Translations under genes and position numbers: made by a program
Shown here: positions 1 through 38,614 of the stretch, piece by piece
How the letters are laid out: every line of letters starts with the position of its first letter
Numbering within the stretch: the stretch's first letter is position 1
The notes under the pieces: generated by a model
The model's input: the letters and a program-made list of their open reading frames with translations, nothing else
Told to the model about the DNA's origin: nothing
Databases searched by the model: none
IMG/VR virus record: IMGVR_UViG_3300038416_000304
Span: 1-38,614 of that record
DNA from: a virus
DNA length: 38,614 nt
Strand: one strand, 5' to 3'

Positions 1-84
1 AAAGGACCTCTTACTCGAGAAGAAGCTGCTGATTTAACTCAAAGAGTTACTAAAGTTTTAAATTCACTCAATGACAAAATGTAA
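1..84 (+). CDS. C-terminal end of an unknown protein (partial)
   Basis: An open frame enters from the left edge and ends at a TAA at 82-84, giving 27 residues that begin KGPLTREEAADLTQ and end NDKM. The segment is hydrophilic and probably helical. The start and most of the gene lie outside the window, so no function can be assigned. It points the same way as the genes that follow. Confidence 0.6.
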   Translation, partial: KGPLTREEAADLTQRVTKVLNSLNDKM

Positions 85-92
85 TATTATAT

Positions 93-197
93 ATGGTTAT
101 ACTCATAGAAGCACTACTGACTATAATCATAGGCTATACGTTATTAGCATCTTTCGGATGCTTCTGGACGGCTTATAAAATTTGGAAAATTAATTAA
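93..197 (+). CDS. 34-residue single-pass membrane peptide
   Basis: ATG at 93 opens a 34-codon frame ending TAA at 195-197. A hydrophobic stretch covers roughly residues 3-24 (starting VILIEALLTIIIGY) and is followed by a basic tail ending YKIWKIN, the pattern of a small inner-membrane protein with its C-terminus inside. It fills the only gap between the truncated first gene and queC. No ribosome site is obvious; an AT-rich run precedes the ATG. Small membrane peptides of this kind are common in phages, but no family is recognised here. Confidence 0.45.
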   Translation: MVILIEALLTIIIGYTLLASFGCFWTAYKIWKIN

Positions 198-209
198 AGG
201 ACTATTATA

Positions 210-893
210 ATGAAAACAATTTTAATCTTGAGCGGTGGACTTGACTCTACAGTACTTCTTTATAAACTAAAGGCAGAAGGTCGCGACGTCAAGGCCCTGT
301 CGATTAACTACGGTCAACGCCATTCTAAGGAACTAGAGTTCGCCAAAAAGACCTGCGCCAAACTTGGAGTAGAGCACCAGATTGTAGATTTGTCTTCTCT
401 AAAGCCGCTACTCGGAGGTAGCTCGCAGACGGATGCTAGTGTTGTAGTTCCCGATGGTCATTATGCTGCTGAAAATATGAAGCTTACAGTGGTACCTAAT
501 CGTAACTCAATTATGTTAAATGTAGCAGCAGCTTGGGCCATTTCTGAGAAAGCAGACACTATTGCATACGGGGCACATTCGGGGGATCATCAAATTTATC
601 CTGATTGTCGAGAAGAATTTGTTGATGCCTTGAATAAGACGCTAGCTCTGGCAGACTGGCATGTAGTTCAGATTGAGAGACCTTTTATCAACATTTCCAA
701 AACAGATGTAGTCAAGCTTGGTAGTCAGCTGAACGTTCCCTGGTTAGATACCTGGTCATGCTACAAAGGCGGAGAAATAGCTTGCGGAACCTGTGGCACC
801 GACTACGAGCGTCGTGAGAGTTTTATCGAAGCAGGTGTTACAGATCCTACGCCTTATCTAGATTCTACCACCAAGTTTGCTTCTCCAGTATAA
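210..893 (+). CDS. queC: 7-cyano-7-deazaguanine (preQ0) synthase QueC
   Basis: QueC converts 7-carboxy-7-deazaguanine to preQ0 using ATP and ammonia, the last step of preQ0 synthesis. The 227-residue product is of normal family length. The PP-loop motif SGGLDS is at residues 8-13, and a C-terminal metal-binding region has Cys184, Cys192 and Cys195. The family usually has a fourth Cys three residues later; here that position is Asp198, which could still bind zinc. An AAGG stands 9-14 bases before the ATG. Other genes of the route lie at 4.6 kb (queE), 8.5 kb (queD), 14.2 kb (folE2) and 16.1 kb (dpdA), so the product is probably used for DNA modification rather than tRNA. Identification is firm; the DNA role is inferred from context. 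Confidence 0.95.
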   Translation: MKTILILSGGLDSTVLLYKLKAEGRDVKALSINYGQRHSKELEFAKKTCAKLGVEHQIVDLSSLKPLLGGSSQTDASVVVPDGHYAAENMKLTVVPNRNSIMLNVAAAWAISEKADTIAYGAHSGDHQIYPDCREEFVDALNKTLALADWHVVQIERPFINISKTDVVKLGSQLNVPWLDTWSCYKGGEIACGTCGTDYERRESFIEAGVTDPTPYLDSTTKFASPV

Positions 894-895
894 TC

Positions 896-1081
896 ATGAC
901 TAAAAGATCTCGTTACTACGTGGTAGATCATATGCTTGGCCCTACTGTTATTAAAACTACGGATAAACGTAAGATTACAGCGTGGCTTAACAAAGTATAT
1001 GATGACGCTTCTGATGAAGTTCGAAAGACAGAGGTAGAAGATTCTAAAGTAGAATTAGTGAACCTAATTGATCTAGATTAA
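896..1081 (+). CDS. Small hypothetical protein, 61 aa
   Basis: ATG at 896 lies two bases after the queC stop, so it is probably translated with queC. The product is highly charged: a basic N-terminal third (MTKRSRYYVVDHM) and an acidic C-terminus ending VNLIDLD. It looks like one small mixed alpha/beta domain. No motif or family is recognised. It ends just before an AT-rich promoter-like box. Confidence 0.6.
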   Translation: MTKRSRYYVVDHMLGPTVIKTTDKRKITAWLNKVYDDASDEVRKTEVEDSKVELVNLIDLD

Positions 1082-1096
1082 TTTGGCGACAACTTT

Positions 1097-1106
1097 TGTA
1101 TAAATA
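1097..1106 (+). promoter_or_regulatory. TGTATAAATA promoter-like box
   Basis: TGTATAAATA contains the 8-base T4 late-promoter consensus (TATAAATA) and the TGn extension of an extended -10 site. It ends two bases before the ATG at 1109, in one of the few gaps between genes. No convincing -35 hexamer is seen. If it is a promoter, the transcript would be nearly leaderless. Similar boxes stand before several other genes in the window. Confidence 0.35.
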
Positions 1107-1108
1107 TT

Positions 1109-1354
1109 ATGAAAGAAAAACTAACTAAGCGATACTCAAGAAAACTATCTTATAAATTTGCTTCAGAAGAGTTCTCTACAGAACTTGTTAGAGAAGTAGA
1201 ATATTCTTCTAAAGAAGAATTTTTAGCTGCTAGTGATAAACTCTCAGCTCAGGTAAAAGCCCTAACAGCTAGAGACTTAGAAAAGCATTCAGAGCTTCTA
1301 AAGGAAGCTGTTGAAAACGGTGATGCTGTCAAGTCGCAGGAGTCTACAGTTTAA
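1109..1354 (+). CDS. Hypothetical charged helical protein, 81 aa
   Basis: The product is rich in Lys, Glu and Ser and is probably almost entirely helical, starting MKEKLTKRYSRKLSYKF. No Shine-Dalgarno sequence precedes the ATG; instead a TGTATAAATA box ends two bases before it. The gene starts a run of closely spaced ORFs leading to the SSB-like and RecA genes. No known domain is recognised. Confidence 0.6.
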   Translation: MKEKLTKRYSRKLSYKFASEEFSTELVREVEYSSKEEFLAASDKLSAQVKALTARDLEKHSELLKEAVENGDAVKSQESTV

Positions 1355-1357
1355 TTT

Positions 1358-1900
1358 ATGCTAACAGCTGAACAACGTCATAATCTTTACGAAGAGCTAA
1401 ACTCTATTCATCTAGAGCTTGATGGAGATCCGGCTACTACAGGTCTTAGTTTAGTTAATGGTAAGATCGCTGAGATCCACGCTCACAAAGAACGTGTAGG
1501 ACATATCTTATCTCAAGCCATTGAAAATGAAAGAGAAATCACTCGCCTTTTAAACGAAGCTAAATTAGAGCATGAAATTAAGCTTAACAAAATTTTATCT
1601 ACTGTAGAGACTGTCAGATCTCAAAAGTCCCAGGATATGCGTGTTGTTGCCGCCAACGCTTTGATTCCAGAAGAGTATCTCAAAGTTCGTCAGCTTGAGA
1701 TTGAAGCTAATGACGCCGATTGCTTTCACAAGATTGTTCAATCTAAGTATAATCATTTAGAAGGAACCAATTCTAGCGTATCTAGACAAATTACTGTAAT
1801 TCAACTTCAACTAGAGATTGGCGAAATTGAGCGCAGATTTCCTGGACAATGGCAAGCATCTCCAGGATCTAGTCGTACAATAACTGTAAAGGGAAGCTAA
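1358..1900 (+). CDS. Hypothetical coiled-coil protein, 180 aa
   Basis: The sequence is long amphipathic helices throughout, with heptad-like spacing of Leu/Ile between about residues 30-95 and 125-165, and no Cys cluster or catalytic motif. It starts three bases after the preceding stop. Its place upstream of the SSB-like and RecA genes suggests a replication or recombination accessory, but that is position only. The reverse-strand ORF over its 3' end is a shadow. Confidence 0.6.
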   Translation: MLTAEQRHNLYEELNSIHLELDGDPATTGLSLVNGKIAEIHAHKERVGHILSQAIENEREITRLLNEAKLEHEIKLNKILSTVETVRSQKSQDMRVVAANALIPEEYLKVRQLEIEANDADCFHKIVQSKYNHLEGTNSSVSRQITVIQLQLEIGEIERRFPGQWQASPGSSRTITVKGS

Positions 1901-1901
1901 T

Positions 1902-2174
1902 ATGGCTAAATACCTTGAAGATGTAGAGGTTTTAAAAATTTCCGAAACAGATGGGTATGTTTGGTTAGATAAAGAAACAAACAAAACTTGGGCTGTTCCT
2001 TTAGTTTTATCAGGACTTATAGCTCCTACTCTTATGATGCTACCTCCAAGACCTGAAACTTTAGAAGAAAAAGAACTTCGCAAAGAAAATGTGCGTAAGG
2101 CAATAGATTTTGCGAGACAGCGAAATAATCCAGTTGTGGTATCAGAACTAGAAAAAGTTCTAGCAAAGTTATAA
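1902..2174 (+). CDS. Hypothetical protein, 90 aa
   Basis: ATG at 1902 follows the previous stop by one base. The N-terminal half looks like a small beta-barrel (strands around DVEVLKISETDGYVWLDKE), followed by a Pro-rich turn (MMLPPRPETLEEKE) and a C-terminal helix. No family is recognised. The stop overlaps the start of the next small ORF (TAATG). Confidence 0.6.
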   Translation: MAKYLEDVEVLKISETDGYVWLDKETNKTWAVPLVLSGLIAPTLMMLPPRPETLEEKELRKENVRKAIDFARQRNNPVVVSELEKVLAKL

Positions 2175-2350
2175 TGCCTCGTATAGGACTTAAAGCTCTT
2201 GGGGTTAATTTAGACCCTATTAAACATCTTACAATAGAAGAAGTATTCGGTTCAGGCGTAATCGCAGTAACTGAATGTAATAAGAAGTGGTGGAAGATTA
2301 TACGTGATAAAAATCTTAAAATTAAACTAAATGTTACGGGAGTAAAATAA
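2174..2350 (+). CDS. Small hypothetical protein, 58 aa
   Basis: ATG at 2174 shares one base with the preceding TAA, a common coupling arrangement in this genome. The frame runs 58 codons to TAA at 2348-2350 and fills what would otherwise be a gap before the SSB-like gene. The product begins MPRIGLKALGVNLDP, has a CNKKWWK segment and a basic C-terminus. No known family is recognised; translation is supported by overlap and tight packing. Confidence 0.55.
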   Translation: MPRIGLKALGVNLDPIKHLTIEEVFGSGVIAVTECNKKWWKIIRDKNLKIKLNVTGVK

Positions 2351-2353
2351 ATT

Positions 2354-2845
2354 ATGTCATTTAAAATTAAGCGTGAGAAGGATGTAGCTGAGGGAGATTA
2401 CCTCGCACGGCTATCTGAAGTAACCCCTCAGACGAGCCAGTATGGTGAATGTATCAGGTTCCAGTTTGAAGTGCTTGACGGAGAATTTGCGACTCAGGAA
2501 GTTTCAATGCTACACAACGCGAAGCTACAGATGGGCAACAAGTTAGATCGCGCTCTTGTAGAGATGGGTATTGATACTTCTACTGTTACAGACGAGCTGG
2601 ATGTAGATGTATTAAAGGGTAAGCTTTTTAAGATTAAGGTAGTACACAAGACTAGCACTAAAGGTAAGGTATTTGCCAATGTAGTATCTGCTAGACCTAC
2701 AACCTCTAATTTCACTCCAACAACTGCCCCTGCAACTGCAGCTCCATTAGCCACACCTGCTCCAACGCCTGCTAGGCAGACAGTTCCTGCAGCTAGACAA
2801 GCTCCTGTAGCTAATCAGACCCTAATAGAAGACGTCCCTTTCTAA
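2354..2845 (+). CDS. Putative single-stranded DNA-binding protein with SSB-type C-terminal tip
   Basis: Residues 1 to about 112 form a predicted beta-rich OB-like domain with strands such as YLARLSEV, IRFQFEVLDG and FKIKVVHKT. A disordered linker rich in Pro, Ala and Thr follows (about 113-155). The protein ends LIEDVPF, which closely resembles the acidic tip ending in Pro-Phe that bacterial SSBs use to recruit partner enzymes. That architecture, plus recA 44 bases downstream, supports a ssDNA-binding role in replication and recombination. The OB domain itself is too diverged to assign to a named family by eye; it could belong to phage proteins annotated only as DUFs. Confidence 0.7.
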   Translation: MSFKIKREKDVAEGDYLARLSEVTPQTSQYGECIRFQFEVLDGEFATQEVSMLHNAKLQMGNKLDRALVEMGIDTSTVTDELDVDVLKGKLFKIKVVHKTSTKGKVFANVVSARPTTSNFTPTTAPATAAPLATPAPTPARQTVPAARQAPVANQTLIEDVPF

Positions 2846-2888
2846 AGTTAGCCGCTCTACAAGAGAAGATATTTCTTAAGAGGAAATA

Positions 2889-3887
2889 ATGGAAACCAAG
2901 TCAGCATCATTGAAAAGTATACTAGATCAGATCGAGAAGGATTTAGGCCTAAAGGTCCAAAAGCTATCAGATGCACCACCTCTAGACATAGAAACTATCC
3001 GATCAGGATCATTCCTATTAGATGATGCTCTTGGTGTTCCAGGATATCCTCGAGGCCGTATTATCGAAATATTTGGCGCTCCCTCAGGAGGCAAAACCAG
3101 CCTAGCTTTAGCAGCTATTGCTTCCGCCCAGAGTCTGGGAGGTACTGCTGCATTTATTGACGTTGAACATGCTTTTAGCAGACAGTATGCTAAAGATCTG
3201 GGAGTAGATGTAGATAATCTATATTTCGTTCAGCCTGATTATGGCGAGCAAGCTCTAGAAACTATGGAGCGTCTTATTGCTTCTAATTCTTTTGATATCA
3301 TCGTCTTAGATAGTACTGCAGCTTTAGTACCTAAGGCTGAAATGGAAGAAGATATGGAGAAACAGTCAATGGGTCTCCAAGCTAAGCTCATGAGCAAAGC
3401 ATGTAGAAAGATCACACCTATTATTGGTAAGACAAAGACAGTAGCAATCTTTATTAACCAGATTAGACAGAGTATGAGCATGTACGGTTCTCCTACGACA
3501 ACTCCTGGCGGAGAAGCTCTAAAGTTTTATAGCTCAGTTCGCTTAAGTGTTCGAAAGGTATCTGGCTCTGAGATCAAAGAAGGTACTAATATTCTAGGAC
3601 ATAAAATGGCTATCAATGTGGTTAAGAATAAGGTTGCTCCTCCGATGCGCACAACAGAGCTAACTTTCTTATACGGCAAGGGCATTGATAAGGTATCAGA
3701 TCTAATTGAGTTTGCTTTGGATAAAGGCTTCTTAGAGCACAAAGGACATACCTATACCTTTGAAGATCAGAAGTGGGTTGGTAGAGAGAATGCTGCCGAA
3801 GGTATTCGCAATAACCCTGAGATCTATAAAGCCATCGCTCAGAAAGTAATAGATACTACAGGTACAAAATCAGCTGCGAGTAACTAA
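2889..3887 (+). CDS. recA: RecA-like recombinase
   Basis: RecA forms filaments on ssDNA and drives strand exchange for recombination-dependent replication and repair. The 332-residue product has Walker A GAPSGGKT at 63-70 (bacterial RecA usually has GPESSGKT), the following DVEHAF segment, a Walker B-like strand around IIVLDSTAAL, and the L2 region with NQIRQSMSMYG and TPGGEALKFY. It is slightly shorter than bacterial RecA (about 350 aa), lacking the long acidic tail. A good ribosome site (AAGAGGAAATA) precedes the ATG. Its stop overlaps the next start. Confidence 0.95.
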   Translation: METKSASLKSILDQIEKDLGLKVQKLSDAPPLDIETIRSGSFLLDDALGVPGYPRGRIIEIFGAPSGGKTSLALAAIASAQSLGGTAAFIDVEHAFSRQYAKDLGVDVDNLYFVQPDYGEQALETMERLIASNSFDIIVLDSTAALVPKAEMEEDMEKQSMGLQAKLMSKACRKITPIIGKTKTVAIFINQIRQSMSMYGSPTTTPGGEALKFYSSVRLSVRKVSGSEIKEGTNILGHKMAINVVKNKVAPPMRTTELTFLYGKGIDKVSDLIEFALDKGFLEHKGHTYTFEDQKWVGRENAAEGIRNNPEIYKAIAQKVIDTTGTKSAASN

Positions 3888-4372
3888 TGTCTACTTTAGG
3901 AACATCTGTCTCTTCGACGGACGGAACTACTTTTACGCTCAGCTCAGGTAATAACTCAGTTGGAGCTATAACTGCTGCTAGTACTAGCACATCTATTACT
4001 AATACCCCTTCATATGGTCCGTGTATACATGGAACATACGGACCATGTACTATGTGCTATCCCGGCTATAGCCAAACGTGTACATGTAATATGTATGGGT
4101 CTATATGCCCTATGCATGCCAGCTCTATTATTAATATTCCTACAGTTTCTACGCCTGGATGGACTACCTGGCCTCCTTCTCCCCCTCCTGTAGATCTACA
4201 CGCTAAAGAAGGACATAGCGTTACTCATGAGATAGTAACAGACGAAAAAGGCTTGAAGATAGTGTTCAAATGTTCCTTCTGCTCGGAAGTTATATATAAA
4301 AAATATATTGTTAGAATTCCCCGAAAGGTTAAGGAAGAAAAGTGCCTAGTTCGAGTTCTCAACCACAGATAA
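3887..4372 (+). CDS. Hypothetical Ser/Thr-rich, Cys-rich protein, 161 aa
   Basis: The start overlaps the recA stop (TAATG). The first ~45 residues are a low-complexity Ser/Thr/Gly stretch. Residues ~45-80 hold closely spaced cysteines and histidines (CIHGTYGPCTMC, then CTCNMYGSICPMH), a Pro-rich linker follows (TTWPPSPPPV), and a C-terminal domain has another pair (FKCSFCSEV) and a basic tail. Zinc binding is likely; function is unknown. The 3' end overlaps the next Cys-rich gene by 31 bases. Confidence 0.6.
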   Translation: MSTLGTSVSSTDGTTFTLSSGNNSVGAITAASTSTSITNTPSYGPCIHGTYGPCTMCYPGYSQTCTCNMYGSICPMHASSIINIPTVSTPGWTTWPPSPPPVDLHAKEGHSVTHEIVTDEKGLKIVFKCSFCSEVIYKKYIVRIPRKVKEEKCLVRVLNHR

Positions 4373-4566
4373 AATCCTGGCTTTGTTGCACCCTTAATCC
4401 TTTGCTAGAGTGTATGTTATGTGGCTTAAAGTTATGCGATCACCACTCTACCCTAAAAGGATTTACTGAAGTATGGAATACTACAGGTTCTTGTACCAAA
4501 GTCTCTGTAGGAGAACCTGAGGGATGTCATATTTGGGGAAGTTCAATATTCTGCCGCAACGAATAA
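4342..4566 (+). CDS. Small Cys-rich protein of a CC-x-LN family, 74 aa
   Basis: A GTG start at 4342 is supported by AAGGA six bases upstream, inside the end of the preceding gene. The product has the pattern CC-x-L-N-x4-C-x2-C-x4-C-x2-H near residues 15-31, and the same pattern occurs in the 55-residue product at 11168, so the two are paralogues. Further cysteines follow. The spacing suggests a small zinc-binding fold. No named family is recognised. Confidence 0.55.
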   Translation: MPSSSSQPQIKSWLCCTLNPLLECMLCGLKLCDHHSTLKGFTEVWNTTGSCTKVSVGEPEGCHIWGSSIFCRNE

Positions 4567-4581
4567 CACGAATACTAGTAT

Positions 4582-4589
4582 TATATAAT
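4582..4589 (+). promoter_or_regulatory. TATATAAT box abutting the queE start
   Basis: TATATAAT ends exactly at the base before the queE ATG. There is no Shine-Dalgarno sequence between. It resembles a sigma-70 -10 element but lacks a clear -35; a transcript from it would be leaderless. It could also be plain AT-rich spacer. Confidence 0.25.
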
Positions 4590-5306
4590 ATGAAATTAAA
4601 AGTAAACGAAATTTATGGACCTGTTAAGCAGGGAGAAGGCAAATCCTCAGGACTAGAAGTTCTCTTCCTAAGACTATCAGGATGTAATCTAGCTTGTTCT
4701 TGGTGTGATACCCCTTATACGTGGAATTGGCAAGGCACCAAATTTGTTCATCCAGAAAAGTATGATCCTATGAAAGAAATTGTTTTTATGGATATCGACG
4801 AGATCAAGGCTGAATTAGATAAGCTTAATACTAAAGCTGTAGTAATCTCTGGAGGAGAACCCCTACTCCAACAGAAGCCTCTTTTCCCTTTAATAGAGGC
4901 TCTTAAATTAAATGATTATTGGGTAGAGATTGAAACAAATGGTACAATAGTTCCCGACCCCGAATTTCTTGATTTAGTAGATCAGATCAATTGCAGCCCT
5001 AAGTTATCTAATTCAGGCCCAGATAATCGACCTACGATGCGTGAGAGACCTGAAGCATTAACCGCTTTAGCCTCCAGTTCTAAAGTATCTTTTAAATGGG
5101 TAGTTACGTCAGATAAGGATTTAGAGGAAATAGAAACGCTTATCTCTAAATATGGTATGAAAGAGAATTACTTAATGCCTGAAGGTAAGACTCGAGTTGA
5201 GCAGTTAGCTCGACAGGACAAGGTTAAAAAGCTTTGTGAAGAAAAAGGATTCAAGTTTAGCCCCCGACTACATGTATTAGAGAATGACGTTAAAAGGCGG
5301 ATATAA
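4590..5306 (+). CDS. queE: 7-carboxy-7-deazaguanine synthase QueE (radical SAM)
   Basis: QueE rearranges 6-carboxy-tetrahydropterin to 7-carboxy-7-deazaguanine, the step before QueC. The 238-residue protein starts at the ATG at 4590; an upstream in-frame ATG at 4524 would add 22 residues that do not fit the family. The N-terminus has the family opening (VNEIYGPVKQGEG), then the iron-sulfur cluster motif CNLACSWC with Cys32, Cys36 and Cys39 (Cx3Cx2C), and a SGGEPLLQ segment for SAM binding. It ends by overlapping the M50 protease start (ATAATGA). Confidence 0.95.
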   Translation: MKLKVNEIYGPVKQGEGKSSGLEVLFLRLSGCNLACSWCDTPYTWNWQGTKFVHPEKYDPMKEIVFMDIDEIKAELDKLNTKAVVISGGEPLLQQKPLFPLIEALKLNDYWVEIETNGTIVPDPEFLDLVDQINCSPKLSNSGPDNRPTMRERPEALTALASSSKVSFKWVVTSDKDLEEIETLISKYGMKENYLMPEGKTRVEQLARQDKVKKLCEEKGFKFSPRLHVLENDVKRRI

Positions 5307-6103
5307 TGACACTTCTTCTTAATGCAGGATATCATTTATTAGTGTATCTTTTTATTTTAGCTGTAGTAATATTTATTCACGAGATGGGTCATTACTTAGC
5401 TTGTAAGAAGTTAGGTATAGAAGTAGAAAGTTTTGCCTTAGGATTTGGTCCTGTATTATATAGTTTTAATTATTGGAACACTGAATTTTCTCTTAGAGCC
5501 ATTCCTTTAGGAGGCTTTATCAAACCTGCCGGAATTGATAAGAGTCCTTCTGAATCTAGTTCTGATGAATATTTTGGTAAAGCGTGGTATAAACGATTAC
5601 TGGTAGCCTATGCAGGACCTTTAATGAATTTTGTTTTAGCGTTTGTTATCTTTGTAGGATTAGTATTTATTAAGGATTCACGACCGCAGACGTTAGCTAA
5701 CACATCTACAAATATTTCTCATAGCGTTACGCTGAGCTCCAGGATATGCTGGTATCAGATCTCACAGACGTATCTTATTATATCTTCTAAACTTGGACAA
5801 CATCAAAATCCAGGACTAATGGGACCTATAGGTATTTTTCAAGCTGTATCTCAAGCAGCATCTAGCTGGGTTGAAATCTTTTCAATGATGGCCGCAATTT
5901 CCATAGCTATAGGCTTGTTCAATATTCTACCCATCCCTCTACTAGACGGAGGATTCGCAGTATTATTTCTGTGGGAAGGACTCACAGGAAAATTTCCTTC
6001 AAAGACAGTTGTTTTTGTTTGGCAGGTATTAGGAATAGCTTTTCTAGGATCGATTCTTTTACTAGCCACAGTCGGAGATCTAGGCAGACTTTTACATCCG
6101 TAA
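5306..6103 (+). CDS. M50-family intramembrane metalloprotease (site-2 protease-like)
   Basis: Site-2 proteases such as RseP and SpoIVFB cut transmembrane substrates inside the membrane, often freeing a sigma factor. This 265-residue protein has the HExxH zinc motif HEMGH at 25-29 inside the first membrane helix and the third-ligand motif NILPIPLLDGG at 206-216 (Asp214). About four hydrophobic segments are visible: ~10-30, ~95-120, ~185-215 and ~232-255. RseP has ~450 residues with PDZ domains; here the segment between the active-site helices is short and shows no PDZ domain. It starts at the last base of queE. A membrane protease inside a replication/modification cluster is unusual. The partner substrate is unknown; an HtrA-like protease is encoded at 28.6 kb. 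Confidence 0.9.
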   Translation: MTLLLNAGYHLLVYLFILAVVIFIHEMGHYLACKKLGIEVESFALGFGPVLYSFNYWNTEFSLRAIPLGGFIKPAGIDKSPSESSSDEYFGKAWYKRLLVAYAGPLMNFVLAFVIFVGLVFIKDSRPQTLANTSTNISHSVTLSSRICWYQISQTYLIISSKLGQHQNPGLMGPIGIFQAVSQAASSWVEIFSMMAAISIAIGLFNILPIPLLDGGFAVLFLWEGLTGKFPSKTVVFVWQVLGIAFLGSILLLATVGDLGRLLHP

Positions 6104-6127
6104 CCCCTCCTAAAGAGATCCACCTTT

Positions 6128-6139
6128 TGTATTATATAG
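6128..6139 (+). promoter_or_regulatory. TGTATTATATAG box before the Rad50 N-half
   Basis: TGTATTATATAG fills the last 12 bases before the GTG at 6140, within the 36-base gap after the M50 gene. It resembles an extended -10 site. No -35 and no Shine-Dalgarno sequence is visible, so the mRNA may be leaderless. Confidence 0.3.
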
Positions 6140-7111
6140 GTGGTTACTATAAAATCTCTTCGCCTGCAAAACTTTCAGGCTCATAAAGATAATACTATAG
6201 TCTTTGACGACTACTTCAATTGTGTTATTGGAGCAACCAGATCAGGTAAGTCATCTATGGTACGCGCTCTTAACTTTCTAATATACAATGTATGGCATAG
6301 TTCTTATGTAAGGCATGGGTGTACCGAGGTAGTAATCACCGCGACTTTGTCAAATGGATTCACTATTATTAGGATCAAAGGCGATAAAATTAATCAGATA
6401 GATGTAAGAGATTCTCAAGGTAAGGTTAAAACGTACGATAGCTTTGGTACCAACTTACCTAAAGAAGTATGCGAAGTACTAGGTATCCACCCACTTCAGA
6501 TAGATGAAGATGAATTCATTACGTCTAACGTAGTGGATCAAGATGAGCCCATGTTTCTTTTAAAAGAAAGTGGGCCTACTAAAACTAAGATTCTCGCACG
6601 CCTCGCGGGACTACACTGGATAGATTTCGCTCTAAAAGATCTTAACAAAGATAGGCGGCGACTATCTAGCGAAACAGACAGTGTTAAGTCGTCTAATTTT
6701 GAGCTTAATCAGAAATTATCTAAGCTTCCTGATCTTACAGAGGCTAGGACAAAGATAGTTCAAGTACGCACAAGGTACGAGAGCTTACGTGAGCTAGATA
6801 CATACTATAACACAGGATTAGCTCTTAAAGGAGATATTGTTTCTTGGAAGAAGCAATATTTTGAATTTAAGAAACTTAAAGACCTTAACTTTAACAATCT
6901 GATTAAACACGCGACAACAGCTCAAGATCTATATCAAGGGTATCATAAGTTGAAGGATTTGTCGTATCGATTAGAGAATATATCTGACTCCACTAAAAAT
7001 TTAGCCTCTGTTAGAATAACTATCCAGAGAGATCGAATAGAGTTGGAACATCTACTTGAAGAAGCTAGGATAGCTGCACCAATATGCCCTACGTGTAAGA
7101 GAGAATTATGA
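6140..7111 (+). CDS. N-terminal half of a split Rad50/SbcC ATPase, ending at the zinc hook
   Basis: Rad50/SbcC is an ABC ATPase that works with the Mre11/SbcD nuclease on DNA ends. This 323-residue protein has the family N-terminus (VTIKSLRLQNFQAHKD), Walker A GATRSGKS at 31-38, a short coiled coil from about 170 to 310, and ends four residues after CPTC (Cys316, Cys319), the zinc-hook CxxC. It has no ABC signature, Walker B or returning coiled coil. Those occur in a separate protein at 9368-10009. A GTG start is chosen because it gives the exact family N-terminus. It overlaps the SbcD-like gene by 4 bases (ATGA). Confidence 0.85.
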   Translation: MVTIKSLRLQNFQAHKDNTIVFDDYFNCVIGATRSGKSSMVRALNFLIYNVWHSSYVRHGCTEVVITATLSNGFTIIRIKGDKINQIDVRDSQGKVKTYDSFGTNLPKEVCEVLGIHPLQIDEDEFITSNVVDQDEPMFLLKESGPTKTKILARLAGLHWIDFALKDLNKDRRRLSSETDSVKSSNFELNQKLSKLPDLTEARTKIVQVRTRYESLRELDTYYNTGLALKGDIVSWKKQYFEFKKLKDLNFNNLIKHATTAQDLYQGYHKLKDLSYRLENISDSTKNLASVRITIQRDRIELEHLLEEARIAAPICPTCKREL

Positions 7112-8040
7112 AATCTTTAGTTCTAGGAGATTGCCATTTCTGTGATAGAACACCTCTTCGTAGAACAGATGACTTTTTACAAGCGCAGTTTACTAAATTA
7201 GCTAATTTAGAGAATTTAATTATAGCTGAAAAGGATATTGACTCTCTTTTTTTATTAGGAGATGTATTTGATATTCCCAAGCCTTCTTTAGAATTAGTGA
7301 ATAAAGTAATGGAACACCTAGACCGTATTAACAAGCTTTTACCACTAGGCATATACTCTATCGTAGGTAATCACGACGTACATGGTAGAGTAGAGAGCAT
7401 ACAAGAGACAGCGTTAGGAACGTTATATGCTTCCAGATTAGTAAAGCAATTAAAGGGTAGACAAGTAATTAAAAATATTTCTTTTTTAGGGATAGACTAT
7501 TTAGTTAATCACACCTCTGAAATATATAAAGGGAATAATCAAATTATTTTAACTCATAATATGTTACTTCCAGCACCAGCAATTTTTAAACATGTCCTCG
7601 CTAAAGAAGTAGAATTGCTAGCCCCTAATACAACAATCTTTGCAGGGCATTATCATACCCCTTTTCAAGTAGAGTTTTCTAACAACTGTAGGATAATCAA
7701 TCCGGGGGTATTAGTTCGCACTGATATATCTGAAAGAAAGATAGTCCCTAGCGTTGTTAAATTTGAAGCTTCTATGAATACTAATTTACAAGTACATTAT
7801 ACTCGAATTCCTTTAGAACAAGATAACGGGAACACAGTATTTAATTTAGAAGATTATAAAGAAGAGAAAACACAAAAGTTAGATCTAGAAAAGTTTATTA
7901 ATGGGCTCAAACAAAGCCAATTTGAATCTCAAGATATTGAGAAATTAATTCAAGAAGTAGGTAAGTTATCTAATGTTAATGAAACAATTTTACAAGAAGC
8001 TTTAAAAAGAATTAAAACAGCTCGCATGATAGTGCATTAA
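7108..8040 (+). CDS. sbcD: SbcD/Mre11-like exonuclease subunit
   Basis: A calcineurin-like metallophosphoesterase expected to be the nuclease partner of the split Rad50. Metal-site motifs appear in order: GDCH (Asp8, His10), GDVFD at 51-55, GNHD at 87-90, a histidine in LTHNM, and GHYHTP. The phosphoesterase core spans about residues 1-215; the rest is a helical, charged region that probably holds the Rad50-binding part. Length (310 aa) is close to phage gp47-type and short SbcD proteins. It lies between the two Rad50 halves and overlaps the N-half by four bases. Confidence 0.9.
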   Translation: MKSLVLGDCHFCDRTPLRRTDDFLQAQFTKLANLENLIIAEKDIDSLFLLGDVFDIPKPSLELVNKVMEHLDRINKLLPLGIYSIVGNHDVHGRVESIQETALGTLYASRLVKQLKGRQVIKNISFLGIDYLVNHTSEIYKGNNQIILTHNMLLPAPAIFKHVLAKEVELLAPNTTIFAGHYHTPFQVEFSNNCRIINPGVLVRTDISERKIVPSVVKFEASMNTNLQVHYTRIPLEQDNGNTVFNLEDYKEEKTQKLDLEKFINGLKQSQFESQDIEKLIQEVGKLSNVNETILQEALKRIKTARMIVH

Positions 8041-8054
8041 TAGATTCTTTCTTC

Positions 8055-8066
8055 TGTATTTATAAT
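8055..8066 (+). promoter_or_regulatory. TGTATTTATAAT box before the 8067 gene
   Basis: TGTATTTATAAT directly abuts the ATG at 8067, in a 26-base gap after sbcD. TATAAT (8061-8066) is a perfect -10 hexamer. No -35 is seen. Any transcript would start at or inside the start codon. Confidence 0.3.
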
Positions 8067-8357
8067 ATGAGTTCGCAAATAACACATCTGGTAATTCAAA
8101 GAAAATTCAACGAGACTATTAAACATATGGTTACATTAGCAAAGACGCCGGTTTTTAACTTACAAGTAGAAATTTTAACTCTACTAGGACGTTCCCCTAT
8201 GCGCTTTAGAGACCTTAAGTCTCGCCTTAGGATAACTGATGACAACGCTTTAGATGCAACTTTACAGACTTTGCGTAAGAATAACCAAATTTATTATACT
8301 TCAAAGGTAGGATGGTCTATTGGAAGTAGTCGTAAGAAGAGTAACAAACCTAGATAA
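8067..8357 (+). CDS. Small winged-helix DNA-binding protein, 96 aa
   Basis: The middle and C-terminal part reads as a winged helix: helix (VEILTLLGRSP), turn and second helix (RFRDLKSRLRI), recognition helix (NALDATLQTLRKN), then a beta wing (QIYYTSKVGWSIG) and a basic tail. This resembles HxlR/MarR-like regulators by layout, not by a diagnostic motif. It is probably a phage regulator or accessory DNA-binding protein. It is preceded by a TATAAT box and no Shine-Dalgarno sequence. Confidence 0.6.
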   Translation: MSSQITHLVIQRKFNETIKHMVTLAKTPVFNLQVEILTLLGRSPMRFRDLKSRLRITDDNALDATLQTLRKNNQIYYTSKVGWSIGSSRKKSNKPR

Positions 8358-8358
8358 T

Positions 8359-8538
8359 ATGGATCTCTCTAAGGAGAAATTCTTAGAGTGCGTAGATGGA
8401 TGTACTCATACATCCACGAGTGAAGCTTGTACACAATTTTGTATGCATAATATACACTTAAGTAAGTGGTGTATTCGATGTAGAGATATTTGTGGAGTAG
8501 TTGTAGTTAGACCTAACGATATTCAGGAGAGATCATGA
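8359..8538 (+). CDS. Small Cys-rich protein, 59 aa
   Basis: ATG at 8359 is one base after the previous stop and is preferred over a TTG 39 bases earlier that would lie inside the winged-helix gene. Eight cysteines are arranged as pairs (ECVDGCTH, CTQFCMH, WCIRCRDICG), indicating one or two zinc sites. The stop overlaps the queD start by four bases (ATGA). It resembles the small Cys-rich proteins at 4342 and 11168 in style but lacks their CC-x-LN signature. Confidence 0.6.
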   Translation: MDLSKEKFLECVDGCTHTSTSEACTQFCMHNIHLSKWCIRCRDICGVVVVRPNDIQERS

Positions 8539-9008
8539 TTGTATCAAAGACATTTAAGTTTGAGGCCGGTCACAGATTAGCATTTGGATATCCAGGTAAT
8601 TGCCAACACGCACACGGACATTCCTATGTAGTTACAGTAGTAATGGAAGCTAATACTGACGATCTTGATAAGTTTGGCTTTGTAAAAGATTTTAACGATT
8701 TCAAATCTCTTAAGCAGTGGATTGACGATAAATGGGATCACTCTTTTTTGGTCGCGGAGAAAGACACCCCTATGCTTACCTTTTTAAGAGAAAATAAGCA
8801 GAGACACTATATTTTTGACAATAATCCTACCGCAGAAAATATTGCCCGAGAACTATTTATTATTGCGGAAGAACTTTTAAACGATGGCGCAGCTTCTGTT
8901 ACGGAAGTAAGAGTCAATGAAACGGCTACATCTGAAGCTGTCTATAGATCTACTTTGGTTCAAGATGCTTTAGACGTTAAGAGACTACTAGCCACAGCTA
9001 AGGCTTAA
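8535..9008 (+). CDS. queD: 6-carboxy-5,6,7,8-tetrahydropterin synthase QueD
   Basis: QueD turns dihydroneopterin triphosphate into 6-carboxy-tetrahydropterin, the second step to preQ0. The 157-residue product has the zinc ligands His13, His27 and His29 (HAHGHSY segment) and the catalytic Cys23 four residues before His27. The second half keeps PTAENIARELF and the glutamate-containing strand EVRVNETATSEAVYR typical of the PTPS/QueD family. A GGAGAG site sits inside the preceding gene. It shares its last base with the next start. It is slightly longer than E. coli QueD because of an insertion around residues 80-95. Confidence 0.95.
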   Translation: MIVSKTFKFEAGHRLAFGYPGNCQHAHGHSYVVTVVMEANTDDLDKFGFVKDFNDFKSLKQWIDDKWDHSFLVAEKDTPMLTFLRENKQRHYIFDNNPTAENIARELFIIAEELLNDGAASVTEVRVNETATSEAVYRSTLVQDALDVKRLLATAKA

Positions 9009-9268
9009 TGAAGACAAATATAGAAGATATTCGAAACAGGTTAGACGACCTTAAAAAGAAAGAGGCCGTGGTAGGAACTAGAGAAGAGTATCTAGCTGAA
9101 GAAAAGAATAAGCTTCTTTTAGAAGTTAATAATTTGTTTGAATCTCTTAAAGCTACAGGATATTTTACACCTGAAGAATTAACTTCTCAAAATCTAGAGG
9201 GGGTAATGTCTAAGTTATATAAGATCATTGAAGATGAACTTAAACTAAGCGAATTGCCTACTTTATGA
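9008..9268 (+). CDS. Hypothetical coiled-coil protein, 86 aa
   Basis: It starts on the last base of queD. The sequence is nearly all charged helix with heptad-like leucines (IRNRLDDLKKKEAVV, NKLLLEVNNLFESL) and an acidic end. No enzymatic motif is seen. Its stop overlaps the start of the small membrane peptide that follows (ATGA). It lies just upstream of the Rad50 C-half, so it might assist that complex, but this is only position. Confidence 0.55.
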   Translation: MKTNIEDIRNRLDDLKKKEAVVGTREEYLAEEKNKLLLEVNNLFESLKATGYFTPEELTSQNLEGVMSKLYKIIEDELKLSELPTL

Positions 9269-9402
9269 TAGTAATAGATGCTGTCACAGATTGGCTACAA
9301 CAGAATGCTGCAGGAGTGATAGTAGGACTTTTACTATGGGTTATTTTTCTAGGAACTATTGCTTATCATGTCAAACAACAAAATAATCTCCCTAGGAAGT
9401 AA
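9265..9402 (+). CDS. 45-residue single-pass membrane peptide
   Basis: ATG at 9265 overlaps the preceding TGA and opens a 45-codon frame to TAA at 9400-9402. A hydrophobic helix covers about residues 17-34 (GVIVGLLLWVIFLGTIAY), flanked by an amphipathic N-terminus and a polar C-terminus with KQQNNLPRK. The last 35 bases overlap the Rad50 C-half in another frame. A holin-like or membrane-accessory role is possible but unsupported. Confidence 0.45.
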   Translation: MIVIDAVTDWLQQNAAGVIVGLLLWVIFLGTIAYHVKQQNNLPRK

Positions 9403-10009
9403 ATTAGTTAGTTTAGAACAGCGCCTACAATATTTAGAAGGCCAAAAAGAAACTCTTACTACCCAGTTAGAAGAAAATTCCCTTAGATTAAAAGAAATCA
9501 CTTCTGAAGAAGATACTTTTCTTAAAGCCTCCAGCTTATTACAATCTGTCTCAGAAAAAACCCGCGAACTGAGTATAACAAAGATCGAAGGTATTGTTAC
9601 TAGTGCTCTGCAGGAAATTCTAGATAACCCCTCTATTCAATTTGTGATTTTATTTGAGAACAAGCGCAACGCTGTTAGCGTAGAATTTAAGATTAGAGAC
9701 AATTTGATAGGTACTGATATGGATGTTATTAACGGGGAAGCAGGAGGTCTAAAGAACGTAATTTCTACTATCCTAAGGCTAGTCATTATAGATCTTCACT
9801 CACCAAAGATAGAAGGACCAATTATCTTAGACGAGGTAGGGGCCAATATTAGCATAGAGTATCAACCACGATTTGGTAAGTTTTTAAAAGATTATAGTCG
9901 AATGATGGGTCGTCAAATTATTCTTGTTTCACATTCCACGTCAGTTATGATAGAAGCAGACAAAGAAATTAGACTAAGTCAAACAAACGGAGTTTCTAAG
10001 GTAGTCTAA
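9368..10009 (+). CDS. C-terminal half of a split Rad50/SbcC ATPase
   Basis: This 213-residue protein carries what the 6140-7111 protein lacks: a short coiled coil (about residues 8-75), an ABC signature-like segment (INGEAGGLKN, 121-130), Walker B with catalytic acid (GPIILDEVGANIS, 150-162) and the H-loop (ILVSHS, 185-190). There is no Walker A and no CxxC. Rad50 needs Walker A from one end and signature/Walker B from the other, so the two products should assemble into one ATPase head. ATG at 9368 is preferred over TTG at 9359; it lies inside the membrane-peptide gene. Confidence 0.8.
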   Translation: MSNNKIISLGSKLVSLEQRLQYLEGQKETLTTQLEENSLRLKEITSEEDTFLKASSLLQSVSEKTRELSITKIEGIVTSALQEILDNPSIQFVILFENKRNAVSVEFKIRDNLIGTDMDVINGEAGGLKNVISTILRLVIIDLHSPKIEGPIILDEVGANISIEYQPRFGKFLKDYSRMMGRQIILVSHSTSVMIEADKEIRLSQTNGVSKVV

Positions 10010-10401
10010 TGGCAAAGAAGAAACGCAAAATTCCTGCTAGAACTATACTACGCAGATTACATAAAAAGGCTGACAAAGCTTTAAGCGACTATATAAGAAA
10101 AGAAACTATAGTTAAATATGGTAAGTGCCCTCTCTGTCTCAAAAAGCCTGTAGAAGTATGTTTTCACTTTGTGAGCCGTCGCAGAAAGATACTTCGATGG
10201 GATGCTAGAAACGTGATTGGTTCATGTCGAACGTGTAATTATGTTGAACAATTTTTGCCTGATTACAGCCGCTGTTGGTACATAAATCAGTTTGGAGTAG
10301 ATCAGTATTTAGTCCTTGTAGAGGAATCCAGAAAGAGTTTTACTCCTACTCCTGAATATCTACAAGGTATTATTGATAAATATACGACAAAATCTGTATA
10401 A
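10009..10401 (+). CDS. NinG/Rap-like zinc-binding recombination nuclease candidate
   Basis: The arrangement Cys40-x2-Cys43, His53 in FHFVSRRR, RWD at 63-65 followed by RNVIGSC and Cys73-x2-Cys76 (CRTCN), then DY around 85-86 and a YINQFG segment, matches the layout of lambda NinG (Rap) and HNH-like relatives, which act on branched recombination intermediates. The N-terminus is very basic (MAKKKRKIPARTILRRL). It starts on the last base of the Rad50 C-half, which supports a recombination role. Catalytic function is inferred from the metal-site layout, not from a conserved HNH triad. Confidence 0.65.
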   Translation: MAKKKRKIPARTILRRLHKKADKALSDYIRKETIVKYGKCPLCLKKPVEVCFHFVSRRRKILRWDARNVIGSCRTCNYVEQFLPDYSRCWYINQFGVDQYLVLVEESRKSFTPTPEYLQGIIDKYTTKSV

Positions 10402-10404
10402 ATA
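10395..10404 (+). promoter_or_regulatory. TGTATAAATA box before the 10407 gene
   Basis: The same 10 bases as at 1097-1106 occur here, overlapping the last codons and stop of the NinG-like gene, two bases before the ATG at 10407. No -35 is visible. Because the box overlaps coding sequence, it could be coincidental. Confidence 0.25.
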
Positions 10405-10406
10405 AA

Positions 10407-10658
10407 ATGGATCAGACTGAGACGTTTTGCGTTGAGCAGATACAGCGACTACTTGCAGGTAAGAAATGTAGTTTTAAGAACAAAATTTTAGCAGATCTTT
10501 TTAAGAGGGCTGCTGACGAAGTCATTGAAAAAGCGGGTACTAACGAAGTTACTGTAAATGGCGTTACCATCTACAAGAAAAAGAGTACTAAGCAGTATAT
10601 CATCCACATCAGATGGACACCTGAAGATAAACCTAAGAAGCAATCTAATAAGCCATGA
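10407..10658 (+). CDS. Hypothetical protein, 83 aa
   Basis: The N-terminal half is helical with two cysteines (FCVEQIQRLLAGKKCSF), the C-terminal half beta-rich (VTVNGVTIYKKK, YIIHIRWTPED) and the tail basic. No family is recognised. There is no Shine-Dalgarno sequence; a TGTATAAATA box precedes. The stop overlaps the next start by four bases. Confidence 0.55.
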   Translation: MDQTETFCVEQIQRLLAGKKCSFKNKILADLFKRAADEVIEKAGTNEVTVNGVTIYKKKSTKQYIIHIRWTPEDKPKKQSNKP

Positions 10659-11155
10659 CCGAAAAAAAGAACGACCTAAGCCCCGAATTTATTAGAAGCC
10701 TCCAATCAGCTATGGAAGATCCTACCTCAGGAACAGATTCACCTATAGAAGCTATTAATCGACTTCGAAAAGCTGAGAACCCTACTAATCTAGAGGATCT
10801 TCGTCGTAAGTTAGACGAGAACGCTGGCCGCTTTTCTCCTAAGGTAGTATTTCCTGGAGAGCAAGTATCCTCTTCTAATAGTGTTAACATTCCTCCCGGA
10901 ACATCCTCAGGCCCTATGAAAACTGCCTCTGCCCCTCCTCCTGAACCCCGAGTAGAGACTCGTGTTGTTTATAAAGGCCATAGATATAATGGTGACTTCT
11001 TCTCATGTATGGCAGTCGCTTTAGTTGAGCTTAACAACCCTAAAGTAAATGAAGTTATGAATGCCTGGGCTTTTGTTCTTAAAGATCTAGATGGAAATCA
11101 AGTCTTTCCCCAAAAAACTGTTTCTCGACCTCGCTCCAAAAAGAAGAAAAAGTAG
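10655..11155 (+). CDS. Hypothetical protein with basic tail, 166 aa
   Basis: Residues 1-60 are helical and charged, 60-105 a disordered Ser/Pro-rich linker (IPPGTSSGPMKTASAPPPEP), and 108-150 a compact domain (VVYKGHRYNGDFFSCMAVAL). It ends in a run of lysines (RPRSKKKKK) likely to contact nucleic acid. It begins at an ATGA overlap. The small C-terminal domain is unassigned. Confidence 0.6.
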   Translation: MTEKKNDLSPEFIRSLQSAMEDPTSGTDSPIEAINRLRKAENPTNLEDLRRKLDENAGRFSPKVVFPGEQVSSSNSVNIPPGTSSGPMKTASAPPPEPRVETRVVYKGHRYNGDFFSCMAVALVELNNPKVNEVMNAWAFVLKDLDGNQVFPQKTVSRPRSKKKKK

Positions 11156-11161
11156 TATAAT
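11156..11161 (+). promoter_or_regulatory. TATAAT hexamer before the 11168 gene
   Basis: A perfect TATAAT follows the preceding stop codon immediately and lies six bases before the ATG at 11168. No clear -35 element is visible upstream, where the sequence is the lysine-codon run. Confidence 0.25.
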
Positions 11162-11167
11162 TAAGTA

Positions 11168-11335
11168 ATGAACAACCTTTGCTGCTTACTCAACGGAATA
11201 AAGTATTGTGAAGTTTGCAGAGCAAGTCACTGTTCAGGATGTTTATACGACCAGTATACAAGTGCACGAGCTGGAAAGTACTTCGCATACGGACCTAATT
11301 GTAATCCCTCCCTTCATCAAATACCTAAGAGGTAA
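11168..11335 (+). CDS. Small Cys-rich protein of the CC-x-LN family, 55 aa
   Basis: The ATG at 11168 opens a 55-codon frame to TAA at 11333-11335. Residues 5-17 read CCLLNGIKYCEVC, matching the CC-x-L-N-x4-C-x2-C pattern of the 74-residue protein at 4342. A further C-x2-C follows (HCSGC). It is therefore probably a real translated gene and a paralogue. A small zinc-binding fold is likely. It sits three bases before the polymerase start, so it may be co-translated with it. Confidence 0.6.
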   Translation: MNNLCCLLNGIKYCEVCRASHCSGCLYDQYTSARAGKYFAYGPNCNPSLHQIPKR

Positions 11336-11338
11336 AGC

Positions 11339-13789
11339 ATGTCCTTTGATTTAATTCCCAACCAGAACTGTACTTTATGTGGACTATGTAAGACTCGAAA
11401 AACTATCGTTAACGGAGTAGGACCTATTACTTCTAAGATCATGGTTATTCGTGAAGGACCTAATTTCGAAGAAGATAAGATGGGATCTCCTATGCTTGGA
11501 GATGCTGGCAGATTATGGAAACAGCTATTAAAACAAGCTGGAATAGATTATCGAGATATCTTCATGACTAATTTAACTCGATGTCATGGAGGAGTAATAG
11601 ATGCAAAGAAAGGTCCTAAAGATCCTTCCACTGAAGAAATAGTTGCTTGCTCCCCTTTCTTAGATGAAGAAATTAAGAGAATTCAGCCTGTAGTAATAGT
11701 ACCTGTAGGAAATATAGCTCTTAGATATTTCTTAGAAAGTAAAGCTGCTTCTATTATGTCTCACAGAGGTACTGAATTTTGGTCAGATAAATATAATTGC
11801 AAAATTATTCCTACTATACATCCTGCAGCCATCCTAAGAAATCCTCAGTATACATCTATTACTGTTCAGGATCTAGTAAGAATTAAAGAGTCCTCTAAGT
11901 ATACTGGATTAACTCCTAAGAGTACAGGTAACTATACTATTGTAGACACTCCTGAAAAAGTAGAGATGTTATTTAAAAATCTAACAGAAGCTAGTGAAAT
12001 AGCTATTGATATTGAGACGACCGATTTAAATCCCCGCAAGGGCGATATTTCTTGTATTGGATTTAGCTGGAAGGACAGAGAAGGATGGTGTCTCCCCTTA
12101 ATGAAGGCTGGAGGTAGCACCGATTCTTTTTGGGAATATTCAGTTACTATTGATTTATGGGAAAGAGTCAGAAAGATTTTAGAAGGCCCTTCTAAGAAGA
12201 TAGGACATAACTTTAAATTCGACCAGAAGTTTTTTATAATGAAAGGCATTAAATTAAACAATTTCTGGTTTGATACAATGTTAGCCCATCATCTTATTGA
12301 TGAGAACGCCGAAAATTTACACGGTCTAAAAGATTGTGCATGGGCTTATACTGATATGGGAGGCTACGATAAAGATTTAGATGATTGGTTTAAAGCTAAT
12401 AAACAATTTAAAGGTCAATATATTCAAGTACCTTTCGATATGCTTAATCTATATTGCGCAAAGGATGCTGACTGCACCTTTAGACTTTTTAAGATATTCG
12501 AGCCTCAGATTAACGCAGCTAATCTCACTAGACTCATGAGACAGGTAGTTTTACCTGCTAGAGATGTTTTAATGGATGCCGAGTTGTTAGGTATTCAGGC
12601 TGATCGAGATTATATAGAAAAACTGAGGGTAGAGTATTCTACAAAGCGAAGTTCTTTAGAACAGAGCATTTTTGGTTCAGTAGGACAGCCTTTTAATATC
12701 AATTCATCAAAGCAGTTACAAGATATTCTATTTACCAAATTAGGTTTCTCTCCCGCAGGTAAAACCAAGGGAGGGGGACTATCTACAGATAATAAAGCTA
12801 TAGAAATTATTTCAAAGCAGAATCCTAACCATCCTATACCTAAGCTTTTATTAGAATATAAGGACTGTCAAAAGATTTTAAGTACTTTTATCGAAGGGCT
12901 ATCAGAACATATTGATGTAGATGGTAGAGTACATAGCAACTATAAGCAGCACGGTACTACTACGGGAAGATTATCTTCTAGCGAACCTAACATGCAACAG
13001 ATTCCTAGAGAGTCTATTGTAAGAGGTATCTTTATATCTCGTCCAGGATATAAGTTAATTGAAGCCGACTATTCTTCGGCTGAATTTAGATGGTGGGGTG
13101 AATATAGTAGAGACCCTCAAATGGTAGAAGATTTAAAAAATAATGTAGATATTCACAGAATGACATACGCCCTATCTCACGGAGTAGACATTAGCAGTGT
13201 TACCGACACTCAGCGGCAGCAGGCTAAGGCGACTGTATTCGGTCTTATGTTCGGAAGAGGAACATGGTCTCTTGCCGAAGAGCTAGGTATTCCTGAATCA
13301 GACGCTAAAAAAATTGTAAGTATTTTCTTTGGTAGATATCCTCAGGCACAAGCCTGGTTAAAGCAACAAATCTTTATAGCAAAGAAGACTGGTCAGGTAG
13401 TTAATTATTTTGGAAGAATTCGCAGACTTCCAGGAATTAATAGCAATCAGGATATGGCTAGATCTGAAGCTGAAAGACAGTGTAAGAATTCTCCTATCCA
13501 AGGAGCTGCAGCAGACATGACTATGATAGCCTCTGTACGTATTAAAAAGGCTTTACTTAATGCAAAATTAACAGGTAGTTTAGTAATGACAGTTCACGAT
13601 TCTTTAGTGTATGAAGTACCTGAAAATGAAGTAGAGGCTACCTTTAGTATAGTTAAAGCTGAAGCTGAAAGACCTGTAGCAGGAGCGATAGTTCCTATGT
13701 TAGTAGATATCAAAGTAGGAACTCGATTAGGTTCTCTAAAGAAGATAAAGAATATATCAGAATTATCTTCTGAATTATGTATTAAATAA
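11339..13789 (+). CDS. polA: Family A DNA polymerase fused to an N-terminal UDG family 4-like domain
   Basis: Replicative phage polymerase of 816 residues. Residues 1-185 resemble iron-sulfur uracil-DNA glycosylases: Cys11, Cys14, Cys82 and Cys104 for a cluster, a motif-1 region (REGPN then GSPMLGDAGRLW) and motif-2 HPAAILRNP (His161). The 3'-5' exonuclease follows, with DIETT, HNFKFDQ and YCAKDAD, so proofreading looks intact. Polymerase motif A is EADYSSAEF; motif B is KATVFGLMFG, with Phe at the E. coli 762 position and Phe instead of Tyr at 766; motif C is VHDSL, with Ser where HDE is usual. UDG-PolA fusions are known in SPO1-like phages. Glycosylase activity is uncertain because motif 1 departs from the usual GEAPG. 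Confidence 0.93.
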   Translation: MSFDLIPNQNCTLCGLCKTRKTIVNGVGPITSKIMVIREGPNFEEDKMGSPMLGDAGRLWKQLLKQAGIDYRDIFMTNLTRCHGGVIDAKKGPKDPSTEEIVACSPFLDEEIKRIQPVVIVPVGNIALRYFLESKAASIMSHRGTEFWSDKYNCKIIPTIHPAAILRNPQYTSITVQDLVRIKESSKYTGLTPKSTGNYTIVDTPEKVEMLFKNLTEASEIAIDIETTDLNPRKGDISCIGFSWKDREGWCLPLMKAGGSTDSFWEYSVTIDLWERVRKILEGPSKKIGHNFKFDQKFFIMKGIKLNNFWFDTMLAHHLIDENAENLHGLKDCAWAYTDMGGYDKDLDDWFKANKQFKGQYIQVPFDMLNLYCAKDADCTFRLFKIFEPQINAANLTRLMRQVVLPARDVLMDAELLGIQADRDYIEKLRVEYSTKRSSLEQSIFGSVGQPFNINSSKQLQDILFTKLGFSPAGKTKGGGLSTDNKAIEIISKQNPNHPIPKLLLEYKDCQKILSTFIEGLSEHIDVDGRVHSNYKQHGTTTGRLSSSEPNMQQIPRESIVRGIFISRPGYKLIEADYSSAEFRWWGEYSRDPQMVEDLKNNVDIHRMTYALSHGVDISSVTDTQRQQAKATVFGLMFGRGTWSLAEELGIPESDAKKIVSIFFGRYPQAQAWLKQQIFIAKKTGQVVNYFGRIRRLPGINSNQDMARSEAERQCKNSPIQGAAADMTMIASVRIKKALLNAKLTGSLVMTVHDSLVYEVPENEVEATFSIVKAEAERPVAGAIVPMLVDIKVGTRLGSLKKIKNISELSSELCIK

Positions 13790-13790
13790 T

Positions 13791-14219
13791 ATGAGCACCT
13801 CCCTATTAGTTAAGCTAAATAGTCCTGACGCAAAAGTACCTTTTAAAGCCCATCCAGATGAAGACGCAGGATTTGATTTAGTAGGTACCCATGACGTAAC
13901 AGTTAAAGCTTTTGAATCTGCTATCGTTGACATTAAGTTAAGTTTAGGTATTCCTAAAGGTTATTACGGCCAATTAATGACCAGATCATCTATGGGTAAA
14001 GCTGGATTACGTATTCACCCAGGAGTAATTGATCAAGGATACAGAGGAAACATTACCGTAATAGTTGTTAATTTAACTAGCAGAGATTATGAAATTCATA
14101 CGGGTGACAAGGTAGCCCAGCTATTAATTCTACCTGTACCTAAAATAAAAGTAGAAGTTGTGACTGAACTACCTGAATCTAGTAGAGGTGAAGGTGGCTT
14201 CGGCAGTAGTGGCAGATAA
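13791..14219 (+). CDS. dut: dUTPase (deoxyuridine triphosphatase)
   Basis: Trimeric dUTPase that hydrolyses dUTP to dUMP, keeping uracil out of DNA and feeding dTMP synthesis. All five motifs are present in 142 residues: DAGFDL, TRSSMGKAG, PGVIDQGYRGNI, GDKVAQLLI and the C-terminal GEGGFGSSGR that closes over the site. It starts one base after the UDG-polymerase stop, so the uracil-related functions are adjacent. Confidence 0.96.
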   Translation: MSTSLLVKLNSPDAKVPFKAHPDEDAGFDLVGTHDVTVKAFESAIVDIKLSLGIPKGYYGQLMTRSSMGKAGLRIHPGVIDQGYRGNITVIVVNLTSRDYEIHTGDKVAQLLILPVPKIKVEVVTELPESSRGEGGFGSSGR

Positions 14220-14235
14220 ATATATGGAGATTCTA

Positions 14236-15159
14236 ATGGAAACAGTTAATACGACTGAGACGCGATTGGAAACAATTTCTAGGGCTGGAGGATTTAAGAA
14301 AGCAGCTTTGCCCGATGTACATATTACCCCTGATGAAAGAGGGATTGAGATTAATCGTGTTGGAGTAGAAGGTGTAGCTGTTCCAATTGTCTTAAATCGC
14401 AAAGGCGGAGGAGAACCTGTAAAAACTTTAGCCAAGGTTAATATGTTTGGATCTTTAGAGAAGCGCTTGAAAGGGACCAATATGAGTCGCTTCGCGCAGT
14501 TGTTTGTTACGGAGGATAATCACTCAGCACTATCTGGCAATGCCTTCCCAGCTCTTTTAGAGAAGTTAGCTACCAGTTTAGATACAAAAGATGTATACAT
14601 CTCTGCAAGCTTTGACTACTGGATGAATAAGACTACTCCTGTAAGTAAGATTTCAGCTCCTTCAGGATACTCTTGCAGATTCATTGGACAGCTTGTATCA
14701 GGTAAACTTAAATTTATTACTGAAGTAACAGTTCCAGTCGCCTCATATTGCCCTTGCAGTAAGGAGATGTGTCTTACTGATAAAAAGACGGGAGTAGGTT
14801 TAGGAGCACATGCCCAGCGAGGGATGGTCACATTACAGGTACGTACAAATCCTCCAACTCCAGGACTATGGCTAGAAGATATGATTCGCATTGCAGAGAC
14901 TTCAGGATCAGCAGAATTATACCCTATTCTTAAGAGAGAAGATGAGAAGTATGTTACTATAGCGGGATACGATAATCCTAAGTTTGTAGAAGATATTTCT
15001 AGAGATGTAGGTAATAAGATTCAGCTACTACCTGAAGCGGTTTGGTATAAAGTTAGAACCCGCAATTTGGAATCAATTCACCCTTATGATGTAACATCTT
15101 ACGTAGGTCAGAGTAAGCAGGGTGATGAGTGGGTTGTAGATACTCGCAGCTTTTATTAA
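14236..15159 (+). CDS. folE2: GTP cyclohydrolase IB (FolE2-like)
   Basis: Converts GTP to 7,8-dihydroneopterin triphosphate, the entry step of the preQ0 route. From the ATG at 14236 the product is 307 residues. Family features: PDVHI near 26-30, GTNMSRF at 80-86, the catalytic region CPCSKEM with Cys172 and Cys174, and GAHAQRGMV at 190-198. GGAG six bases upstream supports this start; an ATG at 14224 is possible and would add four residues. I considered QueF, which shares the T-fold superfamily, but the CPCSKE and AHxQR motifs fit FolE2. Confidence 0.9.
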   Translation: METVNTTETRLETISRAGGFKKAALPDVHITPDERGIEINRVGVEGVAVPIVLNRKGGGEPVKTLAKVNMFGSLEKRLKGTNMSRFAQLFVTEDNHSALSGNAFPALLEKLATSLDTKDVYISASFDYWMNKTTPVSKISAPSGYSCRFIGQLVSGKLKFITEVTVPVASYCPCSKEMCLTDKKTGVGLGAHAQRGMVTLQVRTNPPTPGLWLEDMIRIAETSGSAELYPILKREDEKYVTIAGYDNPKFVEDISRDVGNKIQLLPEAVWYKVRTRNLESIHPYDVTSYVGQSKQGDEWVVDTRSFY

Positions 15160-15174
15160 ACAAAGGAGATTAAA

Positions 15175-15567
15175 ATGAGAGATGGAGAAGTATATAGAGC
15201 AATAGGCGCAAACAATGAGCAGATTGGAAATGCTTTTAATAATTTACGTATGGAAGTAGTGACGCTTCAAGCAGCACTAATTTCTGAAGTACTAAGGAGT
15301 CAAGCACTAGAAGAGGTTCTACTAGAGAATTACACGCGAACCGCTACTCCTAGTGGAGATACAAACGGACCCTTAGTAGCACAGGTAACAAAAGAAGCTA
15401 TTGAAGCTCGCTTCAAGACCAAGTTAGAAGCCTATGAAAAGAAAATTGAAGAGCGTAAAGCAGCTCAGGCAGCAGCGAGAGAGACAGCGTCAGCTCCAAA
15501 GATCGTCGCTCCGACGGCTGAAGAGACTGCAAAAGTTAACCAACCATTGGCCCAGTTAAAACCTTAA
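15175..15567 (+). CDS. Hypothetical helical protein, 130 aa
   Basis: A strong AAGGAG ribosome site precedes the ATG. Residues 15-55 form an amphipathic helix (EVVTLQAALISEVLRSQALEE is part of it); 70-115 is another coiled coil rich in Lys, Glu and Ala, and the tail is Pro/Ala-rich. No catalytic motif is seen. The strong site suggests good expression; a structural or scaffolding role is possible but unproven. Confidence 0.6.
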   Translation: MRDGEVYRAIGANNEQIGNAFNNLRMEVVTLQAALISEVLRSQALEEVLLENYTRTATPSGDTNGPLVAQVTKEAIEARFKTKLEAYEKKIEERKAAQAAARETASAPKIVAPTAEETAKVNQPLAQLKP

Positions 15568-15571
15568 GTAG

Positions 15572-16129
15572 ATGAACAAGCCAATCTATGTAGTTTTTTC
15601 GGGAACACAATCAGTAGGAAAGACTACACTAGTTAAAGCAACTATACCTCTTCTACAGGAGATATATAATAAGCCTGTATATCATATAGCTGAAATAGCT
15701 AGAAAGTTAAGCGCCCAAGGACATACTATCAATAGCGCCAGTAACTCTACTACACAAAGATTAATAGAGGATGGTTATGCTACTGAAGAGGCTGCTAATG
15801 TAGATAAGGTATTAATTGCCGATAGAAGTGTCATAGATAGATATTCTTACACTCTTTTGAGTAAGGCTGTAGAAGATGTGAGTTTAGTACAATGGTATGA
15901 ACATTTCATTCCAGATACCTGCGCTAAATACAGCCATATCTTTTATATACCTTTATCAGAGGATGTTAAACTTGAATTAGATGGAGTTAGGTCTAGTGAT
16001 GAGAGTTTTAGAAAAGCCGTAGATACTACCCAGCAGATGATTATTGATAAGTTTAATATTAAAGTTACTCGATTGTATGGATCTACTGATCAGCGACTGG
16101 CACAAATAAAGAAGGTTCTTCAACAATAA
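15572..16129 (+). CDS. P-loop nucleoside/nucleotide kinase-like protein (AAA_28/NadR-like)
   Basis: The 185-residue product has Walker A GTQSVGKTT at 11-19, an ARKLS segment as in NadR-type kinases, and DRSVIDRYSY, which resembles the DRxxxD pattern of deoxynucleoside kinases and NadR kinase domains. A lid-like arginine (VRSSDESFRKAV) follows. It could phosphorylate a nucleoside or nucleotide; the substrate cannot be read from the sequence. It lies directly before dpdA with a one-base gap, so a link to nucleotide modification is tempting but unproven. Confidence 0.7.
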   Translation: MNKPIYVVFSGTQSVGKTTLVKATIPLLQEIYNKPVYHIAEIARKLSAQGHTINSASNSTTQRLIEDGYATEEAANVDKVLIADRSVIDRYSYTLLSKAVEDVSLVQWYEHFIPDTCAKYSHIFYIPLSEDVKLELDGVRSSDESFRKAVDTTQQMIIDKFNIKVTRLYGSTDQRLAQIKKVLQQ

Positions 16130-16130
16130 T

Positions 16131-16898
16131 ATGATTATAAGTTATGAGATTCCTACACCTAATCTAAAAGATCTAGGGAAGTACAATGACTACAGTTTTT
16201 GTTTAGCTCATTTAGCTCTTCAAGATAAGACGTACGTAGACTATTATAGAAAAGCTCCAGGATACAAGATAGTAGACAATTCTATTTTTGAGCTAGCGCA
16301 CGCCCTACCTTATTCCGAAATTATTAAAGCTGCTAATACTCTGAATGCTAACGAAGTAGTATCTCCCGATAGTTTTCAAAATGGGCCAAAGACTATTAAA
16401 GCAACTGAGGACTTTTTAAAATTCTTTACAGCTGCTAATCTACAGGGTAAATATAAAGTAATGGGTGTTGTACAAGGATCTAATATACCTTCATGGGTTA
16501 AATGCTTTACGTGGATGGATAAAAATCCTTTAATCGATGTTATTGGTATTAGTTATGTAGGATGCGCTTCCTTTTCAACAGACCCTACTGACTCCAGAGT
16601 GAAGGCTGTTAAGTATGCTATAGATCATATTAAGCCTACCAAACCCCTACATTTATTAGGTATTGGGGGAAATCCTATGGAAATAGCTTTACAGAAGACA
16701 TTCTCGCAGGTACGTAGTTGTGACACATCTATTCCAGTAGTAGACGGCTATTATAACGTTAAGTATGATATTGTGAAGGGCTCTACTATACTACCTAAGA
16801 ACAAACGACCTTCTGATTATTTTAATATAACTTTGAATACGGAGCAGTTAGCCTACGCAAACTTTAATATGCAATGTATGCACAAGTGGATCACCTAA
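16131..16898 (+). CDS. dpdA: DpdA-like 7-deazaguanine DNA transglycosylase
   Basis: DpdA proteins are relatives of tRNA-guanine transglycosylase that exchange guanine in DNA for preQ0 or derivatives. In this 255-residue product, IVDNSIFE with Asp49, VVSPDSF with Asp80, MGVVQGS (a GVVQG strand as in TGT), LLGIGGNP and SCDTSIP with Asp198 occur in the order expected for the TGT barrel's binding and nucleophile residues. No TGT zinc site (CxCxxC) is present, as in phage DpdA. With folE2, queD, queE and queC also in the window, the set could make and insert preQ0. No queF-like gene is visible, so preQ0 itself is the predicted base unless genes elsewhere alter it. Confidence 0.82.
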   Translation: MIISYEIPTPNLKDLGKYNDYSFCLAHLALQDKTYVDYYRKAPGYKIVDNSIFELAHALPYSEIIKAANTLNANEVVSPDSFQNGPKTIKATEDFLKFFTAANLQGKYKVMGVVQGSNIPSWVKCFTWMDKNPLIDVIGISYVGCASFSTDPTDSRVKAVKYAIDHIKPTKPLHLLGIGGNPMEIALQKTFSQVRSCDTSIPVVDGYYNVKYDIVKGSTILPKNKRPSDYFNITLNTEQLAYANFNMQCMHKWIT

Positions 16899-17518
16899 TG
16901 GACTATTTTAAGCAGCGGGGATTAACAGACGGGACTATTAAGACGTTCAGTTTAGGATATTGCGATACTTCAGGTTATGTGACGATACCTGAAGTTTCTT
17001 CTTTTATAGACAGACGATTCCATCATAGCGCTCTGTTTCCCATATGTAATTTATACAATGTACCTGTATCTGTATCTGCTAGACCCTTATCAACCGGTTC
17101 TCCTTTTAAGTATGTCCATACAAATTACGATAAGGCTCATCATATGTACGGACTTAACATAACCTGGCCAGATATTCTGAAGGCTCGAAAAGCTTTTATT
17201 GTTGAAGGTAATTTTGATTTACTTACGCTACATCAACATGGCATAACTAATGCAGTTGCAATGTTAGGGTCCCAATTTTCTCCTACGCAGCTCTGTTTAC
17301 TAACTAGATTTTGTGATGAGATTGTTATAGCCACTGATGGCGATGAACCAGGTCGAAAATGTGCAGCTAAGATAACTAAGCTATGTCAATCAAGAGGTAT
17401 TAAAAGTTCTATATTAAAATTACCTTCGGGTACAGATCCTGATAACTTTGTTAAGACGTATGGACCTGAAGCTTTCTTAAAGTTAGTTCCTAGAACTTTA
17501 TCTCAACTTCTGGGGTAG
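16898..17518 (+). CDS. DnaG-like primase core (TOPRIM) lacking the zinc finger
   Basis: The ATG at 16898 shares a base with the dpdA stop (TAATG). The 206-residue product starts with a DnaG core N-subdomain (MDYFKQRGLT, SLGYCD) and continues into TOPRIM: IVEGNFD with Glu103, GSQFSPTQ, and ATDGDEPGRK with Asp147 and Asp149. DnaG normally has an N-terminal CHC2 zinc domain for template recognition and a C-terminal helicase-binding domain; both are missing. The zinc domain could be supplied in trans by a small Cys-rich protein. An alternative start at 16874 adds only 8 residues. Confidence 0.85.
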   Translation: MDYFKQRGLTDGTIKTFSLGYCDTSGYVTIPEVSSFIDRRFHHSALFPICNLYNVPVSVSARPLSTGSPFKYVHTNYDKAHHMYGLNITWPDILKARKAFIVEGNFDLLTLHQHGITNAVAMLGSQFSPTQLCLLTRFCDEIVIATDGDEPGRKCAAKITKLCQSRGIKSSILKLPSGTDPDNFVKTYGPEAFLKLVPRTLSQLLG

Positions 17519-17533
17519 TCGTCACTGTAATTG

Positions 17534-17544
17534 TGTATAAAATA
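17534..17544 (+). promoter_or_regulatory. TGTATAAAATA box upstream of the NusG-like gene
   Basis: TGTATAAAATA lies in the 77-base gap before the NusG-like gene. It is followed by AGGAGG (17560-17565), 30 bases before the ATG at 17596. Two tiny frames (ATG at 17552 with 9 codons; TTG at 17570 with 3 codons) fall between, so a short leader is possible. No clear -35. Confidence 0.35.
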
Positions 17545-17595
17545 TTAATAGATGTTACCAGGAGGTTCCTTGAGTAATTAATTCCAAGAATAACA

Positions 17596-18201
17596 ATGAA
17601 TGATATTGCAGTAGTAGACAGTCCAGTTTTACCGAGAGTAAAAAGATGGTATATTCTTAAGACAAACGGCATTGCAAATATAAGATCTATTAATGCATGC
17701 CTCAAAGTAGCACCAGAAGTTCCTAATTTTTGGATGGCCGGGTATATGGTTCCCCGCAAAATCAGAAAGACGACAGCTCTTAAGAAAGATTTTTTCTACT
17801 ATGATTACGCATTTCTTGAATTAGAAGACGCTCAAACCTTCGAAAAGTTTTTATCTGATAGACATATTCCCGCCTATTTCCTTCATCACACAGGAACTAA
17901 AATACCTCAAGCTTTAACAGAAGATGAAATTTTAGCCATTAAACAATTAGAGACTTTAAAACAACTTGAAGTAGAAGCTTTTAAGACACCTTTAGTAAGA
18001 GCTGGATCTTATATAGAAGTAACTCATGGACCCTTTATTGGGTGCAAAGGAATAGTAAAAGAAATAACTGGTTCCTATGCAGTTCTTGAAATGAATGTTT
18101 TTGAAAGGCCCACTTCTGTTAGAGTAGAGTTAGAATTTTTAAAAGATTTATTACAGGCTTACGAGCCCTCGGTTGAATGTATCGATGACGACGCCGAATA
18201 A
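17596..18201 (+). CDS. NusG/RfaH-like transcription elongation factor
   Basis: NusG-family proteins bind RNA polymerase and control pausing and termination. Residues ~15-115 look like an NGN domain: RWYILKTN near the start, MVPRKIRK in the middle, FFYYDYAFLELED as the central strand, and FLHHTGTKIPQALTEDEI at its end. Residues ~134-185 form a KOW/SH3 domain (AGSYIEVTHGPFIGCKGIV). The layout matches bacterial NusG closely in order and size (201 aa). A phage copy would be expected to act on the host polymerase or compete with host NusG, perhaps as an antiterminator. Two sigma-like genes follow. Confidence 0.85.
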   Translation: MNDIAVVDSPVLPRVKRWYILKTNGIANIRSINACLKVAPEVPNFWMAGYMVPRKIRKTTALKKDFFYYDYAFLELEDAQTFEKFLSDRHIPAYFLHHTGTKIPQALTEDEILAIKQLETLKQLEVEAFKTPLVRAGSYIEVTHGPFIGCKGIVKEITGSYAVLEMNVFERPTSVRVELEFLKDLLQAYEPSVECIDDDAE

Positions 18202-18577
18202 ATCATTCCGTTCGCAGACGGATGTTAACACCGATAGATTTATCTTTCGCATACAACGGGAGATACCTACAGAAGGTGTTGAATTAGAACAACTAGTTCA
18301 TAATAATCAGACGGCTATAGCTCAAACTCAGACAGACGAAGAACGATTAACTGAGCGACAAGAGTTCCAAGAACGCCGTAAAGAGTTAGTCGAAAAGTTG
18401 TTTGTCGCGGCCACTAAAGTACTTACAGATATACAGTTTCAAATCTTTACGTCTTATTTTGTAATGGGGATGTCCGAGCCACAAATCGCGTCTTCAATGA
18501 ATGTGACCCAACCTTACATTTCTATTGTGTTAACAGCAAGCGTTAAAAAAATCAAAAAAGAATTAAGGGTCGACTAA
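18185..18577 (+). CDS. Sigma region-4-like helix-turn-helix protein, 130 aa
   Basis: Residues ~60-128 read as a sigma-70 region 4 type HTH: LTDIQFQIFTSYFVMGMSEP, then QIASSMNVTQPYISIVL, then KKIKKEL. The first half is charged and partly coiled (TERQEFQERRKELVEKL). No region 2 is present, so it is not a complete sigma; it could be a small sigma-like regulator or another HTH protein. ATG at 18185 is preferred over an in-frame TTG at 18173; both overlap the end of the NusG-like gene. Confidence 0.65.
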   Translation: MTTPNKSFRSQTDVNTDRFIFRIQREIPTEGVELEQLVHNNQTAIAQTQTDEERLTERQEFQERRKELVEKLFVAATKVLTDIQFQIFTSYFVMGMSEPQIASSMNVTQPYISIVLTASVKKIKKELRVD

Positions 18578-18608
18578 TTGTCGTCCTATCGTATCACCCG
18601 CTTATATA

Positions 18609-18618
18609 TGTATATAAT
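18609..18618 (+). promoter_or_regulatory. TGTATATAAT promoter-like box
   Basis: TGTATATAAT lies in the 73-base gap before the sigma-like gene, with its ATG 32 bases downstream. This leaves room for a normal leader. It has a TG extension and perfect TATAAT. TTGTCG at 18578 is too far (29-base spacing) to be its -35. Confidence 0.4.
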
Positions 18619-18650
18619 AGGAATTTGACTTTGTCACCGGGGCTAATTTA

Positions 18651-19832
18651 ATGAGTGCCACAATTTATATCAAAGACGATGGAGATTATTTTCTTAGCGC
18701 AGACCAGTATTCATTGTTTAAAACTTATTCAGATTTAGCAATAAACTGGGTTAAAGTAGCTGAAGATACTGTTGATTTAACTCCTGAACAGCAAAAGGAG
18801 TATAACGATAATATGGCGAAAGCCATAGGGTGGGCTAAAAGTCTAAAATTTAAACCTGAAATGGGTATAGATCCCACCTCATTCGCCCAAACAATTCTTC
18901 TTCATGCAGTAAAAACTTACGACGGAACTAAAGGAATGGCATTTTCTTCTTGGCTTTATAAGATAATGCAGCAGCAGGCCAATACACTTTGGAATAAATA
19001 TACTAAATACTTAGAAGATACTTCAGGCGGAGAAAGATCGTTAGCTGAACCCGTTTCAATGCCTGGAGGTGAAGAAGTAGAATTAGAGCAGCTATTAGAA
19101 GGTGTAGAACAATTAAGAGCACAAGACGATCCAGCCTATAACATCCTCCGCAGTCAACTGAAAGACCTTTTAAATCAAGCCGATTCCTCAGGCAGACTTT
19201 TTAGAATTTATCGCATGTTAGTAGAGGAAGGTCTTTCAAACCCTCAAGTAGCTTCCGCCGAAAATCTTTCTCCTTCTAGAGTCACAGGATTGGTAAAGAA
19301 AATTCAGGAAGTTTTAAAAAACCATACTGATATAAAAGAGCTACTTGAAAATGGAGATACCTCTGCAGAAAATAAGACATCTGCTATTCGCCGATTCATT
19401 TTTAGAGAAGGTGACCATGTTAATGTAGTTTCTATAGACAAATCTGGAATAATTATTAAAGCATTTAAAGGAAATGTATTTGAAGTTAGATTAGATTACA
19501 ATAACAATATTACCCGCACTTCCCGCCACGATTTAGAAAAATACTCTACAGTCACCGATTCAGTTATTAAAGCTTCAAAACATTTCTTTGGGCTAAGTAT
19601 TAGGACCCCTAGATGTTATGCTGCCAGAGTTAACAATAACGGATTATCTGTTATAGCTGTTTTAGAGTTTCGCCCTACTTCTGAGACAACTACTTTGGCT
19701 AGCTTATATATGGGAAATATTATAGCTGGAAGCGTAGAAATTTCTGAAAATACTCTTACCAATTTAATTGATTTAGTTAAAGTAAAAATGGGTGTTGACT
19801 CTAAACTTGATCCCGAGTTCCTCTCGCTCTAA
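18651..19832 (+). CDS. Sigma-70-like factor with C-terminal SH3-like extension
   Basis: In this 393-residue protein, residues ~78-120 (FAQTILLHAVKTYDGTKGMA then FSSWLYKIMQQQANTLW) resemble sigma region 2, where a helix, a K/G-rich turn and an aromatic helix bind the -10 element. Residues ~183-222 (LFRIYRMLVEEGLSNPQVA, ENLSPSRVTGLVKKI) look like the region 4 HTH. Beyond residue 250 the protein has a part bacterial sigmas lack: an SH3-like barrel (REGDHVNVVSIDKSG to LEKYS) and an unknown C-terminal domain. It probably redirects RNA polymerase to phage promoters, perhaps the TGTATAAT-like boxes noted here. The match is by layout, so diverged sigma is the best but not certain reading. Confidence 0.65.
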   Translation: MSATIYIKDDGDYFLSADQYSLFKTYSDLAINWVKVAEDTVDLTPEQQKEYNDNMAKAIGWAKSLKFKPEMGIDPTSFAQTILLHAVKTYDGTKGMAFSSWLYKIMQQQANTLWNKYTKYLEDTSGGERSLAEPVSMPGGEEVELEQLLEGVEQLRAQDDPAYNILRSQLKDLLNQADSSGRLFRIYRMLVEEGLSNPQVASAENLSPSRVTGLVKKIQEVLKNHTDIKELLENGDTSAENKTSAIRRFIFREGDHVNVVSIDKSGIIIKAFKGNVFEVRLDYNNNITRTSRHDLEKYSTVTDSVIKASKHFFGLSIRTPRCYAARVNNNGLSVIAVLEFRPTSETTTLASLYMGNIIAGSVEISENTLTNLIDLVKVKMGVDSKLDPEFLSL

Positions 19833-20548
19833 TGGCCAAAAGAGAATTTAATACTGAGAGTGACATCAAGAATTTTAAATCTAAGATATTTCTCTACCCT
19901 AAAAAGCTACAACTAGAAATGGCTCAGCTAGTAGATGCTGGCTCGAGAGAATGGGCAATTGAGAACCATCTAAAACGCGAGTACAAGGGTACTTTAGGGG
20001 TTGCTACAGCTCCGACTATAGGTATTTGGATAGATTGGTATGAAGCTCGTAAGAAAATGAATTCGGAAAAGGGTATCGTTGAAGTAACGTCTCCTTTATC
20101 AATGACTACTTTAGAAAAGAATGATATTGATGAAATTGCTGATGAACGAAAAGCTATTTTAGATAAAGCTACTTCCACAGATAATAAGAAGGACCTTTTA
20201 GAAAATTTAATTCGAAAATGTATTGAACGTATTAGAAAGTTGGAAGAAGTACAGGAATTAGAAGGGTCTACCAGCTCACTTGAAGCTGTACTAGGTAGTT
20301 ATGTAAGAGAAATTCATTCTATTGTCGCCACGCAGTTAAAACTATCTGGCGAACTTGAGAAAGAGACCAACGCAGCTATTGCTGAAATGGTTAATCAAAA
20401 TTTATATACACTTATTCAAATTGTTTTTGAAGAAATAAGATCTGAAGCTCCTGAAAAGGCTGATGAGATTCGTAACAAGATTATGACAAGGTTGTCCGAA
20501 GTAGAAACACTTTCTAGTGTAGCTACTGATATGGTAAAGGAGAAATAA
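19832..20548 (+). CDS. Hypothetical helical protein, 238 aa
   Basis: It starts on the last base of the sigma-like gene and ends on the first base of the next. Residues ~25-65 could be a helix-turn-helix (QLEMAQLVDAGSREWAIENH, then TAPTIGIWIDWYEAR); the rest is long charged helices. Such an HTH plus coiled-coil layout occurs in small terminase subunits and in regulators, but nothing decisive is present and no large terminase is in the window. Confidence 0.6.
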   Translation: MAKREFNTESDIKNFKSKIFLYPKKLQLEMAQLVDAGSREWAIENHLKREYKGTLGVATAPTIGIWIDWYEARKKMNSEKGIVEVTSPLSMTTLEKNDIDEIADERKAILDKATSTDNKKDLLENLIRKCIERIRKLEEVQELEGSTSSLEAVLGSYVREIHSIVATQLKLSGELEKETNAAIAEMVNQNLYTLIQIVFEEIRSEAPEKADEIRNKIMTRLSEVETLSSVATDMVKEK

Positions 20549-20982
20549 TGTTTAAAGCAGAAGTTTATAAAATGTTATCCTTTTTTGCAGATAATAAAGA
20601 GCACCGCTTCGCAGAAATAATGAATCTCTCCGCATTTACCTTCAAATATAAGTCGTGGAGAACTTCTGAACAGCTAATGACAAAGTCTTTACTAGCTAAT
20701 GGCTTAGTTTATAGATGTTGGAAGGAGTATTCTCCTCAGCTAGATGCTTACCAGCTTACATCAAAAGGAGATGCATGTTTTCGTGACTACCAGATTTGGA
20801 GAATTTCTTGCGAAAATGATAACTCCGAGGCTAAGAGATATTTTAAATATTTTAACCGTGAAACAGAAGGTCGCTTCGGAGTTGAAGGAATGGATAAGAA
20901 GATTTCAGAGCTAGACGCTATTAATCATAAGGCGCAGTACTCAGAGGAATATTATCGAAGAATGCTTACTGAGCCTCAATAA
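20548..20982 (+). CDS. Hypothetical winged-helix-like protein, 144 aa
   Basis: A GGAG site lies in the 3' end of the previous gene. The first ~80 residues have a winged-helix flavour: EVYKMLSFFADNKEHRFAEI, a helix around SWRTSEQLMTKSLLANGLV, and a wing ending YQLTSKGDACF. The C-terminal 60 residues are charged helix. It could be a DNA-binding regulator; no family assigned. Confidence 0.55.
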   Translation: MFKAEVYKMLSFFADNKEHRFAEIMNLSAFTFKYKSWRTSEQLMTKSLLANGLVYRCWKEYSPQLDAYQLTSKGDACFRDYQIWRISCENDNSEAKRYFKYFNRETEGRFGVEGMDKKISELDAINHKAQYSEEYYRRMLTEPQ

Positions 20983-20984
20983 GT

Positions 20985-21197
20985 ATGGAGAATCCTGTTT
21001 GTGCGAGTTGTGAATGTCCTGCATATACTCACGCATATTTTCACAAATGTGAACTTTTTGATAAGAAAGAAGTTTGTATTGACTGTGTAAGGGATACTCC
21101 TTTAGAAGAATTTGTAAGCAACGTAAAGAAGCGTACCAATAAAGAAATAACCGCTGAAGATATTAAAAACATTTGTAAGGACGGAGCACACTTATAA
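20985..21197 (+). CDS. Small zinc-finger-like protein, 70 aa
   Basis: Cysteine and histidine pairs CASCECPAYTH, HKCELF and CIDCVRD in the first 40 residues suggest a treble-clef or RING-like zinc site, followed by a charged helix. It starts two bases after the previous stop and ends overlapping the next ATG. Unknown function; one of several Cys-rich small proteins in the window. Confidence 0.6.
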   Translation: MENPVCASCECPAYTHAYFHKCELFDKKEVCIDCVRDTPLEEFVSNVKKRTNKEITAEDIKNICKDGAHL

Positions 21198-21406
21198 TGT
21201 ATACTAAGCAATGCGACAGATGTAAACGACCCGTTGAGTTAAAAGATAAACCTTTACAGCCTGGATTTCTTTGTAATTCATGTTGTCTTTTATGGGAAGA
21301 TAAGAAAAGAGAGTACAAAGATAAAATGGACTTACTTGAAATGCGTAAAAAGTTTATTGATTTTATTAACTTCGGATCGAATTTTCGTAACATCATTTTA
21401 AAATAA
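21197..21406 (+). CDS. Small zinc-ribbon protein, 69 aa
   Basis: C-x2-C pairs (QCDRCKRP and FLCNSCCLLW) about 20 residues apart form a typical zinc ribbon over residues 5-32, followed by a basic helix (KKREYKDKMDLLEMRKKF). It shares the final base of the preceding stop (TAATG). Such ribbons often bind nucleic acid or RNA polymerase; the role here is unknown. Confidence 0.6.
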   Translation: MYTKQCDRCKRPVELKDKPLQPGFLCNSCCLLWEDKKREYKDKMDLLEMRKKFIDFINFGSNFRNIILK

Positions 21407-21421
21407 GCGGGGAATAATATA

Positions 21422-24400
21422 ATGAGTAATTGGATTATAGATTTATTTGTAGGAAAGAAACCAGATCCTAAAGAGATTTTTGCTGATAGGGACTCAATTA
21501 TCCCTAAGTATCTCAGAAAGGCTGCCCTTACTGAGATGGAAACTGCTGAGGAAGATCTAGCTAATGATTGGCATTCTCGAGTTCACAATGTCTCTGATTT
21601 TGTGCTCGCTGAACAGATCACGGAGCTAGAACTAGCAGGTAAGGGTGCTCCCGAGAAGTATAACGCTCATTGGCAAGAAGTAATGGGTGATATACGTAAG
21701 AATAGGACTAAAGCTGAAGAGCGTCTATTAAAGTTGGTTCCCCGCCATAGCTTACTAGACGTCAAAGAGTTCTTTAATCGTATTAAGAAGCAGAATGATA
21801 AATTTGAAGTAGCTAAGGACCGAGCCATTAACAAGAGAGCTGACCTATCTTTTACTCCTACTGACAAACTAGTAGCGAAAGGTACCTCATATAAGGCCTC
21901 CGTGTTAGCCTCAGATGTTGATTATAATATTTATGCCGTTAAGATGGACTTTGCTGTGAACTACTATGGAGGAGGAGATGCTCATGAAACGTTTGAAAAA
22001 GTTAGCGATGGACTTGAAAAAGAAGCTGCAAAAACATATGAGCCAGTTAGCCGCAATGTGCTCGAAACCAAAGGCGCCCAAGAGAGCGCGTGGCAAGAGG
22101 TAATATCTAGCCCCTTACTTAAGGATATTCAGATCCGTGCAGAGTATCTTCTTTTAAAGACTCCTGGTCTCGAACTACGCGTTCAAGCTCTTGAAGAGCC
22201 TTTGTTTCATGAAGGGGAAGTAGTAAGTGACGCTACAGGCAACGAAAACGCTGAAGTTTTACAGGTAGATAAAGAAAATGGGATGTACGTAATGAAGATC
22301 CCTGGTTTTCCTACCCCTGTTAGAAAGACGTTTGAGAAGGCTCACGCAGGATTTCACGCGGGAAAAAAGCCTTATTTACCAGGAATTCCTCAAAGTGAAC
22401 CTAAAGAAATTCCTGGACCTGAATCTTTACCTAAGTCTAAAACCGAATACATTTCAGAAGACGAAAGGGCTAAGCTAGTAAAGATGCGAAAAGAGATTGA
22501 GGAAACTAAAGGTGAACTAGCTGGAGCTCAAGAGTACTCTAGACATTGGCAAGATCTAACTAGAAAGTTACAAGATTTAGAGATGAGACAGAAGGAGATG
22601 TCCGAAAATAAGATTCTTGAACCGGGCATGCCTGAAAATAGACCAGTTACTCCTGCGGAAGAAGCTTTTCATACCAAGGAAAAAGAAGAAGCTGCTCCTG
22701 TAGCGATTGTCCCTCACCCTTCTAAGAAGTTAGAACCTGAAGGATGGACAGGTTGGCCCAATACTGTACAGGTACTAAAGCCTACTAAACATAAGAAGAC
22801 TAACCAGGGCTTCGAGCTATCTCTAGTAGCTAATTCGCTGACGTTATCTCTACCTAATGGTAGTTTCTTGACGTCAGTTCTTTCAAACGAGCAGGAAGCT
22901 GAAACTGAGTTTGATAAGGCTGACAGTTTAGATTCACTATCGTTACTATTTCCTTTAGCTGCCTTAGAAGGCTTTGAGAAGAAAGCTAACAAGATGACAC
23001 CAGAAGCTGAAGCTTTTATTTCTAAGGAAATTGAAAAGAATATAAAAGACCATAAGATGGATCAAGCTCGTGCTGAAGCTGCTGCTTATGAGGCAGCTCG
23101 TAGAAAAGGATTTGAGGTGCCTTCTAAGAAGACTGCGGAAGATATGGGAACAGGTGGACCTAATATGGATGGTTCTAATGTAATGGTTGATCCTCAGCGC
23201 GGAGGAGTTAATCAGATGGGTGAAGGGGTAGAAGAAAATCCCGAGCCTTTTAAAAAGAAATCTGACGATGAAGCTGTAGAAGAGCAGATGCTTTTAGAGA
23301 TGGATGAACTCTTAGATGCCGCGGGCGGCGCTGAAGCAGTTATTCAGAAAGCCATGGCTGAAGGTGCTAAAACTCGTGAAGAAATTGCTCGTAAAGCCGT
23401 AATGGACTTAATAGGTGATACTCATGAGATTGATTTTGATATGCAGATGAGTGCGAGAGGTCCAAATAGTTCAGCTCAGGGTGAACCTGAATTTAGTCAT
23501 TACAATAAGAAGTTTTCTGCTGCTGAAGTGGTTCCCTTTATGGAAAAAGCTTTAGATGAGTTTCTTCCAGAAAAAGAAACTAAGTCAGAACAAGCTTTTG
23601 ATCCTTCTGCAGGAATTCCTTCAGTATTACCTCACGCTTCTCTTGAAGACCAGACTTTTGTAGTGGGAGAGAATGTTATACTCAACTCTACTGTTGGTGC
23701 CTTAGGAGAAGGTACTGAAGTAAGAGTTACTGGAGTTGTAGGTGCAAGTTTAGCCTTTGAAGCACTACATGATCCTCGAATTGTAGGAATTACTAAGTTT
23801 GCTAAAGTAGATAAACAGAAACCTCTTGAAAAGTACGAGTGGGATAATGATGGGATAAAGGTTGCCTTCGAATTAGGTGACCATGTTAAGGTATCAGCGG
23901 CTACCTTTCTTAATGGTAAAGCCTTAAAAGGTAGAGAAGGTACCGTACGTGAGAAGGTAATCTTTAGTAGTCCCGATGCAGAAGTAACTATGTTCTACTT
24001 AGTTGAATTTGACGGCGCCGAATGCACTACACTACCAGGAGATTGTCTAAAGAGAGGTTCAACTAAAACAGCCTCTTTTTTAGGCCCTAAGGAGGCTACC
24101 CTCGAAGTAGTCTCCATAATCGTCAAGCGTCCTAACGGTTGGTTCGTTAAGACTCATGATGGTAAGAGAAACTTAGGAGGTCCTTATCATAGTAGAGAAC
24201 GGGCAGAAAAACGCTTACAGCAGGTAGAGATGTTTAAACATATGAATGCATCTCTTAATGTAGTTTCGTTTGTTGCTCATATACCGGGACATAAAAATTC
24301 AAAAGGAGAAGCTGCTCCTTGGGTAGTTAAACAGCACGACACTGGAAAGATTCTATCTTCTCATGCTACCGAAGCTGAAGCTAAAGCTCATTTACAGCAA

Positions 24401-26029
24401 ATGGAAATGCATAAACATATGGCTTCTGTTGATAAACAGCCTTGGCTTGTTCCAGAAGGTACTCCTGCTCAACCTGAATCAGCTGAATTTGCTGCTAATA
24501 GAGCTCGATTCTTAAGAGATAAAGAAATTGAAGAACTTAAGAAACAGAATGAAGAAGCTGGAAAACATTTATCTAGAACTAAAGAGCACATGAAGGAACC
24601 TTCAATAAGCGACCTTCATGCAAAGACAGCTGTATTAAAACCTAATTTAGATGTAGCTCAGGATTTTTTAGATTCATTTAAAATCCCTCCTACAGTAGTG
24701 TCTGACATAATGATTCAAGAATTCTTACAGAAAAGTAATCTACATGCTTCAAAAAATGATCTAAATGAGATCTACAAAATTCTACAATCTAGCGGGGTAG
24801 AAGTTCGCATTAGCTTGCCTAAGGAAGAAGTTACTGCACCTACTGCTCAGCCTGCACCAGAACCTGTTCCTAAGAAGAAGAGCTCTAATACTTTAGCAGA
24901 TATCCAATTAGCTTTAAATGAATTTCATGCAAGTGATGATTACAAAGCAATGGTTGCTGGAACTATGCCTCAGAGAGTAGAGGGAGCTAAAGAAGATCCT
25001 ACAGACACTGAAGAAGCTAAGGGACTTAAAGTAGGTTCTAAAGTACAGTACGTCGTTAAGAGTGAAGACGAACTGCCTGGAATTAAACCTGGAACAGCTA
25101 TTACGGGTAAGATAATTTTGATGCCTATTCAGCACCCTGAAAAAGATATGAGCTCAGGACAGCCAAAAGAACAAGGAGCTTCCCCTATTGTTACAGCTAC
25201 GGTAATGTGGGACAAAGAAGATCTAGGCACCTCTAGAGGTCTTCTCCCTGAAGAACTTACAAAGATAGCTGTGAAGTATAAAGCTGAAGTAACTGATGCT
25301 ACTGGGAATAAAACTGTTGTAGAAAAAGAGATGGTCAATGATATGGGGGATAAGGTGTTACAAGATAACCCAGATGGATCGACCACCGAATTTAAAAAGG
25401 CTGAACTAGTTGTAGAGGCAAAAGGTGAGAACGCTAAGATTCGCGATCTCAAAAAGCGCCTTGAAAAAGAAAACAAGCCTTCTGAAATCAGTGCTCTTAT
25501 TAATGCTATAGATGCTTTGAGTGGGTACGTTACTAAAGGTAAGGAAGCCCGTGAGAAACGCCGAAAGGATAAAGCTGATAAAGCTGCAGTAACCCCTGAA
25601 ACAGCCAAGGCTGACAAAGCCGAAGTACTTGCTGAAGTAGATGACCAAAGCGCTGAAGGTATGGAGAATGGTAGAGGTGTTGTGGAGGTAGATCCTGAGC
25701 CAATGGGTGACAAAGTTCCTCCACTCAAAGTAGAAAATACAGCTTCTAATGCAATCCCCCATAGTACAAATTGTCCTGCATACTATAGCAACAAAGCTAG
25801 ATGTGAGTGTGAAAGATTAAAAACTCATCCCTGTACTAATTGTGATGGAGCGCCCGACGGTGGACACACTGGTGATGAGAAATGCTTCTATCATGAAGAC
25901 GAAGTTAAGGCTTCTGAAGAGAAAGAGTGTTGCACTCCCAGAGAACCTGGATTTCATAATGATGAATGTCCTGAACATATAGAGTGGCTAAAGCAACAAA
26001 AAGCATTAGAAATTGGACCTAAGAGTTAA
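21422..26029 (+). CDS. Giant mosaic protein with SH3-like modules and a C-terminal Cys cluster, 1535 aa
   Basis: One uninterrupted frame. I do not recognise the whole protein. Visible parts: N-terminal helical region (1-150); SH3-like barrels near 260-300, 742-795, 816-880 and 1202-1275; a coiled coil around 350-400; a helical module near 525-570 (MTPEAEAFISKEI to RRKGFEVPSKK) that resembles small modules scattered through phage structural proteins; a duplicated GW/PW...KHM module at 892-941 and 943-1000; Lys/Glu-rich linkers; and a C-terminal cluster (about 1447-1525) with roughly a dozen Cys plus His. FSAAEV at 698-703 is a weak match to the LSYKE-type motif of the neighbours. Size, linkers and modular build suggest a virion-associated or injected protein rather than an enzyme, but no structural gene is nearby to confirm it. 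Confidence 0.8.
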   Translation: MSNWIIDLFVGKKPDPKEIFADRDSIIPKYLRKAALTEMETAEEDLANDWHSRVHNVSDFVLAEQITELELAGKGAPEKYNAHWQEVMGDIRKNRTKAEERLLKLVPRHSLLDVKEFFNRIKKQNDKFEVAKDRAINKRADLSFTPTDKLVAKGTSYKASVLASDVDYNIYAVKMDFAVNYYGGGDAHETFEKVSDGLEKEAAKTYEPVSRNVLETKGAQESAWQEVISSPLLKDIQIRAEYLLLKTPGLELRVQALEEPLFHEGEVVSDATGNENAEVLQVDKENGMYVMKIPGFPTPVRKTFEKAHAGFHAGKKPYLPGIPQSEPKEIPGPESLPKSKTEYISEDERAKLVKMRKEIEETKGELAGAQEYSRHWQDLTRKLQDLEMRQKEMSENKILEPGMPENRPVTPAEEAFHTKEKEEAAPVAIVPHPSKKLEPEGWTGWPNTVQVLKPTKHKKTNQGFELSLVANSLTLSLPNGSFLTSVLSNEQEAETEFDKADSLDSLSLLFPLAALEGFEKKANKMTPEAEAFISKEIEKNIKDHKMDQARAEAAAYEAARRKGFEVPSKKTAEDMGTGGPNMDGSNVMVDPQRGGVNQMGEGVEENPEPFKKKSDDEAVEEQMLLEMDELLDAAGGAEAVIQKAMAEGAKTREEIARKAVMDLIGDTHEIDFDMQMSARGPNSSAQGEPEFSHYNKKFSAAEVVPFMEKALDEFLPEKETKSEQAFDPSAGIPSVLPHASLEDQTFVVGENVILNSTVGALGEGTEVRVTGVVGASLAFEALHDPRIVGITKFAKVDKQKPLEKYEWDNDGIKVAFELGDHVKVSAATFLNGKALKGREGTVREKVIFSSPDAEVTMFYLVEFDGAECTTLPGDCLKRGSTKTASFLGPKEATLEVVSIIVKRPNGWFVKTHDGKRNLGGPYHSRERAEKRLQQVEMFKHMNASLNVVSFVAHIPGHKNSKGEAAPWVVKQHDTGKILSSHATEAEAKAHLQQMEMHKHMASVDKQPWLVPEGTPAQPESAEFAANRARFLRDKEIEELKKQNEEAGKHLSRTKEHMKEPSISDLHAKTAVLKPNLDVAQDFLDSFKIPPTVVSDIMIQEFLQKSNLHASKNDLNEIYKILQSSGVEVRISLPKEEVTAPTAQPAPEPVPKKKSSNTLADIQLALNEFHASDDYKAMVAGTMPQRVEGAKEDPTDTEEAKGLKVGSKVQYVVKSEDELPGIKPGTAITGKIILMPIQHPEKDMSSGQPKEQGASPIVTATVMWDKEDLGTSRGLLPEELTKIAVKYKAEVTDATGNKTVVEKEMVNDMGDKVLQDNPDGSTTEFKKAELVVEAKGENAKIRDLKKRLEKENKPSEISALINAIDALSGYVTKGKEAREKRRKDKADKAAVTPETAKADKAEVLAEVDDQSAEGMENGRGVVEVDPEPMGDKVPPLKVENTASNAIPHSTNCPAYYSNKARCECERLKTHPCTNCDGAPDGGHTGDEKCFYHEDEVKASEEKECCTPREPGFHNDECPEHIEWLKQQKALEIGPKS
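24095..24421 (+). repeat. Tandem duplicated module in the 1535-aa protein
   Basis: Two adjacent copies: 24095-24244 (residues 892-941) and 24248-24421 (residues 943-1000). Shared features are a leading A-[ST]-L-[EN]-V-V-S strand, then GWFVKTHDGK in copy 1 and PWVVKQHDTGK in copy 2, then RAEKRLQQVEMFKHM against EAKAHLQQMEMHKHM. The DNA has diverged, so the duplication is old. Confidence 0.85.
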
Positions 26030-26034
26030 TTCTA

Positions 26035-26892
26035 ATGAATAAGACTTCTCAAAAGGTTTCAGTTCTCAATAGAGAATACGAAGTTATACCTCGCTACGAT
26101 GAAAATTTATCTCTCTTAGGTTACCAAATAAGAGATGACGTAGGCACAGATGTATTCTTTTTAGAGACGACTAAAGGGCTTACGCAACCTGTTTTAGAAA
26201 ACTCTATCTACGAAAATATACTTAAATCGCATGCAGCCATTCATCCTGATCATGTTCCAGGAGGAATGCTTAATCTTTTTAAAGATATTACCAATAGATT
26301 AGATTCTTTTACGTCTATAGTTCCTTTTGAAGACTATTCTAGGATGTGTAGTTTTGTAGCTCAGGGATTTGGCTTAAGTATAGAAGAAGCCAGAGTAGCT
26401 GTATCTAATGTTATGAATGAACTAGGTCTATCTGCTGGCCCTTCCGCACAAGAAGAAGAGTGGCTTGGTCAGAAAAGGACCACTCCTTTCGGTATGCAAG
26501 ATCCTGGCTTCTTAGCTCAGCCTCTCTCTTATAGAGAGGTTAAACAACTCAAAACAGCTCGTACATTCGCTGAAGGTGATAAAGTTGAATTGAGATACGA
26601 AGACACTCGTGATTTAGCTACAAAAGGACATGTATTAAAAGTCAACAAGGATTCTACTTGTGATGTAATGTCTAGTAATGGAGAAGTGTACCAGAATATA
26701 GACCCTAGTAGACTTCATGAACCTTCTGCAGAGGGTGGTAGAATAGGGGGCGAAAATTATGGATATTTTGATAGCCCTCGTAATCTAGCTATGACTCCTA
26801 ATCTCAATGATAATCCAAGTGAGTACGCAGACGCAAAGGGACAAGAAGGCAAAACAGTATCGGATGCCCCTAACCCTTCCCTGAACGAATAA
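26035..26892 (+). CDS. Hypothetical protein with LSYRE motif and SH3-like domain, 285 aa
   Basis: It starts six bases after the 1535-aa gene. Residues 1-145 form an unknown domain with mixed strands and helices. The motif L164-S-Y-R-E168 separates it from an SH3-like barrel at ~175-230 (FAEGDKVELRYED to PSRLHEP), and the last 55 residues are a disordered Gly/Asn/Pro-rich tail. The SH3-like part resembles those in the 1535-aa and sigma-like proteins. It probably belongs with the two giant proteins; function unknown. Confidence 0.65.
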   Translation: MNKTSQKVSVLNREYEVIPRYDENLSLLGYQIRDDVGTDVFFLETTKGLTQPVLENSIYENILKSHAAIHPDHVPGGMLNLFKDITNRLDSFTSIVPFEDYSRMCSFVAQGFGLSIEEARVAVSNVMNELGLSAGPSAQEEEWLGQKRTTPFGMQDPGFLAQPLSYREVKQLKTARTFAEGDKVELRYEDTRDLATKGHVLKVNKDSTCDVMSSNGEVYQNIDPSRLHEPSAEGGRIGGENYGYFDSPRNLAMTPNLNDNPSEYADAKGQEGKTVSDAPNPSLNE

Positions 26893-26900
26893 TACGTCTC

Positions 26901-26929
26901 GTTACAAAAAGTCGTAAGCAATGTATAAT
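26901..26929 (+). promoter_or_regulatory. Sigma-70-like promoter GTTACA-N17-TATAAT
   Basis: In the 76-base gap after the 26035 gene, GTTACA (26901-26906) and a perfect TATAAT (26924-26929) are separated by 17 bases, with TG ahead of the -10 as in extended sites. The next ATG of a long gene is 40 bases downstream, leaving a normal leader. This is the best-formed bacterial-type promoter I see. Confidence 0.55.
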
Positions 26930-26968
26930 ACGATATGAGTAAAGATCAGAGAGGCTGGAGATCAAGTA

Positions 26969-27811
26969 ATGAGCACACCTAAAAGTTCTACCGCTTCATC
27001 TAAAGTTAGAAAACATTTAGCGTTGTTTGATGTACACGTCCCACATAATATTAAATTAAATAGTACAATTGATTTTATTAAAGATTATCGCCCTGATGAG
27101 TTTATCATCGGAGGTGACTTTCTTAATCTTGAATGGGCAAGTCATTGGAACGAAAAGGAATTCAAAACGATAGGTCTTGAAAAACTTTCAGGGATGTTAA
27201 AGCAAGAGTTAAATGCCGGTAAAGATGTGTTAAGACAACTAGTCGCGGCTCTACCTGAGGATTGTAATAAATATTATATCCCTGGTAACCATGAAGACTG
27301 GCTCTACTGGGCATGCTTAACATACCCTCAATTAGCAGGCGGAATTAGTTTAGGCGTAGAGCAGATGACTTTTAAAAGTGACCTAGCAGATATTCGTAAG
27401 CACGTGCTAGCGGATTTATTAAGAGAGCATCTTAAGACAGATGAACTTAATATGAAGGTACTTCCCTTCGGTAAAGAGTTAGTCCTAGGGAAGCTAACAT
27501 ATATACATGGCCATCAGGTAGGAACGCTTACTTCAATGCAGAAAAAGTTTCCTGCACGTAATATGGTATGTGGACATCACCACACACACCAAGTAACTAC
27601 TACCCATAATTCAGGCGACGAGAAGAAAGCTAACCAGTACGTAATGGTACCTTGTATGTGTAAGTTATCTCCTGGTTATCTTACAGATGGTAGTACTAGA
27701 TGGTTGAATGGCTTTTGGACAGCAGAAGTACTTTCCAATGGTTTATTTGATGGGCGTGTTATTAAAGTTTTAGATGGAAAAGTAATCTTTAACGGCAAGG
27801 TGTACGAATAA
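26969..27811 (+). CDS. Calcineurin-like metallophosphoesterase
   Basis: The 280-residue product has the metal-site series: DVHVPH with Asp21 and His23, IIGGDF with Asp50, GNHEDW, IHGHQVG and GHHHTHQ. Family members hydrolyse phosphoesters (nucleases, phosphatases, cyclic-nucleotide phosphodiesterases); the substrate is not readable here. It is distinct from the SbcD-like protein at 7108, with no C-terminal Rad50-binding part. It has its own promoter-like site upstream and no SD stronger than GGCTGGAG. Confidence 0.85.
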   Translation: MSTPKSSTASSKVRKHLALFDVHVPHNIKLNSTIDFIKDYRPDEFIIGGDFLNLEWASHWNEKEFKTIGLEKLSGMLKQELNAGKDVLRQLVAALPEDCNKYYIPGNHEDWLYWACLTYPQLAGGISLGVEQMTFKSDLADIRKHVLADLLREHLKTDELNMKVLPFGKELVLGKLTYIHGHQVGTLTSMQKKFPARNMVCGHHHTHQVTTTHNSGDEKKANQYVMVPCMCKLSPGYLTDGSTRWLNGFWTAEVLSNGLFDGRVIKVLDGKVIFNGKVYE

Positions 27812-27813
27812 TC

Positions 27814-27826
27814 TTGTATTAATATA
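27814..27826 (+). promoter_or_regulatory. TTGTATTAATATA promoter-like box
   Basis: An extended -10-like sequence in the short gap after the phosphoesterase gene, 29-41 bases upstream of the small zinc-ribbon gene, whose AAGGAG ribosome site follows. No -35 is visible. A terminator after that gene makes it a possible single-gene unit. Confidence 0.3.
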
Positions 27827-27854
27827 GACGTAATCAATTTATAAGGAGAAAAGT

Positions 27855-28034
27855 ATGGCTGAAAAGAACGGATTAAAATATCATTGTGCCAATTGTCGCG
27901 AGGATAAGTCAGGCGATCTTGATCTTAAGCAGATCAAGCGCACAGCAGTTGGAGAGGGTAGAACTCTAATTTTCTGCGAGGCATGTAATTGCTTCCTAAA
28001 GCTAGAAGAAACCAACGCCGCTGCCAAGCAGTAA
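27855..28034 (+). CDS. Small zinc-ribbon protein, 59 aa, with strong ribosome site
   Basis: ATG at 27855 follows ATAAGGAGAA, one of the best Shine-Dalgarno sequences in the window. Two C-x2-C pairs (HCANCRED and FCEACNCF) about 29 residues apart form a zinc ribbon. The frame ends TAA at 28032-28034 and a terminator hairpin follows 36 bases later. A promoter-like box, strong ribosome site and own terminator suggest it is transcribed separately and well expressed. Function unknown. Confidence 0.7.
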   Translation: MAEKNGLKYHCANCREDKSGDLDLKQIKRTAVGEGRTLIFCEACNCFLKLEETNAAAKQ

Positions 28035-28070
28035 GTAAACCTTAAAAGTCAATTTTTAATCACCAAGTCG

Positions 28071-28102
28071 AGACCTATTGATATACATCGATAGGTCTTT
28101 TT
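28071..28102 (+). terminator. Rho-independent terminator
   Basis: AGACCTAT pairs perfectly with ATAGGTCT (28091-28098), the stem extends inward through a T-G pair and GAT/ATC around the loop ATAC, and a run of five T follows (28098-28102). Flanking AAGTC and GACTT could pair as an outer stem. This is the clearest terminator in the window and ends the zinc-ribbon unit. Confidence 0.85.
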
Positions 28103-28146
28103 GACTTGTATGAAGATGTTAAATTTACTTTACTTACGGGGGCCAC

Positions 28147-28374
28147 ATGTTATCGGCCAAGCGTCAAAAATGCCCGTACTGTTTGAAAACGTCCTTCTGC
28201 TACGTGTACCTAGACGAAGTAAATGAAAAGACAGCAATTTTTACTCAGTGTTTTAATCCTAAATGTGCCCAGTATATAGATATTTGGCTTGTACCGCAAA
28301 CTAAAGTACAAGTCTTACTTGATTCATTAATAGGAAGTCTAGAAGGGTTTAGAGAAGAAAAAGAAGGGAAGTAA
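28147..28374 (+). CDS. Small zinc-ribbon protein, 75 aa
   Basis: First gene after the terminator. CPYC at residues ~9-12 and C-x4-C (QCFNPKCAQY) near residues 35-40 form a probable zinc site, followed by a hydrophobic strand and an acidic helix ending KEEKEGK-like. A weak GGGGG precedes the ATG. No family assigned. The next ORF starts directly after its stop. Confidence 0.6.
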   Translation: MLSAKRQKCPYCLKTSFCYVYLDEVNEKTAIFTQCFNPKCAQYIDIWLVPQTKVQVLLDSLIGSLEGFREEKEGK

Positions 28375-28527
28375 ATGAATAAGCGCCAGCGTAAAAAAGC
28401 AGATAAGAAAGAGCTAGCAGCTCGTATTTTATATTTATGGAATTATGAACCAAAAGGTGATGAACCTTGCGACGATTTAACATGTCGCAGTTGCTACGTT
28501 CAAGAGGGCGAATTATTCTATCACTAA
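28375..28527 (+). CDS. Small hypothetical protein, 50 aa
   Basis: The ATG directly follows the preceding TAA. The frame has a very basic N-terminus (MNKRQRKKADKKELAARIL), then a short Cys-containing region (PCDDLTCRSCYV) and ends LFYH before TAA at 28525-28527. Three cysteines could hold a metal. Unknown function. Confidence 0.55.
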   Translation: MNKRQRKKADKKELAARILYLWNYEPKGDEPCDDLTCRSCYVQEGELFYH

Positions 28528-28588
28528 GTACCAAATAAATTAGCTTCCGCGATAGGAACACTAACGAAATTAACTATGTGGGCTAATC

Positions 28589-29344
28589 ATGAAAAGGATT
28601 TTTAAAAAAGTTGTAAGCGTATTACTAGCAGTCGCATTAATGTTTACCATATACGCAAAACTATCTAGCCCTTATTTGATGATTAGTAGGGTAGAAGATG
28701 CTACGGTAGTTCTTAAGATTGTTAAACAAGTAGATGTTAATCTAGGACCTCAATTACCCCCTCTGTCTAAAAATCACAGGCGCAAGCACAAAAAACATTC
28801 ACAACTTAAGATAAATCAAACTTTTCTTTGTGCGGGATATATAGCTGATGATTATGGACATATTGTTACTGCAGGTCATTGTGCTACAGGGGGAAAAGAC
28901 GTAGTATCTATTACAGTATATCTTCATAATGGAAATAAAGGATATCTAGCCAGAGTTATTCTAGTTAAGCCCTTACTGGATATAGCCTTACTACAGGCAC
29001 CTCTTCCAAAAGGATTACCTTACCTTCAATCTAAAGAAGATTATCAGACTCCTGGAACTCACGTCTACGCTATTGGACATCCATTAGCAATACTCTACAG
29101 TGTAAGCGATGGTATTACTTCTAATTATATTGACCAAGAGCATGGTATTTTATTTATCCAATCGTCAGCTCCTATTAACCCGGGTAATAGTGGAGGACCT
29201 TTAGTTGATGATAATGGAGAAGTTGTAGGAGTTTGTAGTTTTGTAGTTATTGCTCCATGGGGAAGCCCTGGCGCAGGCTTAGGATTTTCAGTTCCCTCTC
29301 CTACAATTAACGTCGTGATGAGAGGGCAGTTAAACCATAACTAA
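28589..29344 (+). CDS. Membrane-anchored HtrA/DegS-like trypsin-fold serine protease
   Basis: The 251-residue product has a basic N-terminus and hydrophobic helix at ~9-24 (signal anchor or signal peptide), a His/Lys-rich linker at 60-72, and a chymotrypsin-fold domain with the full triad: His97 in VTAGHC, Asp131 in LLDIALLQ, Ser201 in NPGNSGGPL. The PGNSGGPL context is characteristic of HtrA/Deg proteases. No PDZ domain follows, unlike DegS or DegP. It should act outside the inner membrane. It lies three bases upstream of the 2201-aa gene. It could process phage or host envelope proteins. Confidence 0.9.
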   Translation: MKRIFKKVVSVLLAVALMFTIYAKLSSPYLMISRVEDATVVLKIVKQVDVNLGPQLPPLSKNHRRKHKKHSQLKINQTFLCAGYIADDYGHIVTAGHCATGGKDVVSITVYLHNGNKGYLARVILVKPLLDIALLQAPLPKGLPYLQSKEDYQTPGTHVYAIGHPLAILYSVSDGITSNYIDQEHGILFIQSSAPINPGNSGGPLVDDNGEVVGVCSFVVIAPWGSPGAGLGFSVPSPTINVVMRGQLNHN

Positions 29345-29346
29345 AT

Positions 29347-32300
29347 ATGTCCGTAGCCTTTTACCCTAAAGAGAAGACACTCCTCTTCGCCATTCGCGAT
29401 TTTGAACCTGCTACGCAGCGTTTGCTTATGAGCACTCTGGATGTAAATGGTCTTATTTTAGATTTGCAAGCTTTTAAGCTGGTTGTATCTCGCCATATGG
29501 ATGAACTTATTAAAGATCCTTCTGAGCTAGAAGCCGCCAGGCATATTGCTTATAAGGGCCAAGTTCTTCCCCTACTTAGAGATGAGTCCAACGCACTTAA
29601 CTTTCAATATAATACTTATAAAATATATTTGTCAGATCTAGGCAAAGAAGCCTCTAGACGTAAATTATGTATTGATTTTGATGGAACTCTTTCAAAGACA
29701 GTCGATCGTGATCTTGGAGCTCCTTTTGAAGGGGCTATAGAAAGTCTTCAAAAATTTAAAGATGCTGGTTTTAGAATTGTAATCTACTCATGTAGAGCTT
29801 TATCTGATGAAGGTCTCCGCCAGATTACTGAGTGGCTAGTCCAATATAAATGCCCCTATGATGAAATTTTTAGGGGTAAGCCAGACGCTGAATATTATAT
29901 CGATGATAAAGCTATTCCTTTCAAAGGAGATTGGAATAACGTTTATCAGGAAGTAGCTACTCGAATTAAAACCTCTTTTTCAGAATCTATAGTTATTCAT
30001 AGTATGTTTCAAGAGTTTGACAAAGAAAACCCTTTAATTTCTTTACTAGAAGAATATAAAAAGACTACTAATATTAAGTCGAAAGAATATGAAGATTTAA
30101 TTGGTAAATCTGAAAATGATGAACCTGTAGTAGTTACTTATAAAATAGACGGTGAAAATACTGCTTGGGAATATACAAATGGTAAAGCCACTCTAGTATC
30201 ACGAGAAGGAAGAGTTCGAAAGGATTTTCCGGTTACCAGCGATCTAGCTGCAGCATTATCTAAATATAAGTCAGCTGTAGGCTTTGGAGAATTATACGTT
30301 GTTGACAAAGAGGGTAATAGTTTACCCTACCCTAAAGCTATGTCTATCTTACGTAAACCTCTTTCCGGAGAAGAAGAAAGTAGGATTCGCTTAGCTATAT
30401 TTGATATAGATTCTTTAGACGGTAAAAAAATAGAGAGTCCTTATTGGGAAAGATTTCTATTAATTAAAGAACTATTTAGTGATCAGAAGCATATAGATCC
30501 TATCGTGGCTAAACAGGGGAATAGATCTACTATTCAAGAGATGTGGGAACAAGGAGTTCCAGAACATTATGAGGGATTAGTAATTCATTATAATGGAGTA
30601 GTTAAAGCCAAGCCTATTCTTTCACAAGATTTAGCCGTAGTATATGTAGAAAGATCAAAGAAGCATCCTGAAGCAATGGGGGCTCTAGGATTAGCCTACT
30701 TAGATTCTGAAGGACACTACAGATTTGCAGGTAAAGTAGGTACAGGTTTTTCTGACGTTGATCGAGATATGTGGATGAGTTATGCGTTAGAAAATAAGCT
30801 ACGAGAAGAGGATGGAACCATTTGGGTTCACCCTAATCGTGTTGTTGAGGTAGCTTCCAAGGAACTTAATCTTAGAGATACTCCTTTATATGATAAAGAC
30901 TTAAAAGAGATTGGAGACGCCCCATCAGCTATTGGTCGTGAGCCCCGTCTTCTTAGAATTCGCGAAGATAAAAAAGTAATACCTCAGGACCTTCGACTAG
31001 AACAGATCCCTTCGTTTGTTAAGGAAGCAGGTTTTCCTAAGCATCCAGATACACTCATGGTAGAACCTAATGAGTGGTATCCTAAAGGTCTTCGTGAAGA
31101 AGATGTTTGGAATTGGTATGATTCTGCTAAAGACAAGTTATTACTTGCTTTAAAGGGAACTCCTACTCTGATAGTAACCAAAACTGATGGTGAACATGTC
31201 CGTCGTAATGATGCTAAGACAGGTGAAAAGATCCAAATTAATACCATTGAAGATATTGACAAGCTTAATAATGGACGCAATTTAGAGTTTCATGATACTA
31301 TAGAAGATAACGAAACTAAGAAGATTTGGGTAGATCTTGACCCAAAAGAAAATTATTCTTGGCAAGATGTAAAGAAGGTCGCTGAGGAAATCAAAAATCT
31401 TTTATCTAAGCTACCTAATGTTGAACAGACAGAAGTTCGTTTTAGCGGAGGCAGAGGAATACATTGTATAGCCTGGCTTAAGAAATCTATTAATGTAGAT
31501 GCTGCCCGAGATATGTTAAATAATTTGCTCGAGGAAGAGATAGTTCCCAGATATAAAAATACTTCTACGCATATTTCAAAAGAGTCTGACCAAATGAGAT
31601 TAGATACCACTACTCTTCATGAAGATGGATCTTTAAGAGCTTTATGGTCTCTTAATGCAAAAACAGGTTTAGTATGTTCCCAAATAGATGACTTAGTTTC
31701 AGCAGAGAAGAAGGACTTTACTATTTCACATATGAGTAAAACTTCTAGCGGTTTTAAAGCTGATCCTAATTCCACTGAGCATGAAATTCGTTGGCGTCTC
31801 CGAGACCCTAAAGATTTTAAACAAGGATCTTTTCGTAGATGGAATGAATGGGCTGGAGTAATAGCCCCTAAAGGTATTCAATTTTTGGTAGGCGATTTAG
31901 AATCTGGTAAGAAAGCCCTACAAGCTATTAGATTTAATAAGACTGATTGGACAGAAGAAAAAGCTGGAACATTTTGGAAATCTGTACAAAGTAAAAAGGG
32001 ATTTGAAAGATCTTGGACATGGCCGAAAACAGGAGTATTATATGACGAACCAATTTCTCAATCTAGTGGCGATAACATACGGATGGATCAGCCCCTTAGC
32101 TCCAATAACCCATTATCTAGCCGTGAAAGCAAAGCTAACAGCCTACTTTCTATTAGGGAAGTAGAAGCAGGCTCCGGAGCCAAAGAGTTAGCTCTGGGGT
32201 TGGGATTAGCTATGGCCCCAGGTCTCCCCGTACACGCACCTAGCGCTCCTGTATCTCAAAATGTTCAGGTAGGATGGGAACACTTTGAAGAAGCTGCTAA

Positions 32301-35300
32301 AGCTGCCGCATCCAAACATGGAATTCCTGTAGACATGTTTGTAAGGCTACTACACACAGAGAATGCTTCGGGTAAACCTTGGGCAGTTAATCCGAATAGC
32401 GGAGCCGTAGGGCTTGCTCAATTTCTTCCAGAGACTGCTAAAGAAAGGGGAATTAATCCTCTTGACGCAGCAGAGAGTATTGAAGGAGCTGCAAAATATC
32501 TAACGGATCTTCATAAGGAATTTGGTAATTGGGAAGATGCAGTTAAAGCTTACAATTGGGGTCCAGGTAATGTAAAACAATGGTTAACTAAAGGTGGAGA
32601 GATTCCTGCTGAAACTCAGGAATATATTAAACAGATCGCTCCTCCTCCAAAGCAACATGTTAAGCATCACAAATATACAGAGCTTTCTGCTAAAGAAGTA
32701 AGCTCAGCATTCCTACCATCTCTCCCTGGAGTAGTATGGGAACTGCATGATGGACCAGATATGCAGCATAGCCCCAGTACTCCTCTAGAGATGCTACATC
32801 CTGTTAATGAATGGAACACCTACGATTCCTACACGGCTATCCACGACAAGAAGGACCCTACTGATCTACTTCACTTTTTATCTCTTACAGACATAGAAAA
32901 AATGCCTGATCAAGCTTCTGATGTTAAAGAAGAAGATGAATCGAATGAAGCGCAAGATAGCATTGAATCTGCGCTAGGTAAACGCGATATAGTAAAGCGA
33001 GCAGCTACTAATGAAGAACATATGGCCCATATCAAAGGCCTAGTTAGTCAGCGACAATTTGAAAAGGCAATCGACTATATTCTTAACAACAAGTTGAACG
33101 CCCCTAAACTTTTAAAGGACCTAGAAGATAGGTCTTCCAGAGCTCCTGTTTTAAACAAAGATCAAGCCCTTCTCCTGTTAGAAAAAGGGAGTCAGGGAGC
33201 TCAAAGTAATGCCGTAAAGTGGCTCGCTAAGAATAATAATATTAATGAACTAGCAGCCGTATTCCCTTTAGTTTCGTTTAACCCCTCTATCGCTAAAGAG
33301 ATTATAGACGTCTTTAAGAACATTAAGAACGTAATAGTTCTCAATAGATTGTTTACCAATACAAGTATCCCTGAAGGAATTCGCCGAGAAATAGTAGAAG
33401 CGCTTTTAGCCATAAATTATATTCCTATTGTTGACGAAGCTATTAAAGATGATTCTGAACAGATTAGATCTACGGGGTATAAGGCAGCTTCTCACCTTAA
33501 GGCTAAAGATCATTTGCTTGAAGAAGGTACCAAAGATCCTTCAGCTAAGATTCGTCGAGAGGTATACGGATACCTCTGGGAGGCTCAAACCCCTACAGCT
33601 ATAGATCTATTTTATAAAGGACAGACTGATGAAGATCCTTTGATACAAAAGTTTGTTAAAGAGAAGATAGGTATCTCTAAAAGTCATCCAAAAGAAGTTC
33701 CTACTCATGGAGACGAACTAACTCCAAAGATAATAGAAGAGGGTGTAGAGGATGCAAAGGAATATTTTAAGAAGCACCCCGAACTAGCAGAGAAGCTAAA
33801 GAAGGAACAGGAAGAGCGTGAAAAGCAGATACAGTATAATAAGAGTCTAACACCTATTAAAAATAAAAGAGAGAAAGAAATAGAAGAGCGTGAGAAAGCT
33901 AAAGCGTCCTCTCTTTCTTACAAAGAAATATTAAAGCAGGCGAACGACGCACCTAGAGAATTTTCGTGCGTGCTAGCCTCTCTGGGAGAGCCCCTAAAGA
34001 AGATTTTCAAAGATCTCGCGAACTCTATCCCTGAAGAAGAGATATATAATCCAAAGGAAGACCCTAAGTATGGTAGAGAAGAGAAGCCGCACGCTACTAT
34101 TTTGTTCGGCATCCACTCTCAGAATCCTAAGGAAGTAGAGTTTTTACTGTCTAGCAAGCCTAAGATAAGCGCAACCTTGGAAGATTTCAGCCTATTTGAG
34201 CCTGAAGACAAAGAGTACGACGTTCTAAAAGTATCCCTAGTATCAAAAGATCTAACTGAGCTGCACGATCTATTAAAGCAGAGTCTTGATAATACTGAGA
34301 GCTTTCCAGAGTACAACCCTCACTTAACCATAGCTTACCTTAAGAAGGGCAAAGGTAAAAATTATGTTGGTGACACATCCTGGGCTAATGTCAATAGATC
34401 TAAAGTGGTAGATAAAGAAGCTACCTTTGGAGAAGTTCAGTTTAGTGACAAGAATAGCAATAAGACTACGTTTCCGCTAAAAATAGCTTCTCTATCTAAA
34501 GAAGCCATTCAACCTCCTGCAGGTATAACTAAAGAACTAGAACCTGCTTTCGAATGGGGTGAAAGAGATGACGGCCTTCTAGCCAAAGATGTAAAACAGT
34601 ATTATGGACGTCCTAAATCAGAATGGCGTAATAATATGAATCTACTACCTGAGTTTCTTAAAAAGATGATAGAGGACGAAGATATGAGTAAAGAAGATCT
34701 AGTTCAACCTGTAAAGCTTGGAGCAGGTAATGTTTCTTTACCTCCAGGCACTCCTTTTAAATTAAAGCAAGATTTGGCACCTCTTCATAAAGGAACTCCT
34801 GGATATGTTCTTTGGCCCGATAAAGTACAGCCATATAAATATAATCCTACTGTTTATGTAGTCTGGCTTAAAGGAGTAGAATCTAATCCCGGAGATATTT
34901 TACTTACAGAAGATATGATGGAATTTGAAACCTCAAAAGTAACTCCTGAGGTAGAAGAATTAGGGCAATCAGTAGCTGATCAAATTAGAGAGGAGATAAA
35001 GAAAGAAAAAGAAGAAAATACCCCTCAGTCGCCTGCGGATGTTAAAGTAATGGATTCTAAGACTCTTAAGCGCAAGCGAGATGAGATGTTGGATAACATG
35101 TTGAAGTATCCTGAAGGATCTCCTGAGAGAAAGAAATGGGAAGAAAGACTTAAAGCGTTTGGAATGAAAATCTCTCTTTCTTACAGAGAAGTAACCCCTA
35201 TCAACTATGATACGGATCTAGTACAGGCGATACACAATCCTATTAGCGAACAGGCTAAGAGTGTATTAGATAGCATGTCAGACTCTCCAAGTTATATGGA

Positions 35301-35952
35301 ATTTATACTTCGTAGAGCTCGAGAGTTGAAAGATAACGGTCGAATATCTGATAGGCAGTTTAATGACTTTTCTCAAAAGTTACATGCTCTCGCTTTGAAC
35401 AAAGGAGTTATTAAACCGGGCCAAAAGATTATCGCTAGTATTCTTTCGTACAAAGAAGCAGCCTCAAATGTTTATGACGACTATGAACAGACTGCTATAG
35501 ACGATGATAGAAGATTAGAACGCACTGAGGACGATGAAGGCGTTCTAATTATGGACCGTGATTGGATAAGTGATACTCAAACTTTCCCTAGAGGGGTACC
35601 TTCTCCGCCCGCCAGATGGGTAGATCCTGATAGAGAGGAAGACGAAGTAGGAGGCACTAAGCTACGCAATGGCGTAACTTATTGGGAACCCTCTCCAGGT
35701 AATCTAGATGGTATGCCGGCAGGACAGTCTTTTTCTTCCCTTACAGCTGAAGTCAGCAATAGTGGAGCCAGAGTAACTTGTTCTTGGGATAATGAAGATT
35801 CTCTTTCTTTTTCAGAACAAGAAGTAACTTCTGCACTGATTAGTTTTATTAAAGCTAATCTACCCCATATTTTTGATAAATTTAAAAGCATTTCTTCAGA
35901 ACATGTAGACTTATCTACTAGAACTCTTGTATTAAAATTCCAGGGAGACTAA
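29347..35952 (+). CDS. 2201-aa fusion: HAD phosphatase, DNA ligase, LigD-type polymerase, lytic transglycosylase, HEAT-like, 2H phosphoesterase
   Basis: A single frame. Domains in order: HAD phosphatase (~105-215; CIDFDGT with Asp110, YYIDDKAI); ATP-dependent DNA ligase (~255-550; Lys266 in YKIDGEN, then GFGELYV, AIFDIDSLDG, EGLVIH, VVKAKP, LLRIREDK); LigD-type primase-polymerase (~560-745; VDLDP with Asp663/Asp665, SGGRGIH, then RLDTTT); a phage-type module with RWRLRDP and RFNKTDWTEE (~765-880); SLT lytic transglycosylase (~985-1095; Glu1005, GAVGLAQFLPETA, YNWGPGNV); HEAT-like helices (~1215-1430); 2H phosphoesterase (~1530-1700; His1582xThr1584, His1659xThr1661); SH3-like segment (~1770-1840); unknown C-terminus. 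LSYKE-type motifs fall at residues 934, 1113, 1523, 1716, 1944 and 2033. Repair plus peptidoglycan cutting suggests a virion protein delivered with the DNA. Confidence 0.85.
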   Translation: MSVAFYPKEKTLLFAIRDFEPATQRLLMSTLDVNGLILDLQAFKLVVSRHMDELIKDPSELEAARHIAYKGQVLPLLRDESNALNFQYNTYKIYLSDLGKEASRRKLCIDFDGTLSKTVDRDLGAPFEGAIESLQKFKDAGFRIVIYSCRALSDEGLRQITEWLVQYKCPYDEIFRGKPDAEYYIDDKAIPFKGDWNNVYQEVATRIKTSFSESIVIHSMFQEFDKENPLISLLEEYKKTTNIKSKEYEDLIGKSENDEPVVVTYKIDGENTAWEYTNGKATLVSREGRVRKDFPVTSDLAAALSKYKSAVGFGELYVVDKEGNSLPYPKAMSILRKPLSGEEESRIRLAIFDIDSLDGKKIESPYWERFLLIKELFSDQKHIDPIVAKQGNRSTIQEMWEQGVPEHYEGLVIHYNGVVKAKPILSQDLAVVYVERSKKHPEAMGALGLAYLDSEGHYRFAGKVGTGFSDVDRDMWMSYALENKLREEDGTIWVHPNRVVEVASKELNLRDTPLYDKDLKEIGDAPSAIGREPRLLRIREDKKVIPQDLRLEQIPSFVKEAGFPKHPDTLMVEPNEWYPKGLREEDVWNWYDSAKDKLLLALKGTPTLIVTKTDGEHVRRNDAKTGEKIQINTIEDIDKLNNGRNLEFHDTIEDNETKKIWVDLDPKENYSWQDVKKVAEEIKNLLSKLPNVEQTEVRFSGGRGIHCIAWLKKSINVDAARDMLNNLLEEEIVPRYKNTSTHISKESDQMRLDTTTLHEDGSLRALWSLNAKTGLVCSQIDDLVSAEKKDFTISHMSKTSSGFKADPNSTEHEIRWRLRDPKDFKQGSFRRWNEWAGVIAPKGIQFLVGDLESGKKALQAIRFNKTDWTEEKAGTFWKSVQSKKGFERSWTWPKTGVLYDEPISQSSGDNIRMDQPLSSNNPLSSRESKANSLLSIREVEAGSGAKELALGLGLAMAPGLPVHAPSAPVSQNVQVGWEHFEEAAKAAASKHGIPVDMFVRLLHTENASGKPWAVNPNSGAVGLAQFLPETAKERGINPLDAAESIEGAAKYLTDLHKEFGNWEDAVKAYNWGPGNVKQWLTKGGEIPAETQEYIKQIAPPPKQHVKHHKYTELSAKEVSSAFLPSLPGVVWELHDGPDMQHSPSTPLEMLHPVNEWNTYDSYTAIHDKKDPTDLLHFLSLTDIEKMPDQASDVKEEDESNEAQDSIESALGKRDIVKRAATNEEHMAHIKGLVSQRQFEKAIDYILNNKLNAPKLLKDLEDRSSRAPVLNKDQALLLLEKGSQGAQSNAVKWLAKNNNINELAAVFPLVSFNPSIAKEIIDVFKNIKNVIVLNRLFTNTSIPEGIRREIVEALLAINYIPIVDEAIKDDSEQIRSTGYKAASHLKAKDHLLEEGTKDPSAKIRREVYGYLWEAQTPTAIDLFYKGQTDEDPLIQKFVKEKIGISKSHPKEVPTHGDELTPKIIEEGVEDAKEYFKKHPELAEKLKKEQEEREKQIQYNKSLTPIKNKREKEIEEREKAKASSLSYKEILKQANDAPREFSCVLASLGEPLKKIFKDLANSIPEEEIYNPKEDPKYGREEKPHATILFGIHSQNPKEVEFLLSSKPKISATLEDFSLFEPEDKEYDVLKVSLVSKDLTELHDLLKQSLDNTESFPEYNPHLTIAYLKKGKGKNYVGDTSWANVNRSKVVDKEATFGEVQFSDKNSNKTTFPLKIASLSKEAIQPPAGITKELEPAFEWGERDDGLLAKDVKQYYGRPKSEWRNNMNLLPEFLKKMIEDEDMSKEDLVQPVKLGAGNVSLPPGTPFKLKQDLAPLHKGTPGYVLWPDKVQPYKYNPTVYVVWLKGVESNPGDILLTEDMMEFETSKVTPEVEELGQSVADQIREEIKKEKEENTPQSPADVKVMDSKTLKRKRDEMLDNMLKYPEGSPERKKWEERLKAFGMKISLSYREVTPINYDTDLVQAIHNPISEQAKSVLDSMSDSPSYMEFILRRARELKDNGRISDRQFNDFSQKLHALALNKGVIKPGQKIIASILSYKEAASNVYDDYEQTAIDDDRRLERTEDDEGVLIMDRDWISDTQTFPRGVPSPPARWVDPDREEDEVGGTKLRNGVTYWEPSPGNLDGMPAGQSFSSLTAEVSNSGARVTCSWDNEDSLSFSEQEVTSALISFIKANLPHIFDKFKSISSEHVDLSTRTLVLKFQGD
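32146..35457 (+). repeat. Dispersed LS[Y/I/A][K/R]E linker motif in the 2201-aa protein
   Basis: Six occurrences, given by DNA position of the core: 32146-32160 (LSIRE, followed by VEAG), 32683-32697 (LSAKE, then VSSA), 33913-33927 (LSYKE, then ILKQA), 34492-34503 (LSKE, then AIQPP; one residue shorter), 35176-35190 (LSYRE, then VTP) and 35443-35457 (LSYKE, then AAS). Each lies between recognisable domains. The same motif is at 26524-26538 (LSYRE) and 36631-36645 (LSKKE, then LLKKA) in neighbouring genes. Confidence 0.7.
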
Positions 35953-36626
35953 TGAAAAAATCTAAGTCGAAACGATCAAATGGGGCGTACCAGATTGTAC
36001 CAAAGAGTCAGGCACAAGAAGATTATATGGAAGCCATTGATTCATTTGATGTAGTTTTTGGCAGGGGTAGTGCAGGTAGTGGAAAGACATATCTTGCCGT
36101 AGCAGGAGCTATTAGAGCTCTACAGGCTGGAGAAGTCGATAGGATTATCATAACTAGACCTATCGTAGAGGCGGGAGAAAAGCTAGGATTTCTTCCAGGT
36201 ACCTTTCAGGAAAAAGTTGACCCATACCTTAGACCTATCTATGACGCATTTTTTGAATTAATAGAACCTGAAGAGTTCAAAACATGGCAAGCCCAAGGTA
36301 TAATTGAGATTGCCCCCCTCGCTTATATTAGAGGTCGCACATTTACCAGATGTTTTATGATTCTAGATGAAGCGCAGAATACTACTCCTATGCAAATGCG
36401 AACGTTTCTAACGCGTATGGGACAAGAATCAAAGATGGTAGTTAATGGAGATCCTACACAGATAGATTTACCCGACCACGTAGATTCGGGTCTAGAAGAC
36501 GCCCTGCATATTCTAAAAGACGTAGAAGGTGTTGCTGTTATTGAATTTAGTCCTGTTGACATTGTTAGACATGAAGTAGTAAGACGCATTGTAACTGCTT
36601 ACGAGAAAGATGATGCACAACCATAA
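35952..36626 (+). CDS. phoH: PhoH-like P-loop ATPase
   Basis: PhoH-family ATPases are frequent in large phages; they are proposed RNA-related helicase or nuclease partners, but their phage role is unsettled. The 224-residue product has Walker A GSAGSGKT at 39-46, ITRPIVEAGEKLGFLPG (a family hallmark), Walker B FMILDEAQN, and NGDPTQIDLP. It shares its first base with the stop of the 2201-aa gene. Length is near the short PhoH type without a KH or PIN domain. Confidence 0.95.
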   Translation: MKKSKSKRSNGAYQIVPKSQAQEDYMEAIDSFDVVFGRGSAGSGKTYLAVAGAIRALQAGEVDRIIITRPIVEAGEKLGFLPGTFQEKVDPYLRPIYDAFFELIEPEEFKTWQAQGIIEIAPLAYIRGRTFTRCFMILDEAQNTTPMQMRTFLTRMGQESKMVVNGDPTQIDLPDHVDSGLEDALHILKDVEGVAVIEFSPVDIVRHEVVRRIVTAYEKDDAQP

Positions 36627-37728
36627 TCCTTTATCTAAAAAAGAACTTTTAAAGAAAGCCGACTCTCCTGAGACAGGTGCTGATGACTTTTCTTATGAAG
36701 AACTTGGACAACCTCCTACAGCTGCTCCAAAAGAGCAAACCCCTCCTTCTGTAAAAGAAGAACCAAAAAAAGAAGAGCCTAAGGCTGAAGAACCTAAGAA
36801 AGAGGAAGAGACTAAGAAGGGTAGTCATCCTACCATAGATGAAATTAATAAAGATTGGGGAAAATATTGGACCTCTGATACATCCGGGTTAGAAGCTGCT
36901 ATGGGTAAGGCCTTCAAGGATGGTAAAGCTACATGCAACGCAAATGTATCTTTCAATGGAGGAGATTGGGCAGCTCAAGGTGTTGTTGAAATAGTTTTGA
37001 CCCGAGATGCTAACAAATTATGGGTTGTAATTAATCCTCAAGGTTTATTAAATATGATGGGGAATGTTGCTGATAAGTATGCCTCAGCCAAAGAAACTAC
37101 TACCCACGCTTTCCAACCTCTTAGATTTCTTCCACGCATTTTGGAACTTCTAGCTAAAAAAGTTAGTTCAGAACTAGAGTACAAACTTAAAGGTATGGGA
37201 TTAAAGGGGTCTGACGTATTAGATTTTAAGATGGGTGATGCAGCAGCTTTTAAAGAAGCAATCGAAACCTCAAAGAATTCTGTAAACTCCGTTGCTACTG
37301 AACACGCTTCAACATATCAAGGAGCTGCCCCTAAGGAAAAGAAAGAAAAGAAGCCTAAGAAACTTGATACGGATACACTATTAGAAAAGTTCTTTGATTC
37401 TTTACCAGCTTCTGATTGGGAAAGTCACGAAAATAAGTCTTTAGGAATAAGAACTAAGACTACATCTTTACCACCCGAAAAGTATTCCCAAGTCAGAGAG
37501 ATATTAGAGGGACTACCTATTCCTATGGGAAAAGCAGGGCCTTATCAATTTGAAAGAAGACAAGATGGTAATCTTCTTGTAATTGACACTTCTGCTTATG
37601 CTCATGCAGGATGGACAGGTCCTGAATTAACTAAGCTGGCGGAGCTGGTAGGTAACGACCTGAGTAGAAGCGCTAGCGCTTCTATTGCGGATCTTATAGC
37701 TCGTTTCCCTTCTTCAAAAGAAGAATAA
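36610..37728 (+). CDS. Hypothetical protein with Lys/Glu/Pro-rich linker and LSKKE motif, 372 aa
   Basis: It overlaps the 3' end of phoH by 17 bases. The N-terminus reads NPLSKKELLKKAD, which matches the LSYKEILKQAND stretch of the 2201-aa protein; FSYEEL follows at 27-32. Residues ~35-75 are a disordered repeat of PKKEE-like units. Two globular parts follow (~85-225 and ~255-365) separated by another Lys-rich linker (KEKKEKKPKK). Neither is recognised. The linker style and motif place it with the giant proteins. Confidence 0.65.
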   Translation: MMHNHNPLSKKELLKKADSPETGADDFSYEELGQPPTAAPKEQTPPSVKEEPKKEEPKAEEPKKEEETKKGSHPTIDEINKDWGKYWTSDTSGLEAAMGKAFKDGKATCNANVSFNGGDWAAQGVVEIVLTRDANKLWVVINPQGLLNMMGNVADKYASAKETTTHAFQPLRFLPRILELLAKKVSSELEYKLKGMGLKGSDVLDFKMGDAAAFKEAIETSKNSVNSVATEHASTYQGAAPKEKKEKKPKKLDTDTLLEKFFDSLPASDWESHENKSLGIRTKTTSLPPEKYSQVREILEGLPIPMGKAGPYQFERRQDGNLLVIDTSAYAHAGWTGPELTKLAELVGNDLSRSASASIADLIARFPSSKEE

Positions 37729-38143
37729 GATCTAGAGCAGATTCACTAAATTTCAGATCAACCGCTATCCGATAAAAATCCTTTGCTGTCCTAGCCATTT
37801 CAACTTCCAATCTACGCAGAGCTACAGATTCTTCTGCTTCGTTGATGAGTTGTAGAATACCGTAGCGAGTAAGATCTGTATTCAATGACAGATAGGATAT
37901 CGCTTCGCGGGATTGAAATACATTTATTTCAGGACTTAAATCTTCAGACCTATAAATATTAATAGATCCATTATACGTAGGAATCCCTCTCCAGTCGCGG
38001 ATTGACTTATGGACTATATTATTAGCTATCTTGTACAGCAGAGGGTTCGACGGACCGACTATCTGCACTAGGTAGTAATCCCTCTCCTTTGAGAACCTTA
38101 GCTTTAGAGGTGTTCCGAGTACTTCGACTTCCTTCAATTTCAT
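37694..38143 (-). CDS. Hypothetical protein, 149 aa
   Basis: Reverse-strand gene converging on the 372-aa gene and overlapping its end by 35 bases. The product starts MKLKEVEVLGTPLKLRF, has strands and a helix in the first half and long helices after residue 85. A GAGGG lies about 8 bases before the ATG. Its first 122 bases overlap the upstream reverse gene in another frame. No family recognised. Confidence 0.6.
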   Translation of the reverse strand: MKLKEVEVLGTPLKLRFSKERDYYLVQIVGPSNPLLYKIANNIVHKSIRDWRGIPTYNGSINIYRSEDLSPEINVFQSREAISYLSLNTDLTRYGILQLINEAEESVALRRLEVEMARTAKDFYRIAVDLKFSESALDLILLLKKGNEL

Positions 38144-38396
38144 CTGGTACCCTCACAAAATAGTCTATACCTTCTTCCCATACATACTCTTTAGAAAGAG
38201 TAACTTCTAAAGAGTCTTTGTAAACTTTATTTACCTTTCTAGGTGAAGTCAAAAGTTTAGCATCCTCTACAGGCGATCCCGCAGAAAGAAAGCTTCTTAG
38301 TAGCCGTAGTGTCTCGGCGTCAGCCTTGGCTAAAAAGTCTACTACATCCTTTAGAGTTCCAATAGGAACTACCACGTCTCCTTTTTTAAGTGTCAT
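38022..38396 (-). CDS. Hypothetical protein, 124 aa
   Basis: ATG at 38396 is preferred (MTLKKGDVVVPIGTLKDVV); a longer start at 38420 would run into the upstream gene. The first ~95 residues look like a real domain; the last ~35, rich in Ser and Arg, lie where the next gene starts in another frame and may be a weakly constrained tail. The start overlaps the upstream stop (ATGA), showing a reverse-strand operon. Unknown function. Confidence 0.55.
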   Translation of the reverse strand: MTLKKGDVVVPIGTLKDVVDFLAKADAETLRLLRSFLSAGSPVEDAKLLTSPRKVNKVYKDSLEVTLSKEYVWEEGIDYFVRVPDEIEGSRSTRNTSKAKVLKGEGLLPSADSRSVEPSAVQDS

Positions 38397-38614
38397 AATT
38401 TTTTCAGAGCTTTCTTCCAAGGATTAGTTACTATACAAGTACGATCAAAATTCTCTCCTAACACCGTCTCAATTATAGTACCGTTCATCAATATACTATA
38501 ATTTTTCTTAGGTAGAATAGTAATCTTACATAATACAGTAGACTTCGCCCAGTCAAGTCTATGCAGATCCTGAAGAGGGGTCTTTAGAACTTCTCCTTCA
38601 GAAGTAATAAAATA
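38393..38614 (-). CDS. C-terminal part of an unknown protein (partial)
   Basis: On the reverse strand an open frame enters from the right edge and reads 73 residues to a TGA at 38393-38395. It includes TPLQDLHRLDWAKSTVLCK and a basic end (NPWKKALKKL), with alternating beta strands. The start is beyond the window. Its stop overlaps the next ATG, so it is the first visible gene of the three-gene reverse operon. Confidence 0.6.
   Translation of the reverse strand, partial: YFITSEGEVLKTPLQDLHRLDWAKSTVLCKITILPKKNYSILMNGTIIETVLGENFDRTCIVTNPWKKALKKL

Follow-up and report, generated by a model that had tools for sequence, protein, structure and literature searches.

Does a phage that encodes both a site-2 protease (S2P) and an HtrA-like serine protease use the two enzymes in one pathway and, if so, on which membrane protein? 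The question is raised by a 38.6-kb virus record (38,614 nucleotides; the window denotes this whole stretch of DNA), in which the two genes are separated by 22 kb. The initial annotation had compared the pair with DegS and RseP, and proposed that a stripped-down phage version could act either on host envelope stress signalling or on a phage membrane regulator.

Two proteases without PDZ domains

The features of the window considered here are the following:

5306–6103, plus strand: PDZ-less RseP-type site-2 protease (M50), 265 aa (open frame, family matches, model)
5378–5392, plus strand: HEMGH zinc/catalytic motif of the S2P, residues 25–29 (H25, E26 and H29 invariant in 21 aligned rows)
5675–5722, plus strand: linker of the S2P, about residues 124–139, where the PDZ domain of the sister phage sits (alignment)
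5942–5953, plus strand: LDGG motif of the S2P, residues 213–216 (L213, D214 and G215 invariant in 21 aligned rows)
9265–9402, plus strand: 45-aa single-pass membrane peptide, a weak candidate substrate (65% identical in the sister phage)
28589–29344, plus strand: PDZ-less HtrA/DegS-type serine protease, 251 aa (open frame, family matches, model)
28610–28666, plus strand: N-terminal hydrophobic segment of the serine protease, residues 8–26, signal anchor or signal peptide (hydropathy; helix 2–25 in the model)
28877–28879, plus strand: catalytic His97 (invariant in 12 rows)
28979–28981, plus strand: catalytic Asp131 (invariant in 12 rows)
29189–29191, plus strand: catalytic Ser201, within PGNSGG (invariant in 12 rows)

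Both enzymes recognised in the initial annotation, an M50 protease with HEMGH and LDGG motifs and a PGNSGG serine protease, are borne out. The S2P frame, the start of which shares 1 base with the end of an upstream frame (4524–5306), matches Pfam Peptidase_M50 (1.8e-49) and NCBIfam TIGR00054 (RIP metalloprotease RseP; 162.6 bits, cut-off 147.55), and has the core of RseP/group I S2Ps, i.e., an M50 domain with HExxH and LDG in membrane helices. The Pfam scan revealed neither a PDZ domain, which in RseP/group I proteins lies between membrane helices 2 and 3, nor the CBS domain of group III S2Ps such as SpoIVFB. The structural model (mean pLDDT 91.8) is similar to Aquifex RseP, E. coli RseP and a RasP model (TM-score by query 0.82–0.85), and scores 0.60–0.63 with Kangiella RseP and 0.43 with SpoIVFB. 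At the position of the RseP PDZ domains, membrane helix 2 of the model is followed by a short linker and then by a helix spanning residues 137–165. Judged by sequence and model, the window S2P is an RseP-derived variant in which the PDZ domain has been lost.

The serine protease matches Pfam Trypsin_2 (3.3e-22) and, far under the full-length cut-offs, the degP_htrA_DO and DegS families of NCBIfam. It has an HtrA-type trypsin-like domain with a His-Asp-Ser triad, which is invariant in an alignment of 12 phage proteases, window included. No C-terminal PDZ domain was detected with Pfam, and the protein ends within approximately 10 residues of the matched protease domain. The single hydrophobic helix is N-terminal, and fits either a membrane anchor or a cleaved signal peptide. 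Modelling gave modest confidence (mean pLDDT 63.6), and the linker following the N-terminal helix is poorly modelled; the model matches HtrA2, HtrA1 and DegS (best E 1.6e-11), including PDZ-deleted DegS. The gene ends 2 bases ahead of that for a 2201-aa fused protein. A role in polyprotein processing was considered and dropped, as a SLSYKE-like repeat matches three times in the 2201-aa protein and not at all in its sister counterpart.

Sister phage and origin of the proteases

The same phage is found in two other assemblies, with an S2P 100% identical to that of the window. No serine protease was found in the whole records of these assemblies, in which the stretch shared with the window stops short of the gene. 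A syntenic sister phage is represented by a 116.7-kb contig (locus L032, record G010; DNA polymerase 88% identical), and carries both proteases, approximately 27 kb apart. Ranked from the least conserved upward, serine protease and S2P come second and third among 29 window-sister gene pairs (59% identity each). The dN/dS values of the pair, approximately 0.15 for the serine protease and 0.12 for the S2P, with synonymous sites near saturation, indicate that both genes are under purifying selection.

The sister S2P is 341 residues long and features a PDZ domain (PF00595, 24.3 bits, cut-off 23.2). The description of both enzymes as PDZ-less in the initial annotation thus holds for the window proteases, which have zero PDZ matches, but not for the S2P of the sister phage. 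Since the latter keeps the domain, the window lineage most simply lost it in frame.

A quick tree of 105 S2Ps (SH-aLRT support; 27 phage rows including the window, of which L066 and L075 are on very long branches) pairs the window and sister S2Ps (support 100), and joins them to three Elusimicrobiota RseP proteins (99). Separate clades are formed by 18 PDZ-less phage S2Ps (100) and by five short phage S2Ps (99); for records off the tree, the clade was assigned from length, identity and N-terminal sequence. The PDZ domain was apparently lost at least twice in phages, in the window lineage and in the 18-row clade, as the two are separate in the tree. Elusimicrobiota are the likely donor phylum of the window S2P; as the bacterial rows are the best matches among those listed in one scan, this is a lead rather than proof of the host.

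For the serine protease, HtrA-like genes in three Elusimicrobia genomes are 32–41% identical to the window gene, so that no donor stands out. One of two viral scans returned no close relative, the other only the sister phage. The window enzyme is 15–21% identical to ten aligned non-sister phage proteases, and the pairings in the window and in other phages may therefore be of separate origin.

A membrane protein gene beside the S2P gene in other phages

A profile scan identified 55 viral loci with M50 genes. No PHROGs family was found for any of six phage S2Ps tried. In named phages, among the 20 of 22 and 15 of 23 matching records listed, S2P matches that bear an annotation are called RseP or yaeL, and the other matches bear none; the annotated records look like pieces of bacterial chromosomes. 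The separate PDZ-less clade comprises 40 viral records, several of which are near-identical and hence partly non-independent. Full-length S2Ps in this clade are 266–273 residues long; the frame stops early in L070, and is cut at the contig end in L076. At the loci read, neighbours of the S2P include DNA polymerase III and envelope genes.

Directly 5' of the S2P gene, 28 of the 40 records carry a gene for a single-pass membrane protein of approximately 158 residues, hereafter the partner. Its membrane helix lies near residue 45, and three of the 28 copies are cut by contig ends. At all 24 loci measured, the partner frame overlaps the longest S2P frame by 16–40 bases. A profile search found the partner in three more records, unlinked to the S2P and approximately 20, 21 and 44 kb away. 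Overall, 31 of 40 clade records carry the partner, compared with none of 42 S2P-negative DNA-polymerase relatives searched; in the same search, the partner was present in all four S2P-positive records. Linkage accounts for much of this contrast, as any fragment lacking the S2P also loses the adjacent partner; the stronger part of the contrast consists of the unlinked cases and of five S2P-negative records >100 kb without partner. A search of the phage collection at E 0.01 returned nothing for the partner, and a Pfam scan of 11 members gave no anti-sigma match. Net charge is more positive on the N-side in 14 of 22 partner proteins, a weak topology signal.

The order serine protease, single-pass protein, S2P, almost without gaps, is shared by 12 of the 40 records (among them L070, with its short S2P frame). 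The serine protease lies approximately 2.1 kb downstream in 4 more records, and far from the S2P in four long ones. Trypsin_2 is unseen in the remaining 20, most of which are fragments below approximately 55 kb, but which also include records of 61, 68, 78 and 88 kb. In two phages with a divergent S2P, a trypsin-like gene, the product of which has an N-terminal membrane segment, lies approximately 1.1 kb upstream. In contrast, one S2P clade of seven records (the longest 78 kb) has neither partner nor Trypsin_2.

Relatives with only one of the two genes, which the initial annotation had taken to speak against a link, exist to some extent: beside the seven-record clade, Trypsin_2 is found in 9 of 43 S2P-negative records, the 43 being made up of 42 DNA-polymerase-III relatives plus a single PhoH relative (a PhoH scan, meant to serve as a general control, returned 2 loci). 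Some of the S2P-negative proteases are, by eye, apparently of the same lipoprotein-like type as those of the relatives, in which the lipobox pattern was found in 4 of 6 proteins and a lipoprotein-like appearance by eye in 6 of 6. The protease of G058, which counts among the nine, is identical over 296 residues to that of the S2P-positive record G031, so that G058 may be a fragment of an S2P-positive phage. Trypsin_2 is more frequent in the 40-record clade (20/40 vs 9/43, p = 0.006 by record, records being non-independent), and occurs in 21 of 45 further S2P-positive records; S2P-positive records are also longer than S2P-negative ones (median 40 vs 29 kb). At a length of at least 100 kb, the serine protease is present in 7 of 7 records with an S2P of these clades or of the sister's (8 of 9 once two giants with divergent S2Ps are added) and in 4 of 6 S2P-negative records (7/7 vs 4/6, p = 0.19, not significant). 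Co-occurrence was set aside as the main argument; because controls carry Trypsin_2 too and records are non-independent, gene order is the main evidence. The serine protease seems to be the more widespread gene, to which S2P and partner are accessory.

No partner homologue was found by profile search in the window or in sister records. A hydropathy scan of the window revealed no conserved single-pass membrane protein on the coding strand except the 45-aa peptide, the charges of which suggest an N-out/C-in orientation. This is the wrong orientation for RseP-type substrates. As for the phage single-pass substrate to be looked for according to the initial annotation, other phages offer a candidate in the partner beside the S2P, and the window this weak candidate peptide. 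The idea of a reduced phage system acting on a phage membrane regulator fits the pair kept in the sister and the 12 three-gene rows, but not the lack of a partner homologue in window and sister.

Tentatively, and with somewhat more doubt than confidence, we favour the reading that the window phage carries a kit for two-step intramembrane proteolysis, the target or regulator of which, in relatives, is most likely a membrane protein encoded by the phage itself. The S2P, whose enzyme core is known from sequence and model, would reside in the inner membrane of the infected host cell. In E. coli, the PDZ tandem of RseP excludes untrimmed RseA, and PDZ disruption allows RseA to be cut without site-1 cleavage, according to the available parts of PMC10202637 and PMC7728848. 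By analogy with these mutants, a PDZ-less S2P would have no size filter, and may accept membrane proteins without strict pre-trimming. The serine protease would be exported, probably membrane-anchored, and trim extracytoplasmic domains, and the two enzymes could jointly cut a single-pass membrane protein twice, thereby removing or activating it. In relatives, genetic linkage makes the protein encoded directly 5' of the S2P the most likely target or regulator. Against a link between the proteases of the window stand the 22-kb gap, the lack of a partner homologue and the trypsin-like genes of S2P-negative relatives.

A bolder proposal, which we consider rather unlikely, is that several lineages of uncultured phages possess a self-contained switch, made of an exported serine protease, a phage single-pass protein and a PDZ-less S2P, which would sense envelope change during infection and release a cytoplasmic fragment as a timer or superinfection signal.

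Alternative explanations and known systems

The two proteases may instead perform separate jobs with no common pathway, a real if doubtful possibility. The S2P would clear signal-peptide remnants, small membrane proteins or host membrane toxins, while the serine protease would act on envelope proteins, e.g., receptors or those of competing phages. The distance between the window genes, the nine S2P-negative records with Trypsin_2 and the S2P clade devoid of it all agree with this, as does the degradation of small membrane proteins, toxin HokB included, by E. coli RseP, as described in the available text of PMC10470546. Separate jobs would not account for the 12 records in which both genes lie in a row with a membrane protein gene, nor for their proximity in two further phage groups.

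It is improbable that the single-pass protein of the relatives is not a substrate but inhibits or scaffolds the S2P, and is itself removed by the serine protease. The available text of PMC10202637 describes the same logic for SpoIVB, SpoIVFA and SpoIVFB, with serine proteases relieving the inhibition of a PDZ-less S2P, and the position of the partner directly 5' of the S2P in 28 records would suit it; however, the phage S2P is of the RseP type, as evidenced by the TM-scores (best for RseP, 0.82–0.85, vs 0.43 for SpoIVFB), and the partner is unlinked in three records.

The earlier idea that the pair mimics PDZ-deleted DegS plus RseP, cuts a host anti-sigma factor and frees a host ECF sigma factor is quite improbable. 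Both enzymes resemble deregulated forms, given the model match to PDZ-deleted DegS and the deregulation of PDZ-disrupted RseP (PMC10202637 and PMC7728848, in the parts available), and an S2P that groups with Elusimicrobiota RseP may fit a host membrane pathway. Against this, no anti-sigma factor was seen among the part of the window genes scanned for anti-sigma families, the sister S2P keeps its PDZ domain, relatives supply a phage-encoded membrane partner instead, and the portion of the literature covered holds no phage precedent. The sigma-like genes mentioned in the initial annotation amount to sub-threshold sigma-70 matches in two of three proteins tried, with none in the third. Nothing points to host sigma-E, and the hypothesis is not needed.

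A lysis module, in which the single-pass protein would be an inner-membrane spanin and the exported protease part of envelope disruption, is very improbable, because the weak Rz-like spanin family matches (6 of 11 partner proteins, best 4e-5) and the lipoprotein-like proteases of several relatives are countered by the approximately 40 residues ahead of the partner's membrane segment, unlike in spanins, and by the lack of any endolysin or holin recognised by eye near the S2P at the loci read.

The preferred reading, a two-step proteolysis kit, is made of known parts. Two-step membrane proteolysis is familiar as a cellular signalling device, and a phage-owned version would show viruses rewiring membrane signalling; some phages may run a membrane-signalling switch of their own. 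With its serine protease, single-pass protein and S2P, the three-gene row offers a ready system for asking the substrate question directly. We found no report of the protease combination in phages, and no such system in the portions of the literature covered on phage-encoded intramembrane proteases, on RseP/M50 in phages or on phages acting on RseA. PMC3974807, in its available text, concerns host MucA and describes no phage protease pair of the present kind, and the letters 'phage' are absent from the main text of a 2023 S2P review. In PMC12993620 (available parts), a Patescibacteria-linked phage is reported to carry an M50 gene, described there as auxiliary. An M50 peptidase gene on a viral contig is what the two cases share; unlike here, the main text of that report mentions no serine protease, RseP or site-2, and its available parts describe neither PDZ loss nor a membrane partner.

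The SpoIVB–SpoIVFA–SpoIVFB system of Bacillus subtilis likewise combines a serine protease, a membrane regulator and a PDZ-less S2P. Group III S2Ps have a CBS domain (both points from the available text of PMC10202637), whereas the phage S2P is RseP-like with no CBS match. The DegS–RseA–RseP pathway of the E. coli sigma-E response differs in that both window proteases are PDZ-less and phage-encoded, that no RseA or sigma-E homologue was seen, and that Pfam gave no anti-sigma match for any of the 11 scanned members of the relatives' membrane protein. As for gene arrangement, the SpoIVFA and SpoIVFB genes lie side by side in Bacillus subtilis. What the phages share with DegS–RseA–RseP is an HtrA-type serine protease combined with an RseP-type S2P, alongside which relatives encode a single-pass membrane protein.

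Further genes in the window

Four window genes were named by eye, and a fused protein following the serine protease gene was characterized by domain matches:

210-893, 4524-5306, 8535-9008 and 14188-15159: likely 7-deazaguanine (preQ0) and FolE-type genes
29347-35952: fused multidomain protein, 2201 aa

The first set, which we take to be QueC, QueE, QueD and a FolE-type gene, suggests that the phage DNA is modified. The fused protein features DNA-ligase C-terminal, LigD primase-polymerase, SLT transglycosylase and 2H-phosphoesterase domains, as well as a match to Acb1 (anti-CBASS) slightly below threshold. Its counterpart in the sister phage is 954 aa long.

Neighbours of the protease genes in other viral loci

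L082:5340-8663: cluster of ClpP-like protease, trypsin-like protease, Fic-like, deformylase-like and S2P (M50 site-2 protease) genes
L014:8778-9296, L042:6326-6751 and L067:8775-9188: ~140-aa protein, near S2P

The L082 cluster is found partly in L086, and its trypsin-like protease carries a membrane segment; apart from trypsin and S2P, the cluster names were assigned by eye, in L082 only. The ~140-aa protein, probably secreted, is encoded close to the S2P in 11 loci from two clades, and the one member tried (L042) had no match in Pfam.

Near the serine protease gene, L004, L010, L042, L055 and their relatives feature a conserved three-protein block. One of the three is lipoprotein-like and carries MopE and VWA domains; the other two, of ~150 and ~94 aa, both have N-terminal hydrophobic segments.

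A shared N-terminal tag

In loci of the L046-L063 and L076 group, a wide range of different proteins encoded around the S2P gene have an N-terminal tag in common. One cluster of neighbours, spanning 22 loci, has 71 members, 61 of which contain MKITK or VKITK (in fuller form e.g. MKITKxQLRxxIxEE), and MKKL(L/M)TEWR occurs at or near the start of 30 frames. The tag resembles one that directs proteins to the capsid or serves a similar kind of sorting.

Follow-up and report, generated by a model that had tools for sequence, protein, structure and literature searches.

A conserved three-chain variant of the Rad50–Mre11 complex, previously unreported as far as the literature found goes, is most likely encoded by the viral record IMGVR_UViG_3300038416_000304. 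This whole record, 38,614 bp long and likely a fragment, is referred to below as the window. The following features of the window are involved:

6140–7111, plus strand: N-half of Rad50/SbcC (GTG start, 323 aa), with the N-lobe (Walker A and Q-loop), the outgoing arm and a C-terminal zinc-hook motif, CPTC
7108–8040, plus strand: SbcD/Mre11-like putative nuclease of 310 aa (PF00149, 5e-9), its start overlapping the stop of the N-half (ATGA)
8067–8357, plus strand: winged-helix ORF, interposed and outside the complex
about 8359–8538, plus strand: Cys-rich ORF, interposed and outside the complex
8535–9008, plus strand: queD (phrog_2389, 7.5e-33), interposed and outside the complex
9008–9268, plus strand: small coiled-coil protein of 86 aa (family profile match, 1e-10), the proposed detached return arm of Rad50
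about 9265–9402: small membrane peptide, between the coiled-coil ORF and the C-half
9368–10009, plus strand: C-half of Rad50/SbcC (ATG start, 213 aa), with a short arm base, signature, Walker B and H-loop

Very probably, these genes specify a phage Mre11–Rad50 (SbcD–SbcC) complex whose Rad50 is made as three polypeptides, an assembly deduced from homology, complementary motifs, conservation, co-occurrence, gene order and gene fusions. The N-half would provide the N-lobe, the outgoing arm and half of a zinc hook. Most of the return arm would come from the small coiled-coil protein, and the base of that arm, together with the C-lobe, from the C-half. The two lobes would then close into one ABC ATPase head, and ATP would be sandwiched by two such heads, with Walker A coming from the N-half and the signature from the C-half of the opposite head. 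Zinc may join the CxxC motifs of two N-halves, and SbcD, located at the head, would cut DNA ends or hairpins.

An earlier note on this DNA had described a first ORF that stops four residues past CPTC and carries Walker A without the motifs of the C-lobe, and a second one, some 2.3 kb downstream, with signature, Walker B and H-loop; both ORFs are as described. The N-half contains the Walker A GATRSGKS and the Q-loop Gln, and its C-terminus reads ICPTCKREL. The C-half starts 2.26 kb after the end of the N-half (from 7111 to 9368, a TTG at 9359 being a possible alternative start), and shows a GG signature region, the Walker B PIILDE and the H-loop His. Its signature is EAGGLKN, and xxxGGG is the form found in most members of the family, rather than LSGGE.

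The N-half matches the families phrog_16465 (9e-32) and phrog_77, which is SbcC-like (3e-12, hook region included). A profile of nine N-halves has archaeal Rad50 as its top match among all PDB sequences (3aux, residues 5–222, 1.8e-15). The C-half corresponds over its full length to phrog_15167, named "ATPase" (5e-37), and when ten C-halves are combined into a profile, it picks out the Rad50 C-lobe in 3qkr_B, 1ii8_B and 3aux (residues 170–369), with values from 3.5e-13 to 2e-12. In the SbcD-like ORF all the phosphoesterase motifs are present (DxH, GDxxD, GNHD, H and GHxH), the metal-site residues are invariant, and the best profile match of its family is Mre11 (1ii7, 8e-11). AF2 models were built from two relatives with natural fusions, L154 and L048, and not from the window proteins. 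The L154 model of N, hook and coil (pLDDT 80) aligns to residues 1–148 of Pyrococcus furiosus Rad50 in 1f2u_C (Z 13.3), and the L048 model of coil and C (pLDDT 91) to residues 738–880 in 1f2u_B (Z 14.8, rmsd 2.5). Since profiles and models match complementary parts of Rad50 structures, the N- and C-halves are interpreted as the complementary lobes of one head. Trans-splicing and split inteins were considered as a way of rejoining them; however, the N-half has its own stop just past the hook, the C-half has its own ATG, and Pfam revealed no intein domain.

The split is found far beyond the window, in numerous phages and prophages. About 130 loci were obtained from IMG/VR with N and C as queries; these were then scored with four profiles (N, SbcD, coil and C), and all four parts were found in most of the loci with enough sequence. 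A CxxC lies at most 24 residues from the C-terminus in 103 of the 106 unique complete N-halves, and no ORF carrying both N and C was found in this split family (106 unique N-halves); the lobes are thus not on one polypeptide, and the family is a variant rather than a typical Rad50/SbcC. The order N, coil, C is kept in 86 of 87 loci, with all genes on the same strand, and in 65 of the 87 the coil gene immediately precedes C, with an overlap or a gap of up to 60 nt. The set of genes separating N from C varies among relatives, some of which have homing-type HNH/AP2 genes interposed. Among 20 large related records (58 to 309 kb), all 20 have N and C as separate ORFs. A full-length SbcC elsewhere in the genome, which the earlier note had named as a finding against its reading, appeared in none of these records, including the 116-kb closest relative of the window: their Rad50-type N-lobe matches to PF13476 were the split N itself plus two exceptions, a second N of 414 aa in G020 and a weak 295-aa match in G024.

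The same arrangement, which the note had proposed to look for in related phages, was recovered in more than 100 diverse viral contigs, in five phage genome records and in Bacillota genomes. The phage records are those of Bacillus vB_BboS-125, Microbacterium Magritte (whose N-half is without the CxxC end), Tunturiibacter Tunturi_5, Microcystis Mvi-JY20 (where the four genes, at 3752–6579 of L206, overlap as a tight operon and are all annotated as hypothetical) and an uncultured 485-kb phage. When a Bacillus-type C-half was compared with GTDB genomes, the matches included Sutcliffiella, Paenibacillus, Brevibacillus and Moorella; nine of the ten loci also have an N-half that stops at the hook, and the tenth is a short contig. 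A C-half match was present in 26 of 149 sampled genomes from the phylum of a Paenibacillus (Bacillota). From 19 Bacillota regions fetched, 18 have a stand-alone C-half, in every case accompanied by N, SbcD and coil (18/18). A scan of genome contigs with a window-type N-half as query gave no match. The distance matrices of N, C and SbcD correlate at 0.78–0.82, compared with a null of at most 0.12, and the catalytic motifs are kept across the family in all three proteins. The profile matches (1.8e-15 for the N-lobe, 3.5e-13 for the C-lobe) and the conservation in more than 100 other loci indicate that the split is not due to chance; with a break point conserved across the family and halves that look functional, the claim of a natural split at the hook and not a recent frameshift holds.

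Natural fusions and armless relatives appear, on the sequence evidence, to tie the parts into one machine. SbcD and N are fused in one ORF in L049 and L128. In L049, a 218,948-bp contig that we take to be, very probably, Bacillus phage 0305phi8-36, the fused ORF is followed by coil (9280–9579) and, about 1 kb downstream, by C (10304–11014). The nineteenth Bacillota region, L207, encodes a 700-aa ORF comprising SbcD (3–325), an N-lobe (334–500) and a C-lobe (509–680) without arm or hook. This ORF adjoins two large ORFs read as AddA/AddB-like. Further armless forms occur in the order of L207, some of them carrying SbcD in the same chain and others consisting of an N+C chain of 350–380 aa next to SbcD, and split sets occur there as well. 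The best case for N and C of the split family making one ATPase comes from such joined armless forms. In an unrooted tree of N-lobes, 79 split proteins are parted from 12 full-length ones (E. coli, T4, cyanophages and hosts) by one branch with an SH-aLRT of 100, and eight armless relatives, when added, form one group (85) among the split proteins, with weak inner support. One ancient split and a later single rejoining with loss of the arms would suit this tree, which is unrooted and has a small full-length sample.

The earlier note regarded five genes between the halves as unrelated, which is accurate for four interposed genes; SbcD and the coiled-coil gene at 9008–9268 belong to the system. 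Its two-chain Rad50 has likewise been kept in part: the halves are complementary parts of one head, but the chains are at least three, as the small coiled-coil protein has to be added. The family of this protein (phrog_18563, of unknown function in PHROGs) is mostly 76–129 aa long, short and divergent, and some members lack it or show it only with difficulty; its profile matches neither the E. coli SbcC return arm nor that of T4 gp46. In L154, a single ORF contains SbcD (1–303), N (from 308), a CPLC hook and then coil (710–760; coil profile E 6e-4), and no better coil than the fused one was found elsewhere in this 172-kb record. The L048 fusion, for which the evidence is weaker, has coil at 6–77 followed by C at 81–281 (E 4e-4), with no second coil found in the 126-kb record. 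The L048 model shows a helix (2–55), a short break and then helices continuing into the C-lobe, and in the L154 model pLDDT falls below 50 near the hook-proximal arm. Three other candidate coil+C fusions were not counted: in L102 the coil gene is separate, and L046 and L047 have a divergent coil-like gene of 142–144 aa upstream. Its position between N and C and the fusions in L154 and L048 would place the small coil as the segment between hook and C-lobe, so the detached return arm of Rad50 is the role that best fits it.

The lengths of the arms bear on the same question. In the window, the C-half holds an arm of about 60 residues vs about 158 in the N-half; in its closest relative, an outgoing arm of 158 residues compares with 86+62=148 for the return arm when coil and C-half are added. 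In 79 N-halves, the lengths of the outgoing arm group around 150, 200, 250, 300 and 350 residues (period 50, R 0.68, the best of a scan; 99.9% null of 0.35–0.38, scanned likewise), and the long ones have an internal repeat at 47 residues. On the other hand, the return arm stays at about 140 residues (median 143), and its length is uncorrelated with that of the outgoing one (r -0.10, in a table that includes L154, whose coil length is wrongly that of the whole fusion). With a constant return arm and a varying outgoing arm, long arms are no simple two-stranded coil over their whole length. The idea that the arms of two chains pair along the coiled coil is therefore not general, as many relatives have an outgoing arm that greatly exceeds the return arm in length.

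A true two-chain Rad50, in which the coiled-coil protein would be a partner in its own right (DNA-binding, regulatory or clamp-like) with only the operon in common, is rather unlikely. It would account for a coil family that is short and divergent and whose profile finds no return arm in E. coli SbcC or T4 gp46, for members where the coil is absent or difficult to detect, and for relatives that manage without any arm; however, 86 of 87 loci have the coil positioned between N and C, fusions carry it behind the hook in L154 and ahead of the C-lobe in L048, and arm lengths match in the window group (158 vs 148). As an extension of the three-chain Rad50, an old and widespread class can be proposed tentatively, at somewhat short of even chances, in which the arm would be removable, the return-arm subunit free, the outgoing rod built of helical repeats of about 47–50 residues that lengthen independently, and the arms lost in some relatives.

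The three-chain complex is most likely a recombination nuclease of the phage. In the window, the neighbours of the module are replication and recombination genes (RecA, a PolA-type polymerase). Its likely role, by analogy with T4 gp46/47, would be end processing for recombination-dependent phage replication, or the breakdown of host DNA. Host genomes have their own full-length SbcC, so that mixed phage/host complexes are possible. This presence, and the fact that phages commonly block host nucleases, would also agree with split proteins that act as inhibitors, joining and poisoning the host SbcCD instead of forming a nuclease of their own; this is highly improbable, because the catalytic motifs are kept in both halves and in SbcD, the three proteins are co-inherited, and the set is also found in chromosomal loci. 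The chance that the proteins form an anti-phage or inter-phage defence ATPase system, and not a replication nuclease, is very slim: a weak similarity to the ATPase domains of AriA, LmuB and GajA might suggest it, but the PADLOC matches cover generic ATPase stretches only, the complex has SbcD as its partner, and the module of the window lies among the replication and recombination genes. Finally, a decaying or artefactual SbcC (a frameshift, an assembly error or a gene broken by insertion), to which the interposed genes, some of homing type HNH/AP2 in relatives, might point, is refuted by conservation, the same break point being found in 103 of 106 unique proteins with intact motifs, in independent contigs and in isolate genomes.

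The split family has lobes, motifs, zinc hook, nuclease partner and SbcD linkage in common with the known SbcC/Rad50 and SbcD/Mre11 systems of bacteria, archaea and T4 (gp46/gp47). Known Rad50 is one chain with arms of roughly equal length, whereas here two breaks divide it, one at the hook and one at the arm base, and an outgoing arm can exceed twice the return arm. N- and C-lobes have also been joined as separate polypeptides in one head in the recombinant two-chain Rad50 crystal constructs (1f2t, 1ii8); those are engineered, and the present ones natural. Bacillus phage 0305phi8-36 has been counted among SbcD–SbcC fusions, with one P-loop NTPase segment of SbcC not observed (PMC3175470, 2011). 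If L049 is this phage, the missing segment is the separate C gene, with the coil gene before it. A jumbo-phage survey, in the parts considered here, describes split RNA polymerases and a minimal Pol III, and SbcC/SbcD as universal in jumbo Myoviridae; its SbcC passages make no mention of a split SbcC (PMC7824862). The split enzymes in those parts are likewise multi-chain phage versions of single-chain cellular enzymes. The families phrog_16465 ("exonuclease"), phrog_18563 (unknown) and phrog_15167 ("ATPase") correspond to N, coil and C, and are not known to have been treated jointly or as parts of a single Rad50. No report of a split Rad50/SbcC was found in a search of openly available papers and some preprints.

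Rad50 and SMC proteins are thought to need a single folded-back chain that couples head, arm and hook mechanically. A natural family in which the chain is interrupted at both hook and arm base offers a way to test the roles of chain continuity, arm length and hook, and its pieces can be combined, left out or mutated one by one. In addition, a function can be proposed for three poorly named phage protein families (phrog_16465, phrog_18563 and phrog_15167), and the puzzle of the half-missing SbcC of 0305phi8-36 is explained, given the identity of L049. If the reading of a removable arm is true, assembly of the arm would offer a point of regulation, for loading, opening or length tuning, which is impossible for a single-chain Rad50.

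The outgoing arm of the N-halves, the Rad50/SbcC N-lobe proteins, increases in length by steps of about 50 residues, and its internal repeat is 47 residues long. The N-half of Microbacterium phage Magritte has no CxxC at its terminus, and about 40 kb separates its N and C genes, across the record ends. A 300-kb phage (G020; IMGVR_UViG_3300028805_000037) has, besides its first set, another N-half that comes with a separate coil gene, and this one genome possibly holds two split Rad50 systems.

L012 6001-7416, N-half, example of stepped arm length
L143 1422-2984, N-half, example of stepped arm length
L013 4998-6050, N-half of Magritte
G020 210814-213177, second N-half

Armless single chains without hook, which are either SbcD-Rad50 fusions of about 700 aa or Rad50 proteins of 350-380 aa, are found in the loci L207 and L226-L234, all of them chromosomal and from one Bacillota order. 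AddA/AddB-like ORFs adjoin the L207 chain.

L207 6655-8754, armless single-chain SbcD-Rad50

Two phage-borne protease genes were also noted in the window, the first adjoining the N-half on its upstream side and the second having a signal-like N-terminus. Another ORF joins LigD-like ligase, primase-polymerase, lytic transglycosylase and 2H phosphoesterase domains in one chain, the last with a below-threshold match to anti-CBASS Acb1; its product appears to be a multi-enzyme protein that the virion injects.

5306-6103, M50 site-2 protease, RseP-like
28589-29344, trypsin-like protease, HtrA-type
29347-35952, multi-domain ORF, 2201 aa

Finally, the window holds four genes whose presence suggests that the phage DNA carries a 7-deazaguanine modification.

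210-893, QueC-like (our reading)
4524-5306, QueE
8535-9008, QueD, between the N-half and C-half of Rad50
14188-15159, FolE2

Follow-up and report, generated by a model that had tools for sequence, protein, structure and literature searches.

Module exchange at recurring joints in a giant phage protein suggests a head-loaded cargo that is cut into pieces

A single open reading frame of viral DNA encodes HAD phosphatase-like, ATP-dependent DNA ligase, LigD-type primase-polymerase, SLT lytic transglycosylase, HEAT-like and 2H phosphoesterase modules, and the swapping of parts at recurring joints suggests, short of proof, that the product is cargo, taken up into the phage head and cut into pieces. 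The frame (29347-35952, + strand) lies in a stretch of 38,614 nucleotides, IMG/VR record IMGVR_UViG_3300038416_000304, hereafter the window. It starts with ATG and runs for 2201 codons (2201 aa) with zero internal stops, bearing out the single frame of an earlier preliminary description. It belongs to a family of modular megaproteins, 807 to 2693 aa long, from tailed phages that are uncultivated and whose capsid genes are related. We give a probability of roughly one half to reading it as a polyvalent cargo polyprotein from a lineage of large tailed phages, loaded into the capsid, perhaps cut at its joints, with an exchangeable ligase-polymerase.

Domain architecture of the window protein

The HAD, ligase, LigD-type primase-polymerase, SLT and 2H domains previously read from the letters alone are upheld in one frame by profiles and motifs, and profile searches of the whole protein or of segments recovered the ligase, AEP, SLT and 2H domains. 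That reading did not mention the HEAT-like module, the conserved module at the N-terminus or the recurring joint motif. All window features given here are on the + strand. The chain begins with the conserved N-terminal module (aa 1-100; 29347-29646), which ends in the joint-like DLGKEAS and matches the closest relative, record G003 (aa 1-221, 72%), and weakly record G008 (E 8e-4). The HAD phosphatase-like module follows (aa 105-207; 29659-29967), with matches over aa 103-206 to phrog_1238 (E 1.2e-18) and PDB 1xpj (7.9e-8), and with DFDGT at 110, which we take to be the HAD motif; Pfam HAD models stayed below cut-off when this segment was scanned. It is also matched in L103, L104, L105, L106, L107 and L108, and in a tblastn search of phage records with aa 1-575 the 19 matching records all matched in the HAD part.

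The ATP-dependent DNA ligase, nucleotidyltransferase plus OB fold (aa 259-542; 30121-30972), matches DNA_ligase_A_M (PF01068, E 2.8e-11 with the ligase segment scanned alone), PF04679 (7.6e-10) and PDB 2cfm (9.3e-8), and DNA_ligase_A_C is found at aa 443-542 of the whole protein above the curated Pfam cut-off (E 7.5e-9). KIDG at 266, EGLVI at 409 and KAK at 420 are presumably its motifs. A weaker joint-like FVKEAG (31015-31032) separates it from the LigD-type primase-polymerase (AEP; aa 618-797, 31198-31737; full segment about aa 557-910), which scores above the curated cut-off on the whole protein (PF21686, E 9.3e-13; 4.9e-14 for the segment) and carries WVDLDP at 661, SGGRGIH at 700 and MRLD at 750, which we assume to be the AEP motifs. 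AlphaFold modelled the polymerase segment at a pLDDT of only 42, too low to be of use, so the polymerase fold rests on the profiles. The NCBIfam profile for DNA ligase D (TIGR02776) matches in two stretches (E 3.6e-22), at 78.9 bits against the 373.2 required.

The SLT domain (aa 984-1084; 32296-32598) is found on the whole protein above the curated cut-off (PF01464, E 3.6e-16), with a presumed catalytic-motif Glu within HTENASG at 1003, and is followed by a conserved HEAT-like repeat module (aa 1113-1508; 32683-33870; 81% to G003; HEAT_2 7.1e-5, below cut-off). Next comes the Acb1-like 2H phosphoesterase (aa 1571-1669; 34057-34353), with 2_5_RNA_ligase2 above the curated cut-off on the whole protein (E 2.7e-7; PF13563 3.5e-9 on the segment) and HATI at 1582 and HLTI at 1659 as the motifs that we take to define the family. 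The Acb1 profile (PF23474) gives 26.6 bits on the whole protein against a cut-off of 27, and 31.3 bits (2e-7) on the segment; PDB Acb1 9q2g is a weak match (E 0.029). The remaining modules are one at aa 1716-1943 (34492-35175), which sequence comparison shows to be in part common to G003 and G008, a small one at aa 1944-2037 (35176-35457), and a conserved C-terminal one at aa 2038-2201 (35458-35949; 73% to G003 over aa 2011-2201). The small module resembles G003 96072-96389 (aa 1955-2038, 48%); in that record the counterpart stands alone as an ORF of 105 aa, encoded by the opposite strand. A Pfam scan of the window protein found no metallopeptidase, and the base composition of the modules was uninformative as to their origin.

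Gain and loss of modules among relatives

Among 17 capsid-related records, nine match the megaprotein, in frames of 807 to 2693 aa, and comparison with relatives shows that whole modules are gained or lost, the right-hand edges falling on short joints that recur. The syntenic gene of G003 encodes only 954 aa and is without the ligase-polymerase, the SLT, the 2H and the small module (here aa 1944-2033); in a MAFFT alignment its homology restarts where the window protein has joints, at about aa 1113, 1715 and 2036. Seven other records, including a near-duplicate pair, join HAD and 2H in one frame of 1281 to 2693 aa. Some relatives have ART-PolyVal, GNAT or HExxH domains: ART-PolyVal scores 6e-48 in Tunturi_5 and 2.1e-6, just under cut-off, in L103, and HExxH occurs in L109, L112 and L113, the last with an SprT-like match just under cut-off. 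Tunturi_5 is a cultured Tunturiibacter phage, and its protein of this kind is ORF321 (1362 aa); the main text of the paper on it makes no mention of mass spectrometry, a proteome or SDS-PAGE.

A search for the same fusion in related phages, as proposed earlier, gave homologous megaproteins, but no second ligase-polymerase cassette was found in viral contigs scanned with the whole protein, the ligase-polymerase, PhoH or the core modules. The LigD-type polymerase is present in one of 21 records, and its segment had no tblastn match in 50,697 phage records. Two contigs, both fragments, carry an identical polymerase gene, one with no match and the other with only a separate HAD-like gene; a second contig with this exact gene was not found. 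Two genome-contig scans returned no relative; these scans, like those of the viral contigs, depend on nearly exact peptide matches and overlook distant relatives. The earlier remark that no Ku is visible extends to all 21 virus records, which are possibly fragments, and a host Ku could still exist.

Recurring joints

The motif LS(x)[KR]E occurs seven times in the window protein against 0.40 expected, and 5000 shuffles gave at most four. Its copies are LSSRE (32113-32127), LSIRE(V) ahead of the SLT (32146-32160), LSAKE(V) past the SLT (32683-32697), LSYKE(I) ahead of the 2H (33913-33927), LSKEA past the 2H (34492-34506), LSYRE(V) (35176-35190) and LSYKEA (35443-35460); FVKEAG is outside this count. 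G003 homology restarts at LSAKE, LSKEA and LSYKEA. Similar sites lie in neighbouring genes, LSYREV at aa 164 of a 285-aa protein (26035-26892) and LSKKE at aa 8 of a 372-aa protein (36610-37728).

With module edges defined by BLAST, 41 of 180 edges have KxA[SN] or [LIFV]xKxA sites within 12 aa (19.1 expected; 0 of 2000 shifts) and 21 of 180 have Glu-type sites (9.0 expected; 0 of 2000). For the window and G003 the counts are 9 of 33 (3.0 expected; 8 of 2000 shifts) and 11 of 33 (4.8 expected; 18 of 2000), respectively, and the control patterns ExA, DxL and AxK gave no comparable excess. LS(x)[KR]E is also found nine times in the other 145 ORFs of G003 (2.18 expected), and joints lie near the C-terminus of its ORF 96072-96389 and the N-terminus of 94251-95381. 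The other G003 proteins showed no enrichment of a broad joint pattern (8 against 6.28 expected), while a narrower one, picked post hoc, was enriched (5 against 0.945; 0 of 200); among these five is a UvsW-like helicase, which one would not readily expect in a virion.

Over 16 nt, three copies of the joint share at least 94% of their letters, so recombination between repeats in the DNA may also have shaped them. At five places, in four huge uncultured phages and one Maribacter phage, 2H homologues are stand-alone genes of 172 to 209 aa with no evident joint before them, so the joint is probably no ancient part of the 2H domain.

Gene neighbourhood and head protease

In seven of nine relatives examined, the megaprotein gene precedes genes for terminase, portal, head protease or capsid by 6 to 16 kb, on the same strand; it does not adjoin head genes in the window, G003 or G008, and the window is without a head region. 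A head maturation protease (phrog_18299) is found in all four relatives tested. Its model (pLDDT 83) has only two PDB matches at E <0.001, both to T4 gp21 (5jbl), with TM scores of 0.43-0.44 on the query and 0.64-0.65 on the target; by this match of the model, the lineage encodes a gp21-type head protease.

The scaffold proteins of the window's two closest records carry joint-like sites, LSKEA in G003 and LTKEA in L032, and the same position reads LYVAAA in L033, IYAEAS in L034 and IYTEAA in L037. In a stricter test, a profile built from 49 scaffold sites was scanned over 10 polyproteins and 129 control proteins, and it was not enriched, with 16 matches in the 10 polyproteins (about 0.9 per 1000 aa; controls 0.94); only L106 rose above its shuffles, and the window protein has one match. 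Inspected by eye, many joints of the clade have the form K-x-A and lack the Glu that one would expect for gp21-type enzymes.

Directly upstream of the window frame is an HtrA/trypsin-like protease with a hydrophobic N-terminus (28589-29344; PF13365 3.3e-22), and a PhoH-like ATPase is the conserved downstream neighbour (35952-36626; PF02562 3.8e-87).

Proposed mechanism and alternatives

From these data we infer that the megaprotein is packaged and cut. It would be loaded into the prohead together with scaffold, and the T4 gp21-type head maturation protease would cut at least some joints, after the Glu of LS(x)[KR]E. The freed enzymes could then pass into the cell along with the DNA, where the SLT may help to open the cell wall, the ligase-polymerase may fill and seal nicks or cuts that host nucleases, packaging or ejection have left in the incoming genome, and the 2H enzyme may mend RNA ends or degrade defence signals. 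In this scheme the ligase-polymerase would be an optional cassette, and the carrier would consist of the N-terminal, HEAT-like and C-terminal modules. Virion carriage, as first proposed, has become more likely, given the position upstream of head genes in relatives and a class that passages of Iyer et al. 2017 (PMC5512222) predict to be packaged, and it remains a prediction. A fixed machine that cuts the wall and then mends the genome is now less likely, because the ligase-polymerase, SLT and 2H are separate cassettes, all missing from the gene of the closest relative. Enzymes of such unrelated activity may suit a role in early takeover and counter-defence no less than they would a single repair pathway. 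In its fullest form, as a natural programmable delivery polyprotein in which the head protease cuts the chain at Glu joints, cargo cassettes are swapped at the joints and the window version delivers a LigD-type ligase-polymerase with the genome, the proposal is tentative and falls well short of even odds. We know of no earlier enzyme for processing and sealing ends that is carried by a virion, and that version would then be the first.

The protein may instead be packaged but left uncut, the joints being flexible linkers with helix caps and the enzymes acting as one tethered molecule, a minority reading that deserves attention. The sequence L-S-x-x-E-[AVI] is also consistent with what we take to be a helix N-cap, and the scaffold-derived profile shows no enrichment in the polyproteins. 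The N4 virion RNA polymerase, described in passages of PMC5512222 as packaged unprocessed, offers a precedent. Linkers alone, however, fit poorly with near-identical joints between unrelated modules, with joints near the ends of other G003 ORFs and with their coincidence with module gain and loss. An unpackaged cytoplasmic multi-enzyme, made during infection and repairing phage DNA and RNA, is unlikely: the window gene does adjoin PhoH downstream of replication and recombination genes, and HAD, ligase and 2H may recall nucleic-acid repair sets, but an SLT domain would have no obvious use in the cytoplasm, the gene precedes head genes in most relatives examined, and G003 already has a separate ligase gene.

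It is quite improbable that the linked HtrA/trypsin-like protease, rather than the head protease, cuts the chain. The joints contain K or R, and a trypsin-like gene adjoins the megaprotein gene, or is at most about 0.5 kb away from it, in the window, G003, L105, L107, L108, L110 and L111 (the call is backed by Pfam in L105, L107 and L108; L107 and L111 are near-duplicates). However, it was not found by tblastn in six of 11 loci searched (L103, L104, L106, L109, L112 and L113), and the signal- or lipoprotein-like N-termini seen by eye in the window, L105, L107 and L108 point to the envelope, away from assembly. An artefact of assembly or sequencing that fused separate genes into the long frame is scarcely credible; only one contig with this exact gene is known to us, but no stop interrupts 6.6 kb, and the relatives that also join HAD and 2H in one frame largely refute it.

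Comparison with known systems

The favoured reading, a polyvalent cargo polyprotein, places the megaprotein near a class already described, which it resembles. As in the phage polyvalent proteins of Iyer et al. 2017, where passages describe many disparate enzyme domains per phage polypeptide, among them 2H and lysozyme-type domains, the window polypeptide has at least two unrelated enzymatic domains, its 2H and SLT are typical of the class, and some of its relatives add ART-PolyVal, GNAT or HExxH domains. Closeness to late virion genes, a trait of that class, has its counterpart in seven of the nine relatives examined, where the gene is upstream of head genes, but not in G003 or G008, and the window shows no head genes. 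Unlike them, it has a DNA ligase, a LigD-type polymerase and recurring joints, and it has no metallopeptidase. In the passages concerned, PMC5512222 names metallopeptidase domains as the processing solution and reports Primpol and pol-beta NTase from no members but those of conjugative elements; the word 'ligase', which occurs three times in a single passage of its main text, means RNA ligases there. Metallopeptidases are common but not universal in polyvalent proteins. The earlier statement that no protein with this domain set is described stands for the literature searched (titles and abstract openings, among the matches listed), within a class that was already known; a search for a phage LigD primase-polymerase joined to a transglycosylase returned nothing.

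LigD likewise joins a ligase and a LigD-type polymerase in one chain, and here the motifs are intact and the ligase comes first, an order that we take to be that of Bacillus LigD; in contrast to LigD, the window protein scores below the family cut-off, is embedded in a 2201-aa phage protein and has no Ku among the 21 records. The T4 internal proteins, according to passages of PMC9026906, have a capsid-targeting sequence, are loaded into the prohead and are cut by gp21 after Glu in L/I-X-E. The window's lineage has a gp21-type protease, with prohead loading and cutting after Glu predicted; T4, however, has separate proteins with removable propeptides, whereas here many modules and internal sites would share one chain, the motif is not exactly L/I-X-E, and cutting would be by analogy. 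The anti-CBASS nuclease Acb1 shares the 2H family, both HxT motifs and a Pfam match on the segment, but the generic 2H profile scores higher and signal cleavage by the window 2H is putative. An RNA repair machine made of ligase and 2H is not favoured; the ligase matches DNA ligases, and the parts are independent cassettes.

Implications

If the proposal is true, a T4-like maturation protease would be put to use in unpacking a modular chain of cargo, and the joint would become a rule for predicting phage-delivered cargo proteins. DNA ligation and gap filling would join the functions that phages bring with them on entry, and might counter defences that cut DNA. Whether or not the protein is packaged or cut, the clade shows giant multi-enzyme phage proteins assembled by module exchange.

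Domain composition of the megaprotein

The preliminary description proposed that HAD phosphatase, ATP-dependent ligase, LigD-type polymerase, SLT and 2H phosphoesterase domains are fused in a single frame, and this is borne out: nucleotides 29347-35952 (+) hold 2201 codons in an uninterrupted reading frame, with domain matches in Pfam, PHROGs and the PDB and with the catalytic motifs of all five enzyme types. A Pfam scan of the whole protein places SLT (3.6e-16), LigD_Prim-Pol (9.3e-13), DNA_ligase_A_C (7.5e-9) and 2_5_RNA_ligase2 (2.7e-7) above their curated cut-offs, and DNA_ligase_A_M exceeds its own (2.8e-11) when the ligase segment is scanned by itself. The HAD module was identified through PHROGs and a PDB search. 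The NCBIfam DNA ligase D profile matches over two stretches (3.6e-22) at 78.9 bits, far below its cut-off of 373.2. Searches of the PDB matched the ligase segment to the thermostable archaeal DNA ligase 2cfm (9.3e-8) and to further DNA ligases, the SLT segment to soluble lytic transglycosylases (1e-4) and the 2H segment weakly to Acb1 (0.029). For the polymerase segment, no meaningful PDB match was found by sequence, and an AlphaFold model from the single sequence (pLDDT 42) was unusable.

The ligase-polymerase is an optional cassette: the LigD-type polymerase occurs in 1 of 21 virus records, all possibly fragments, Ku in none of them (nor had any been seen in the window), and a tblastn search of 50,697 phage records returned no match to the polymerase segment.

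Closest relative and genomic setting

The closest relative, G003 (116,673 bases), was reached through the window's DNA polymerase (88% identity) and is collinear with the window in gene order. Its megaprotein gene has the same flanks (an HtrA-like protease and PhoH) and encodes 954 aa. By BLAST, this homologue retains window aa 1-221, 1113-1508, 1712-1926 and 2011-2201 and lacks the ligase-polymerase, SLT, 2H and a small module (aa 1944-2033); the small module is found in G003 as an independent 105-aa ORF on the opposite strand, and a separate ligase gene is also present. Between genes that adjoin each other in the window, G003 carries a 1578-aa ORF (82879-87615; L013:2879-7615) with no match in Pfam. 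A trypsin-type protease gene is linked to the megaprotein gene in the window (28589-29344) and in the relatives' loci L105, L107, L108, L110 and L111, and its start is often signal-peptide- or lipoprotein-like.

The window, a 38.6-kb IMG/VR record, also encodes a queuosine-type pair, a family A DNA polymerase and a UvsX-like recombinase, together with SbcC-like and phosphoesterase genes; a further gene matches a sigma factor weakly. The pair, QueC-like (210-893) and QueE-like (4524-5306), suggests a deazaguanine modification, and the polymerase (11339-13789) is fused to an N-terminal uracil-DNA-glycosylase-like domain.

The megaprotein family

Searching with the G003 major capsid protein gave 55 loci in relatives, and 17 of their records were queried with the window megaprotein. 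Nine matched, with frames of 807 to 2693 aa. Domains seen among these megaproteins include a weak nucleotidyltransferase-like N-terminus and HAD-like matches that are weak in Pfam; 2H is above cut-off in L103-L108, ART-PolyVal is marginally below it in L103 (2.1e-6), and a HEAT-like match in L110 is also below it. The 2693-aa member (L105:2262-10343, minus strand) has several copies, by eye, of a ~130-aa 'W-x-x-P-x-G-K' module and a low-molecular-weight phosphatase domain (3.7e-23). Residues 133-219 of the L110 protein (4916-11305, minus strand) resemble the C-terminal OB part of the window ligase (30%), and Pfam finds no ligase catalytic domain there. The G008 protein aligns weakly to the window N-terminal part, the ligase C-terminal OB part and two core segments, with no ligase domain in Pfam. 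The G021 protein aligns to the window polymerase at 21%, with no counterpart of WVDLDP seen by eye. Comparable proteins can be found in the isolate Tunturiibacter phage Tunturi_5 (1362 aa; 2H, GNAT and ART-PolyVal, 6e-48) and in Virus Rctr197k, known from a partial, enrichment-derived genome, where a 2175-aa frame that matches HAD lies directly behind an annotated terminase.

In seven of nine examined records, the megaprotein gene lies upstream of head genes on the same strand. The terminase follows after 5.9-6.3 kb in G013, G016 and the pair G010 and G011, which look like one and the same virus; the portal follows after 7.3 kb in G020 and 15.4 kb in G014, and the protease after ~16 kb in G017. 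The distance is >100 kb in G008 and, measured along the linear contig, nearly 90 kb in G003. In the G017 locus L085 (~114.1-115.9 kb and 120.2-122.2 kb), the capsid and head protease genes each give matches in two parts lying ~1 kb or further apart, a pattern resembling interruption by introns or homing elements.

Recurring joints at module edges

The short motif LS(x)[KR]E, here called a joint, occurs seven times in the window megaprotein against 0.40 expected (maximum of 4 in 5000 shuffles), the pattern having been picked after it was sighted. Joints stand on both sides of SLT (aa 934 and 1113), of 2H (aa 1523 and 1716) and of the small module (aa 1944 and 2033). In a MAFFT alignment, G003 homology restarts after the missing cassettes at ~aa 1113, 1715 and 2036, with a window joint at all three; BLAST starts the third earlier, at aa 2011. 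Left edges are fuzzier: homology stops at ~aa 1508 with the joint at 1523, and there is no joint at aa 221. The window's LSSRE, LSIRE and LSAKE correspond to LSCRE and LSARE in G003, and its LSYKE and LSKEA to SLDKEA; at the position of the last joint, G003 reads PKTAAS. Several copies use different codons, which favours selection at the protein level; over a 16-nt stretch, however, three of the copies agree to at least 94%.

The motif also occurs in the window's 285-aa (aa 164) and 372-aa (aa 8) neighbours. Among the other proteins of G003 it is in excess (9 vs 2.18), whereas a broad joint pattern is not (8 vs 6.28); a narrower one, picked later, is in excess (5 vs 0.945, 0/200), with one of its five occurrences in a UvsW-like helicase. 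In six clade polyproteins KxA is commoner than expected (87 vs 50.5) but ranks seventh among 1200 gapped pairs, those above it probably owing to a repeated module. In the window megaprotein, [KR]xA is not enriched (18 vs 19.7) and the Glu-type pattern is (8 vs 1.76, 0/500). With module edges taken from BLAST alone and circular shifts as the null, sites of type KxA[SN] or [LIFV]xKxA lay within 12 aa of an edge in 41 of 180 cases against 19.1 expected (0/2000 shifts); for the window and G003 alone this was 9 of 33 against 3.0 (8/2000). The controls ExA, DxL and AxK showed no edge excess (AxK 18 vs 12.5, 121/2000). Because of these enrichment and edge tests, the joints can be considered beyond chance and as tending to mark module edges.

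A candidate processing protease

We hypothesize that the joints are read by the head protease. The second gene upstream of the capsid gene, in the 32 relatives where it was found, encodes an 829-1417-aa protein made up of a head maturation protease domain and a long scaffold-like remainder; phrog_18299 matched all four tested (1.4e-11 to 4.1e-16). A model of the protease domain from 24 sequences (pLDDT 83) matched only T4 gp21 in the PDB below E 0.001 (1.8e-4, 2.7e-4; probability 1.00), with TM of 0.64-0.65 on the target and 0.43-0.44 on the query. T4 gp21 cleaves after L/I-X-E and the phiKZ enzyme after S/A-X-E (PMC9026906). The G003 protease-scaffold, clipped by the contig start, contains ILSKEAAG, and VLTKEAAG occurs in that of L032, a relative sharing 99% capsid protein identity with G003; LYVAAA, IYAEAS and IYTEAA stand at the equivalent place in L033, L034 and L037. 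As raw counts of a short pattern, [KR]-x-[AG] is present after the protease domain in 23 of the 26 non-redundant scaffolds, and all 26 have it within their final 65 residues. Against the hypothesis, a profile of 49 scaffold sites scanned over 10 polyproteins gave 16 matches, a frequency close to that of the controls (0.94 per 1000 aa), and L106 alone exceeded its own shuffles. The L033 protein (5131-9384) reaches 1417 aa because of a ~400-aa insert after SMGC, which starts FKAGTPV, finishes VHNC and is intein-like.

Relation to known proteins and proposed role

Polyvalent proteins are an already known class (PMC5512222). In the parts of that paper compared, Primpol and pol-beta NTase are listed for conjugative elements only, processing is by metallopeptidase domains and, in the main text, 'ligase' refers to RNA ligases only, whereas the window phage member has a DNA ligase and a LigD-type polymerase. 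Relative to this literature, as far as compared, that combination in a phage polyvalent protein is new, as are exchange at repeated joints and a gp21-type protease beside the megaprotein family. Most likely, the window megaprotein is a packaged polyvalent cargo protein that is cleaved at some joints in head maturation. It would be loaded into the virion, cut as the head matures and would then deliver enzymes that open the wall, seal DNA and cleave RNA or signals, among which the predicted ligase-polymerase would likely fill and seal gaps, nicks or breaks of the incoming genome.
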